DNA of 64,000 nucleotides from Lineolata rhizophorae (Eukaryota > Ascomycota > Dothideomycetes > Lineolatales > Lineolataceae), in NCBI GenBank assembly GCA_010093515.1, contig MU001678.1:328931-392930 (forward strand), in the 5' to 3' direction. The notes below the pieces were generated by a model. It was not told the origin of the DNA, did no database searches, and was given only the letters and a program-made list of their open reading frames with translations. The position numbers and the translations under genes were made by a program. Below, piece after piece: positions 1 to 64,000 of this stretch (the first letter of the stretch is position 1; every line of letters starts with the position of its first letter).

Positions 1-300
1 AGGGCTAGGCGGCCACTTTACCACCTGTGAGTCACGGGAATACGCGTTTATTGGACCGCGCCCGCAGTGGAACGCCGACGCGTCCGATCGCGTCTCGTCG
101 GTCTCCCATCGTAATCTGCCCGCAGCAAGCCTCATGATAGCAGCTTGGGGGTATATATTCCCCCCCCTGATGCCACCGCCCTCGCCTCTGATTCCCGTCC
201 TCCTCTTGTCCTTTTCATCTCCCTGGAATTGCTGCCTGACCCGGTTGCCTTACAAGAACCGTCGTCAGCACATGCTGCCTTCAGGGACGTCGGCCGCCTC

Positions 301-308
301 TATATAAA
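301..308 (+). promoter_or_regulatory. TATA-like box upstream of the BTB gene
   Basis: A TATATAAA-type element lies about 115 bases upstream of the ATG at 424 and is followed by a pyrimidine-rich leader, a usual fungal promoter arrangement. The rest of 1-423 shows no gene. The element is seen directly; promoter activity is inferred. Confidence 0.4.
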
Positions 309-423
309 CCCTTGCACCTGGTCACTCGCTGCTCATCCGTCTCTCTATCGCAATCCCCCGTTTTCGACCCCGTCCCAATCACTCAGTGCCCGGCGAGACT
401 TTGCATCCCGCCATTCCACCAAA

Positions 424-1721
424 ATGTTGAGCTGGGGCAGACCTCGCAACCAGAGCTCCAGCTTCTCCAAGAATCGTGTCGACAAAGGCACGAGCCGGAC
501 CAAGCGATCTTTTCGAGACGCCTCGACGGCCTCGAAGAGGGTGGAGAATACTAGTAATTCGACCAGGCCGCAGCAGCCGCAGCAGCCGCAGCCGTCGCAG
601 CCGTCGCAGCCGCAGGCCGCCCAAGCTAGCCCGTGAGTTGACTTTTTCTTTTTTTTTCTACCACGACATCCCACTCACTCATTTGGGTCGATATCTCCGA
701 TTGGCAACTGTCGTGCATTAGCTAAAACTCACCTCTCTGTTTCTCCACCGCTTTTAGTTCACTTACGAGCGCAATAATCACCCTCTGCGTCGGCCGCGAG
801 CAGCGATTGTTCGCCGCCCATGAGGACGTTCTTTGCCAAGCGTCGCCCTTCTTCCAATCGCTCTGCCGCGGCCAATTCTTCGAATCGACGCAAAAGCGAA
901 TCGACTTGCCCGATGAGGAACCTGAAATCTTCTCCTCCGTCCTAGAATATCTCTACAAAGGTGACTACTTCCCGCGGCTCGTGCACGATAGGCGGCGACA
1001 GGGCTGGTCGCTCGAAGACACTATTGGTAGTGGCTATGAGCCCACCATCTACCACGCGGCGACTGGAACGTACTTACTCAAAGACACTGTCATCTACGTA
1101 AGTGAACTCAATCTTTCTATCGTCTGGTCTGCTGTGTCATTTTTTGGACTGGACGTTTAGAGAACAGTGCTGACAACAACACCAGTGCACTGCAGAGCGA
1201 TACGGCATGGAGGAGCTGAAGAGACTCGCGCTCCGAAAGCAGGGACTGCACTCGGGTATTCAGTGCAGCACGATTCTGGCATCGGCCCGCTACGCCTACG
1301 CCAACACGCCCGACAACGACTCCAAGCTGCGGGCGCACTACCTAGCGCTGATCATCCGAAGCCGGCACACTTTCAAGCGGAGCGGAACCATGCAGAATGA
1401 GATGGAAGCTGGAGGAAAGCTATTCTTCGATCTCTTCGTCGCAATGGTCAACCACATGGTACGTTGTCTCCACAGTGCTACCCACTGCGCCTCCTTACAA
1501 CGCTTCCGAAGCGGGCAATATCGTGGCAGACCCAACCACGAGCGCGGCGAGTCTGCAGGCGCGCAACCCAGAGACCCCGCGGGGGCGCTCTTCCCGTCCG
1601 CCTCTCGCCCTGCATATCCCGCACATCCTATCCCTGGCCGATTGGGCGACCAGTCCCTTTGGAAGCTGTGGGCTAACGTGGCCTATAGGACGACATTGCC
1701 AGTGCCAAATCGCCACGTTAG
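424..1721 (+). CDS. BTB/POZ domain protein, spliced (4 exons, 284 aa)
   Basis: Predicted exons are 424-632, 758-1097, 1186-1458 and 1689-1721, all with GT-AG borders and phases that join into 285 codons including the stop. The first about 70 residues are basic and then rich in Q, P and S (low complexity). Exon 2 starts with the BTB core: a beta strand (IITLCVGRE), then FAAHEDVLCQASPFF and the downstream EEPEIFSSVLEYLYKGDY helix-strand pattern, about residues 71-145. BTB domains mediate dimerisation and often bind Cullin-3; many fungal BTB-only proteins have no known role. The C-terminal half is helical and has no domain I recognise. The last exon adds only ten residues. Start chosen at 424 because it is the first ATG giving a sensible N-terminus close behind a TATA-like box; upstream codons in frame read through the probable leader. 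Specific function unknown. Confidence 0.8.
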
Positions 1722-4700
1722 GCGAGCGCTATACGTCGTATGCAGTATCCACACCCCCGGCCGACCAAACGGCCGCGGGGCGCCAATGCAGGCATCTTGC
1801 GCCCGTCCAATCACCGCCGGAGCGCAAACTCGACGACTTCAATCACCTCATCGCCGCGCTCTCCACTTCGTCCTCTTCGTTGTCAAATCCGTCGGCGCAT
1901 CACCCCAAGTCGCTGTTGTCAGTTGTTTCTCTGTCGTCGTCTCCCTTTTCGTCGCCCCGTTGGGCGCGCGTTCGTTCCATTCCCATCGACGATGGCTGCG
2001 ACTTCTGCTGCTACTGCGTTCTTGGGGTGCCCGTATGACTTGACTTCTTTCTACTCACTTCTCGCCTCACTTCCTCATTTGCGCGCATGCATCCCTCTTT
2101 TGCGCTATTCGCCGCTCCTCGATCTTGTCTTCTCTCCGCGTCCTACCAATAATTCCCGCGACGTGCGCATCCGCCTGCACTTCGGCGCCTTGCGCGCCTG
2201 CGCATTATTTCCCTCGCCCTTCTCGCCGCCTCCCTCTAACCCCCCGATCTGTCGTTGCGCATTCCTCCTCTTTGCTCACTCTCTTTCACTCACTCCCGAC
2301 TTTACCTCACTTCTCTTCCTCGCCGCCTTGACCTCAACCGTTCCCAACTATCCAATCCAACAACACAAAGCTCGTCCCTTTCGTGTAGCATAGTCAAGTT
2401 CTCCCACCCGCATCCCCCCCGGCGTTTGATTGGCAATGCTACTTACTTCTCTTCCCCATGACCCATTCCCAATCCTTCCCTCCCCAACAGCACAGCCCCA
2501 ACATTTCCAACCCCGACCGACACTGCCATCGTCGCACCACACGCTGGTGTGGTCAGAAGACTACCCGCTGCCCACGTGTATCAATATTTCCCTGCTACCT
2601 ATTTCGTCGTCGCCCACGTCTCACAACCCACCCCCTGCCTGCCTGCACTGCCCTGCCCTGCGCATGCGAGAGAACCACGTACTCGATGCATCGTCGCAAG
2701 CACAAACACACATGTACACAACATACACGTACACAAAAAGGTCGGTCGCAAGAGACGCGGAACACGTACACGTGGTCACGCATCCTATTATCCAGACTGA
2801 ACTCCCAAATTGCCCCATTCCCATACCCTCGCACGCCCTTCGACTATTACTGCCCTAATTTGTCGACTCCTTCCCCTTTCGACACGTTCTATTGTTTTCC
2901 TTTTCTTTTTTTCCGACAGAGTCGCGTGCATTTGAAACTCATGTTACGAATCTCCTTTTCTTCTTGCACCCATTTAACGGCCGCTTGTTGACATGGTTCT
3001 TTTCTTTTCCCGGTTTCGCATCCGTTTTGGTTGACTCCACTCCGCTCCGCTTCAGGCTTGCGGCGGACGTATGGTTAGAGTGCTGCTGCTGCCGCTGCTG
3101 CCGCCACTGTTATTGGCGGCGTTCTTCGCGGCAACGGCGCGGCTTAAGTGAATACTTTGTCCACGGGCATTCACAAGCAGCAAGAAAAAAAAGTATTCCA
3201 GGGTTTATCTGTTTGTTTCTTTTGCAAGGCAACGGCATTGAAGGCTAAGGGAAGAGATACCATAAGCCGAATTGTGATTTTCTTTTTGCTCGGCGCTCTT
3301 CGTTTTCGAGCCTTATGCCTTGTTTAATGTTTCGCATCGGCTTTTCCTTTCAGTTTTCTGGAGATACTCTGGCCTATTTTGTTCTAGGCATTGTGGCATT
3401 CATCTAGGACTGCATGTCTTGAGTGGCACCACTCGCCCCAGGAGCAGGGCGAGGGCATTATTACTGCGGTCTGCAATGCTCTTGAGACTTGATGTTTTTG
3501 CTCACTATTGTATATGTGAGTTATCTGGAGAGTACAATCTCAGTTTCGGATTGTAGGTCTGAGGAAAATCACTGAGCGCCTTGATATGTATGTATACATA
3601 TCAACAGTATCTGCGACAGTTTGCGGATAATATGACTGAATTCAGTGAAAAATAAATGAAAACTCCAAAGCGAAAACACCACCCAATTTTTTGCGTCGGA
3701 AAACCCTGAATAATCGTGACTTTTGCTTCCTCAGCGACCTGTGAAAACAGCATACAAACAGCAAACTTGACAAAACCCACAGCCTCGGGAAGTACGAGAG
3801 CAACGGAACAAAAAGTGCACTTTTACTCTGCACTTCACCACCACCCCATCAAGCCTCGCTCAAATCCGACCGGCGCCCACCCTCCCACCTCACCCCACGC
3901 AATCGTCAATCCCGCCAAGTGCCTCAGGCCCCCTCGTCTCCAGGCAGGGTCTAAGCGTCCACGCCGAGATTCCATCTCGCCGACCACGGACGAAACGGCC
4001 AGACCACGTCCTACCTACTGCCGCCCCTCCACCATGCGTACATATGCACCCCGACGGACCGGGGGGTGCCGCAGCGGCGGACTCCCTTGCCGCAGTAGCG
4101 GCGCAGGCGGCGCGGGCGGCGCGGACGCAGGCTGCATGCGCGCGGCCGGACTCGGTAGGAAGGGAGGCGAGGGGGACGGGCACTGGGTAAATGGCGGCCG
4201 GGGATTAGGTTGGTAGGGGGGGGGGGGAGCATACGGGATGTAAGTGGGCCCTGTAGGTAGCTCGGGGGATGGAGGAAGAAGGGAGGCAAGGAAAGGGTAA
4301 GGGTCTGGCCGGTATCCTCCTCCGGTTCGGATCTACATGCGTACATGAGTGGCAATGTACATACGTACCGCTGTGCCTTCCAAGGGGGAGTTTATTAGGT
4401 CGGTTCCAGAGAACAGCGGGTGGGCAGGACAGGGTAGGATAGGTAAGGCCACGCTAGGCAAGGCGAGGCAGGCGCGGCCCGGTGGGTGGTGTGTGCGTGG
4501 GTGTGACTCATAGGCTGGCCGGCTATGCTGGCTACCTGTGCTGCCGCAGGCTGCAAAAGGGCGGGTTTGGGAGTGAGTAAGTGAGTGAGACAGTGTTCTT
4601 CGGGAGTGTGAATCAGACGGACTCGTAGGAGGTGGTTCTTTACTGAATGGGGCTGCGTAAAGTGACTGCGAACGAAACTTGTAGTGACTCCTGCTCGTTG

Positions 4701-5314
4701 GGAGGTATAGGACTGGTGGATGGGACTGGACATGGAAAGAACTGGCGGAGGGAGTGGAGCGAAGGAGGATAGTGAGACAACTAAGGCGCCTTGGTAATGA
4801 GGTTTAGTCTGCGGTAGAATAGCGGCCTCGAAAGTGAAAGGAGTACATCGGGAGGGAGACCGTGGGAAGATTCATGATTGGACGATAGCGAAATGCCGCA
4901 TCTGGAAATAAAGCTAGAAAAGCAATGGCATGACTTTCGATCAGTCAATGAAAAGTCCCGAATTCGGCGAACCAACAGGCCGGATACATGAAAACACTAT
5001 TTTCTGAAGCAGTCAAATCATACACATGGCTTCCGCTACCATGACAGGGATAGTATACATTCGTAGTGGCTGCATGGTAGAAACTCTCCGAGAGAAGGGC
5101 CAAGCCCTGCCGAGACGGACTCGGGCCGCGATACGCCTGCCGTGCACGCCGCGCGCTTTGCGTCGCGACGCAGGCATACGCCAAACGCGAAGTCATGAGA
5201 CCCGACGGACCGAAAGATGTGCACAAATAGGCTCGGAGTAGCAGTGCGCATTGACGATCGCGCAAAGCACGGTGTCCCGCGTGTTGGTCTGGTTCGTAGT
5301 GCAAGAGGCAAATG
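1722..5314. other. Gene-free stretch (3.6 kb)
   Basis: I see no coding region here. From about 1750 to 2900 the + strand is strongly pyrimidine-rich (CT tracts), so ORFs are S/P-rich artefacts. It resembles an untranslated leader or promoter more than protein-coding sequence. A G12 run lies at 4216-4227. It probably holds the 3' end of the BTB transcript, regulatory DNA and the 3' end of the PCI gene. A non-coding RNA cannot be excluded. Confidence 0.5.
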
Positions 5315-7188
5315 CTACACCCCTGTTCCAGGGAAAGCGCCAGCTTTGCTCAGGACAACAATGCCGCGCTCGCGAGCGATGTAGCCTTTCATGAGATTCT
5401 ACAGTACGATGAGCCGCGAGTCAGTGAGCAAGCGAGCGAGTTTGAGAGAGGGGTAGAGGACAAGACGGTGGCAAATATGACAGGTCTCCGCGAAAGAAGC
5501 CTAGAAGGCAGCAGTCGGAGCGGGATGCAGCCTCTTGGACATCAGACCTATCTCTTCGGAAGACGGTCTTCGCACTAGGCCTTCGGGAAAAGCTAGGAAA
5601 ATCGTAACAGCCGTTGAGGACGGCCCGCTTACGCACCTTATAAATCATATTCGCAATCATGCACTCAACTTCATCACGCTCTAGCCCCTCTCCTTCCCGA
5701 TCTAGACCCATCCCCAACCGCAAAGCGGCCGCGAATTCTGCGATGGGCACCCGAGTCCGGCGAAGGCGATCTTTCTCCTCCTGGCCTTCCTTAAGGGGTT
5801 CGTAGCCTCCTGCTAGGAAGACCTTGCGAAACAGGTTGCGTAGCGTCACATCACGCCCCCGCTCCATGCTGAGGTAGATACGGCGCCGAACAAACTCGTC
5901 CTCAGAGGCTGAGAGCGCTTCGTCAAAACCAGCCAGATCGCCTTTTTTGATGCATCTGCAAAGAGGGCCGAAGAGGTTTTGAAGCCGAGGGTAGCGTGCC
6001 AAGAGCTCCGGGGTGGGGAGAGTGTGCGTGGTGAGAAGGTGGCAGGGGATTAGGTAGGTCAGGATCAGCCTAAATTGGTTGTAAGTTTCTACTAGTTGCT
6101 TGTGAACGTCTGTATTAGAGGTAAAATCATACTCTTGGTTTCGTTTCGAACTCGTATGACAGAGACGACGCGCCTCGTCGAGATAAGCTTCGGCCTGCGA
6201 TTCATGTGAGTGGTAGTACTGCTTATGGAATAGTGCCTCGCGGCAATGAGAACCCTTGGCCGTACCTGAACGTAATCTTCATCTAAGAAGTACACCACAC
6301 CGGCATAGTACTTGAATGTAACCCGGTGTGACTTTGGGAAGGCAGAAAGGGGAGGCATATCCGTGCTTGATGCTTGCAGAGACCGCATTATATTTTTGGA
6401 CAAGCTTATTGAGTTTAACTACATAGAAGAATTAGCAACTGTTACACGATAACAGATCATCGTCAATCCTTACCTTGAAATAGGTCTTGAACAATAGATT
6501 CGTAATGTAGTAGAGGCCCCATTTTCGAGACTCTTCAAGGGGCGCTCTGGTCATTATTAGTCAAATGCTCGAACGAGTAAATTTGAATCAAATTGATCAC
6601 AAACCTATCGCCAATGCAAAGGCTGAATATCCGGTTGATCTGTCTTGCAGCATCCTCCAGTTTTTCATTCTTGCCGATTGCGCCCACCACGTCGTCCTGA
6701 AACCCATCGTTGAACTTCACACTTCCGTTATACGCGGACGCCTGCTTATCCGCCTTGATAGCGAAGACGCGGAGATACTTTCCTGCCACGTACAAGCATG
6801 GTATCGTCCACGCTGCCAGTACGCCGCTCGTGTACGCCCTGATCAACGCGTTCACCGTGTCCTTCCAAGCGGCGTACACAACATCCCACTCTGCTATTTT
6901 GCCCTGGTTTGTGTCCTCCTCTGCCTTTAGCACCGCGATCGCTGTCTTCCAGTAAGCTGCGAAGATGTCCACCCACGCGTTGCCCTCAGCTTTGGATAGG
7001 TGAACATTGGCGTTGTAGATGATGGCGTACCGCAGGTCCGTCTGCAGGGTAAAGCTGCTGGTATTCCGCACAAACACGTACAGACGGCCAGGGTCGTAAG
7101 GAGGCGCAGCTGGTGTTATAGTGGCAGCCAGAGCATAGCCATTTTGGTCGCTGATGGCACGATGGAAGTCGTCAAAGCAGACGTCCAT
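5315..7188 (-). CDS. csn12: Csn12/Thp3-type PCI domain protein, spliced (5 exons, 483 aa)
   Basis: Exons on the minus strand are 7188-6605, 6546-6474, 6418-6266, 6194-5637 and 5398-5315; they join in phase into 484 codons. The protein begins [11 protein letters not shown] and carries the family blocks [46 protein letters not shown] and [13 protein letters not shown], with the winged-helix part of the PCI domain ending in [17 protein letters not shown] and AFPG. These are characteristic of the CSN12/PCID2 family. In yeast, Csn12 partners Thp3 in transcription elongation and splicing-linked roles, and the name comes from loose association with the COP9 signalosome. The family length (about 450-490 aa) fits. 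The last exon was found by looking past a 238-nt intron; without it the PCI domain would lack its final helix and strands. Divergent from the eL20 gene over about 545 bases. Confidence 0.88.
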
Positions 7189-7733
7189 AGCACAAAGAAG
7201 GGAGACTGGAGAAATACTAAAGAGAGAAAACAAGAATGGGGTTGATCTTTTTCTAAGAGAACTTCAGCGCAGGAAGGAGCATCACAGTCGCCCGATCCTT
7301 GGTTGCGTGACAGCCGTTGGTCCTTTTACAAAAGCTTCATGGAGGGTCGTCTACTGCTTGAATGAGACTTTCTGAAAGGTGCAGTAAGAAGTTGCACGAA
7401 GCTTTAGATCACAAGGGGATGAAAGGGTGGTTAAAGACCAAGTCTAACTGGTCGCATTGTTTTGAAGTCGTAATCACGTGCCTGCCAAGTGTAGTGAGAA
7501 AGAATGGGACCGGGGGCTGGTCAAAAGTTTGCCTTGTTTGCAACCAGCAAATCGCCGCCTAGCGCAAAGTTTAGCGAGCCCACGCACTCCCGCCCAATTT
7601 GCGCTTCCGCATCCCGATGCCATCACAACCCGCCAACTCTGTCACGTCGACCCTTCCTCGCCCGACAACAATCTCTCATCAAGGTTTGTAGAGGCGCACC
7701 GCGTTCTTGATATTGTCTGCTAATTCTGCATAG
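7189..7733. promoter_or_regulatory. Shared divergent promoter of csn12 and the eL20 gene
   Basis: About 545 bases lie between two oppositely directed start codons. No coding potential is seen. It must contain both promoters; no individual element was identified with confidence. Confidence 0.5.
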
Positions 7734-8838
7734 ATGGGTAGGTGCCATGTTTCTTTGATTACCCGAGCCCGCAGACTCTCCTGCGCCCTCTACGAAATTC
7801 ATACGCCGCTACGAATCGAGAATGTGACGGAATTTCTTGGTGGGGAATGGTGGCTACTGGGGCCTGGGAATCAGAAGCCTGGAAAGTGGTGGATATAAGC
7901 CCTTGGTATATGGTCAAAATCGCACGGTTGCGTGTGGAGGACGAGCATCTAAGCGTCTCCGTTGGATGTTTTATGGGTTGGCTTTTTGTCCAACATCGAC
8001 CGCGACGACCACGATGACCGCGACGACTGCGACCGACAGAGAGATCGGCAGCACGAACAATGGCTCGCATTATGTTTGCCGTACTTGTGTATGGCTCCTT
8101 GGCTAACGCGATCGTATTTCAAGGTCGGCTTAGGGAATACCAAGTCATCGGGCGCCACCTCCCGTCGGAGGCCAACCCGACGCCCAAGCTCTACCGGATG
8201 CGCATCTTCGCGCCGAACGAGGTGGTAGCCAAGTCGCGCTTCTGGTACTTCTTGGGCAAGCTACGCAAGATCAAGAAGGCGAATGGCGAGATTGTGTCGA
8301 TGAACGAGGTAGGAGAAGAACCTTCCCCGAGACCGCCTGACTTGGACATTTGGCGCAAGGATAGCATTTCCTCTAATGACCTCATTGCACAACGGGCCTA
8401 CAGATCGCGGAGAAGCGCCCCCAGCGTATTAAGAACTTCGGCATCTGGATCCGCTACGACTCCCGCTCCGGCACGCACAACATGTACAAGGAGTACCGCG
8501 AGATGGCGCGGACAGACGCGGTCGAGGCCATGTACCAGGACATGGCAGCCCGGCATCGCGCCCGATTCCGGTCGATCCACGTCAGTTCAAATCTATTTCT
8601 TCCCTATATGCCACATCTGCGAGTTCTCGAGTATAGAAAAGTAGTGTGCTGATTTACACGTCCGTTGTCGCCGTAATAGATCCTCAAGGTCGTTGAAGTC
8701 AACAAGATCGACAACATCCGCCGCCCGTACATCAAGCAGCTCGTCCAGAAAGATCTCAAGTTCCCGCTCCCGCACCGCGTCCCCAAGGCGTCTAGCAAGA
8801 AGCTCTTCACACCGACCCGGCCGTCGACTTTCTATTGA
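7734..8838 (+). CDS. RPL20: 60S ribosomal protein eL20 (L18a/L20), spliced (4 exons, 174 aa)
   Basis: Exons 7734-7737, 8124-8308, 8404-8580 and 8680-8838 give 175 codons including the stop, exactly the 174 residues usual for fungal eL20. The first exon is only ATG plus one G, followed by a 386-nt intron, a common layout for fungal ribosomal-protein genes. The mature sequence starts [15 protein letters not shown] and contains [15 protein letters not shown], the central [20 protein letters not shown] block and the C-terminal [21 protein letters not shown] block, all diagnostic. The protein is a structural component of the large ribosomal subunit. An open frame starting at ATG 8060 is intron read-through and was not used. 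High expression and co-regulation with other ribosomal genes are expected from the family. Confidence 0.97.
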
Positions 8839-9430
8839 GGTGTTGCTTTTCTTTCGGTGTCTTGCGGGTGCTGGGTGCTAGGGTCTGGAGAGCGAGGGAA
8901 GTAGGGGGAGCATAGAGATCACTCCGAGCTACGAACGGGGCCCGAATTCCAAAAGAGAGGAGGGACGCCGGTTTCGGGGTCTTCAATACCGTGGACGTAG
9001 TGGAGGCTGAAGAACAAAACCGATTTTAACATGCATCGGAGTTTCCTTGAAATTGTGCGATATATGGTCTGTTGAAGGCTTTCCGTTTCTATTTCCAAAG
9101 ACTGCGCCTCGTGATACGTATGATTATTGGAACCCGCCTACGTTGAAGAATGACGTGGTTGAAGAGGAGAGCTGGCACACGGTTCGCAATCGTTAAAGTA
9201 ACCCTTTTGCTACAGCCCGTGGAACCGAAAAGGCCTTGCTACAATATGTTTGTTGGGCAGTAAGACAAGGGATAAAAACAAGGGTCTCAGTGCAAGTCTG
9301 TGGGGAATGCCACGGCAAACGCCAGATCGTCCGTCTGTCACGTTATTTTCCGAACCCATTCCAAACGACGACAAGAATTCATCTTCGAACCAGCGGCTCC
9401 TCTTCCAACATATGACCTATCTTCCACCCT
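8839..9430. other. Intergenic, convergent 3' ends
   Basis: This lies between the stops of the eL20 gene (+) and the adenosine deaminase gene (-). Nothing is recognised beyond probable 3' untranslated regions. Confidence 0.5.
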
Positions 9431-11625
9431 TCACTCGCGTCCGTCTCCCGCTCCGTCTTCCTCCCCATCAAAATTCTCATCCTGCCCATACTCCAACACG
9501 ACCCACTGACAAAAGTGCTCCCACTCCCTGGTCCACTCCTTGAGCCTCTGCGCCCTGACGCCCTTCCCCATGATGCCGTCCCTAATCTCAGCGTTCCACG
9601 TCTTGGCGTCCAGATCGCCTTCAAACGTGGCCCAGCGCACGCTGTTCTCGGCCAGGCTGCCCAGGCCCGCCAAGCCCAGGTTCTCCCAGCCCTGCAGGGC
9701 CTGCCAGAAGTCGTGGCTCATGCCGGCGGGGCCCTGGCCCAGGATGGCCGGGTCGTCGTTGCACAGAGCGGCGGGGACGCCGCGGGCGAGCAGGGCGGGC
9801 AGAGGGTGGGCGAGCACGGAGCCGGCGAGGCGCAGGACCTCGTTGGAGACGGGGCAGCTCTCGACGCAGACGCGGCGGTCGCGGGCCATGGCGAGCAGCA
9901 GCGGGTGCTTGTGCAGGGAGAAGGCGTGGCCGAGGCGGCGCGTGCCCAGCAGGAGGGCGTCGAACAGGTTCGAGTCGGCCCCGTCGCCGTCGCCGAGGCA
10001 CTCGCCCGCGTGCAGGAAGAGCGGCAGCTCGACGCCGGCGTCGGCGCAGGCCTTGCGGAACCAGAGGAGCTCGGGGAGCAGGTCGGCGAGCGGCCGGCCG
10101 AGGTCTTCTTGGCCGACGAGGTCGTAGCCGCAGATGAGGGACGGGTGCGATTGCTTGAGCGTGATGCATTGGCGCATGTCTGGGGGCGGGAAAGGGTGAG
10201 GGATGGTTAGTTGGGGAGTGGAAAAGGGGGAAAGAAGGGTCACGTGGGAAGGCGCCGGTATGTATTGAACATGGCACAATTTTTTGATAGAAAGGGTATA
10301 AAAAGGGGGAAAAGGGGAGGACGCATACGTTTAATAATATACTCCGTATCTGCCGCCCTCATGGTCGTCCAAATCATCCTCGCGCCCCAGAACCCCTCCC
10401 CGTCCTTGCTCCGCTTAAACCCCTCAATCTCCTGCTCGAGCACCGTCAGCATGCCGTCGAAGTCGCCGTCGGGCTCCGCGGCGCCCTCGCGCACAAACGG
10501 CGTGATGAACGCGGAGCGCAGATCGACCCAGCGCACGCCGTCGGCGCGCAGCTCGCGCAGCAGCTCGCGCACGAAGGCCCGGAACAGCGGCTCGTAGCAG
10601 ATGAGCCCGGCGCGGGCCGGGAAGCAGGCAATGAACTTGCGCCAGACGTCGTTGACGCCGCGGTGCTGGACGAGGCAGTCGTCGAGCGTGATGGTGGTGC
10701 GGGCGCGCACCCAGGCGACGAAGCCGGCGCGGCCGCCGGACGGGAAGGCCGTCGCGGCCGCGAGGAGGGGGACTGGGGTGCCGGCGACGTAGGAAGAGGT
10801 CCAGATGGAGGCGCCGGCGGAGGCGCGCCCAGCCGAGTCGTCGGCGGCGAGGGAGACGTCGTGCTGCTTGACGTAGCCGAAGGAGAAGGCGGCGGTGTCG
10901 CGCCTCTCGGGCGAGGAGAGGCAGCCGAGTTGCTGCTCCTGGTGCGGTTCCGGCTGCGACGCGCCCTTGTCCCGGCGCGGCGCGGCGGACGCGGTCGTGG
11001 CCCAGACGCACATGCCGGGCGTGGCGAAGGCCTGGTCGAGCAGGAACTCGATGTCGACCATGGCCTCCATGTGGCAGTGGAGCAGGGCGCCCTTGGGCAG
11101 CCGCCGGACGATGTCCCATAGGCGGGACTTGCGGATGCGGTCCTTGGCGAGCGCGAACATCATGCCCGGGAAGACGTCGCCGGCCTCGGAGAGCGAGTCC
11201 TCGTAGTCGCGCGTCCAGAGGGTTTGGGACTCCTCGAAGCGGATTTGGTCGACGATGGCGCAGGCTTCGACGGCCATCGGGGAGAGGTTCTCGCGGAAGG
11301 CGCGGTCTGCGGTGAGGGGTCAGGATCTTTTAGGAGTGTTGATACTGGACGGTGGAAGGGGGAGAGAGAAACAAAGAGCTGGTTTCAGAAGTGATATTGG
11401 AATGATGGGGAAGGAAAGCATACCTGACCGCTGCTTCTTCTCTTGCTCGATCAAGGCATCGCGGCCTTCGAAGTACTTCTGAACGAAGGGATCGCTGAGG
11501 CTCGGCACGTCGGCGAGGTCATCCTCTTCAGAATCGACTTCGGGCTCCAGGGCAGGGTTCTGTTCCTGCATCGGGTCGTTGGTGGAGCCCATGGTCACGG
11601 TTGGGACCGAAGAACTACCCGCCAT
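9431..11625 (-). CDS. ADGF-type adenosine deaminase, spliced (3 exons, 642 aa)
   Basis: Exons 11625-11424, 11306-10329 and 10179-9431 join in phase to 643 codons. The protein has the metal-dependent adenosine deaminase fold: zinc-binding HxH in LLHCHMEA (H144, H146), the HAGE motif (H450-E453) with the catalytic glutamate, GHAFSLHKHP (H478), SCPVSNEVL, and the DD pair in CNDDPAILG (D535, D536). It fits the ADGF/CECR1 subfamily, which deaminates adenosine or deoxyadenosine to inosine. Unlike animal ADGFs there is no obvious signal peptide. The first about 65 residues are acidic and hydrophilic, so a cytosolic enzyme is inferred. Strong G+C content creates long antisense open frames over exons 2 and 3 that are shadows. 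Divergent from ATG2 across about 2 kb. Substrate is a family-based inference. Confidence 0.88.
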
Positions 11626-13616
11626 GGTATTGCGAAGATGCCTTTTAACTTCTTAAACGGCGTGCTAAAAAGAGGGAATAAAGAAAGTTGGCTATGAAAA
11701 CAGCTTGATGTCGAAACTGAGAAGTAGTAGGCAACGGGGAAATTGACACGATTTAAAGAAACTAGGAGGTGGAGGGAAAAGGATCCTGCTTGGGACGACA
11801 CGGGTATCTGGCCGGAGGCCCCGGCCGCTTTTGATGCACCTTTCCTCACCCGCGTTCTGGATCCCGGCGACGTCCCGGTGGGCAGGAGAGCAAATCAGGA
11901 ACGGCGCGGTGCAGAGGACGGTAGCTTCGGATATGCCCGACACGGCGGCCGGGGCTCGAGCTCGAGGCAGGAAGGCCGGGAGCGTGACGAAGAAGCTTCC
12001 GGGGCGGGTCGGGGAGGCCGTAGCCCGGAGGCAGTCGCGGCCGGGGCAGCCGACCGCCTGCACCCGCGACTCGCCACGGACGGGCCGGAGATGGCCCTCC
12101 AGCCGGCGGAAGAGAAGAGCTGGCGGCCTGCCTCCGCTCCCGAGGGGATCGCGACGTGGACGAAGCACGAGATAGAGCTCCCCGGAAAACGGATACCGCT
12201 ACATCGAGCCTCGGCCTGAAGCACGTCAAGGCGCGACTGAGTTGGTGATCGTGAGCCCCGTGAGCCCCGCGAGGCCCGCTGGTGGGTGGGTGGTGGTGCA
12301 GCGGTGGGGGTGGGGGCCGGTTGTGGCCGTGATGTCGTCGCGCAGCTCCGCTAGCGGTGCTGGTTACAACTCTGTACGTAGCTTGGGTGGTACCTAGCAG
12401 CCGCATGCGCCTTCAAGCAGCGCGGCCGCCCCGCTGCCTCCCGGGCCGTGAGAGCCTCCATCTAGAGCGCGGCATCTCCGCGCCGCCTTCGTAGAGCAGT
12501 ACAGGAACACTCCGCAGTGGAAGCGGGAGCCCGCAGAGCGCCGCGGAGCAGAGCCGACGACGAGCGCACGAGACACAGGCCCGCGGCACCGCTGCCGGGA
12601 GCCGCATCAGCCCATGTGCCACGTCCCATGTGAGCCTTGCGGTGCCTGGCGCGACGCCCCGACGCCGGCCGGTCTGTCGTGTCGGCCGCCCGTTTGCTCT
12701 CCTCCGTGAGCCCGTCCCGGGCCTGTCTATCCAGGCCTCTTTACGTCTCTCTATGCCTCAGCAATGCAGTTCTTGAGCCTGCCCACCCTGAGCTTTTTCA
12801 AAAGGCCTGTTGGCCTTCGCTGTTGTGCAGTTTTGCTTCTTTTGCCTCGATACCTACACAACCTGTGACTTTTAGTATCTCCCGTTAACCCGCGGATGCC
12901 CGTGCCCACTACTATCGTACTGCTTGGGCTCAGGCGGGGCTACACTGCTTGGGGAGATCCGAGCGCCTCTTCCGCTGTACATATGCCCGAACGAATCTCG
13001 GCCCCTCGCCCTGCATATTTTGGTCGCTAGAAAGAGGAAAAGCGCGCCGACGTAGGAATCCGGTGGATAGCAGACCAGACCCGCGGTACCTTCACGTCCA
13101 GATCTGGCGCGCGTGCCCTCCGGGTGACGCGAGCGAAGGGACCGACTCTCTTCCACCAAAGGCCGAGGCACGCCCGTTCTCCCCATCGCATCTGCACTGC
13201 ATCGTTTTTCGTCCTTCGCCGCCGCCCTAATCCGAGCAAATTTTCCCCACCGTGCATCTTCACTTGGCTGGCTACTTCTGTCCCGCTGCCTAATACCTAG
13301 TCTGCACATCACCCGCTAGTCCGAACGAGTGAGCGTTCCCAGTCATACTGGCACCGCATCTGCCTTCACTAAAACGCAGCTTTTTACCTCCAGCTTCGCA
13401 CCATCACCTCCGCATCGCCTTTCCCGTCTGATTTGGACACTACAAGAACACATGGAGACCCGTTGGCCGGCGTCGCATCCTTACCCGTGGTGAAGCTTGC
13501 CGTCGACGTCAAACATCCCCAAGGTTTCCCTCGCATCTCCCACCACCTCGACTTCTCATCCGCCACGCGACCATTTGGCACCTGTCGTCGCGGCAGCGGC
13601 AACAACACCAGCAGCC
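11626..13616. promoter_or_regulatory. 2-kb divergent intergenic region between the deaminase gene and ATG2
   Basis: This GC-rich stretch has overlapping open frames on both strands (about 11743-12406), but none has a recognisable domain or consistent start, so I treat it as promoter and leader DNA. The last 300 bases before ATG2 are pyrimidine-rich with several short upstream ATGs. No specific binding site was identified. Confidence 0.4.
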
Positions 13617-16600
13617 ATGGCCTACTTCATGCCGTCCTCGATCCAGAAGCGGCTGTTGCGCTTCGCGCTGTCGCGGCTCGAGCTGCTGGACACGGACGCC
13701 CTGGAACTCGAGAGCTTGGACATTGCGTGGGGCAAACGGAGCACCATCGAGCTGCGCGACGTGGGGTTGAAGCTGCAGGTGAGCCACCACCACCACCACC
13801 ACCACCACCACCACCATCCGATGCAAATTTGGGCGCTTCCATAGGAGGAGAGTGCCCACTACTATGTTCCCTGTCTCCTGGCTTCGGCCCGCTTGCGATA
13901 CCTATTTGCGGTTATGTGTGTACGTACATGGTAGCTAACTGAGTCGCTTCAACACTCCTTCTAGAAAATATCCTCCGTCCTCCACCTTCCCCCTCGCCTC
14001 GCCCTCACGAGCGCCAAAATCCTCTCCCTCCGCGTCACAGTCCCCGCCGACATCTATGCGAGCGGCATCGTCGTCGACGTCGACGGCGTCAACGTCCTCG
14101 CCACCGCCCTGTCCGACGACCCCTCGAAGCTCCAAAGAAACGATAGCAAGAAACGCGCCACAGCTCGCCGCGCACATCGCAGGGCCGCCGCCGCCGCAAC
14201 TCCCTCCTCCTCAGACGATGACGCGGGAAACGACGCCGAGGACGACCACATCCCGACGAGCAAAGATATGGCGCTATCCTTCCTACAAGACGAGCCCCCA
14301 GCCGAGCGCGCCGAGCTCGCCGAGGCCCTGCACCACACGCAGCAGCAACAATCACAACTCCTATCCGAGTCGGTGCTGTCATCCTCGACCGATGACGACG
14401 CCGAAGCCGACGCCGACGCCCTAGGCACAGGCACCGGCCTCACGCTGCCCGGCTTCGTCGCCGCCTTCCTCCAGGGCGTCGCCGACCGCCTGCAGGTCGT
14501 CATCCGCAACGTCAACGTGCAGGTGTCTATGGATGTGCCGGGCGGCGGTGCGGGCGTGGAGACGCCGGCGTTGCCTCACAAGGCGCCCCAGCAAGATCAG
14601 AGAGCGACGTTCGACTTCCACGTCGCGAGTGTGGAGATGGATGGGTTGACGGCGCCGACGGCGACGGTCGAGATGGACGACCGCGATGACCGGTTCGCAA
14701 GGGCGCAGGCGCAGGCGCAGGCGCAGGCGCAGGCGCAGGCGCAGGGCTGGACGCGTCGTAGGGCGAGGAAGGGAAAGCGCCGCCTCGCCCTTGGCCGCAT
14801 ATGCGCGCGCCTCGTCTCGGACGCGCAGCTCTGGGCCAGCCTGACGCCTGGTGGTGGCGCTGCGGCGGACCAGTCTGCCCCGGCGTCCGCGGCATCGTCT
14901 TCTATGGCGGACTCGCAGCGGTCGGGGCGGAGTGGAAACGCGCGCGGGAGCGGCAGCGTGGCGGCGGCGACGTCGTCGTCGTCGTCGTCTTCGGAAGAGG
15001 ACGGCATGGCGCGGTCGGGGAGCGATGCGATCGGCGAGGAGGAGGACCTGGTGCAGTCGAGGATTCTGGCGCCGTCTGCGGCGGCGGCGTCGATGACGCG
15101 ATCCGGGGGGGATGAGGAGGGCGCGGAGGGAAATATGGCGGGGTCGGGGGGTGGCAGTGGTAGGATGCCCCTGGAGGAGTCGGTCTTGACGACGGACGAA
15201 GATAGGTTCGCGGACGTGGGAGACGAGGACGACGATGAGGTGCTAGAAGCGGAGGAGGGTCGCGGGGAGCGGCGGCGGGTCGAATTAGGAGAGGAGAAGG
15301 CGCCGTTTTACCACGGCTTGGAGGAGAGCCAGTTAAGGGAGAGCATGTTCGATGACAACGCCGTGTTGGACGAGGTGGCTAGGGAAGACGCCGACTTGGT
15401 GGACTCGCGCTTCGAGGACAGCGAGCTCGCGCATTCGCAGCTCAGCCAGGCGCCCGCGTCGCATAAGGCGTCGCCCTCGGGCCACTCCGATCTGCCTGGA
15501 CCGGCTTATATGCATGCCTCGAGTCTTTCGTACCCGCAACAACGGCGCAGCGGTCGACCTTCTCCGGCCGGCTCCCGAAGTCGCTCCCCGAAGCCGGCCT
15601 CGCCGCGCCCCGCCTCTCCCTGCTCGCAGGACGTAGCGGATGACGACGACGATGGCGACAACAGCAACACGGCTCCGTCCTTGGCATCGACCTCGCAGCA
15701 CATGCACCCTCCTCTTCCTCCCGCCGCCGGCGCTGCCAAAGACGCCGGCTCCGACACCGACTCGTCGGCCTCATCGTCATCGGCCGCCGAGGAGGACCTC
15801 GCCCGCTCGCGCCTCTTCTCCCACGAGGAGGCCGAGAGCATGTACATGAGCGCGTTGAGCCGCGCCGGGACGACGGCGTCGTCGGCGGCTGTGGGCGCGT
15901 CGTCGGCGTCGGCGGCGGGCGCCGCGGATGAGCGCCGTGTTCCGGGCGGATGGGACTCGGCGAGCGAGGGGTCGAGCGAGGGGTCGGAGGGGCGTGCGGG
16001 GAGGAAAAGAGACGCGGAGGCAGAAGAGCGCGGGCAGATGGGGCCCCGGCGAGATGGGGTGGCGCCGCGGGAGATGGAGCGGCAACAGGCGCCGAGGGAA
16101 GAGGCGGAGTGCGAGACGCCGCGGCCGCGGAGCCCAGTCGCTGCTGGCAGTACTGCGGCGGCGTCGGAGATAGCGATGGGACGCCCCACGATCGAGGAGC
16201 TGGGATCCTGCGCGACGGCGTCTGGGCTCGGCAAAGGCGCCTTGCAGACGGCTAAGGATGTGCTGCTTATTGACGAGGTGGTGGTGTGGCTTCCGGGCGG
16301 CGACGAGGGCGAAGAAGACGAGGGCGGTTCCTCATCCGCCCCGACAACGGACCAGGCCCAGTCGCAGGTGTTTCCCGAGGCTTCGACTACGTTTGAGGAC
16401 GTGCCGGGCTCGTTTTCGCAGTACGCCGAAGCGGGCACGTCGTGGAGGAGGCGCGCGTCCGGGGCGGGAGAGCAGCGGAGGAGGGGTGCGTCGTTGAGGC
16501 AGTCGTTGTACAAGGGGCCAGCGGCGACGCAGCAGCAGCAACAGCAGTCAACGTCGCCAAAGCTGAGGCCGGCGCCTGCGTCGGGTGGTGGGGCTGCGCC

Positions 16601-19600
16601 GGAACGGAAGCCAACTAGGAAGGACGAGTTTGAGGTAGAGGTTGGGGCCGTCCAGTTGAAGGTGGATGTCGCGGCTGGGAAGCTATTCTTCCAGATGGCG
16701 CAGGTGATGCAGACAATTATGACCTCGGAGGAAGAGGAGGAGGGGGAGAGGAGGCCCGAGAAGGAGAAGAAGAAGGCCGCTGCTGCTTCTACCGCCGAGA
16801 TGTCGGGTGAGGAGGCTCCTGATGTGCTGACGGCGGTCAAAATTGCCGTCCGCGAGATCAATTGCTCCTGGCTTGAGAGGCTGGAGGGCGTGTCGCCAAC
16901 GATGCGAAACTTCCTCCGCCCGCCCGCGGCCGCTTACTCCGGGGCCGATCCGGAGGCGATTTTAAGTCTCAACGTGCGCGGCGTCGACGTGCACTCGAAG
17001 TATACGGCCACATCGTCCAGCACCCGCGTCGACGTGTCCAAGCTCACTTTCGGCTTCCCCGGCGGCCACGACATACTCTGCTTCAGCGCCGAGTCGCGCC
17101 TGCGCACCTCGGTGCGCGACCTCCGCGAGCCACTCGAAAAGGACGTCTCCCTCTCGCTCGCCCGGTCTCCGACTAGGTTCGACTTGCACGTCAACACCCT
17201 GCCGCTCATGCTCCGCCTCGACGTGCAGAGGTTGGACGATGCGCTCGGCGCGTTTGGCGGGCTGAGCGGCGTGCTCGAGCTCGGGAACTCGATCGCGTCG
17301 AATAGCACGTTGCTAGCACCCCCGGCGCCGCCAAAGCAGGGCCCTCCCCCAAGCGGTAGCAAGCCGCGAGGCGTGCGGTTCGACAATGCGCCGCCGCCGG
17401 CATCGCCGTCGTCGCAGGCGGGCCCGCCGGCGCAGCCGCCGGCGTTGAAGGCCAACGTGAGGATTGCGGGCGTCGGCATTGCGCTTCAAGGAAGGACGTG
17501 CGGCGTCTCGGTGCAGACGAGCGCGGTCAAGGCCGTGTCCCGCGAAAAGGGGGTGGGGCTGTCGATCGACGAGATCAAGTTCAGCGGGCCGCAGGCTGAG
17601 GATGTAACCGCGGCGGCGCCCGTGGTGGTCGCTAGCGTCATGAATACGCGGGCCGAGTTCCTCTTTTCACCCGAGGAGAAGGACTTGACGCGGCTGCTCG
17701 AGATCATCACGCCGTCAAGGGACAAGTACGAGAACGACGACGATATCCTAATCGACACGCTGGTGCGGCAGCGGAAGAAGGGCTCGGTCCTGCGGGCCAA
17801 CGCAGAGAACGTGAGCGTCGAGGTGGCGAGCCTGCAGGATCTGCAGCTGTTTAATAGCCTGGGCGAGGAACTCGCGAAGCTGTCGACAGTGACCAAATAT
17901 CTCCCCGAGGACGACCGGCCAGGCCTCCTGACGCTAGGGTCCGTCGCCAATCTCGACGTCCGCGTCGCGATCAACAGCCTCGTGGGCACGGCGAGCGTCG
18001 ACGCGCGCAACTTTCACGTCGCACACGTGACGATGCCGTCGCTGCTCGCCATCGAGGTCGGCCAGGTGGGCTTGTGGCGCAACGAGGACGAGGAGCTGGT
18101 GGGCGAGGTGCTGCCGCAGCAACAGTCGGCGGACCGGCTTCCCATGCTCATGGCGCGCATGGTAGGCGACGAGATGGAGCCGACGGTCAAGCTCAAGCTG
18201 TTCAACGTGTGCCTCGAATACCGGGTCGAGACGGTGCTGGCGCTACTGGGGCTCAACAAGGATGGCAGCGGCGCCACAGTCGAGGACGTGGTCGTGGGCA
18301 TGGCGGGCTCCGTCGCCACCATCACAGACAGGCAGTTGGAGCCGGGCCGCTTGTCGAGGCAGTCGTCAGGCTCGAGTAGCGAGGACTCGGGACCGTGGGC
18401 TAAGAAACCGTTGCATGTCGATGTGCTGGCGCGAGACTGCGTGCTGGGGCTCAATCCGAGGGACGTGCCCGCCAAGGGCCTGTTCGTCTTGACGAATACG
18501 CGGTTTGCTGGCAACGTGCCGACGGGGAAGGAGGGCATGGCGGGGACGCTCGAGGTGCGCAAGGCGTCGATGCTGATCATCGACGACGTGGGCAACTTTG
18601 TGCGGGGCACGGTGCCGCCGGCGGCGCGGTCGAGGGCAGACGTCTTTGGCAGCCCGCAGGTGGCGGACCTTTGCCTCAGGGGTTTCGTGTCGGTCAATTC
18701 CATCTCGGCGGCCAAGGCGTCGGTGAACGTGGTGGAGACGAGCGAGGGGACCAAGTCGGTCGACCTCGACCTCAAGGACGACCTGTTCGTGCTCGAAACT
18801 TGCGCCGACTCGACGCAGACGCTGATTGGGATCCTCAACGGACTCAAGCCGCCCATGCCGCCGAGCAAGGAGCTCAAGTACCGCACCGAGGTCATGCCTG
18901 TGCAGAACATGATGGCGTCCTTCACGGGCGATGCGTTCGAGGAGCCCGGGGACCTGCCGTCGCCTCCTTCTAGTAGTGATGAGGACTTAGCGCTTAGTAT
19001 GGACCAGGCGGATACGATCGACGACGAGCTGCCGACCAATCTCGAGTTCGTCGGCAGCTTCTACAACCCCGGCTCGCTCCCGTCGTCTGAGGACGTCGGG
19101 GATAGCATGCTCGAAGACGACCTCGCGCACATCGCTTCCCCTCGCCGCACTAGGGAGATCGGCCAGCGCGGCGTGCTCGAGAGCTTCCAGGAGCAGTACG
19201 AAGTCGCGCCCGGCGCAGAAGGGCTCGAGATCGACGAGGACTTTTTCGGGGCCAGGTCAGAAGTCCAGGGCAGGGCGCGCAAGTGGGACTCCTCGACGGG
19301 CGAGTACAGCACCCGCAACGAGTTCAAGGCGGCGGGTAGCCCGCTCAAGGTACGCGTGCGCGACGTGCACATCATCTGGAACCTGTTTGACGGGTACGAC
19401 TGGACGCGGACGCGCGACACCATCGCGCGGGCGGTCAAGGACGTCGAGGCGCGGGCCGAGGAGCGTCGAGCCAAGCGGACGGCGGCGCTCGAGGAGGAGC
19501 TGCCCAACGAGGAGCCCGTCGACGCGTACCTGTTCGGGTCCATCTGGATCAACATCCCGGACAACCAGGACCCGGCCGAGCTGCGGCGCCAGATCAACCA

Positions 19601-21176
19601 CGACGTCGATGATTTGGTCAGCGAGACGGAGAGTTATGCCACCACAGCAGCCATGTCGCGCACGCCGTCGGGCCGCACGCACACGGCGGGCAGGGGCGGG
19701 GGTGGCAGCGGCGGCAAGCAGGGCCGCAGGCTCAAGCTCGAGCGCAGCAAGCGGCACAAGATTACCTTCGAGCTCAAGGGCGTGTCGGCCGACATGGTCG
19801 TGTTCCCGCCGGGCGACGAGACGCAGAGCTCGCTCGATGTGCGCGTCTTCAACTTCGAGATCTTCGACCACGTGCCTTCGTCAACGTGGAAGAAGTTCGC
19901 AACGTACATGCACGATGCCGGCGAGCGGGAGATGGGTCGGCCGATGATCCATCTCGAGATGCTGAACGTGCGGCCCGTGCCGGATCTGGCGGCCACGGAG
20001 ATGGTGGTCAAGGCCACGGTGCTCCCGCTGAGGCTGCACGTCGACCAAGACGCGCTCGATTTCATCACGCGGTTCTTCGAGTTCAAGGACGACTCGCTCA
20101 TGCCGGAGGACGCAGCGGCGGAGAAACCGTACATCCAGCGCATCGAGGTCAACACGGTGCGCATGAGACTAGATTACAAGCCGAAGAAGGTAGACTACGC
20201 AGGCCTGCGGTCCGGACACACGACCGAGTTCATGAACTTCTTCATCCTCGACGGCGCCGACATCATCCTCCGCCACGTCATCATTTACGGTGTTAACGGC
20301 TTCGACTCGCTGCACCGCACCCTCAACGACGTGTGGCTTCCCGACGTCAAGCGCAACCAGCTTCCGCAGGTGTTAGCCGGGCTGGCGCCCGTGCGCTCCC
20401 TCGTCAACGTCAGCTCTGGCGTGCGCGACCTGGTGGTGGTGCCGCTGCGCGAGTACCGCCGCGACGGCCGCGTGCTGCGCGCCGTCCAGAAGGGCGCCAC
20501 GGCCTTCGCGCGCACCACGACGTCGGAACTAGCCCGCCTCGGTGCTAAGCTCGCCATCGGTACCCAGAATGTGCTCCAGGGCGCCGAGGACATGCTCTCG
20601 CCGACGCAGCGCGGCTCGCTACTCCTGAACGACCCTTTGCTCCCGGCGGGCCAGCGCCTCGACGAGTGGGAAGACGCGACGGGGGCCGGCGGCGCCGGCG
20701 GCATCATTGGGGGCCCATCCTCGCCGGCGGCTGCCGAGGGCTCCGCCGCGGACGAGCAGCAGGTCCGCGCAGTCAGCCACTACGCGGACCAGCCGTTCGG
20801 CGTTATGGCGGGCCTACGCGGCGCCGCGCGATCGCTCGAGCGCGACCTGCTGACGGCGCGCGACGCCGTCGTGGCGATACCGGGCGAAGTGCTAGAGAGC
20901 GGGAGCGCGGGCGGGGCGACGCGCGCCGTGGCCCGGCGCGCGCCAACGGTGATACTTAGGCCGGCTATCGGCGTGAGCAAGGCGATCAGCAAGACGTTGC
21001 TGGGGGCGGGGAATGCGTTGGATAGGGACAGTAGGAGGAGGATTGAGGATGTAAGTTGTTTCTTACCCGGCTTTCCCTTCCCGAGATTTTTTGGTGCTCT
21101 TTTTGCCTGCTTGTGCTATTTTGCTTGGCAGAGTCCGCTTTAGTTAACATAGGTTCGTTCGCAGAAATACAAATGA
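13617..21176 (+). CDS. ATG2: Autophagy-related protein 2, spliced (3 exons, 2419 aa)
   Basis: Exons are 13617-13778, 13965-21050 and 21165-21176. The N-terminus ([25 protein letters not shown] and [22 protein letters not shown]) is the chorein-type entry of Atg2. The middle holds repeated beta-groove segments, and the C-terminal region near residues 2040-2180 carries the conserved ATG2 C-terminal block with [17 protein letters not shown] and [16 protein letters not shown]. Atg2 is a rod-like bridge that transfers lipids between ER and the growing autophagosome membrane, with Atg9 and Atg18. The tiny last exon adds KYK and the stop, the usual fungal end. At 2419 residues it is longer than many fungal Atg2 proteins, because about residues 300-930 contain Ser-, Asp/Glu- and Gly-rich low-complexity sequence, including an Ala-Gln repeat. 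A conserved [12 protein letters not shown] block within this insert supports it as real coding sequence. Confidence 0.95.
13784..13816 (+). repeat. (CCA)11 microsatellite in ATG2 intron 1
   Basis: Eleven perfect CCA units start six bases into the first intron, just after the donor. Read through, it would encode poly-histidine, but the GT-AG intron removes it. Likely length-polymorphic. Confidence 0.9.
14703..14744 (+). repeat. (GCGCAG)7 coding minisatellite in ATG2
   Basis: Seven perfect hexamers encode seven Ala-Gln pairs at the start of the low-complexity part of Atg2. The six-base unit keeps the reading frame, so length changes would be tolerated. Seen directly. Confidence 0.9.
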
Positions 21177-22179
21177 GCGCTCTGGGCGCGCCTCGATCGG
21201 TGGTCGGTAGGGTTGAGAGGCGATTTCGAAGTGTGGTGGGAGTGATAAGGAAAGACATCTAGGAGACGGGGAGGCAGAATTAGTTCAGTCAGAAGGACGC
21301 CAGTTAAGTGTTGGTCAGAGAAACTGGTGGTGCAGATTAGGGTAATCGGTTCCTTACGTTCTAATGCCTGTCTATTCTTTTTTAATCCTCGCTCCCGGAA
21401 GGGCTCTTTTGCATAGCGGCGGCGTTGTACCTCTCGTCTGTAACGTTGCGTACAGTCATTATCATTGCCGCGGCGACTTAATCGTCATGATTGTTCTGTT
21501 GCCCGAATCTTTCATAGGCTCCGTCATTGTTTTCTTCTTTATCCTTCAGCAGTCCATATTTCTCGTCGCTTTTGTAAGCAGGCTTGCTTGTCTCAGCCCC
21601 TGCTGCCTCAAACAGTACCTGTTCTTTTCTAATTTCTCCCGCGCATTCTGTCAGCTGCGTTATCGCATCTTCCATTCTTTGTTCCTATTACTAGAGGCTA
21701 AGGCATCGGGGCAGGTACACAACTGGCGTTTGGCTTGGATATCGTGTCATGTCATGTCGGCGCGAGCGGGCAGCATTCGCTAATGCATATATCATTTTGT
21801 TTTATGCCGTGTTCGATGGCAAGGAAGCAAGCATTTGAAATTGTCAAGCTATTGTATCTTTCTTTGTTGTAAATGGTTGGCATTTGTGGACATGTGCTTG
21901 ATGTAGGGCAAGATACTTGTAGCTCAGATCTTCAAAATCGGTTGTGATTGTGTTCAGGTACGTGCGAGTGACGAGTGCGGGTCTCTGCAATAAATTGTAC
22001 CATTATAGGTCTGTATTGGGATTAAATGAGCTTGACTCGGTTTGAGTGACCTTTATCAGAATTGGGAACATAAAGTGTCACACTAGGACTTTATCGCACA
22101 CCCAAACACCTCACTACTACACTCAGACAACTAAACGAACATCAGAATATACAGTGTATATAAATCAAGTGTCACAACA
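21177..22179. other. Intergenic, convergent 3' regions of ATG2 and the SPRY gene
   Basis: This is AT-richer than the flanking genes. The 3' untranslated regions of both genes are expected here, including an AATAAA-like element near 21990. ORFs here are not convincing. Confidence 0.45.
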
Positions 22180-23643
22180 TCATTTCGGCTTATACCACCA
22201 ATCATCCTCGGAGAAAAACACCTCGAAGTCGACCCCTCCAAACACGCCAATCGCAGCAAGCAAATCGCACTCTCCTTCCAATCCCATCGTCCCCTCCAAC
22301 ACCCTCTCATCCAACTCCTCATGCAAATCCCACCCCCCTTCCCTCCGACCATCCCGCGTAAAAAAGACGTTTATCTCCATCATTCTAACGCCCTTGCCTC
22401 TCGGTCCCTTGATCCTTTGATGCCACGGCACGCCCTGCTGTCCAGGCAGCCCGTGCTGCTGCATCTGCGCCCCGCCATCTCCCGGGACAGAATACGACTC
22501 CGAATAGGCGGGCGGCGGCGCGGCGAACGTCATGCCGATGCCGACGCGCTGGCCCGGGCGGAACGGCGCCGTGAAGTCGATGCCGCCAAAAGTGTCGTTG
22601 ACGTAGCGGCGGCCGTCGTCGCCGTGCACGCCCAGCGACGCGCGCTCCCAGCCGGGCAGCCGCCAGGTCGGGTACGGCGGGGCGACGAAGCCGATGGCGA
22701 TGCCGGCCTCGGCGTCCTCGAGGGAGGAGCCGGCGGCCGTGGGCCGCGCGGACGGTCTGTCGTGCCTGCTGGGCTTCGACTTGGATTCGCCGGACAGCGA
22801 GAAGCGCGACGCGAGGCCGCCGAAGCGCGAGCGCTTGTCGACGATGATCTCGGGGGCGCCGCCGCCGTAGGCGGGCGAGGACGAGGACGCGTAGTCCGCG
22901 TTGACGGCGGTCCAGCCGGTGCCGGCCTCGTCCACGTCCAGGCCGCCGACGCCCAGCACCTGCAGCTCGAAGTAGACGGTGCGCTCGCGGCCGGAGCGCA
23001 GCGGCGAGTCGTGCGCGGCGGCGTACAGCGGCAGCGTGCTGAGCAGGCAGGCCTCGGGGCACTTGCGCCAGGTGCGGCAGAACCAGTGCCCGCGGCCCTT
23101 CTGCAGCACGTCGCCGACGTACTCGCGCGGCTTCGAGAGCACCAGGGCGCCCGCCTGCATCGCCTCGCGCTGCTCGGGCGCCAGCGCGCGCGGCTCCCAG
23201 AGCGGGTGCGACGCCGTCCAGGCGTGCGCGGCGTCGGCGGCCGCGAGCGATGCGTTGCCGGTCGGGGACGCATGGTGCGTGAGCGAGGGTGGCGGCGGGA
23301 GGTCGGCAGGGTCCGGGATCGATTGCCAGTCGTGATATGGTTGGGAGGGTGAGGAGGCGGGTTGGCGGGAGGGCGGCGGACCTGGGGGTGGGGCGTAGGT
23401 TTGCTGCGCGTGCGAGGGCGGTGGACCAGGAGGAGGCGCATAGGTCTCTTCTTGTTGCTGTCGATGGCTGGGTGGAGGGCCGGGCGGTGGGGCGTATATC
23501 TCGGGCGTTTGTTGTTGCTGGTGGAGGTGGTGGCCGCTGTGGCCTGGCGGAGGGCCCGGTGGAGGAGCGAATTCTGAAGACGACTGATACTGGGACCTGT
23601 GGCCAGGTGGTGGGCCCGGGGGTGGTTGGTATTGCTCGGCCAT
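22180..23643 (-). CDS. SPRY-domain protein with PPPGPPP repeats (single exon, 487 aa)
   Basis: The N-terminal about 100 residues contain five copies of a PPPGPPP unit followed by GH, SH or SR in a Q-rich background. After a linker comes a SPRY-like beta-sandwich, about residues 210-410: TVYFELQVLGVGG, then GIAIGFVAPPYPTWRLPGWERASLGVHGDDG, then PGQRVGIGMTF, then VFFTRDG, which is the diagnostic strand order (ligand-strand, cold GYHGDDG-like turn, aqueous VGV, FFTxNG). SPRY domains bind proteins; proline repeats commonly bind SH3, WW or profilin-type partners. I chose the ATG at 23643 (MAEQYQPPPG) because the in-frame extension to 23787 lacks family character. There is no signal peptide or membrane segment. 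Related yeast SPRY proteins (Ssh4/Ear1) are membrane-anchored Rsp5 adaptors; this one lacks an anchor, so that role is not assumed. Confidence 0.82.
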   Translation of the reverse strand: MAEQYQPPPGPPPGHRSQYQSSSEFAPPPGPPPGHSGHHLHQQQQTPEIYAPPPGPPPSHRQQQEETYAPPPGPPPSHAQQTYAPPPGPPPSRQPASSPSQPYHDWQSIPDPADLPPPPSLTHHASPTGNASLAAADAAHAWTASHPLWEPRALAPEQREAMQAGALVLSKPREYVGDVLQKGRGHWFCRTWRKCPEACLLSTLPLYAAAHDSPLRSGRERTVYFELQVLGVGGLDVDEAGTGWTAVNADYASSSSPAYGGGAPEIIVDKRSRFGGLASRFSLSGESKSKPSRHDRPSARPTAAGSSLEDAEAGIAIGFVAPPYPTWRLPGWERASLGVHGDDGRRYVNDTFGGIDFTAPFRPGQRVGIGMTFAAPPPAYSESYSVPGDGGAQMQQHGLPGQQGVPWHQRIKGPRGKGVRMMEINVFFTRDGRREGGWDLHEELDERVLEGTMGLEGECDLLAAIGVFGGVDFEVFFSEDDWWYKPK

Positions 23644-24192
23644 AGTGAGCGGTTGAAGTGTAATTCTGGTACTACGGGGGCCTGGGACTTGGTAGGGATT
23701 TGGCGATGAATATGTAGGAGTTGTCAAATGGCAAGCCAAGTACATACAGCAGTCAGTGGTGCACTGCCACAATTGCGCCCCCCGCACCAGCTAATAGCCA
23801 TATCTGGTTAGTCTGCACTTCCCTTGCAACCCGTATGAAGAGGCGGTGCAGGCAGAAGTGTGGCTCTGCAGTTATTTGATATCGGTATTTAATATCGCAA
23901 GGCACTTTTAAAGGCGCGCCATTCTTTAATTGCAGGAGCTTCATTTTATCCACGTGGCTCTTAGGCTGATATCCTCACGTAGTGCACCGAGTCATCTTGA
24001 TGTCATGCATTTTGTAGAACTGGGATTGCTTTTTGGGGTCTGTCTACGACCACGTTGTACTATGGCATAATGATCACTTTGCCCTCACTGGAACCGTTCC
24101 ACTAACCCATTCATCAGTCATTCGAATGTTTCTAATGGCTCAGCTACGTCCACAGTGAGACTACGGCCGTGTTCAATGCCTGCAAGGCTAAC
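23644..24192. other. Intergenic between the SPRY gene and DUS3
   Basis: Both flanking genes are on the minus strand, so this holds the SPRY promoter and the DUS3 3' region. No gene seen. Confidence 0.4.
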
Positions 24193-26429
24193 TTAGCCTT
24201 CGGCTTCGAGCGTGTCGTAGCTGTTAGACTTATGCTTGGGCTCGAAGCGGAAGTTAGGATGAGCCGGGCCGAGGAACATTTCACTAGAGCGCAGTTAGCA
24301 AGAATAGCAAGGGACAAGACTGGCCGTGAAAGCGACGGTTTGAGGTTTCTTCCCCCGCAATTCCCGGAAGAATAATAGAACCAATCAACGGCAAACAGCA
24401 GATAAAATAGGCAGCAGGAATAAAAGAAAAATACGTACCTAATCTTGATCCAGTCCTTATAATTGTCGCTCGCCAAAAGCGTCTCCATCTCATTCCTCCC
24501 CCGATACAACGGCGGGCGCTCATTGATCCTCGGCGGCAGCCTCTCCAGCAGCCCCACGGGGACATAGCGATGATGAAAATTAAGCCACTCTAGCAAGAAC
24601 CGCCTCGTCTGTCCTACACCCATCTCATCCGCACCCCAGTGCTCCAGGCCCCACTTCGCAAACTGTTCCACGTAGCCCAGCCTCTCGCTCGCGCTCTTGT
24701 CCAGATACTGGCCGGTGGCGATCTCCTCGAAGACCCACGGCTTGATCAGCGCGCCGCGCGCCACCATGACGGCGTCGACGCCGCTCTCGCGCAGGTGCTC
24801 GCCGTAGTCGGCGTGCGAGAAGACGTCGCCGTTGCCGACGAAGAAGACGCGGCCGCCGTTGGGCAGGTCGCGCTCGTCGGGCTCGCGCGCCGTGTCCGCT
24901 GTGGCGGCGCGCTCTACGTGGATGCGCCGGATCAGCGCCGCGCAGTCGGCGATGTAGCCCCAGTCCGCCGTGCGCGTGTAGCGCTGCATCTTGCTGCGGC
25001 CGTGGAGGGTGATTGCCGCGACGCCGGCCCCGGCCTCTCCGCGCGCCCGCGCCTCGGGCCCGCCCAGCGCGAAGCGCGTCACGAGCCGGTGCGCCACCGG
25101 CGCCGCCTCCCGCGGGCCCATGCGGATCTTCACCGTCACGGGAACCTCGCCGCTCACGGCGGACATGCCACGCAGCATCTTTTCAAGCTTGCCGCGCGTG
25201 TCGAGCAGGGCCGCACCGGCGCCTAGCCGCGTCACGGCGTCGAGAGGGCAGCCGACATTTAGGTCGACGGCGCGCAAGGACGGGCAGAGCGTCGTGAGGA
25301 CCTCGGTCGTTTTGAGGGCGATCCAGGGCTTGTTTGCGGCGATTTGGGCGCCGAATTTGGTGTCTTTTGCATTGTCGTAGCCCGTTGGGAAGCGAAGAAT
25401 CGTGCCATTCTTCATAGAGCCGTTGCTGGCGCTGGTGCTGGCGGACTCGGTGCTAAGAAGGCTGGGTGATAGCGTGGGTGGTACGGCTTCGCTGGCATGC
25501 GCTTTCATGAGGGCCCATTCGGACTTCTCGCCTTGAAGGAGGGGAAGACCCATGGCCATTTCGGACCAGGTGGCTTGAGCACCGAGGGATACGCATAGGC
25601 GGCGGAAGGGTAGATTGCCTTGAGTGGTGAGCGGGGCGAGGATGGGCATGTCAGGGCCGTAGTAGAGGCGGCGTTTCTCCGAGGGGAGGAACGGAGGCTC
25701 GACATATTGGGCGCGATTGTCGTGCTTTGCTTGATCTTGCCCGTCCGCATCTTTCGTCTTGGTATTGTCCTTTTTCTTGTCGTCTTCGTCTTCTTCGCCG
25801 TCCTCGTCGCCCTCGTCCGCCTTTGCGTCACGCTCGAGCTGGTACATCTCGGCCAGATACTCAAGATATTTGTCCGACTTCTCCGCCTTGAACTTCTTCC
25901 TCGACAAGCGCATCTTATCCTCCAAACTAACAACATTCAGGACACCCATGTCGCCCACTTTCCCATCCCCCTCCTCGACAAACCTCTTCTTCCGTTCCTC
26001 GTCCTCCACAAGTACCAAGCCCCCCTCGTCCATCTCGCGCGAATGGCTCCCCACAAACCGACACTTCCACCCCGCGTTGCACGCACCGCGCACCGCCCAT
26101 ACGGGACACGTCCCGCCCAGCGTGTCCAGGTCCGCGCGCTTCCCCTCGCGCAGGTACCGCCGCAGGTCGTGCTCGAACTTGCACTTGGACCCGAACTTGC
26201 ACTCCTCAGGCGCGGACTCGGGAGCGAACGTTCGCGTCGAGCACAGCTGCAGCACGTCCCGCGAAGATCCGAAGGTCCGGTTCGTGTTTTGCCCGCGCTC
26301 CTTCTTCTTGTTAGGCTTCGTGTTGCGGCCGCCGCTGCGGCCGCCGGCGGTCCCGGGTTTTTCGTCGTAGCCGGCAGCCTCGACGGCGTCATCGGTCGAG
26401 ACCGGGGGTTCGGTTGGCTTGTCGTCCAT
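24193..26429 (-). CDS. DUS3: tRNA-dihydrouridine(47) synthase Dus3, spliced (2 exons, 693 aa)
   Basis: Exons 26429-24439 and 24283-24193 join in phase. Two CCCH-type zinc fingers precede the catalytic part: C63, C77, C83, H87 and C108, C117, C123, H129. After an acidic/lysine-rich linker (about 200-240), the flavin TIM barrel starts at [25 protein letters not shown] holds the catalytic cysteine (C394), KIRMG and ITLHGRSK (H476) are FMN/tRNA contact motifs, and [10 protein letters not shown] and [10 protein letters not shown] complete the barrel. The second exon supplies [21 protein letters not shown], the typical Dus3 tail, confirming the intron. The enzyme reduces U47 of the tRNA variable loop to dihydrouridine using NADPH. 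Family length fits. Divergent from the BAP31-like gene across about 800 bases. Confidence 0.95.
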
Positions 26430-27231
26430 GATGCGGGGAAGGAGGAATCTTTTAATATTTCTCTACGGGTTAGTATTTTGTCGGATGAGCGTGCTGCTGT
26501 TGACCCTTCTCTTTTTCGTGACGAGGACGGTTGGTCTCGGAAACTTTTTCGTTCTGGACTCACTCGGATTTGATTGGGGCGACGCCTCGTAGCAGAGGCA
26601 GGGAGGCTGAAGACGAGTTGTGCTGTCCAGTTTTTAACCGCTTGGCCGGCGACTCCTCGAATTCACCATGGTGGGAGGACCTTGTCTCTTCGCCATTGGC
26701 AGGCGGAGTGGAAGGCGTAGGTTGTTTGCCTGCCATTGTGGTCTAAAAGTGAGCTGTGTCCGGAGTTCCGCGGTGCCCGAGAAAGAAGTGAAAGTCACAG
26801 AGCAAAGCAATTTTCGGCGGAATCTTGAAAGTCCCTTGGGCCCCTCGGGGAGAGGACTGAAAAGCGTCAAAGTGCCGAAAAGAGCAAGGTTCGCGGGCTA
26901 GCGCGAGGTCACGTGCAAGGCGAGTGGCGGTGGCCGATGACGCACGAGGTGTGGCGCTGTGGCTTGCCTGCAAACGCGGACGGCGTGCGGGTGACGTCGC
27001 GGTGCCAAGCCAGGCAGCCATCGGCGCACACGAGACCGCCTCGTTTGTCTCTCCTCGCAACACCTGGCCCCTCTGCTTTCCCACCTCTCGTCACCAGACC
27101 CATTCCGACACGCGCAACACGCCCGAACACAGGTACCCTCCTTTGGCATCTGCTCCCCCGAGAGTGCCACTCATACGCTTCGAAACCACGACCGCGTTAA
27201 ATAGCCCAAAGCGCTCATTTCACCAGCAGCC
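26430..27231. promoter_or_regulatory. Divergent promoter region of DUS3 and the BAP31-like gene
   Basis: About 800 bases separate oppositely oriented starts. No coding potential beyond shadows. Individual elements not identified. Confidence 0.45.
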
Positions 27232-28263
27232 ATGACGCTCTACTATAGCTTGGTATGCGTGCCTAGTACCCTGAAGCTCCCACCGTGCCGCCATGTTTTT
27301 CTCCCTTTCTTCCCTCCTGCCCTTCAACCTTCGCGCTCTGGAGCTTGCAGCCATGGGCCTCGTCGGCGAGCTGGTCTGGCTTTCTTTCTCTTTCCCTCAC
27401 TCCTCTTATCTCTGCCGTGTTGCTTGCCGTTTGTTTCCTCTCGCGCTTCGAATGGACCCGATTATGATGCTAACATTACTGCCTGCTCCTAGGTGTTCGC
27501 CCTCCTGGTGTTGGAGATGGTCGTCTTCATGTCCTTGATCGTGCCTTTGCCGTTCAAGCTGAAGCGCAAGCTCTTCGCCTTTATTTCAGAGAGCCCGCTT
27601 ATAGCGCGGTTACAATACGGGCTGAGGGTATGTTTGTGCCTGTCACACCCAGCTAGCGGGGTAGCGGTCGCTAATGAAAACGTGCCTTCTAGATCACGTT
27701 CATATTTATCCTGATCCTCTTCCTTGACAGTGTCAATCGCGTCTATCGCGTGCAGACGGAGCTGTCGTCCCTCTCTAAAGACTCACAGCACGCCGCGTAC
27801 GTCTCGACTGCCCTTTCCCTGATTCTCACTGGCCAAGTCCCGCCGATCTTAGCTCATACTGACATCTCCCCTTTCGCATAGTGCAACCATGATCGGCTCC
27901 GAGCGCATGGAAGTCCAGGCCCGCAAATTCTACTCGCAGCGGAACATGTATCTCTGTGGCTTCACGCTCTTTCTCTCCATTATCCTGAACCGCACCTACA
28001 TGATGATCCTGGAGACGCTCCGGCTCGAGGACGAGATCAAGCGGCTCAAGGGCGACCCTGCCTCCAAGAACAGCAAGGACTCAGCCGCGCTTGGCAGCGC
28101 GGGCCAGGCCGGCGAAATCGGTGCCCTTAAGAAAGAACTCGCTCAGAAGGAGCGTGATATCGAGAACCTGAAGAAGCAATCCGAGGGCTTGACCAGGGAG
28201 TACAATCGCATGGGCGACCAGGTCTCTGGGAAGGCGGACGAGACGCCCAAGAAGGATCGGTAG
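27232..28263 (+). CDS. BAP31-like ER membrane protein (Yet family), spliced (4 exons, 213 aa)
   Basis: Exons 27232-27252, 27493-27627, 27693-27796 and 27882-28263 give 214 codons. The start MTLYYSLVFALLVLEM, followed by PLPFKLKRKLF, is the hallmark of the BAP31/Yet1-Yet3 family. Three membrane segments are visible: residues about 4-24, about 47-66 (ITFIFILILFLDSVNRVY), and about 105-130 (MYLCGFTLFLSIILNRTYMM). The C-terminal cytosolic third is a charged coiled coil (about residues 135-205). The protein ends KKDR, which fits the KKxx COPI retrieval signal, so ER residence is well supported. Family role: cargo sorting and chaperoning of membrane proteins at ER exit; yeast Yet proteins associate with the translocon. 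The tiny first exon of seven codons was placed by phase and family start. Confidence 0.93.
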
Positions 28264-29234
28264 ACCGGTCAACGCTGTGCTGGGCAGGCCGCATTATGCT
28301 CCAAGGCCAGATTTGTGACGGGAGAGAATTGATGTTGGTATGCCCCGGGTCTTGAGTTGCTGTTCAGCTTCGGTGTCGGTCTTGCGGATCGATTGTAGTG
28401 CAGACGGTGGTAGAGAATCTGGGAGCCACTGTGGTGAGAGATTCTGACGCGGCAGTGTGTGCTTCTAAGTGCATGCTTTCATCCAAAGCAAAGAAAAGCT
28501 CTGTGTGTTCTGGTGTATGGTAATGCATTACGCAGCTTACTCCTATGTTTCTATACTGGATCACCCCAGATGAATAGAATTATTATCAGTTTCTTTCATT
28601 TCCCCTTCTCCCACAGGGTACGGACCGCACACATCCATTTCTCGGGTAGTTCTGGTGGAATTCCGGTAGCAACAATTGGTTGATTAGGTGCGTGCTTGGA
28701 CGCCCCAGGGCGCCATGCCAAGATAGGCCCAACTAAAAGTCGACATGAGCTCTCGCCTCTCCTGCGCATCTACCAACTCTTGTTCGCGCCGCGTTGTGTC
28801 TTCTCGGCTACCGAAGTCTTGATGGACTTGTCCACGGACAGCAGGTACAGAAATAAGTACATGAGTGTTTGCATACCGATTATCGGCTTGCGCGTTCCTG
28901 GTCTTTACTGTCACTCCCTCCGAGTTGTAACGCATGGATTAGTGTCGAGCCCCGCCCTAATCTACAGCTCTAGTCTCTCGCGCCCTTCGCTTTCTGTAGC
29001 CCCATTCCCGTCTCCTTTGCCTTTAGTGCCCCCCCCACAGGACCCCGGTGCGATGTAGCCCCCCAAATGCCACCGAAGCGGGGCTCTAGCTCGTACGACA
29101 CGCGCGACTTGTTGCGTTTATTAGCTACCTACTCTCTACAACACCAGTACAGTGCCGATCAGCGTCCGTCCCTTGACTCTTATTAGACCGTATAAATATC
29201 GTCTATAGTCTCGCAAATCGGCGCGAATTGAGCC
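28264..29234. other. Intergenic between the BAP31-like gene and the amidase gene
   Basis: No gene recognised. It contains the BAP31-like 3' end and the promoter of the downstream + strand amidase gene. Confidence 0.4.
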
Positions 29235-31513
29235 ATGGCGGCGGACAAGCAGAACGGGGAGCAGCACCAGCAACAAGAGCAAGAAGAGGACGTGAAATGG
29301 ATCAATTACCCCACGCCGGAACTGGTCGAGGATGTCAATTTCACGCCGATCCCGCCGCCCAAAAATCCAGTCATTCGGGGCTATGCGCTGCAGATTGGTG
29401 CGTCTGTGTGAGTCTGAGTCTCATTTCCAAGGGCGGGTAGCACCAGTTCCTCAGGACAAACTAGTGGCGCTACCTGGATGTGCGGAACAATCTTTTCCTC
29501 TCCCTTATTTTCATCTCTTCTGGTTTCACCGTCAAATGTCCTAGTCGAACGTGCAACATGATCCGTATACACTCAGCTAGCTACATGGCTAACCGCTTGC
29601 CCTTCCATCCCCCCAACACAGCATCTGCGCCCTCCCTCCCATCCAGACATTTTTATACAACAACACCTCCTTCGGCTCCACCCTCGCCAGCATCCCCGGC
29701 ATCGACGCCCTCCCGCCTACTTTTTACCCCGCCGTGATCCCCTCTCCAGCTTCATTTTCCTCATCTACCCCCACCACATCTTCCCCTTTACCCTTCGCCG
29801 CCGCCGACCTCCGTCCCGCGCCCGCCGTCGACCCAACCACCCGCTACTGGTCCGTCGGCGACTACCACGCCGCCTACGTCTCGGGCTGCCTTACGCCCTC
29901 CGCCGTCGTCGAGTTCCTCCTTCCCCAGGTCGACCGCTCCGCCTCGGCGCACCGCTCCACACACGCCGTCGCCTTCGTGCAGACGCGGGCGGACTTGGCG
30001 CGCGCGGCGGCCGCGGCGAGCACGGAGCGGTTCCGCGCGGGGAAGGCGCGGGGCGTGCTGGACGGGGTGCCCGTGGCGGTGAAGGATCAGGTGGACATCA
30101 GGGGCTATGGGACGACGATGGGGACAGCAAGGGATTGGTGTAATGGGGGGAAGGGGGGCGAGAAGGGGGATGAGGGCGAGACGTCGTGGTGCGTGAGGAT
30201 GTGGGAGGAGGCCGGGGCGGTGGTGGTGGGGAAGACGAATATGCATGAGATCGGGCTTGGTGAGTGTGTTTAAAGTTTGGGCACTTCTTTTTGGGCATCA
30301 GGGGACGAGTTAGGGTTAGGGTTGAGATTAGGGTTGAGGCGTGGAATGAGGCTTTCATTAGGTATATACCACTTTCGCTGACGTGCGCTCGACAGACACC
30401 ACCAACAACAACCCCAATCTCGGCACACCCCGCAACCCTTTCAACCCTAACTACTACACTGGCGGCTCGTCGGGCGGCAGCGGCTACGCCGTCGCGACAG
30501 GTCTCGTCCCCATCGCGCTCGGCTGCGACGGCGGCGGCTCCACCCGCATCCCCGCCGCCTACTGCTCGCAATTCGGGCTGAAGCCGACGCACGGCCGCGT
30601 CTCCATCTCGCCGTCGGTGTCGCTGGCCTACTCGACGAGCGTGTCGGGGCCCCTCGCCGCCAACATGACGGATCTAGAGGCGGCCTGGCGCGTCATGTGC
30701 ACGCCGGACCCGGGCGAGGCCGTGAGCGAGCTGTTCCGCGCGCCGCGGCGGCCCTCGCCGTCGGCGGGCGAGGCCCGCCCGAAGCTTCTGGGCGTGTTCC
30801 GCGACTGGGTCGACCGCGCCGACCCGCCCGTCAGGAAGCTGTTCGACGCGGCGCTGGCGCACTTCACGACGCGGCTCGGGTACGCCGTCGTGGACGTGGG
30901 CATCCCGCTGGTGCCGGAGGGCCAGGCCGCGCACGCGCTGACCATCCTGTCGGAGGTGTCGAGTGTCTGGGCGGCGCCGGACCGCGCGCCCGTCCTCGCC
31001 CCGGCCGGCCGCGTGCTCGTCGCCGTGGGCGCCAGGATCCCGGCGCGCGACTTCGCCCGCGCCCAGAAGCTGCGCACCCGCTTGATGCGCCACCTCGCCG
31101 CGCTGTTCGCGAGGCATCCGGGCCTGGTCATCGTCACGCCCACGACGCCCAACGCCGGCTGCCACATCGCCGGCGGCGAGGCGGATCTGAGGCGCGGCGT
31201 CAGCAACGGGAACGCGTCGGTTAGGAGCATGGAGTTTACGTGGATGGCGAACCTGCTGGGGTTGCCAGGGCTCAACGTGCCCATGGGGTATGTGGAGCCG
31301 GTGGGCGGAGAGGGAGGTGAAGTGCCTGTGGGGTTGATGGGGATGTCAGAGTGGGGGAAGGATGACGAGTTGATTGAGTGGGGGTTTGATGGGGAGAGGT
31401 TTTTGCATGACGGGCTAGAGGGGGGAAGGAAAAGGCCCGAAGGGTGGGTCGATGTGTTGGGGTTGGCGGGAGAGAAGATGAGGGAGAGCGTTTCGGGAGA
31501 GAGCCAAGGATAA
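29235..31513 (+). CDS. Amidase-signature hydrolase, spliced (3 exons, 642 aa)
   Basis: Exons are 29235-29407, 29622-30259 and 30396-31513. The GTGAGT donor at 29408 was preferred to an earlier GT at 29398, because only it keeps the frame with exon 2. The amidase triad is visible: K212 in VPVAVKDQVDIRG, the cis-serine S295 in GGSSGGS, and the nucleophile S319 in GGGSTRIPA, with the 24-residue Ser-Ser spacing seen in FAAH-type enzymes. A Gly-rich stretch and GLKPTHGRVS follow as expected. Members hydrolyse amides such as fatty acid amides, indoleacetamide or simple amides; the substrate cannot be told from sequence. The N-terminal about 120 residues contain a helical region (YALQIGASVICALPPIQTFLYNN) that may associate with membrane, but no clear signal peptide. 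Fully formed active site, so probably functional. Confidence 0.92.
30310..30336 (+). repeat. Short telomere-like (TTAGGG) repeat inside amidase intron 2
   Basis: Two perfect TTAGGG hexamers in tandem, then a degenerate unit and one further TTAGGG, lie within the 136-nt intron 30260-30395. TTAGGG is the telomeric unit of most filamentous ascomycetes. Four units or fewer could be chance. Confidence 0.6.
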
Positions 31514-32141
31514 GAGTGGTTTCAGATGACTCTTGTTGTTGCTGATTTTGGAAAGTTCTTGGTGTTTCGTTACTTGTATCTACCGTGCAGATTATTCTGA
31601 CTACCATCTGGGAAATAGCCCTCTAATCGAGTCCTAAACCATATCCGAAGTACCACATATCTGCAAGGTCTTGCTCAGCTCTTTAGTTGAATCACCACCA
31701 GTATTAAAATAATGGCGTAGGCATTATCAAATACTGCATTGGGTTGAAGGCATCTATTACGGGTGGTCTAGCCCAGTCAATGATAAGAACACATCTGCGT
31801 CACTTGCGAACAGAACATTTGAAGTACAAAAGCTTGATCTTTAGACATTGCCACTACTTTTGGTAGCTTATGGTGTTATATACAGAACAAACCAGAAATT
31901 AGAAATTGATGAGAAACTCTCAGGTATGAAGTGAGATCCCCCCAGGTTTAGTGTATAAGCCAACAATGCTCTAATAAAATGTAAAAGATAATCACCCACC
32001 CTTGCCATGCAATAAACAAAAGCAAATAAAGTGCCCCAATCATATCTATAGAGATGAAAACACAAACGAAAGATTCTGAAACTTGGAAATGATTGTCCCC
32101 ATAAACTTTCCCTCTTCCTAAATCCCTAGATATCACCCTAC
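31514..32141. other. Intergenic, convergent 3' ends of the amidase gene and gtb3
   Basis: AT-rich sequence between two stops. Only 3' untranslated regions are expected. It marks the left edge of the GAG cluster. Confidence 0.5.
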
Positions 32142-35100
32142 TCAAACCACGTGATTCGCATAGTTGTTACGGTAGTAGTAGTCGTCCTCCATATTCCGCA
32201 CCTCCCTAAGACTGCTCGGCCGGTAAGGTGTCGATCCACCCGACACGCCCGGCCTCGTAAAAGCCTTAGGCGTGGTCCCCTTCGGGTCATCGCCGTCTAA
32301 ATTGACCATTTCATACCCATCGTAACTGCCCCGCCGCGAGCTGGCCGGCGTGCTGTCGAAAGTGCTGATGTGGCCACTACCGCGCGCGCCAGGAGCACCG
32401 CGGATGAGCCCCGAGATGCCCGGGTCGTCCCACATGGAGCTGAAGGAGGTGGCGTGGGAGGAGTGCTTGAGCCAGGTTGGCCGCGGGTGCGCCATCTTCT
32501 GGAGCTGGTCATCCGTGTAGTCGCCCGTGAGGTACGCGGGTGCCTTCTGGAAGCCGGAGCTGCGCACGGGCATGTCGTTGGCGCCGGGCGTGCTGCCGGC
32601 GCGCATCTCGTAGTGCGCCTTGCCGATCCAGAGCATCTGCTCGTGCTCCCGCAGGTACCGCTCGCCGCTGAAGGCTTTCTGCACGATCTCGCGCGCCATC
32701 AAGCCCAACTTGCGCCGCTGCTCGGTCTTGTCGTACATGCGTTGCGTGATGATGGCAACGTCTTGAGGGGTGGGATTGACGGGAAGCGTGGGTGCCGGGC
32801 GCCCGGGCTCGTCCTCGGCGTACGGTGCCCATTCGCCGATCATGGCGAGCATCTCAATCTGGGCCCGGGCAATCGAGCGCGGGTCGTTGGGCGCTACGAC
32901 GGAGCTGTACCGCGCGCCGGTGTCCCGATCTGTGAGAATACTCAGGGAGGCGCCCACATCGGTACAAACGACAGGAGCTCCGGTAAGAGCTGCCTCTCCG
33001 AGCGCCAGAGGAAGACCCTCCGAGACAGATGAGTTCAGGAATACCCAAGTGTTGGCGAGGACCATTCCCGGGTCGGCCGTTCCCTTCAGGGTTACATTGC
33101 TGCCGATGCCTTTGCAGGCAACGATCTCCTGGCACTCCGATGAGTAGATGGGCGATTTGTTAAGCGCGCCGTACACGTCCAAGTTGTACTCGCTAAAGCC
33201 CCACTCGTTCACAATGATGTCGGCGGCAAGCAAGGCTGTCTTGATGTCCTTGGCAAACCAAAGATGGCTCAGCATAGTTACGGTTGGCTTCTTGCTCTGG
33301 ATTTCCTTGACAGGGGCGAATTTCTGTTGAATGCGTTAGCTTAGTTACATAAATCTAGGAATGGGCTAGTGCAAACCTTCATATCCTCTATACCATTAAC
33401 AATGGGATCGATCTTGCGGCGGAAAGTGTTGCGGTGCTCAATTGTGCCTTGAGCTGTACCAATTTCCGTCTCCCAGCCAGGATTGAAGAAATCAGCGCAC
33501 GGTAGGATTTGGTCCGCATGATAGAGGGTGAGCATGGAGGTGAGGCGCAATAGACCAAGCAAGGAGTTCCGCATGAACGGCGGCAGCGTGCACATTGCAG
33601 ATGAGAGATAAAGGTTGGTTTCACGCCAGGAAATAGCGTGGTCCCAAATGGCGAGAGTCGAGCCGCGCTTGATCTTGCACACGATGCCATACGCCGCCGA
33701 GGTGCTATGATGTGATGCTTGGAACACCGCTGGGATCCGTTCCGGGATTGGTATCGAGAAGATGAAGAGATATCTAAACCAAAGGTCTAAGGCTGTGTCA
33801 AAGTGGCCGATCGTCGGGTGTTCACAATCAAACCATTCCGATGCGGGCTTGCAGCCTGGCATATCCTCAAGCCAGAGCCTCCGCCAGGTATCTTTGACAA
33901 TGTCGCTAGTCCACACAGCCATCCAATGCCTAGAGTTCTCAAAGAAGGTGTTCAAGTTGACAAGCGCGCGAGTGGCTTCCTTGACGTTTTGAGGTGAAAG
34001 CTCGATGGCCCTGGCGCCCTTGACTAGCGCGGTCAGAGTTGGGATGAAGTTTCTCTTGATGTCCATGATTGTCGCATCAAGCGTCATTTGGTCAATTTCG
34101 CTGTCAAGCTTATTTGAGAACCAACCGTGCACTGGCTGCATGAAATCGAGGCCCCATAGCGGCACGATTTTGAGCGACTCGACGTTTTCCTCGGTTTGGT
34201 ACTTCGGTAGCCCAAAGTCGGTGGCCGACTCGACGATCATGTGCCACCGAATAGTGTGAAGGTTGTTGATTACGTCTCGCCGACAAGCCGACACGCCGCC
34301 ACCCTCGTTTGGCCAGGTACCAGTGTCAACGGCAACCACGTGCAGCGTCTGGTCGGTATCAGGCTGGAGAGACTTGCTTCTCGTGTAGACGACAGCATCT
34401 CCACCCTGCCCGAAACTGAACAGGTCAGACATACGGATTGCGAGCGGAGTCCAAGCACTGATGTCAGAGGAGAGTTCGGCGCTCGCCATGACTGCGTCTG
34501 CATGCAGAGCTAGATGATCCTCTGCCCTGGACAAAGAGCCCCTGTCGCGGCGCTTCCAGTATTGCTTAAGGATAGGTTCGGCACGCATTAGTTGTTCGTC
34601 GAGCCAGCGAATGACGACACCGTCGAGATCATTGCGCTTCTTCCAGGCCTTCCACAGTTGAGAGCGCGACGTGGAAGTTGAGACGGGTAGCAGCTTGGTG
34701 TTAAGGCCAAATAAACGCGAGAAAATGCCGATATTGGCGGAGCGGAACTCGAGGAGTGGGTTGTCGTTGCGATAGAGCGTATGAGTGGGCTTTTTGAGCA
34801 CGCCAAGCCAATCGTGACCGATGAGATCCGGCGTCTCCGTGGGAATTCCGTTCAGCCTTGTGGTGATGCGCGGGTGGAACTTGTGGTCATAGTTCCAGTT
34901 GCACTCGTATACATCCGGGCCTTGTACAAAAGTAGCTTCTACGACTCTGTTATGCGGAATCCAGCGCTCAAGCTTCTCGGGGTGGCGAATTGGCGAAGCG
35001 CACCAGCTAACGTTGACGGTCATGTGCGGAAGGGAAAACTCCGCCCGCAGCAAGCCATCATCGAAAGTAGTGTTCTTGCGATAGTGGTACTTGAAGCGAA

Positions 35101-38100
35101 CTAGGTTGCCATGAAGGTAGTAGCTCCCGGAGCCAATGCGTCCCTTGAAGTCGTAGTGCACGATGGCCTTCGCATCCTTGCCCCTGACACAGTTCCTGGT
35201 CATGGGCAGACGAGGGTTCATGATTTTGTTGATCTTGGTATGTCTTCTCATCTTGTCGCTGGGATAGTCATACATGAACTTGTTGACTAGCTCGCCCTTG
35301 TCATATTCTTCGCGATCGAGGAGACGCAGCGCCTTGTCGTAAATGCACACTGTCTTGATTTGCATCCGATCCGTTGGCTCAGTCTTGTGCACTCCCGGGT
35401 AATAAACTAGTTCGAAACCCCCGTCAGTATGGCGATGAATGAAGGCAGTCGACTGTCCATCAAGGCTCTCAATCCGCATGCGATCGCGATCGAGCGTGAG
35501 ACGAGTTCCCTTAATACTCTTCCAAAGCGTCTGGATGTCGTTACGGCCATGAAGGAGAAAGAAGCTGAAACAGATTGTCTGGGCCCCATGACAGTATCTC
35601 CAAACCAAGTTCAAGAGATAACGGAGGGGAACTAGCAGTTGCTTCCCGTTGGCCATGTAATCGAGTTCGCGCTGGTATTCAGGATCTGCAACCAACGCAA
35701 GCACGATGAATTTGATGGAAACACCAAGTTTCCGGTATGCGGCTGCAAATGGTTTGGCTACCCTCTCAAGCTGAACCTTGATCCAAGACTTTTCTTCAAC
35801 CTTGACGCCCGGCCGTTCATACGCAGCAACCTTAGACGAGATTGGCTCCAGAAGAGCTTGCGATAGACGATTGCCATGAGGAGAATTCAGGTAGTTCCAC
35901 TTCTGCACGGCCATCAAAGCACCGAGATCGTACCGCGCAATGCGAGACTGGAGGTTGCAGCCCATTTCCGAACCGATCTGGGAGTCCAGCCAACGGAACT
36001 CGTAAGGAGCAAAAGAGGCATGTCCGCCTACACAGCGATGCAGGAAGGCAGAGCGGACCTCCTGGGGCAAAGTCTCCCACTTCGTTTCGGGATCGATGCC
36101 GAGGCAGAGGAAGCGGACGAGCTCGTGGCGTGCGGAGATGGCGAGCTCGGCGATCGGAGTCTTCGAGGTGCCCATGCGTTTGATGCTCTCCGGGACTTCG
36201 TAGTCATCCTCGTTGATTTCCTTGGCAACCAGGAGAGTCTCGAAGAGGCTTGCATGCTCATGCTGGATATCGAACATTGCCTCCGCGCAGGCATGTAGGA
36301 CGATTTCCGCCATCGATCGGCAGTGGTTCGAAATGCTGGTGCGGAAATTGGTCGGTTCCGGATCTGAAGCGATATAGATGTGCAAGTGGCCTTCACACAA
36401 GCAGCTAATGGCGCGAATTCCCGCTTCCGGCTTGATCGTTGGGCTCAGGTTGACAAGATCGATGGACACGAGGCCGTTCCTCCATGCATCTATGATGCTG
36501 TGGATCATCTCAGGAGCTTGAGGGAAGGCTTTCAGAGCAAGAGGCGACAAGGTATGGTGGTTGCTAGCCATGAGTATCGCCCGAACCTCCACACCAGGAT
36601 GTTGTTCAGGAGAGATGTTCAACTCGTCGCCTTTGGTGTCAGACTGCAGTGCATCATAGAATGCCTCAAGTTCCGCCTGGCTCCACTGGTGTTCCGTTGA
36701 ACCTGGCCCGTATGCATGGAATGTCTTCAAGACGGCCGCTTTATGAGGTTTAATAAACTTGGGAAGTCCGATCCGGGCAGTGCGGAGGGTCAGAATTGCG
36801 GCAATCCATGTGGCTGTGGCCAGGGGAATAACCATATTCCAGGTGAAGGACGGAAGCTCCAGTTTGAGAACCACTCCGAGAGGGAAGCCAACAACGGTCG
36901 CAACCAACAGAGGAACCAATGCGCGCTCCCCGGAAAAGATCTTGTTGTACTGGTACCACAGCAAGCCAGTGTAAGCTCCCACATATGATAGGAACATAAT
37001 GAGAGAGTTCAGAGTGCCGTCAAGAAGAAAGATCAGAGTGGCCGTGACAGAGAGAGCCCAAACATGCACGCCGAGAAACCTAAAAAGGGTCTTCCAATAC
37101 AGCTTCTGCCTGAAGCGAGCGTCGTAGGCCTTCGCCGCCTGAAGATCTTGAGCCGTCATGACCGTTACTGGCCTGGAGAGCGAGGAGAGTTGATGCAAAT
37201 GTTGGGCCTTGTAGTCGAGGAGCACAGCACCGATAAGGTAGTACGCCAAACTAAAGCCAACGGACATGCGGTAAGTCTGGTTGTTGACGGCAGATAGACC
37301 GACCAGAGAGCCACCCGTGCACAGCTCAACCCATCTGTCAAGGAGAGCCACAACGAAGTAGAGGACACCGCACCCGATCTCTTCGCCGGCATTCCGCCAA
37401 TGAATAAATGCATTGTGGATGCGGATACCCTTCTGGTTCTGGCGCAAACTGTCGTGTGCTACTCTGACTTCGATATTCCAAGTCGAACTGAACGGGATAG
37501 GCCGGCGAACGTCGGTTGTGCGGCAATACCAGTCCAAGAGGAAAATAGTGGCATCCCAAGTCTTAGCCAAGTTTTTAACCAAAGGATCAGCAGTGGATTT
37601 CCGCCAGAAAGGTCGCTGCTTTTCCTTCATCACCGCCTCGTACAAGTGGCCTCTTGACAAGCTTATTGCAGCGGGATCCGTTAGACCGGCAAAGGCGTCC
37701 TTGGACCCTTTCGCCACCTGCTGAACGTACCAGTCCTTGACTCCTTTGTCGTCGACCGTTGTGATGTTGTTGCACCACATGACCCATTGGGACCCCGAAT
37801 ACCTCGTTCCGAGCACGAGGCCAAGGACGAATATAAACAGAACAGTCAAGTAGATGATTGAATCGGCGCCATCGATAAATAGGGTCAAGATTGGCGAGAT
37901 GCCCAGGATGGGAATAAGCATAATGATGATCTTGCGACCGCTGAGGAAAGACGACCCGGGGGCCTGGAAACTTGAAAGAGCGGCGAGGACGGAGAGATAA
38001 GAAGTCAAGCCGAAGAGATAAAAGAAGAAGATGAGCCCGGATTGGACCTTCTCCACTGCACTAATGACGATGAATCCAATCAGCCCACCAAAGAGAGTGA

Positions 38101-41100
38101 ACGCGAGACCGCCAATAAGGCGAGTCAGCACGAACATGTTGGCTGCGGAAAAGGCCATCGATATTAGGTAGTAGGTGCCGCCGATGGAGATCCAAGTGCC
38201 GATTGCACCAGAGAGAAGAAGCGAGATCATCAGGGCTAGCGTAGCATTCTCTTGTTCACTCTTCGTCATGAAGGCACTAAGGTACAAGCCACGCCCAGTC
38301 GTCGTCAAGAGAATAATGTCGATCAAGGCCGGAATCGCAAAGACACTGAGATATGTAAACCGACGATAGCCAGGAACCACTGTCGGCTTCTGGTTCGGGT
38401 CAATGTCTGTCTGCGCTGCCGCATAAGCTGAGGCAAAGGCCGGCGCATTGTCGATCCACATCGGAGGCTGGTTCTCGCGAAGGCCGTAGTAAGACCTGTG
38501 CCTTTCCGCAAGGAGCTTGCCGAATACGTTGGGCGTAATGTCGAAGTAGGCATCGCACCTGGCGCCGAGAGCAAAAAGCTCCGCCATGGCACCGCTTTGG
38601 TCAGAGTATTCGTTTTGAAGCGGATTGCGGTCTGAGACCTCGACGTAAATCTCGTCAAAAGCGTACTTTCGAGCGGCGCAAAAGACGGCTAGCGTTAGGA
38701 AGTCCCCGGCGGGATCGTAACCATCGGCTTCGGCTAGTATCTGCAATGCATTGGAAATCCTGTCTAGGCAGTGGTACCGTTGCCTTAACAGAATGTCGCG
38801 AAAGACATTGTCGACCTCTCGGAAGATGTGCAAAGCTACCTCAGTGCTGACGAAAGTGTGACCGTGTTGGCGATACCATTCGAGTCTCGCTTCGACAAGC
38901 TGGAGATCGCTAATGTGACCGGCCAGATAGTCGTAGGTGCCCAGCTTCTTGAGCTGCTTGAAAGTCGGAATTTCAAGCAGGAGCTCTTCGGCAAACATCC
39001 AGAGGCTATTTAGTAGAGGGCAACCCTCATCGTTGTCCGAGAACCGGATGTGCTGGAGGAATGCCAACAGCTCCGTCGGCGAGAGCCTCTTGAGGTCATT
39101 CTCAATGCGGTGGGGTAACTTGTCGTCAACCTTGATGCCAGTATGAAACTGTGCGAAGGCGGCTTCCGCCCAAAAGCAATGGTACCTCGGAACCTGCTCA
39201 CTAGAGAGATAGGTGTGGATTATTGTGCTCAGCAAGTCCGGCGAGGACTTTGACGTGTAGAGAATCAGTGAGCCAGTCCGTGGTTCGTGGTCGAATACAG
39301 CCCAAAATTGTGTTAATCCCGCAGTATGGAAACCTGAGTCGAGGCCGATGAACACCTGGATGTCACCTTGGTCCGGATTGTCAGGCGTCTGGACTAGGAG
39401 TTCCGCGAGGGTCTGGATAGCTTGCATTCCTTTAAGAGGTGCAAACGGCCAGTAAGCATTGATGTTATTCGCGACAAACTCCTGAAGTGTTCTTCCATAT
39501 TCCCGAAGTTGCTCCGAGGGAACTTGACTCAGAAGATTGAGCCGCCGAAGACGGACCTGACTCTTCACGATCTTATTGAAATCTTCAAGAGTGGCGTCAA
39601 GCCCGATAGGAAAGCATCCGAAGCCGTCGTAGCAAGTTCCATTGGGCGATGCGGAAAGTGGGTTCGCGCGGGTGCGCTGGAGGCGCGTAGCCCAGTCGAG
39701 GTTGGAGTGGTCATCTGACAACACACTGCTCCCGTCGCCGCTTCCATATGGCGTATCTAGGGCACTTCCGCTGTTGTGGGCTAGGGTCGTGACACTAGAT
39801 CTATTGTCGTTGTCTTCAGGCGAATTCCAAGATTTCATATTTGTCATGAAATGTTTCAAGCTCGGCAATATCAGCTCAAGCGACCGGAAAACTTCATATC
39901 CAGCACTAGAGCGGAAGCAAAGCTTCTAAATGTTAGCGTATCATGCTCTAAACAACAATAAGGTTGAACTTACTTTGTTAGCTTCCCTGTACTTTTCGTG
40001 AACTTTCATGATTTTGCCTTCCTTGAGCCACTGGAATGCACCTAAGGGCTCCATCACAGTCGTACTAGAAGCAGCATCCAACAGTGAAGAAGCTGTGCCA
40101 ATGAACGGGACACCACCGTGGTAGCTTGTCCAGGAAAAGCTGCGTCGAATAACCGCGTGTGAAAGTTCAACATTGTCATCAACCATCTCCCACATCATGA
40201 CAGTAAAAGGCCGGAGGGTAGATTGAGTGACGAATGACTTGACGGTGGACTTCATTTTCTCCATCTGGAAGTAATCCCTCATTTCGCCATCGGAGAGTAT
40301 GGTAGCGTTACGCAGAACTACACCCGAGAAATGCTTGAGGTGTACCGATGCTCCATCAAGAAAGTTGGGTGCGCTAACCTCCAAGAACACTTCCAGCCCG
40401 AGCCGACCGAGCGCGTCCGCATAGTTGTTCAAGAACTGTCCAGGAATGCACTCGTCCCAGCCAGCTATCAAGATAGCAGGTGGAACTAGAGGCTTCTCGG
40501 TTCCAGACCAGATGCTCTTCATGAGCTCGATGCTTGAGTCCACGATAGCGCACATCTGCGTAGCCTTGTCCTGGTCTCCAACACCCGGCAGCCGTCCGAC
40601 ATCCAGCCGGGCAATCACGCGGCATGGCGAGTTGTAGGCGAGGTTTTGGACGACATTGAGTACACCGGGCTGGAAAAGATCGAGGATGATGCTGTCCCAT
40701 CGTTCAAGTAGGCGACCCTGGGCTTGCGTAGGCGGATTCGAAAACCTTCCCAGATAGACACCAAAGGTCTTAGGTTGTTGTGTGGTTTCGACATGGCTAT
40801 AAGGAAGGGCAGTGCGGGCAACTTCATCCAAGCGATGCTTCACACGATTGGGGATGGGAACTCGGGAGCGAGATTCCTGGGTCAACTTATGTCAGTACTA
40901 ATACAGAACAACAATTCGGAAACTTCAATCCATCCAAAGCCAAGGGAGCGAATGAGTGGAGTCGGTGGTCCATGAAGGGACCACGGTATCGGTACTAGAC
41001 AAGTGACAAGCGCCTGGCTCTTCACCAACCGTTGACCACATACCTTGTGCTTCCTCCAAAGATACCTAACACCAGCCCACAGAAATGTCAGGATCCCAAC

Positions 41101-41205
41101 TGCGGCGCTGGCAACAATAATCCCCAGGAGGGCCTTCTGCCACCAGTTTTCCAGCGCGTGATTGGGGTCTACGGCGTCGAAGCCGACAATGTCAACGTCC
41201 GCCAT
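32142..41205 (-). CDS. gtb3: Gtb3: giant membrane glycosyltransferase (GT4) of galactosaminogalactan synthesis, spliced (4 exons, 2931 aa)
   Basis: Exons 41205-41044, 40876-39974, 39925-33377 and 33323-32142 are all phase 0. Domains: an N-terminal membrane segment (about 23-49); a region at about 80-340 with alternating beta strands and helices resembling a TIM barrel; a soluble region at about 455-860; a hydrophobic bundle at about 875-1065; a second at about 1205-1405; and a long cytosolic part ending in a GT-B fold. The C-terminal GT4 domain has the EX7E motif (E2640...E2648 in SEGLPLALGEA) followed by TGAPVVCTDVGA, and upstream ASHHSTSAAYG and GSTLAIWDHAI, resembling PelF-type GT4 enzymes. 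In A. fumigatus, Gtb3 is the predicted synthase and transporter of the GAG polymer. Its size and neighbours (divergent agd3, then ega3, sph3, uge3) make the assignment strong. The three short introns are supported by frame and hydrophobic pattern. Confidence 0.92.
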
Positions 41206-42859
41206 GAGGGGCAGCGACCCCGGGTATTACAATTGAGGATTACGAGAAGTAGTAAAGCGAAAGAACAACGTGTATTATGAAACGAGAGAAAGAATTATGT
41301 CGACATTCACGATATAGGCATTGCGAGTCGGTTGGCTACAGCAGAAGCTACGGGAACGACTGCTGATGGCGGGGGAAGACGCGCCAGGAATGAGAGGAAC
41401 AATCGTCACAGAGCGCTTGAACAAACGTGCCGTGGGTATCAAACAGTAACTATAGAAAAGGCGGAAAGTGCGCAGGAGGGCCTCTGGCAGTGGCTGAGAC
41501 TTCCGGCTATTCATTGCTAACGTACACGAGCACCGCTCAGGCCCTTCTCAGCCAGAGCCGTGGCACCTTGCCACGCCGGCACGGCGGCATCCAGAGCGCT
41601 GCAGCGCCTTGGGCCGCGGCCGTGCCTCCGAGAGCATCATACGGGGGGGGCCATCGTCTAGTGAGGGCCCGGAGCATGGCCAGCTCGCCTGTTGAACCGA
41701 GTTTTCCGGGACTGCGACTCCCAACATAGCAAACGACGAGCAGCGCATCCCTGACGCGGCGCATGGGGGAGGGGGGATGCCTCGATGCGCGGCTCACCGG
41801 GCAATGAGGTGGTCTCGGAAAACGGAGGACCCACGAAGTAGGAACAACAGGGGGCGATGGGGGGCCACGGAGCGTGTGCAGCATGGGATACGGAGTACGA
41901 CAGCGCAGCATTCGCGAGGGCCGATGCGGCGACGGGGTTCGCAGAGGAGACGGGGCGACAGGCATATGCGGCATGCTCGGGTGAAGTTGCGTTGTAGTGC
42001 AGGGTTTGGTCTGGCGGCGCGGCGGTTAGACTGACGTCCTGGCACCGCAGAGCGGACCCCTGTAGGGCTTGGCGGGAGACCGGGGTGGCTTCCCGCCGCT
42101 TTAACAGCGCAAATTGGCGCCGCATGGGAACCCCTGCATAGGTGTCCCGGGGGTTTCGGCGGCGCGCGCTTGGCGCCAAGCCTGCCATCTGTGGCTGCAG
42201 ACAGGGGATCGCGGAGCAGGCAGGCACAGTGCATCTCATCCATCCATGGTGCGCACGGGCACCCGGGTTTGTCGCGCCTTGTGCCAGAGACCCACGTTCT
42301 ACCACCTGCCACCTGCCAGCACGACCCGTCGCCCTCCCCAAGTGAACCCCCCCGGACGCCGCCGCCTGAGCCCTACCACCCGATTTCGTTCACGCGCCAC
42401 GCTGTTGCGCTACGAGCCACCGAGCATAGTATTGAAACTCGCCTCGCCGATTGGCATCCATTCCCGAAGTTGCAATGGTCCTCGCCCGACGCTTCATTTC
42501 TCTTGATCTTTTTTTATACATTGTCCCCTTTCAGTCGACGTCTTAGCAAATCGAAACCCCCTGAGTCGATCTCGGTCGACTGAACCCGGATTGTTGTTCA
42601 AGCGAGGGTGCGAGCATTATCGACTCAACTATGTCCGGGGACGCCGCTGGGCACTCGTGGCGGGAATAGTTCCCGCCATCGCTATTCCCAATACTGCACG
42701 CCCTCAGCTCCACATCGGCGACCCGCCAGTTCATTCACTCCTTTTTTTCCGACGCATGGTGGTTTATTAGGTACCCAGGTCGCACCCAACACTATCTTAC
42801 ACCACAGTCTTTCGTTTGCACTGCCGCTCGTCGTTCGTTTCTTGTTGTAACCCTTCACA
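41206..42859. promoter_or_regulatory. 1.65-kb shared divergent promoter of gtb3 and agd3
   Basis: The region separates gtb3 (-) and agd3 (+), so co-regulation is likely. It is GC-rich with overlapping non-conserved ORFs. In A. fumigatus GAG genes respond to StuA, MedA and SomA; I could not confidently mark their sites here. No gene seen. Confidence 0.45.
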
Positions 42860-45251
42860 ATGCCGTCACTTGCCTCATTCTCCCGGGCGACCTTGGCGGG
42901 CCTGTTTACTGGCCTTGGCCTGCTCACCTCACTTGCGGACGCTAGGTCTGTTAGGAGCACTATACTTGTGATCGCCCGTGACGCTGCCTCTGCGGAGAAT
43001 GGCTATTCGGGCCTGCGAGGGTACGGCATTCCGTACGAAGTCCTCACCGTGCCACAAGGGGGTGTGACGCTGCCAACCTTGAGCGATGGGGAAGACGGTA
43101 ACTACGGAGGGATCGTCGTGATCAGCGAGGTCTCTTATGAATATGACAATGGCTGGCATAGCGCTATCACTACTGAGCAATGGGACGACATCTACACCTA
43201 CCAGACGGATTTCGGCGTCCGAATGGTCCGTTTGGACGTGTATCCGAACGTTGAGTTCGGTATGGCCTGCCAACACGGACTAATATACTTTTCGCGTGCT
43301 AATGCGCCAATCTTGCAGCAACTGAAACATCAATCCCCGGCGCGGGCTGCTGCGACTCTGGTGTGGAGCAGCTCGTTAGCATTAGCGATGACTCTGCCTT
43401 CTCGACGGCCGGCATGAAAACGTAAGTCACTCCAGTGAGCACCTTAACTCCCTGTCTGACTTTATTTGCTGACTGGTGTATAGCGGTGCTGGCGTCTCAA
43501 CATCGGGGTAAGCGGACCTTTTATGTTGTGTGTCCCTTGAGCAACTGAGATTAATCACATAAATTTAGGCTTTGGCACTACCCCGCTAGCATCACCAATA
43601 CTACTGCTGCAACGGAGATCGCCAAGTTCGATCCCGCTGGGGATTTTAACTCTGAGACCACTGCTGCTGTGATCAACCATTTCGATGGCGGCCGTGAGCA
43701 GATGGTCTGGTTCATGGGTTGGGCTACTGTCTGGTCTCCCACTTCGAACTATTTGCAGCATTCGTACATTCATTGGATGACGCGCGGTCTCTGTAAGCAC
43801 TTCGCGTTCTGAACCATGGGAATGATTCTAACTATTGAATCTAGATGCCGGCTTCCGCCGTATCTACTTCGGAACCCAAGTCGATGATGTCTTCCTTAGC
43901 ACTGAGATGTACAGGGTAAGCATCAACCTTGGGTCATAAATCTCGACTAGCTACTGACAATATTCATTAGCCCCAAGGTGTCGAATTTCGCCTGAGGCCG
44001 GGCGATCTCGATGCTCACGTCATTTGGATGGCTGACATCAACGGCCGTCTCCCTGCCGGCTCCGACTACTACATGGAGCTTGGCCACAATGGAAATGGCG
44101 ATATTGAGGAATCAGTTGAGGAGGACGACGCGGATGGTGGAAGCCAAGTCTGCCAGCCGGATGAAGCCATTGAATACCCCGAGCAACCGGACACCCCTCT
44201 AGAATACCAGAAGCCCCTTGGCAGCGGTACCGACGTCTGGCCCGCCACTCCTACCGAGTATGCCTGGTCGTTGTCCTGCGCCGAAAAGGATGAATTGGAG
44301 CAATGGTTCGAGGATGCGTCTAACAAGAACGCGTTCGCCCACGTGTCTCATACGTTCACTCACTTGGAACTGAACAACGCTACCTACAGCGACGCGGCCA
44401 AGGAGATTCAGTTCAATCAAGCTTGGGCCGCGCAGGTCGGCATTGCTTCTGCAAACAAGTGGTCTCCCAATGGCATCATTCCACCCGCCATTACTGGTCT
44501 CCACAATGGCGACGCCATCCGGGCTTGGATGGACAATGGTATCTACCACGTCGTTGGCGACAACACTCGCCCGCCTTTGATGAACTCTAACAACCCTCAC
44601 TGGCCGCTTATCTCCACCGTCGCGGACAACGGATATGCTGGCCTTACGATTGTCCCGCGTTGGGCTACCACGATCTACTACAACTGTGACCTGCCAGACT
44701 GCACCCTTCAGGAGTGGATCGACACCTCTGGCGGTAGTGGCGACTACCAGAACTTGTTGTTGGACGCCAAGAACACCAACACTCGCCACCTGTTCTCGCT
44801 CAAGCATGATCCGTTCATGTTCCACCAGGCCAACCTCAGGCAGACAGACGTTGACGAGGTTGAGGTCAACGGCGAGATGAGGAAGCTGTCCATGATCCAG
44901 ACTTGGGTTGAGGTCGTCCTGCAGGAGATGGTGCGCCTCACCGACTGGCCAATCGTCACCCTGAAGCACGACGACATTGCCGCTGCTTTTATCAACCGTA
45001 TGGGCCGCGACCAGTGCGAACCTGGCATGACTTATACCTTGTCCAACGACGGCACCTCCATCACCGGAGTCACTGTTACCGCCAACGGGAACTCGTGCGA
45101 CGAGGCGATCCCTGTCACCTTCCCGGGCCCGGTCACCAGCAACAACGGCGGCACGCCGGAACAGATTGGCAATGATCCGCTAACCATTTGGGTCACGTTG
45201 AGCGGGTCGCCCGTTAGCTTCACTCTCTCCACGCCTGTTTCTCTCTCTTAA
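42860..45251 (+). CDS. agd3: Agd3: secreted galactosaminogalactan deacetylase, spliced (6 exons, 700 aa)
   Basis: Exons are 42860-43259, 43319-43421, 43484-43507 (24 nt), 43569-43792, 43845-43915 and 43971-45251; they join into 701 codons. An N-terminal signal peptide is clear (hydrophobic core about 10-26, ending ADA). The first about 230 residues form the beta-rich module that precedes the deacetylase in Agd3. The metal-dependent deacetylase begins around RRIYFGTQVDDVFLST (D264, D265) and continues with the zinc-binding pair in HTFTH (H401, H405), as in CE18/CE4-like enzymes. Agd3 removes acetyl groups from GalNAc residues of the secreted GAG, making it cationic and adhesive (known in A. 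fumigatus). The acidic linker at about 318-355 has no recognised role. Catalytic motifs and frame are intact. Divergent partner gtb3. Confidence 0.93.
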
Positions 45252-45913
45252 AAACGTGCATTTTCCCCTCATTCTAATGCATACTTAATGTAATTACTGC
45301 GTGTTACTGCATATAGGCTGGAAGGTTGTAGTTCATCTTGGCATGGTTATAGGGCAGCATTCCCTGGGAGCAAAAATAGCATGCATTGTTTCCAATGTTT
45401 TGGTGCAGAAGCAAGTTCTGGTGTTTGTGTGTGCATTAGGCCGAACAGGACGTGGCCACGCTCAGAGCCTATAGCAACCGAAGGCGATACTCTTGCCAAG
45501 GCGTTAGGTAAGGAGTACTGGGCGCCTGAGGTCGCGGACGGGAGCGGCGGCCAGCGGAGCGCTTTTGGCGCGCTTTTCTGGCTGGCCAGTGCCATGCCGT
45601 GATCTGCGACAGGCGTGCGTCGATGTTCGGCTGATCCCTGCTCGCGCGTCCGCGTGGAAGGACGGGGGAAGACAAGAAACGGCGCAGAGGAGAGCAGCGG
45701 GCTTGCTGCGGGCGGTTCCGCGCCAGCCGAGTGCGCCCATTGCCCGCCGATTGGAGCGCAGCCCGCGCCGCCGACCGCGCCGCCTTCAGCCCGGCGCATT
45801 CGCCCACGACGATCGATCGCAGGTGTGGCGTCGTATTTTTTTTGTCTCCCGTTTCTCGTCTTCTCGCCCACTACAGCAACAATAGCGCACCCTTGGCTGG
45901 CCTAATCTTTTTT

Positions 45914-45944
<31 letters not shown>

Positions 45945-46816
45945 GGGGCACTGACCGCCACACTCTATAGACAGCGTCCTCAACGGCAGGGCCCGTTGAC
46001 TGACAGCGGGCCGGCCACCGGGCGCCGGCCTTTCGACTCTTCGAGGCCCTGCGGATTCGTTGCAACATGAAAAGGGCTCGTTGCTTCGGCCACAGGGGAG
46101 CCCCGGCGCTTGCACGTGTTCCAGCCTTTGTGGGCAGGTAAAGGAGAGCAGGCATTGCACAGCCTCATGCCGCGCGACTAATGAAAAACCCCGTGTTGAA
46201 CACGATAACTTCCGCCCGTCCAGCTCTCCCATCTCCAGCTCTGTGCTCCGTCCATCGCACGGCTCGAACAACTTCAAGCCACGCATCATCCCTGCATGAT
46301 AACACGGAATACTCACGCTCGATCATTCTAGCCGCGATCGTGATCATTTTGCTTCAATCTACTCTCATTGCTCCGCTCACCCCGCTCGCTCTGCCTACGC
46401 CCGTGCTTTGTCCGAGCGACTCAGTCCGCCACAGACCACCACACCACACCGTATTTGTGGTCTCCCTCTACTGCACGCCGCGTCGCTTTTTCTATTTTTT
46501 GTCCACCAAACATCTTTGAAACTTTGTTCCCTTCGACTCTTGCCGTTGCTTGTTTCCCACTTGTTGCATCACATTTCAGTCACCCGACCTTCGTTTTCCG
46601 AAAGGCCCCTTCCGTCCCGCCTCCACTTTCCCCTGCAACCCTGCTGCGTTAGGCCATGCAGTAGCAGAAAGTTCGCAGTCCCGGAAAAGAAAAATATCGA
46701 CTTTCTTTGACTCTTGGGAGATCCCGGCGCGCCGAGTGCCGATCACATTCCACCCCTCCTACCTACTCAGGCACACACTCCCACACAGACGCCGTTTCTC
46801 CACAAGTCAAGCAAAA
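45252..46816. other. 1.6-kb intergenic region upstream of ega3
   Basis: This lies between the agd3 stop and the ega3 start. No gene seen. It includes the T16-G25 tract at 45908-45948 and the promoter and leader of ega3. Confidence 0.5.
45908..45948 (+). repeat. Homopolymer pair T16 then G25
   Basis: Sixteen T residues are followed directly by twenty-five G residues, 869 bases upstream of the ega3 start. A G run this long can form quadruplex structures and is prone to slippage. It may also be an assembly or sequencing artefact. Confidence 0.75.
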
Positions 46817-47844
46817 ATGTTCAGCAAGCAACCCCACAACGCGCAGCTGCCTTTCTACAGGCGTAAGCGAGTTCTCCTTGTGCTCCTTGGCCTTGTCCTT
46901 GTTGTCGTCATTGTCATTGCGGTCGGGTTGGGCGTCGGGCTTACCAGAGGCGGAGGCGGCGAGGAAGAAGAGGGTGAGGCGCCGACTCTACCGACGCGCC
47001 CGCCCACACCCAGTGAGGCCTGGCAGCCCGCCGTGAACAGCAGCTGGCAGATCGTGCTCCTCTCGCCGCTGAACGTCTCCGAGGACGCGACGTCGGTGGA
47101 GCCGGACGTCGAGGTCTTCGACATCGACCTCTTCATCAATGACCGCGAGACCATCGACACACTGCATCGCCTGAATAAGAAGGTCATTTGCTACTTCAGC
47201 GCCGGATCCTCAGAGGACTGGCGCCCGGATTTCGATGACTTCGATGAGAGCGACTTGGGAAATGACCTCGATGACTGGCCCGGCGAGAGGTGGCTCAACC
47301 TGAGCAGTCCCAATGTTCGCGGAATCATGGAAAGGAGAATTATCATGGCGGCTGAGAAAGGCTGCGATGCCGTTGACCCGGACAATGTTGATGGCTACGT
47401 ACGTTCCTCTACCTTAAGTTTACTTCTCTTGTGCTGATAGTAGCTTAGCAAAATGACAACGGCCTCGACTTGACAGAGCAAGACTCGGTCGACATGATGG
47501 CATTCCTAGCCGGAGTAACTTCCAGGCACCAACTGTCCATCGGTCTAAAGAACGCCGGAGACATCATCCCCACGGTGCTCCCCATCGTCCAATTCTCTGT
47601 CAACGAGCAGTGTGTCGAGTACGGTGAATGCGACACCTTCCGCCCGTTCATCGAGGACAACAAGCCCGTCTTCCACATTGAATATCCGTCTTCCGCTCCA
47701 AGTATCAGCCAGAACACGCGCCAGGACTATTGCCGCGACAGCGGCGACGGCGACGGCTCCGAGGAATTTAGCACCGTGCTGAAGGACATGGATCTCAGTG
47801 GCTGGGTCGAATATTGCAGCGGCATGTCTGCCACCACCCAGTGA
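46817..47844 (+). CDS. ega3: Ega3: GH114 endo-alpha-1,4-galactosaminidase, spliced (2 exons, 325 aa)
   Basis: Exons are 46817-47398 and 47449-47844. Residues about 14-40 are a basic-flanked hydrophobic anchor (RRKRVLLVLLGLVLVVVIV), so the protein is probably a type II membrane protein facing the cell surface or secretory lumen. A Pro/Glu linker follows, then the GH114 barrel from about residue 60: WQIVLLSPLN, VFDIDLF, KVICYFSAGSSEDWRPDF, GERWLNLSSPNVRGIMERRI, CDAVDPDNVDGY, the second-exon QNDNGL and SIGLKNAGDII motifs. Conserved acids in DAVDPDNVDGY and downstream fit the family. In A. fumigatus, Ega3 cleaves alpha-1,4-linked galactosamine segments of GAG made by Agd3. The intron was placed between GY and QNDNG, where homologues are continuous. 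Confidence 0.93.
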
Positions 47845-50800
47845 TCCCAATTGAGATACCTGTCTCCGGCTTTCTTCAGTGCTTAGGCTCTAAGCTGCGC
47901 CATTTCTCTTTCCCTTTTGCTACGCATTCCCGATGCCTTCTCTTTCTATTTTCTAGTGTTCATGTATTTTGCAGCGATGGTGTTGTTGGTCTACTACTAG
48001 CATTGCATAATGGGCGGCGTCGGAGAGACTTTTACCGATGTATCTCCGTATATTTGTATCTATAGCTTCCGCTTCTGTTCTCGTGGAGGTGTGGCTCTCT
48101 CCGTGATAATCAATTTAATTTTTCGTGTCGTTGCTAAATTTACCGCTCTTAAGGGTGATCGGGTAGATGGGTGTTCCCCGGGTTCACGATGCGTCCGGTC
48201 TCGCAGCAAGGGCCCCCGAGGCCCTTCCCTGTCACTTAGAAAACAAACAAAAGGTCGTTCCCCCGCAAACATCATAGGCGCCCTAGATCCCAGTGAATTG
48301 CTATCCATGCCATAGCTGAACAAGCATTTGTCAAGCTCAGTCCCTCAATATATTTTGCCGCGGTTCTATTGACAATAGCAGTGCACGGTGTTGAGGGAGA
48401 GTCTGGGAAGTAGGTATCAGGCGTCCAGGCTATCGGACCTGGACCCCAGGGCGTTACAACTCTGGTACTAATGCAAGGGGACTTGGGGGCCCTTTTTACC
48501 CGCCTAAATGGTCAAGGAGACAACCCTCAACGCTCGTACTCACGTTCTCTTACAACGCTCTTCTGGATGTGGAGCAAAAAGCCGATGCGGCTATTCGGTT
48601 GCACTTTCCCACGAAACAGCACGACTGGTAGGGTTGAGCGCCCCCCCATAAAAGTGCATAACAGAGGGACAACGCCTTGAAGTTCAACCAGGATAACACC
48701 CCGGGCGCGAGAGCAAGAGAATGGGGTTTAGCAGCCGGGACGTATGGAGCAGGAGTTGAAGTAGTGAGCTCCGTTTTTGGACGCGAGCTCCGACGTCCAA
48801 CCCCGATTTGCACACTTGTATGAGAAATTTTCCCTTCTTGGCGTTGCTTGACTCGGGGCTCCTCGAACCACCGTTTCTTCGAATGAATCGTACCAACTCG
48901 AACTCAGGGGGTCGAAAGAGAAAGGGTTGCCCGTACGCGGTAGTTGCGATGCCGTGACATCCGCTTGCCGTTGCTGGATATCTTGGCGACCTTGGCATGG
49001 GATAGGTTTTCTCCCACCAGCTAGTTCAGGGGAAAAGAACATAACAGACATCTATTGTTTAGATTTCCACGAGCGGAATTTTCGACTGTCATGGAAATGC
49101 TGGATGTGGACGTTTTGGCCCGTCCCGGTCGGCGTAGTGACTGGATCAGGCGTGGGACGCGTAGACAGATCAGATTGAACGAGGCGCAGAGATTTCCAAT
49201 ATTTTTCTACATGAGATCTAAAATCATCAAAAGTTTCTCATTCGTGCTCGCCGTTAGGCGTGCTTGACTCTGTCTACCTCTGCCCCCCCTAACTATTGAC
49301 AAACCCCCGGTCCCCACGTGCCGAGCCTTATGCAGTGATGGCTGGTAAACTTGGCCAATCCGCCAAGGCCAAGTAGGTGGTTATGTACTAATTGGGTTTG
49401 GCTTTCGGAGGATTCAATACTTTCTCTTATCCCCCGCCTTCAAGGCGAGGCGTTTCTGCTTTTCAGCAAGCGAGATTTCCGTTCGTGATTGCCGCGCGTT
49501 GATGCCCGCGTTGCCGTTTGCCGTTTGCTATGGCGTCTCTGTATCCCGCATTCTCTCTCCCACTAGGAGGAAAAAGTTAAAAGTTCTCTCGGATTTGGGA
49601 AGGTAGGTAGCTCGGTCAAGCGGGTCCGGAAGTTCGGAAGGCAATGCTGTGTACTGCTGGGGAATCCAGCCGAGTGCACGACCGGTCCGTCTCCTCCGTC
49701 CCGCATGATTTCCTTGCCGCTTGCCCTCCCCTTGTCGACCCACCCTTGGATCTGGCCACCAAGAAGCGAGTGAAGTGGAGAAAGCGACGAGGAACCTAAC
49801 CTATTACGGAAAAGACTGCACCGGGGCCACCCGTGACTCGGCACATGGAATAATACGAAGCGCTAAAGGAGACAATGCTCGGTTTGCCAACCCTTCAGGA
49901 GGAAAAGAAAGGTCCTAAGAAGCGAGGGCTACTGTGGGTCTGGTAGGACCGAAATTCTAGTCGAGAATCTCCTAATTTTCCCCATGGCTTGGACGGGCGC
50001 AGTGGTCCGTCGTCAGTCGTCCACCCGCTGACCGTCGCGTTTTTCAGCCCAGTCGTACTAAAACGACCCGGAGCCGGAGATCGAGCCATACATATACGAG
50101 GTTGGTCGATCACACTATAAGGTTCCACGGTTCGATCTCATCCTTCCGCCAATGCGTGCGGGGCGTACCATCTGATTACATAGTGATCTGTATGCTATCT
50201 AACGAGATGCACCGGGCACGGCCTTGGACTGCAGCCCGTAAAGAGTCGTTGACCATCCACTTACTATGAACAGGGGAGAAGATATCCCAGAAAAGGAGAC
50301 GGAGTTCTATAGCCAGTTCGAGCAAGGCGTGCCGCAGGAACGCCAAGAAACCCCTCGTCGCCCCCAGTGAGGGTTTTCCCACCCATGGGCCCCGCGCCTC
50401 CTCTCCGCGGGCTGCTGGAACAAAACGACGCAAAAGCGGCTGGCGGCGGCAGCAACATCACGCGCAAAACAATAATCGATCCACGGCGAATCGCGTTAGG
50501 CAGCCCAAACACGCCCCCGGGACGTCTAAGCCACGGGCTGCCCAGCCCACGAAACAGCCCAAACGGCGGGGTGGGGCTGGCTTGAAACGCGCCTCATTCG
50601 CGCGCGTTCGGCCCCAAGGCAACCCCTCTCCTCTCCAAGCGTGGCCTCTTGGGTTCCGCGCTTGCGGGTATGACGTGCCTGATCTCCAGGGGCACACACA
50701 GCAGACCTCGGCAGATCTTACCCCGGCGCACCTGCCCATTGAGCGAGGCGTCGTCGAGCCACCGCCGTTGGTCTGTCCACCACGCGATACTGCATACGGG

Positions 50801-52698
50801 CTTGCTGCCCGCCTGCCCAGCTGCGGGACATCGCATGCCACTTGCATAGCGAACATGGCCAGTCAAGGAGCCTTTCCTTTGCTTTGCTGCCTTTTTGTTT
50901 TTTTTTTTTCCTTTTCTTTCCTTGTTTCTGCTGAGCCGCCTTCCCATTCAGTTGAGTTAGCGTGGGCCAACCGCATCGTCTTCCTGTTTCTGTGGCGAGC
51001 TGCCACCGTGGATGTTTCATTCGACTGGCCGACTTGGGCAGGCAGCTGCCGTCACGCCGCATGTTCTCATTTTTTGGTTTTTGGTTTTCCCTGGTGCGCG
51101 GGACTGACTTGGACACGCCTCCCCTGAGACCGTTTGCTCAATCTCAGGAGGCGTGTTTTGCCTGCTGTCAAACGCCAAGGCGCTTCCATGAGCCCATCGC
51201 CACCACATACTCCCGAGGCTGTTTGAGCGTTTGGACCGCCAGCTTGGTGCGAAGACGGCGAGTCGACGATGGGACGGGATAGAGAACACCGCACGCGGAT
51301 ACGGAGTGGCCCAATACACCCAAAGTCGTTCGAGCGGCGCGCCTTAGGCCCGGAAAGGCTAGAAAAGAAGGGGGGGGAAACAAAACTCTTTCTTCGGCGC
51401 GCGCTACGAAACCGCATCGCCCGCCAAGAGCCCGCCACGGCAAGACACCGTTGGGGCTTGGGAGAGGGCGAAAAGAGGCGGAGGGGAAAGGCAGAACGGG
51501 CCGTGGGCGGCGGCGCGCCGTCAAGGAAAATTCTCCGGGCACAGACCAGCCCCCCAAGCCACTCCCCCCTAGCGGCCGCCGGCAATGGGCCCCGGCGGGA
51601 TGCCCGGAAGAGGCGCGCGGGCGCGGCGTCGAAATAAAGTTGCCCGGCAGGGGTGGCCTGCCAGCAAGGCGCCCGTCGGACGACCAATGAGTCGACCGGG
51701 CCCCGGCCGGGCCCTCCGTGCCCCCTGCAACCCGCTGCTTTTGCTTCTAAAGCGGCCAGCAGAGCGCGCCGGCGCCACTAAGCCATTTCTTTGCGGGGTA
51801 CCGGGGCCCCTTGCGCAATATCCCGGCCGCCGCCCATGCGGGCTACGCACGTCGCGGCTACTATTTCGGGCATCGCTCGACCCGCGAATCCGCGACGGCG
51901 CTCGCCTCACCCTGGTCCTGCGCGCTCCACTCCCATGCCACGACATGCCCGACTACACGCCGACGACCGAGGAAGCGCCCTCCCCAACATTGTCGTCGTC
52001 GCGCCACATGCAATCCCGCATCAGAATGCCCGTCCCCGCGACAGACGGCACGGCGATCCGGCTTAACAGACGCTAGATTCCGCTCGATTCTGCTCTTTTC
52101 CTGGTTTCTCTGCCGTGCCGTGTCCCGCCGAAGCTGGCGGTCCCGTGGGCCCCGGCCAGGTCGGTTGCAGAAACACGACGCCACGAGCCACGGTCTTCTG
52201 TCATGTTGCTCGGTCACGTCGTGCAACATCGCGATCCCTAGCCCGTCCACCCAAGTCTGTAGTGCCCCCGTGGCGATGTCTCGATCACGCTGCCGCCTGC
52301 AGTTCCGCGCCACGGGCCGGAGAGAAAGAGAGTTCGGAGCTTCTCAGCTACCCATCGGACGGACTCTCGGCGCTTCCGGTCATGGTACGAACAGGTCTCG
52401 CCACTGCTGGCGTGCGCTGGGGGCCGTCTCGATACTGTTTTGTGGCCCCCTGGAAACTTCGCCCCAAGGTTGCTCGCCCGCGCTGTTGGGAATGAGGCTG
52501 ACATCACACCGGCTGTCCGCGGCCAGATGGCGCGAAAGCAGCGCCTCCCTGAGCCCCCGCACTCAACTGGCGCTATTGTCAAGAAAAACTTTTCTTTTGG
52601 CTGCGTGACAAAACAAATGCAAACACATGCTACGGCGTACGCATTATCCCTCTGACGCCACTTTTGCCCAGGGCCCACTCCAGCCACTCGCTGATTAC
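47845..52698. other. 4.85-kb gap without recognisable genes inside the GAG cluster
   Basis: Between ega3 and sph3, whose 3' ends face each other, I find no ORF with a domain, consistent codon use or family-like sequence. The right part is GC-rich, so both strands carry open shadow frames of up to about 265 residues. No tRNA, repeat array or mobile element recognised. A small lineage-specific gene or non-coding RNA cannot be excluded. Confidence 0.5.
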
Positions 52699-54000
52699 CT
52701 AGATGGCGCGCACGAAGTCCCCAAACTGAGAGCTAAACGAGTGGTAGTAGTCAACCGCAAGGTTGGTGAGAAATATTGAGCCGGCCAAATCCTGCAGCTG
52801 GTCCACTAGTTCGTGGAGCTGATCACCTTCCATCTCTGAGTCAGGTACTGAGTGAACCAGCATGCAAAGGTCCTGCCTGTCCTGTTGCAGATCCCTAACT
52901 CGGCTCACGGTGTTGCTGTTCTGGTTCTCGAAAGTCCGGTACGCCTCCTGAGCTCACATGTCAGTTCAAAACAAAACAGATCCAGCGCAATGGTGAGGCA
53001 AGCCACAGGCCGGATGAGGAAAGTCTCTGGGGTCCCTATTTTGGGATCGCTCTCTTAGAACGGGAAGGTCAAGGGTTTTGGCTTACCTCAAAGACGACAG
53101 TCAGGTCCGCGCTCTCCATGTACCGCGGGTCTGGAACCATGCCGGGGTTGTGAACTGTACATCATCGTCAGTTCTGGGCACAATCAAAACGCAAAGTACG
53201 AGGATGGGGCTTCCCAGCATCTTGGCTAGCGGCCTTGCGGACCGGGGTGACACAGGCCCCGGACAGGCCCTCAACAAACAGACCACTTGAACAGGCCAAA
53301 GTGGGGTTTCTGCCGCGGGCACTAGGGGAAGCAGGGGAAAGGGCTCCAGGGCGGAACGGTGACATACCGATGTAGGTTCCAAGGCCGGCGGTGGACTCGA
53401 CCTCCGACCGAATGTTGGTCAACAGCTCAGCTCGTGGCGCTTCGTACTCATTCGGCGTCTCGTCGAGGAAAACGCCGTCGAGGGCCAGCGATTGATTTTG
53501 GTCAGCCCAACCGGCGTAGGTCGAGATCTCCCGAGATGCATTTTCCATGCTTTTGGTGCCCCATGTGGTGGCAATGTATCCCAACTTCTGAATGTTTTCG
53601 TAGCGACTCAGCCGCTCGATTTCACGTGTGTAGTTGCCATCCGGCAGTGGGTCGACGCCGGGCCCGCTGTTCGGATTGACCACGACAGTGAAATGCAAGT
53701 CTGGTCGAGCAGTAGCTCTAATTTTTTTTCGGATTGCAACCGCGTCAGTCGAAACAAAAGAGGGTTTCCGAGGTGCCGCAGAACTCACGCATCGTATAGA
53801 GGATCCCACGCGCCGGGGGCCGGGTAAATATACAGCGGCACAAAAACAGTAGTTTCTCCTTTCTTCATTGCCGCCCTCCTGCCGAAGACGACGGCAATCG
53901 GGATTACAATGGCCAAGACAATTATAGCAGAAAGAACGGAAATCCAGATGCACTTCCTCCTGTTCGTCGGAGCTTTTGGTTTCTTCTGAAAGAGCTTCAT
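52699..54000 (-). CDS. sph3: Sph3: GH135 (spherulin 4-like) N-acetylgalactosaminidase, spliced (4 exons, 292 aa)
   Basis: Exons on the minus strand are 54000-53789, 53717-53368, 53154-53087 and 52947-52699, joining to 293 codons. Residues 17-40 are a hydrophobic anchor behind a basic stretch (PTNRRK), suggesting a type II membrane protein. The catalytic barrel begins FVPLYIYPAPGAWDPLYDA, continues HFTVVVNPNSGPG, then YIATTWGTKSMENASREISTYAGW, ALDGVFLDETPNEY and HNPGMVPDPRYMESADLTVVFE. The acid pair D156-E157 corresponds to the essential acids I recall from A. fumigatus Sph3. Sph3 is an endo-alpha-1,4-N-acetylgalactosaminidase required for GAG production. The final exon gives AYRTFENQN and a C-terminal YYHSFSSQFGDFVRAI. 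Divergent from uge3 over about 700 bases. Confidence 0.93.
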
Positions 54001-54717
54001 CGTGAGCGAATGGAAACACAAAAAAAAAAGAATTAGTAGATTATAACAGAGAAAATTGTGGTTCTCAATAAAATGATGCAAGACAAAACGAGGGTAGTGG
54101 GTGTTTGAAGCGAGACGCCGCAAAAACAGGCGGACAAAAGAATGGTGTAAGGCTCCTAAATAATACACCGGTGCTGCAAGAGACCAATCCCGAGCCGCAA
54201 GCGAGTTTCTAAATGGGCAGCGCCGCCAAGAAGGCGGCTTAGGCAGGGCTACGTCGGCCGCAGGGGTGCGCGATCCAACCATCGGAGCCAACCGCGTGTC
54301 GGGCGAAGCTGGCCCAAATGGCCACAGCCCGGACAGCCCGCTCGCCGCCGGAGGTGGTAACAGCGGGACTCTAGGGCCGCCGAGCTCCCTTCTAGGGGGG
54401 GGCGTGGCTGACGAGACGTGCGTTTCGGTGTCTGGGAGCTTTTTCTGAGCCGCTCCGGCCAGCTTGCACGAAACCCCCGGGTGCGAAGTGAAGTCAGTGC
54501 ACGCAGTATTGGGTCCAGGGAAAAAACGACCAGCGGGAATTGGGTGAAAGTATGCAACCACGGAGCCCCAGCCATATATAGCTCGGATTGCTGCCCCCCG
54601 GTTCGCACCAATTCTTCGCGATCCAAAGGACAATATTAAAAATTCGGTTTCCGACATTCGTTTTTCTTTTCTTCTCTTTCATTCGTTTCTTTGGGCGCTT
54701 GAAGCTCTTCGCTATCC
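54001..54717. promoter_or_regulatory. Shared divergent promoter of sph3 and uge3
   Basis: 717 bases separate the two starts. It contains a TATATA box at 54575-54580, about 140 bases before the uge3 ATG, and pyrimidine-rich sequence nearer uge3. Shared regulation of precursor supply and polymer processing is inferred. Confidence 0.5.
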
Positions 54718-55998
54718 ATGGACACCCGTTCGCTTTCCGGCTCGTCGACCCCGGCGTCTTCCGTGGTCGACACGCCCGTGACCGAACGGTCAGTTCTTTT
54801 CGACGATGTGCCGTTCGAGCCTCTGGAGACCGCCTTCGGTGAAGGCCAAACCATAATGGTCGTTGGCGGAAACGGCTATATTGGCAGCCACACAACATTG
54901 GAACTTCTCAAGGAAGGATACAATGTTCTCGTGGTCGACGATTGTAGCAACTCATATCCAACCGTGTTTCGAAACGTCAAGACCCTCGCTCAACAATTCT
55001 ACTCCGGTAGAGAAAAGTCGATGCCTTCTCTCGAGTTCGAGCAAATAGACTACCGGAGTCCGGCTATGAGGTCACTACTGTCGCGCTACACTCGCTACAC
55101 CAACGGATCAAAACAGTGCATGATTAGCGGAGTCATCCACTTCGCCGCGTACAAGTCCGTCTCCGACTCGATCAGCAAGCCCCTCCAATATTATCAAAAT
55201 AATGTCTGCGGACTGGTGGAGTTCCTATCGCTCCTCCACGAGTTCGGAGTGAAGAACTTCGTCTTCTCTTCCTCTGCGACAGTGTACGGCTCAATGGCGA
55301 ACAAAGGGAAGCCTCTCACGGAAGAAGATTGCGTGCACCATCCCACAGTGGTCAAGGATGAGTCCGGTTCCGAGCGCAAAGTCGAAGCCGGAGTCTTCGG
55401 TCTCACTTCGCCGTACGGGAGGACCAAGTGGTTCGCCGAAGCCATCCTCGCCGACCTCGCGGAGTCCGATCCGAGCTGGAAAATCACCGCCCTACGGTAC
55501 TTCAACCCAGTCGGGTGCCACGAATCGGGCCTGTTGGGCGAGGACCCACGGCAGAAGCCCACCAACCTTATCCCGGTGGTGGCCAACGTCCTCGCCGGCG
55601 TGCAGCCAAAGCTACAGGTCTTCGGCTCCGACTGGGACACGCCGGACGGGACCGCAGTCCGCGACTTCATCCACGTGGTCGACCTCGCCCGCGGTCACAT
55701 CGCCGCCCTCGCCGCCGCTTCCAAAGGCCACATCCAGAGCCCTTTCCGGACGTACAACCTGGGCACCGGGAGGGGCCACACCGTCAACGAGGTGCTCAAC
55801 AGCTTGGAGCACGCGTCCGGGCAGAACGTGCCGGTCGAGAGGGTCGGCCGGCGGGCCGGCGACGTGGGCTTCTGCGTCGCCGACACCCAAAGGGCCAGCA
55901 GGGAGCTCGGCTGGAGGACGGAGAAGTCGTTAGCGCAGTGTGCGGCTGACGTTTGGAACTTTACGAAACAAAAAGTTATTAGTGTGGTCGGTCAATAG
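54718..55998 (+). CDS. uge3: Uge3: UDP-glucose/UDP-GlcNAc 4-epimerase (single exon, 426 aa)
   Basis: An extended short-chain dehydrogenase: the NAD-binding glycine motif VVGGNGYIGSH (G50-G56), the VVDDCSN pocket, HFAAYKSVSDS, the catalytic SSSATVYG serine region (S184-S186), and YxxxK in SPYGRTK (Y233, K237). RYFNPVG, NLIPVVANV, RDFIHVVDLARGHI and the C-terminal RRAGDVG are typical GalE blocks. In A. fumigatus, Uge3 interconverts UDP-Glc/UDP-Gal and UDP-GlcNAc/UDP-GalNAc and is needed to supply both sugars of GAG. The first about 42 residues are a Ser/Thr-rich extension before the Rossmann fold. Housekeeping Uge5-type enzymes exist elsewhere, but its position next to sph3 supports Uge3. Frame is uninterrupted. 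Confidence 0.93.
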   Translation: MDTRSLSGSSTPASSVVDTPVTERSVLFDDVPFEPLETAFGEGQTIMVVGGNGYIGSHTTLELLKEGYNVLVVDDCSNSYPTVFRNVKTLAQQFYSGREKSMPSLEFEQIDYRSPAMRSLLSRYTRYTNGSKQCMISGVIHFAAYKSVSDSISKPLQYYQNNVCGLVEFLSLLHEFGVKNFVFSSSATVYGSMANKGKPLTEEDCVHHPTVVKDESGSERKVEAGVFGLTSPYGRTKWFAEAILADLAESDPSWKITALRYFNPVGCHESGLLGEDPRQKPTNLIPVVANVLAGVQPKLQVFGSDWDTPDGTAVRDFIHVVDLARGHIAALAAASKGHIQSPFRTYNLGTGRGHTVNEVLNSLEHASGQNVPVERVGRRAGDVGFCVADTQRASRELGWRTEKSLAQCAADVWNFTKQKVISVVGQ

Positions 55999-58900
55999 CG
56001 CGGCATCGCCAATCCTTGCATTTCTGGCGTCATTTCTCATTTTCAGTTCTCGTTTTTGTTTCTGTCCTTGCATATCATGCGGAAGGCCTAAGCGAGCGGT
56101 TTGGGGACATTCAGGATCACAGACGAAACCATAGTTTCCTAATATTGTAATTCACTGTAATATGATGGATCGGAAAACGTACATACCATTCTTAGAGGCT
56201 AGCATCTACCTGGATAATAAAACATTTAAGACGTGGTTTTTCACTCTTACCTTCACGATGCGTTGGGCTGAATACTGGTACTCCAATGATCATGCGCAAC
56301 GCTCCACGACGTCGTCATCGAGTGCTCCAGACCTTGTTGAGGCGTCCGCTGTTCTGGCTTCCCGGGTCTCGGTCCCACCCGAAATTGAATACGGATATAT
56401 TGCGCGCCGGGGCTCTGCAGCTGTCGGGTCATATGTACCGTGGAGTTGAGGATAGATGTTCGTCCGGGTTCGGCACCCGATCATATATGCACCCCGTACT
56501 GTACCTTTTTTTAAAAATAAATCGTGGGGATCATCCGAAGAGATCTGCAATCTTCGAGGTCAGCACTATTACATAGTAATCTCCGCAACCCGGTCGCGTA
56601 CCTGCGCGAAGGATCGTCGAAGGATGTCACGCGGCGTATACTTTGTTCAAACGTCGTCTTAAGCAGATCGGAGTTCCGTCGAGACCGTCGCACGAACTAT
56701 ACTTGATTCAAAGAGGGACTCCTATGCCTGCTGTGAGCGTGGTGGTGTACGCTCAATTTCTAACGGCGGTGAGGCCAGCTCCGATCCCTGTCACGACAGC
56801 ACGTGGTCCTACCAAGCCGCAAAACAGTAAACGGGCAATTGCGCGCAAGCCACAGCGAAGAATTTGCCCCGCACCGCCACAGTCGCACGGAATCAATAGA
56901 ACGCAAGCCTTTCAATTTTTCGATTTTCGTCGCATTGCACGCACGAGCATCACGTTGGATATTGGTTCTAGAACTTTTCTGTTTCACAGGGAACGTTTCA
57001 CTATTTTTTGGGCGAGGCGGAATAGTTTTCCTAAGTAAGACAGTTCCAATGGAAGTGTCTAACATTAGCTAGAAGTGTACAGAGAACACTTTCATGTCTC
57101 TGCTGGCCATCGACTTTTCCGGTGGACTGGTGAAACTAAGATCGTTTGGTCTCATTGCTGAATTTGCTCTTTAGTCAACCGATATGGACTCCAGATGCAG
57201 CTGACCTAGGAGGAGCTGAAGACTTTAATGAATGCGACTGAGACGTCGGCTCACTGTCTGCGTACCATCGCAGCTTGGGTTCTACGGTACGGTTTCCGAC
57301 CTAGGATGATTTAGAGTCCTACCTCGCTAATATCCGTTAGGCCCTCTTGCCTTGTAAACTTCGTAGATCAAAAGTAAAAGCTGAAGCACATGATGCCAAC
57401 GACTAGCACATCACTTATACCATCTTGAATATATGCACAAGCCAATGCTTAATTCTTGATAGGATAAAAGGAGATAGGATAGAGTACAAGGCCAGCTTTG
57501 AGCAAACAAGATTACAATGTCTTAATTGACAAGCGGCGCTTAAAGCAGCAACACTGATAGCATATTCTGGAAACGGTTATTTGATTGCCTTTGGGATGCG
57601 TTGTTCTTATCAGGGAGCCTGGGGGTCACTTCCAAATCACTTGACGATCTCGCAGCAAGCAGGATGGACAATTCTATAATATTCGACATTTGAATAAACA
57701 AGTGTTCGCACTACCGCAGAAAATATCGCAAGATGCTAAAGTTATCTTAGCTTGATGTTCCAAGAATATCGCATTGAAAATTGAGTTGGATGGCATTGGC
57801 TTTCCTTTTTTTGGTAAGCCGCAATGGGACAGATACATTGCAGCGATCTGCACTACTACATAGGACACAGACTGAAGTAGACAACTTAGCACCCTCAAGT
57901 ACATCTCTAACGCAAAGAGATTGTAAAAGTTACCTGGGAGTGATCAGTCGTTTTGTCACGGTTATAGTAAGTCCAATTAACCGGGCGTAGCTAATTGGAT
58001 AGTGCGAGTCAAGTCAAGACTAAAGATGAGCTCTTATTCGTTTATGCCATCCGTGCATTGAGCACAAGCCACGTTTAATTGTTGTCAATCTCTTCATACC
58101 AAAAGCACAGAGAAAGCCGAGCTTCTTAGGCCATGCTTCAAACCACCATGGCAAATTTCACAAGATTTAAGAAGTATAATTATTGATATGTTACGATGAA
58201 TATCACTCTTGACGCTATATGGGTCTACAACATTGGGCTCGACCTCCAACGTACTTACGGAGGTCATGAGGCTCGAATCTCTATGAACAAAATGCACAGT
58301 AATTACAACAAACAAGAATGAGGCAGCAAACAATCGAGTCGCTGAAGCCACATTAGAGCTAGGTTTACTCATAGTGAAGAACTCTACCGTGCACGCCACA
58401 ACAGCCTTAACATTTGGGGTTTGCACCACTGAACAACTACGCGATCTCTGAATTTATCTAACGATGACGCCATACAGCAGGGCAACTATCATAGTTTTGC
58501 TGTCAATTACGCCTCTGAGCGCCAGCTACTCCAGATCGGTCTCAGTTAAATAATGTATAATGGTGCGACATCCTCTATTCTTTATCCCCGTTTCAACGTA
58601 CTCCTCGCCTAAGGTCCTTCATTATTCTGGCGTAGTGGAGCAACAAGCAACTTTATACGAAAATGGTCCTAGGTTACACCGCAAAACAAGGTCTTCCAAT
58701 CAAAACCAGTCCCAAAATACCTTTGGGAGACGTACCGAGAGGTACAACTAGGAGCAAATGAAACATTGAAAGCCTACGGTTAGGCGATGTCCGTGACGTC
58801 AAGACATCAGCTTCATGGCGAGACTTGTATAGCTTCTTCCGTCAGCGTAGACCCAAGGAACCGACGTAGGCTACCACAGGGCTTTATTTATATATAGAGT

Positions 58901-60785
58901 TCTGGGCCGGACTAATGTTTGTACTAGTTCCCAAACTTGTGCCCATAAAACCGCTGGAAACGTATGGGATGCTCCGCATCATATTCATCGCCTCAAGGAA
59001 CCAGATGGACTCTATGATCATGGCCGGGCGACTAGATTGTTAGTTCCCAGTGGCTATCCGCTAAAGTTTGTACATTCGAGTAGCTTAAGTTGCGAGTCCA
59101 GAACTGCGAAACTCAACCAGACAAAATCACTAGCGGCCAATGTCTTGGGACAAAGCGCGATGATCTCTAAATATGAGTCAGAACTTAATAGTTGCAATTT
59201 TTGCGACGCGGCTGTGATAGCTGAGTCCAGTCTTGCTGAACTCAAAGCAAAGTCTATATAGTCAGAGCTGAGGCTAGCTAGAACTATATATGTCATGTGT
59301 AAGCGGCATTTTCACTTTGGACATGTAGCGGGATAAGGGCAAATGCGAACCACGGTTGAATCTTTTAGCGCAGCTTCAGCCCGTAGCCTTCCCAGCTGAC
59401 GGCATCCGCCGGAGCGGCCCGGATATATAGTCATTTCATTCCAAAAATTGTTGCTGACGCGGCAGCTCGGGTCGCATTGGCTCAAAGAGCTGAAAACACA
59501 AACCGAATGACACTCTTTTAGGAAGAGTTATCCATCAACAGTTAAACCGATCAACGTAGCCATAATGTTCGTATCCGATGTATATTCAAGTTGTATTCCT
59601 AGCGGCCGAAAGGTATGCTGTGCCTTTCTGCAACAGCGGCGATGATGTAGCGGTGCTCATCAACGCCTTGAAAGCCCTAAAAATTAACCTCATCACTATG
59701 AGCCTTGTGTAGAATTTTGGTATTCAGACTTCTCAGGCAGAGTGTTATATTGGCAATTTAGAGATTCTGTAAGTCATTCTGCCTTTGCAACCACGGTTAC
59801 TTTTGGATAAGTCATGCTTTTAGGGAAGGTGCGCAGAAGACACCTATTTGCAATCCTATTCTATATTAGATGTTTGGAATCATTTTAAGTATGTCATGTT
59901 ACATGTTCTTGGTGCTGTCATATAATATAACAAATCCCCGGCCGGAATATTTCCTACAGCAGTGTTGGTATTGCGGCCATGAAAAAGTGATATTGTAATT
60001 ATATTTAAAAAGCCCACTCACACGTTGGAAAGCTACGTATCTAGGTAGGTTAGCAGCAATATCGTTGCGAAGTCGGTCGCTACCTATTCACTAGTGTTTA
60101 ATATACTCAACTTCGAATCTGTAAATCTAATCTTGTTGTTCTAGATTATTTCTAAACCCGGTTTGTAGAAGCCCTTGCTTCCATTCTTACAATTTAATTA
60201 AACTGAAGTATGGAATGACGTGTAGATGTAGTGACAATACTTGATTGACTACGATTAAAGACTTGCTGATAAACCGGCAGTGCCAGCAAATAAGAAAATT
60301 TGAGTAGTGCAATGTTCCCCATCGCAGCTCGTTAGATTGCTGTACTTGCGATCACTACTGCAAGCACGTCCGAACTACATACTAATACGTAGAGTTGAGT
60401 TACAAATTACCCGTTTCAGTTTTTAGTCTTCCAAATTTAATGACCGAATACCCGATGCCATCATACGAAAGCAACAGCTACGTTAAGGACGTTCCAGGAA
60501 CAGCCTGCACCCAATAATACACGAACACCGGCGCCATGCACCGAGGGTATCTTCCTGCAATTTCCCCAACACAACTACGAAAAGGATCCACACCGAAATT
60601 CCCGCCTTTTGAAACAAATACCACACACAGTACCCAACTCTGGGCACAACAGCCCGCCATCATTACAGCTATCCAATACACATGCCTTCCGGAATGGTAA
60701 TTCGTAACAACCTCAGCACAACCGACTACTCTCTCTCTCACTACGCACCCATATCTCTCCTCCGCGTACCCCAAACCCTACTCAC
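55999..60785. other. AT-rich gene-free block downstream of uge3
   Basis: About 4.8 kb of sequence visibly more AT-rich than the rest of the window, mainly from about 57.0 to 60.5 kb, with only short ORFs. No family was recognised, nor terminal repeats or target duplications by eye. Decayed repetitive DNA is possible but unproven. Confidence 0.5.
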
Positions 60786-63245
60786 CTACTCCCCACCCCC
60801 CCAAACCACCACCCTAACAACAAACACCGCCTTTCCCCCGCTCCCCGCCCCTACCTGCATAAGATACTGCCTCAACTCGCCGTCGTGATCGATCCTATAC
60901 TGGATCTCCGTCGCGTCACCCGCACTCTGGCCCTGCTCCGCCTCCCGCACCATCACACCCCACACGTCCGGCACGTCGACCTGCGACGGCAAGTGTGCCG
61001 CGGCGACGCTGGTCGGCGGCGGTCCCCACCGCGCCGCCACCGCGTCCCGCAGCTCCGCCATGGTGCCCGTCGCCAGCGCGCCGAGCCACAGGGGCGCGTG
61101 CTGGTGCGCGCTCCCGTCGCCGAGGTCTGAATCCGGGTGCAGGCGGAAGTAGACGGGCATGGCAGTGGCCTCGGTCGCAGCTACAGAGGCATGGTGGGCG
61201 TGACACATGTCGGCATGAGGGTCGCCGTCTTCGTCGGGGGCGGCGGTAGCGTGTGGAGGGTACATGGAAAAGTTGTCGGGAGGGGCAGTGACCATGGAAG
61301 TGAAAGAAGGGTCGTTGATGGCATCGAGGAGTGACGGGTCGATCTGGAGCTCGGCGTCCTGGTCGCCGGGTATTCCGTCTCCGGATGCCGCTGCTGCCGC
61401 GGCGGCGGCTGAAGAGGATGGGTCCTGGTCCGACGCGGCCGTGGCGTAGCCGATGAGCGTACCATGCTCGGGCGGTGAGGCGGACGATAGTTGTAAACTC
61501 GTAGCGGCAGAGACACCATCTGTGGTTGATGTCCGGGCCGGTTTTGTCGCGCGGGGTGGTGCTGGTCCAGGGCCTGGTCCACTTTTGACGTCGATACGCT
61601 TTCGAGAAGGGTCTTCTTTAGCCCTATCGTCCCTCAGCCGCTTCATAACATCGCTAGCTAGCAGCTCAACAGCTTTGACACGGAGTGCGTGCGCCGCAAC
61701 TGCTTGCGGATCGTCATTGAGTATTGGCGCGACTGCCTGTTGTAGGATGGGCCAGCGCTGGATCCATGAGTTCTTGAGATTCTCCCAAGTCGCCGCCTCA
61801 GCTTCTAGCTTGGAGAAGAAGTTGGCCGCACGTAGTGAGGTGTAGAAATCTTCGCGTACGTGCCGGCTTTGCTCGGGGTTGAGTCCAAGGGCGTTCTTAG
61901 CATCTGGAATGGTAATGCGGCTCTTGACGGTTCGCATGCGTTTCGTGACGTCAGTGCAAATGATTTCAAGGGCCGTTTCCCTGTTCTTTTTGGATTGAGC
62001 CATGAGTTCAAGGTCGTTGCTGTCTGCGGTATTGAAGTCATTGTTGTTCCAGAATACTTGAGTTAGATGCTGGTGTTCACGGATCAATTTATCCTTGGCC
62101 GCAGCCCAATTTTCTCCTGCAAGCGTCTTCTTGATAATGCCCATTTCCTCGCAAATCGTTTGGAACTCCTCCCGAATTGCACTGTATGAAGCATTGTCAA
62201 GGCTCAGGTGGGCTTTGGCCTCATCAATGGTCATCTCCGAGGGAAATCGCGGCGGCCCAGGAGGATCTGGTTCAAATCCGGCATACTTGCGTGTATGCCG
62301 TCGGCGCGATTTAGTAGCATAGCGCTCAAGATTTTCTTGCTCCCTTTGCGCTTTACGCTTTAGATGCTCACGAGCAACCTCTATAGGTGGTTCTGGTAGA
62401 GCATGAATTTCTACTGTCGGTGACGCCCCGGGAATTGATACAGCGCCGCCTGTATTGGCCTAGAATTTGAGATCGCTTTAGAAAAGTTCTTGGACCCAAC
62501 TATTGCTGTTTAGGCCACGCCTAAACGATTGCCTACGAAGGCAACGATAAACTGCGCAGGGGTGGGAGAAAATACCAGGAGTACAAGTTGTTCTTGGTCG
62601 ATTGGCGACGAAGCTTGTCGCGTGGCAGCGCGCATGCCATTTGGATTTCGGAGTAGAAAGCCGTTCTTGTTGCGCACCCGGCTCAACTCGCGTTCTTTGA
62701 TGGTGAATCCTTCAGCATTCAGTGTGGCCAGCATGTCCGCCTGGCTTACGTTGCGTTCCCAGAGTTCGCGCACACGCGCGACGAGCGCGTCATTCTTGTG
62801 CGCAGGGTTTTGTTTGGACGGGAACTGCCATCGCTGCAACCGACACGTTAGGACTTTGCCCAGAAGCACGCGCCCTACGAAGTAAAAATACGGAGCAAGG
62901 CGGTGCGGGAGTTGAGAAAGGCTAACCTTGAACTGAGTCTGAAACGCGCGCTTGCTGTGAAGCCGGCCGGAGTCAGCCATGTACCTTCGCGACGCGGTCT
63001 CTCGTGACGCGATCGCAGGTTTGGTGCACCTGGTCGTCCGTACTGCTTTGAGGACTGTATACATACCTTGGGGTAAAGCCTCGAGCCTCAAAGAATTGCA
63101 TAACCTCGTCGAGGGACTTGTCTTCCTCGATGTATAGGCGATAGCAGTCGGCCTGCTTGCCCTCCCAGCTGTACACCATGGCGGTGCGATGTCGTTCGAT
63201 GAATTCTGCGGAGTCTCCAAATTGCGTTTGTGGTGCGTACGGCAT
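60786..63245 (-). CDS. Clr5-domain protein, spliced (at least 4 exons, about 712 aa)
   Basis: Exons are 63245-63067, 62954-62927 (28 nt), 62833-62576 and 62459-60786. The N-terminus reads EGKQADCYRLYIEEDKSLDEV, FFEARGFTP, then KRAFQTQFKRWQFPSKQNPAHKN, split by the tiny second exon: this is the Clr5 domain. It continues with a helix-turn-helix-like LWERNVSQADMLATLNAEGFTIKERELSRVRNKNGFLLR. Exon 4 starts with an ANTGGAVS stretch, then KSRRRHTRKYAGFEPDPPGPPRFPSEMTIDEAKAHL and helical repeats, then a Pro/Ser/Ala-rich tail. Clr5 in fission yeast acts in heterochromatic silencing; most filamentous-fungal Clr5 proteins are uncharacterised. The C-terminus is uncertain: GTAGGG after YLMQ (near 60857) could be a donor, so the last about 24 residues may instead come from a further exon. 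Confidence 0.8.
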
Positions 63246-63882
63246 CCGGATCGGCGGATCGGTGGTTGAGAGATCGCTTTCCCTGTTTCCTGGCGGTCAC
63301 GTGAAGCCCAGGGGCCGAAGCGTGGCGGTGCCAAAGGCAAGCCGCAAGCACTTAGCCACAACGTACGGTTCACCAAACCTTTAGAATCAAGAACCAAAAC
63401 AATTAGCGCCTAGATATTCCGTAGTCCTGGTTAGAGTTAATAATGCTGCGCCTGTGTCCATTTTAGCATACAGTATCCTATATAGAAATGGGATAAGTCA
63501 AAGGCTGACCGATGGCAGCTTTTTTATCTCTCACGGGTAACTCTTCGTTAGCCCTCTCGTCGGCTTTATTTCGTTTTCCTCGAGTACGAAGTACAGAAGT
63601 AAAGCCCTACCAACATCCTCAGTGTGCAATTCACGTGCGGTGCCTCCCAGCCTGTGGAGATGGCGCATACATAGCCGACCTCGGCTGACGCCATCCCCGC
63701 AGCCACATCCCTCTAAAAAAGCGGGATGCAGATCTCGGACCCCGGGGACAAGCTCCAGCCAAGATACGAACAAGAAGAACGACAACAGCGTTCCTTATCC
63801 AATTCCACTTCCCTTTAGCGCCTTCTCTTCGTCCAATTCTTCATTTCCTACATCTCCCTCCCCACGATCTCCCCAATTGGTA
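63246..63882. promoter_or_regulatory. Divergent promoter region of the Clr5 gene and the nitrilase-like gene
   Basis: About 640 bases between divergent starts. It is pyrimidine-rich near the right-hand gene. No coding evidence. Confidence 0.4.
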
Positions 63883-64000
63883 ATGCAGCTCCTCTCCCGC
63901 ATCTCGACTCGCTCGTTCACATCCACAATGTCGTCAACGACGCCTCTGCTTAAAGCCCCTGTCAAGCTCGCCCTCGTGCAGCTCTCGGGCTCGCCCGACA
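63883..64000 (+). CDS. Nitrilase-superfamily omega-amidase (NIT2/Nit3-like), partial at window end
   Basis: Only the first 39 codons are inside the window. The reading starts MQLLSRISTRSFTSTM, an Arg/Ser-rich and acid-free leader typical of mitochondrial targeting, followed by a second methionine (M16, at 63928) and then LLKAPVKLALVQLSGSPD, the first beta strand of the carbon-nitrogen hydrolase fold. The NIT2 family hydrolyses alpha-ketoglutaramate and related omega-amides; the closely similar Nit1 family repairs deaminated glutathione. Two in-frame starts could give mitochondrial and cytosolic forms. The catalytic Glu-Lys-Cys triad lies beyond the window, so the family call rests on the N-terminus only. 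Confidence 0.7.
   Translation, partial: MQLLSRISTRSFTSTMSSTTPLLKAPVKLALVQLSGSPD

Follow-up and report, generated by a model that had tools for sequence, protein, structure and literature searches.

Background

In Aspergillus fumigatus, the genes of the galactosaminogalactan (GAG) cluster carry rising locus numbers (gtb3 07860, ega3 07890, sph3 07900 and uge3 07910), with agd3 reported to adjoin ega3 (Bamford 2020, PMC7229062). The enzyme activities of Agd3, Sph3, Ega3 and Uge3 are known from relatives of the proteins considered here; A. fumigatus Uge3 is reported to provide both sugar donors, and the catalytic base and metal ligands of A. fumigatus Agd3 are given as D377, D378, H510, H514 and R613, with H668 as the acid. 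Gtb3 is described in the literature as a putative transmembrane glycosyltransferase; both A. fumigatus and A. oryzae reportedly make no GAG once gtb3 is lost, and export of the polymer via Gtb3 is, in these accounts, only supposed.

The GAG cluster has been published for many Pezizomycotina and is reported to have been tested in Metarhizium, where deletion of the homologous cluster of Metarhizium robertsii abolishes GAG (Mei 2021, PMC8224951). Bacterial agd3 operons are described as comprising genes for a glycosyltransferase, a multi-spanning protein, Agd3 and a GH114 protein, joined in some actinobacteria by spherulin-4 (Bamford 2020, PMC7229062).

Gene content and order of the Lineolata rhizophorae locus

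The current analysis concerns a stretch of 64,000 nt of the L. rhizophorae genome (hereafter the window), in which five genes occupy positions 32142-55998 in the arrangement gtb3(-), agd3(+), ega3(+), sph3(-) and uge3(+). The outer limits are exact, the stop codon of gtb3 ending at 32142 on the minus strand and that of uge3 at 55998. A glycosyltransferase, a deacetylase, a GH114 protein, a spherulin-4 protein and an epimerase are all encoded at this one locus, each by an open and plausibly spliced frame. All 12 inferred introns of the five gene models (48-213 nt) are of the GT-AG type, and none of the spliced models, for which splice sites were chosen from the sequence alone, contains an internal stop. 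The original prediction, which had announced all five GAG genes with intact frames, recognisable catalytic motifs and the A. fumigatus gene order, is borne out in each of these respects by the gene models, the family matches and the motifs described below, and by the rising locus numbers and the agd3-ega3 adjacency of A. fumigatus.

The predicted agd3 gene (42860..45251, plus strand) specifies a CBM87-CE18 deacetylase of 700 aa in six exons (42860-43259, 43319-43421, 43484-43507, 43569-43792, 43845-43915 and 43971-45251); ending exon 3 at an alternative splice site breaks the frame, and this variant was discarded. Pfam returned Agd3_CE (1.8e-176) and CBM87 (2.3e-46), these E-values, like those for GH114 and Spherulin4 below, being computed on unspliced pieces, and the best PDB hit of the last exon is 6nwz (Agd3; 1.1e-159). 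Residues corresponding to D377, D378, H510, H514, R613 and H668 (A. fumigatus numbers) were found at the aligned places, as read by eye from the 6nwz alignment with a chain offset of 122, the D377-D378 pair lying as VDD in the preceding exon. A putative signal sequence was seen by eye.

The ega3 model (46817..47844, plus strand; exons 46817-47398 and 47449-47844) encodes a protein of 325 aa of the GH114 endo-alpha-1,4-galactosaminidase type, with a Pfam GH114 match of 2.3e-45 and the Ega3 structures 6ojb and 6oj1 as best PDB hits (1.6e-98). It retains the motifs VDPDNVDGY and HIEYP, and the segments GCDAVDPDNVDGY and FHIEYP, which we take to carry the two GH114 active-site acids, align with 6ojb. 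The sph3 model (52699..54000, minus strand; exons 54000-53789, 53717-53368, 53154-53087 and 52947-52699) encodes a GH135 (spherulin-4) protein of 292 aa, matching Pfam Spherulin4 (2.7e-35) and, as best PDB hits, the Sph3 structures 5d6t and 5c5g (1.5e-76). Its DET and VVFE motifs are kept, and FLDETP and VVFEEAY, presumably the conserved GH135 D-E pair and the distal E, align with 5c5g. Both Ega3 and Sph3 appear to possess a hydrophobic N-terminal anchor, as judged by eye.

The intronless uge3 gene (54718..55998, plus strand; 1 exon) encodes a protein of 426 aa of the UDP-glucose 4-epimerase type, with a Pfam Epimerase match of 3e-40 and a best match of 6.8e-88 to GalE structures in the PDB. 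Membership of the GalE sequence family, the NAD motif (GGNGYIG), SSATVYG and the YxxxK signature (YGRTK) identify Uge3, at the level of sequence, as a GalE-type epimerase. Protein comparison, which had been proposed as a check, covered the characterised fungal proteins Agd3, Ega3 and Sph3 and led in each case to the solved Aspergillus protein as one-way PDB best hit, at E-values which, like those of the Pfam matches, lie far beyond chance. We are highly confident that this filamentous ascomycete carries an intact GAG biosynthetic cluster at the locus, which within the reach of these comparisons is orthologous to those described and is compatible with the scheme of synthesis proposed below.

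Intergenic regions and regulation

Two divergent gene pairs, from which joint regulation had been suggested, are real features of the models: 1654 bp (41206..42859) separate the start codons of gtb3 (41205) and agd3 (42860), and 717 bp (54001..54717) those of sph3 (54000) and uge3 (54718). A StuA-like motif shows no enrichment across the window (62 sites where 97.3 are expected, a weak test); the gtb3/agd3 intergenic region has no site and the sph3/uge3 region has one. Joint regulation through StuA was consequently set aside. Searches of the window for tRNAs and RNA families returned none of either.

The convergent genes ega3 and sph3 are separated by a gap of 4.85 kb, in which none of the ten open frames tested matches Pfam. 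This gap and the lack of StuA-like enrichment would fit five unrelated carbohydrate genes that had come to lie side by side by chance and did not serve a single pathway. Against such an accident, the five families occur in the A. fumigatus order and several of them are also adjacent in bacterial loci; because the combination of families is conserved, this extremely improbable explanation is for practical purposes refuted.

The glycosyltransferase domain of Gtb3

The largest gene, gtb3 (32142..41205, minus strand), encodes a putative GAG synthase/exporter of 2931 aa in four exons (41205-41044, 40876-39974, 39925-33377 and 33323-32142), separated by three GT-AG introns of 167, 48 and 53 nt and free of internal stops. 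Residues 2214-2698 (32844..34351, minus strand, spanning the intron 33324-33376) form a PelF-like GT4 domain, which scores 182.5 bits against a profile of 20 bacterial glycosyltransferases from non-canonical PelF-like loci and 87.6 bits against a profile of 84 canonical PelF sequences. The profile match covers the whole glycosyltransferase, the GT4 synthase having N-terminal and C-terminal PelF matches, and the E-x7-E motif, a GT4 feature, is present as EGLPLALGE. The NCBIfam PelF model gave 59.4 bits on the last exon, under its cut-off of 100. Judged by these profile scores, the GT4 domain of Gtb3 is closest to the PelF-like synthases encoded in those bacterial loci where Agd3 is often present too.

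A candidate exporter region in Gtb3

Upstream of this domain, a multi-spanning region at approximately residues 870-1375 (36866..38383, minus strand) is a candidate PelG-like exporter, and Gtb3 may be a one-chain synthase-exporter. It comprises eight hydrophobic segments at residues 878-1375, six of them in one group and two in another, and displays two weak collinear matches to the multi-spanning protein of bacterial Agd3/PelF-like loci, a family which is itself remotely related to PelG (hhalign probability 97.7%). The segment 840-1420 scored 16.9 bits against a 13-member profile of this bacterial membrane family and 12.8 bits against a 25-member profile, values reached by none of 1995 and none of 2000 scored shuffles, respectively.

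These segments, matches and shuffle results argue against the alternative that Gtb3 is a GT4 synthase whose helices are mere anchors, the chain being exported by a separate, unlinked protein. That alternative, which we consider somewhat improbable, nevertheless draws on several observations: the score of whole Gtb3 against the membrane family falls from 12.6 to 6.5 bits when the family is widened from 13 to 25 members, hhalign of the family against the single Gtb3 sequence gives a probability of only 16%, and, where a bacterial locus has both genes, the synthase gene precedes that of the membrane protein on the same strand in 16 of 20 cases, an order that is reversed in Gtb3. It is also favoured by the failure of the canonical PelG profile, which scored -16.8 bits on whole Gtb3 and -16.3 bits on residues 840-1420, where 1886 of 1997 scored shuffles do equally well. 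Canonical PelG, guessed by eye from a D-K/R-W motif as the counterpart of the membrane region, was rejected on these profile tests. An AlphaFold2 model of residues 836-1408 made without an alignment was unusable (mean pLDDT 40.6).

Remaining residues of Gtb3

For about 1900 residues of Gtb3 no counterpart was found. The domain at residues 55-355, corresponding to exon 2 (39974..40876, minus strand), has no assigned role: Pfam and NCBIfam gave no match and the best PDB E-value was 1.5. Its kinship with GH114 or spherulin proteins was considered and dropped for want of a match, one target having scored 1.2 (E 0.014). The AlphaFold2 model of this domain, likewise made without an alignment, was too poor for use (mean pLDDT 40.4), and Foldseek returned with it 1153 matches at E 10 or better, none at 0.001 or better; among the best 50 of these 1153 mostly barrel-type names occur, an observation that carries no weight on a model of this quality. 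The segments 55-365, 365-640, 600-870, 1060-1200, 1390-1720, 1700-2205 and 2770-2931 were compared with 113 bacterial loci comprising 5334 ORFs (84 loci plus 29, with L085-L089, L095-L109 and L122-L129 lying outside this set), and none gave a hit with an E-value better than 0.45. A search of viral contigs with exon 3 found nothing.

Proposed synthesis and nature of the product

In the scheme that we propose, Uge3 would generate UDP-GalNAc as well as UDP-Gal in the cytosol, and the GT4 domain of Gtb3 would polymerise these products at the cytosolic face of the membrane, through which the membrane part of Gtb3 would pass the growing chain. Close to the exit, Sph3, held by its single N-terminal helix, would cleave the chain while it is still acetylated; secreted Agd3 would strip acetyl groups, rendering the polymer cationic and sticky, and Ega3, anchored as well, would trim the deacetylated stretches. 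The inferred parts of this scheme are the order of action in L. rhizophorae, the passage of the chain through Gtb3 and the nature of the finished polymer.

As to the product, the intact cluster could instead make a partly deacetylated poly-GalNAc (polygalactosamine) devoid of galactose, in which case the "GalNAc-galactose adhesin" originally predicted would be wrong in detail. The sequence does not dictate which sugar donor is used, such polymers are reported from several fungi, including a Neurospora crassa polymer with 30-70% deacetylated galactosamine, and the bacterial relatives of the Gtb3 glycosyltransferase domain sit in Pel-like loci. We nonetheless regard a galactose-free polymer as unlikely, the GAG made with the same five genes in A. 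fumigatus having both sugars and Uge3 of that fungus reportedly feeding both donors. L. rhizophorae is probably able to make GAG, which bears on adhesion, biofilm and host contact.

Comparison with known GAG and Pel systems

The locus shares with the A. fumigatus GAG cluster the five families, the gene order and the active-site motifs of Agd3, Ega3 and Sph3, the comparison being one of families, order and motifs. A. fumigatus Agd3 is reported to have 806 aa as against 700 aa here, where the serine-rich N-terminal stretch is absent. In the MrGAG cluster of M. robertsii, the same five genes are present and GAG production was shown in a non-Aspergillus fungus, although their order and orientation are reported to differ from those of A. 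fumigatus (PMC8224951), the order of which is kept in L. rhizophorae. The cluster itself is ordinary, its wide occurrence being already in print for many Pezizomycotina, and its mere presence here is for that reason of low interest.

With the canonical pel locus (PelF/PelG), a GT4 synthase is held in common; the Gtb3 glycosyltransferase is nearer to the other bacterial branch (182.5 versus 87.6 bits), and the PelG profile has no match on Gtb3. Among our own bacterial loci there are examples with several GAG-cluster families side by side, such as a Kocuria rosea plasmid on which agd3-like and pelF-like genes, a membrane protein, spherulin-4 and GH114 occur together.

It is an evenly balanced proposition that Gtb3 is a single-chain machine in which a PelF-like GT4 synthase and a PelG-like exporter, once encoded by adjacent genes in a bacterial operon of the agd3 type, have been joined, that the fungal cluster is a captured operon and that the GAG and Pel machines are homologous. 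If the parts of Gtb3 are indeed homologous to a bacterial synthase and exporter, work on Pel would directly inform studies of how GAG is made, and the exit route of the fungal polymer would be testable by simple domain-loss mutants. The bacterial agd3-containing operons encode the synthase and the membrane protein in two distinct genes, whereas the fungus has both regions in one chain of 2931 aa, together with about 1900 residues beyond these two regions.

Gene models and identity of the cluster genes

The five genes of the galactosaminogalactan (GAG) cluster, placed by the original prediction as intact genes between window positions 32142 and 55998, were borne out by spliced models hand-built from open frames, with junctions checked by script and splice sites inferred from the sequence rather than from RNA. 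All 12 cluster introns are of the GT-AG type (48-213 nt) and no internal stop is present. The genes gtb3 (four exons, 2931 aa) and sph3 (four exons, 292 aa) are located on the minus strand, and agd3 (six exons, 700 aa), ega3 (two exons, 325 aa) and uge3 (one exon, 426 aa) on the plus strand, the two predicted divergent pairs being real in these models. The convergent genes ega3 and sph3 are separated by 4.85 kb (47845-52698), in which none of the ten open frames tested had a Pfam match and no tRNA or Rfam match was found; the GC content of this gap is up to 0.71 at 51500-52000.

According to Pfam, the neighbours of the cluster are an adenosine deaminase (9431-10330), ATG2 (13965-21143), a DUS3-type tRNA dihydrouridine synthase (24144-26462), an amidase in two frames (29593-31513) which faces the 3' end of gtb3, and a Tri-helical/DUF7767 protein (60786-62459). 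Directly past uge3, the stretch at 57000-60000 is AT-rich (GC 0.40-0.48), contains short open frames of at most 152 aa and is perhaps decayed repeat sequence.

The naming of the cluster genes was right as judged from Pfam families, searched with unspliced pieces, and from matches to solved structures at E 0.001. Pfam assigned CBM87_Agd3 (2.3e-46), Agd3_CE (1.8e-176) and Agd3_C (2.7e-29) to Agd3, Glyco_hydro_114 (2.3e-45) to Ega3, Spherulin4 (2.7e-35) to Sph3, Epimerase (3e-40) to Uge3, and GT4 domains to the last exon of gtb3. At this threshold, 6nwz (Agd3) was the sole structure matched by either Agd3 piece, and 5d6t and 5c5g were the sole two matched by Sph3; 6ojb and 6oj1 were the top matches of Ega3, with 9ep6 third, and GalE enzymes (best 6.8e-88) those of Uge3. 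The best-matched Agd3, Ega3 and Sph3 structures are A. fumigatus and A. clavatus enzymes. In the structure alignments of Ega3 and Sph3, the motifs that surround the presumed active-site residues are conserved. The residues given as important in A. fumigatus Agd3 (D377, D378, H510, H514, R613, M666 and H668; Bamford 2020, PMC7229062) are all kept at the aligned places, in an alignment judged by eye that uses a chain-to-protein numbering offset of 122, which follows from the lengths of 806 and 684 and agrees with the H-x3-H motif. A. fumigatus Agd3 is described as an 806 aa protein with a serine-rich stretch at 38-129 (PMC7229062), whereas the 700 aa Agd3 analyzed here is without this stretch after its signal sequence.

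Bacterial pel loci and their fungal-type companions

The canonical set was composed of 80 bacterial PelF loci (the best 80 of 575 in the scan) and four plasmid loci. A single-sequence search of this set, in which the five fungal proteins served as queries, retrieved the glycosyltransferase in all 84 loci, the epimerase in 25, GH114 in four, Agd3 in one (L082, of a Bryobacterales genome) and Sph3 in none, a search that is not sensitive since it missed a gene of locus L001 annotated as endo alpha-1,4 polygalactosaminidase. Genes so annotated accompany canonical pelF-pelG on two Rhodobacterales plasmids, L001 (Sulfitobacter, also with galE) and L003 (Cereibacter), and thus travel with the canonical Pel type too. 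The genome of L082 also holds L092 (9363-14504), in which an Agd3 gene directly adjoins canonical pelF and pelG, so that Agd3 goes with the canonical type as well. A non-canonical locus of this genome, L093, combines Agd3 and GH114 with a PelF-like glycosyltransferase and a membrane protein, and its third Agd3 gene is at L094.

The Agd3 lead pointed to loci of another kind, here termed non-canonical, in which a PelF-like glycosyltransferase occurs with a multi-spanning protein that the PelG profile fails to recognise and, in many, with an Agd3 relative. In the phylum of L082's genome (Acidobacteriota by inference) Agd3 is rare (2 of 247 genomes), and 8 of 396 genomes yielded the non-canonical membrane protein; the corresponding 0 of 398 in the phylum of a Thalassospira genome was obtained without a positive control and is hence no proof of absence. 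Twenty-nine loci were compared, picked via Agd3, glycosyltransferase or membrane-protein queries, and the counts therefore describe a biased sample: the membrane protein is present in 25, together with the PelF-like glycosyltransferase in 20, Agd3 in 10, GH114 in five, an epimerase in five and Sph3 in two. Of the remaining four, L092 and L114 are canonical PelF-PelG loci, L094 has Agd3 alone and L110 the glycosyltransferase alone. A Burkholderia stagnalis plasmid (NZ_CP156687.1) encodes, at 13005-15128 of the locus, an Agd3 relative that bears the annotation hypothetical protein; neither pel nor GH114 genes are annotated across this 28.8 kb stretch.

The glycosyltransferase domain of Gtb3

The top NCBIfam match of the last gtb3 exon was PelF (59.4 bits, below the model cut-off of 100). 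Gtb3 scored 87.6 bits against a profile of the 84 canonical PelF sequences and 182.5 bits, with its main match at residues 2214-2698, against a profile of 20 glycosyltransferases from non-canonical loci; many of these 20 were brought in by L091, a locus found via Agd3 and noticed for its Gtb3 score, and therefore a slight bias of this profile towards Gtb3 is possible. A maximum likelihood tree of 44 sequences (the 20 glycosyltransferases, Gtb3, L092, L114 and 21 of the 84 canonical sequences taken in fixed steps) separated the canonical from the non-canonical bacterial sequences with support of 100/100 and placed Gtb3 outside the canonical clade beside L093 and L115 (86/83), its exact place being unsure because of a very long branch (4.5 changes per column) and a deviating composition.

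The membrane region of Gtb3

A profile of 78 canonical PelG sequences had no match to Gtb3. The 13-member profile of the non-canonical membrane protein scored 12.6 bits against whole Gtb3, with matches at 870-1000 (13.6) and 1207-1315 (4.5) in profile order (the top of 260 scored shuffles being 5.9), and the 25-member profile scored 6.5 bits overall and 11.7 and 0.1, respectively, for these two regions. For Gtb3 840-1420 the 13-member profile scored 16.9 bits and the 25-member profile 12.8 bits; the best local shuffles gave 12.4 and 7.6, respectively, so that none of the 1995 and 2000 scored came up to the real score. When multi-spanning bacterial ORFs were ranked by the 13-member profile (111 rows, two of them Gtb3), Gtb3 came first, followed by four genes directly downstream of pelF. 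The bacterial membrane family itself aligns with PelG (hhalign 97.7%, E 1.6e-12, 373 columns).

Three observations count against a relation of the Gtb3 membrane part to this PelG-like protein. At least 12 bacterial ORFs, including genes at the pelG position, outscore Gtb3 when the 25-member profile is used; hhalign of the single Gtb3 sequence against the membrane family gave a probability of 16%, covering the first half only; and the membrane part of Gtb3 precedes the glycosyltransferase, with some 800 residues between them, which is the reverse of most bacterial loci, where among the 20 with both genes the synthase comes first on the same strand in 16 (adjoining in 11), the membrane gene first in one, and the genes lie on opposite strands in three. 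We therefore hold firmly that the Gtb3 glycosyltransferase is related to the synthase of bacterial agd3-type operons, and propose, as likely, that its membrane part is related to their exporter. About 1900 residues of Gtb3 (55-870, 1060-1200, 1390-2205 and 2770-2931) had no match in Pfam, NCBIfam or 5334 bacterial ORFs, and the models that AlphaFold2 built of Gtb3 parts without an alignment were too poor to use.

Comparison with known systems

In 28 fungal species, Pezizomycotina apart from one basidiomycete, the GAG cluster has been reported to lie at a single locus, with synteny in most (2016 mBio, PMC4817252); its deletion in Metarhizium robertsii abolished GAG, and it is also named in Neurospora, Verticillium, Botrytis and others (Mei 2021, PMC8224951). 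The predicted likeness of gene order to A. fumigatus agrees with the locus numbers of that fungus (PMC4817252), and agd3-ega3 adjacency is stated in Bamford 2020 (PMC7229062). One more filamentous ascomycete with this widespread and mostly syntenic cluster is therefore expected, and its presence, originally put forward as the discovery, adds a further case to a system already in print for many filamentous ascomycetes.

In the literature Gtb3 figures as a putative transmembrane glycosyltransferase that is supposed to polymerise and export the chain (PMC9030451, PMC8647848, PMC7329490); no statement that it unites synthase and exporter was found in searches of an open-access library. The point worth passing on is its relation to the synthase and, less surely, to the exporter of bacterial agd3-type operons. 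Operons with a glycosyltransferase, a multi-spanning protein, GH114 and, in some actinobacteria, spherulin-4 are already known (Bamford 2020, PMC7229062). The clearest non-canonical cases are two plasmids. That of Streptomyces californicus carries PelF-like, membrane protein, epimerase, spherulin-4 and GH114 genes, with a large protein without Pfam match upstream of the row. On the Kocuria rosea plasmid NZ_CP126484.1, typed mobilizable, the row is bordered on both sides by the same annotated transposase family protein. Its Agd3 assignment is weak (CBM87 at 24.8 bits and Agd3_CE at 16.5 bits in Pfam, where the cut-off is 27.6 for both; 2.1e-9 in the single-sequence search). With Agd3-like, PelF-like glycosyltransferase, multi-spanning, spherulin-4 and GH114 genes in consecutive order (5687-12392 of the locus), this five-gene row mirrors the fungal GAG cluster.
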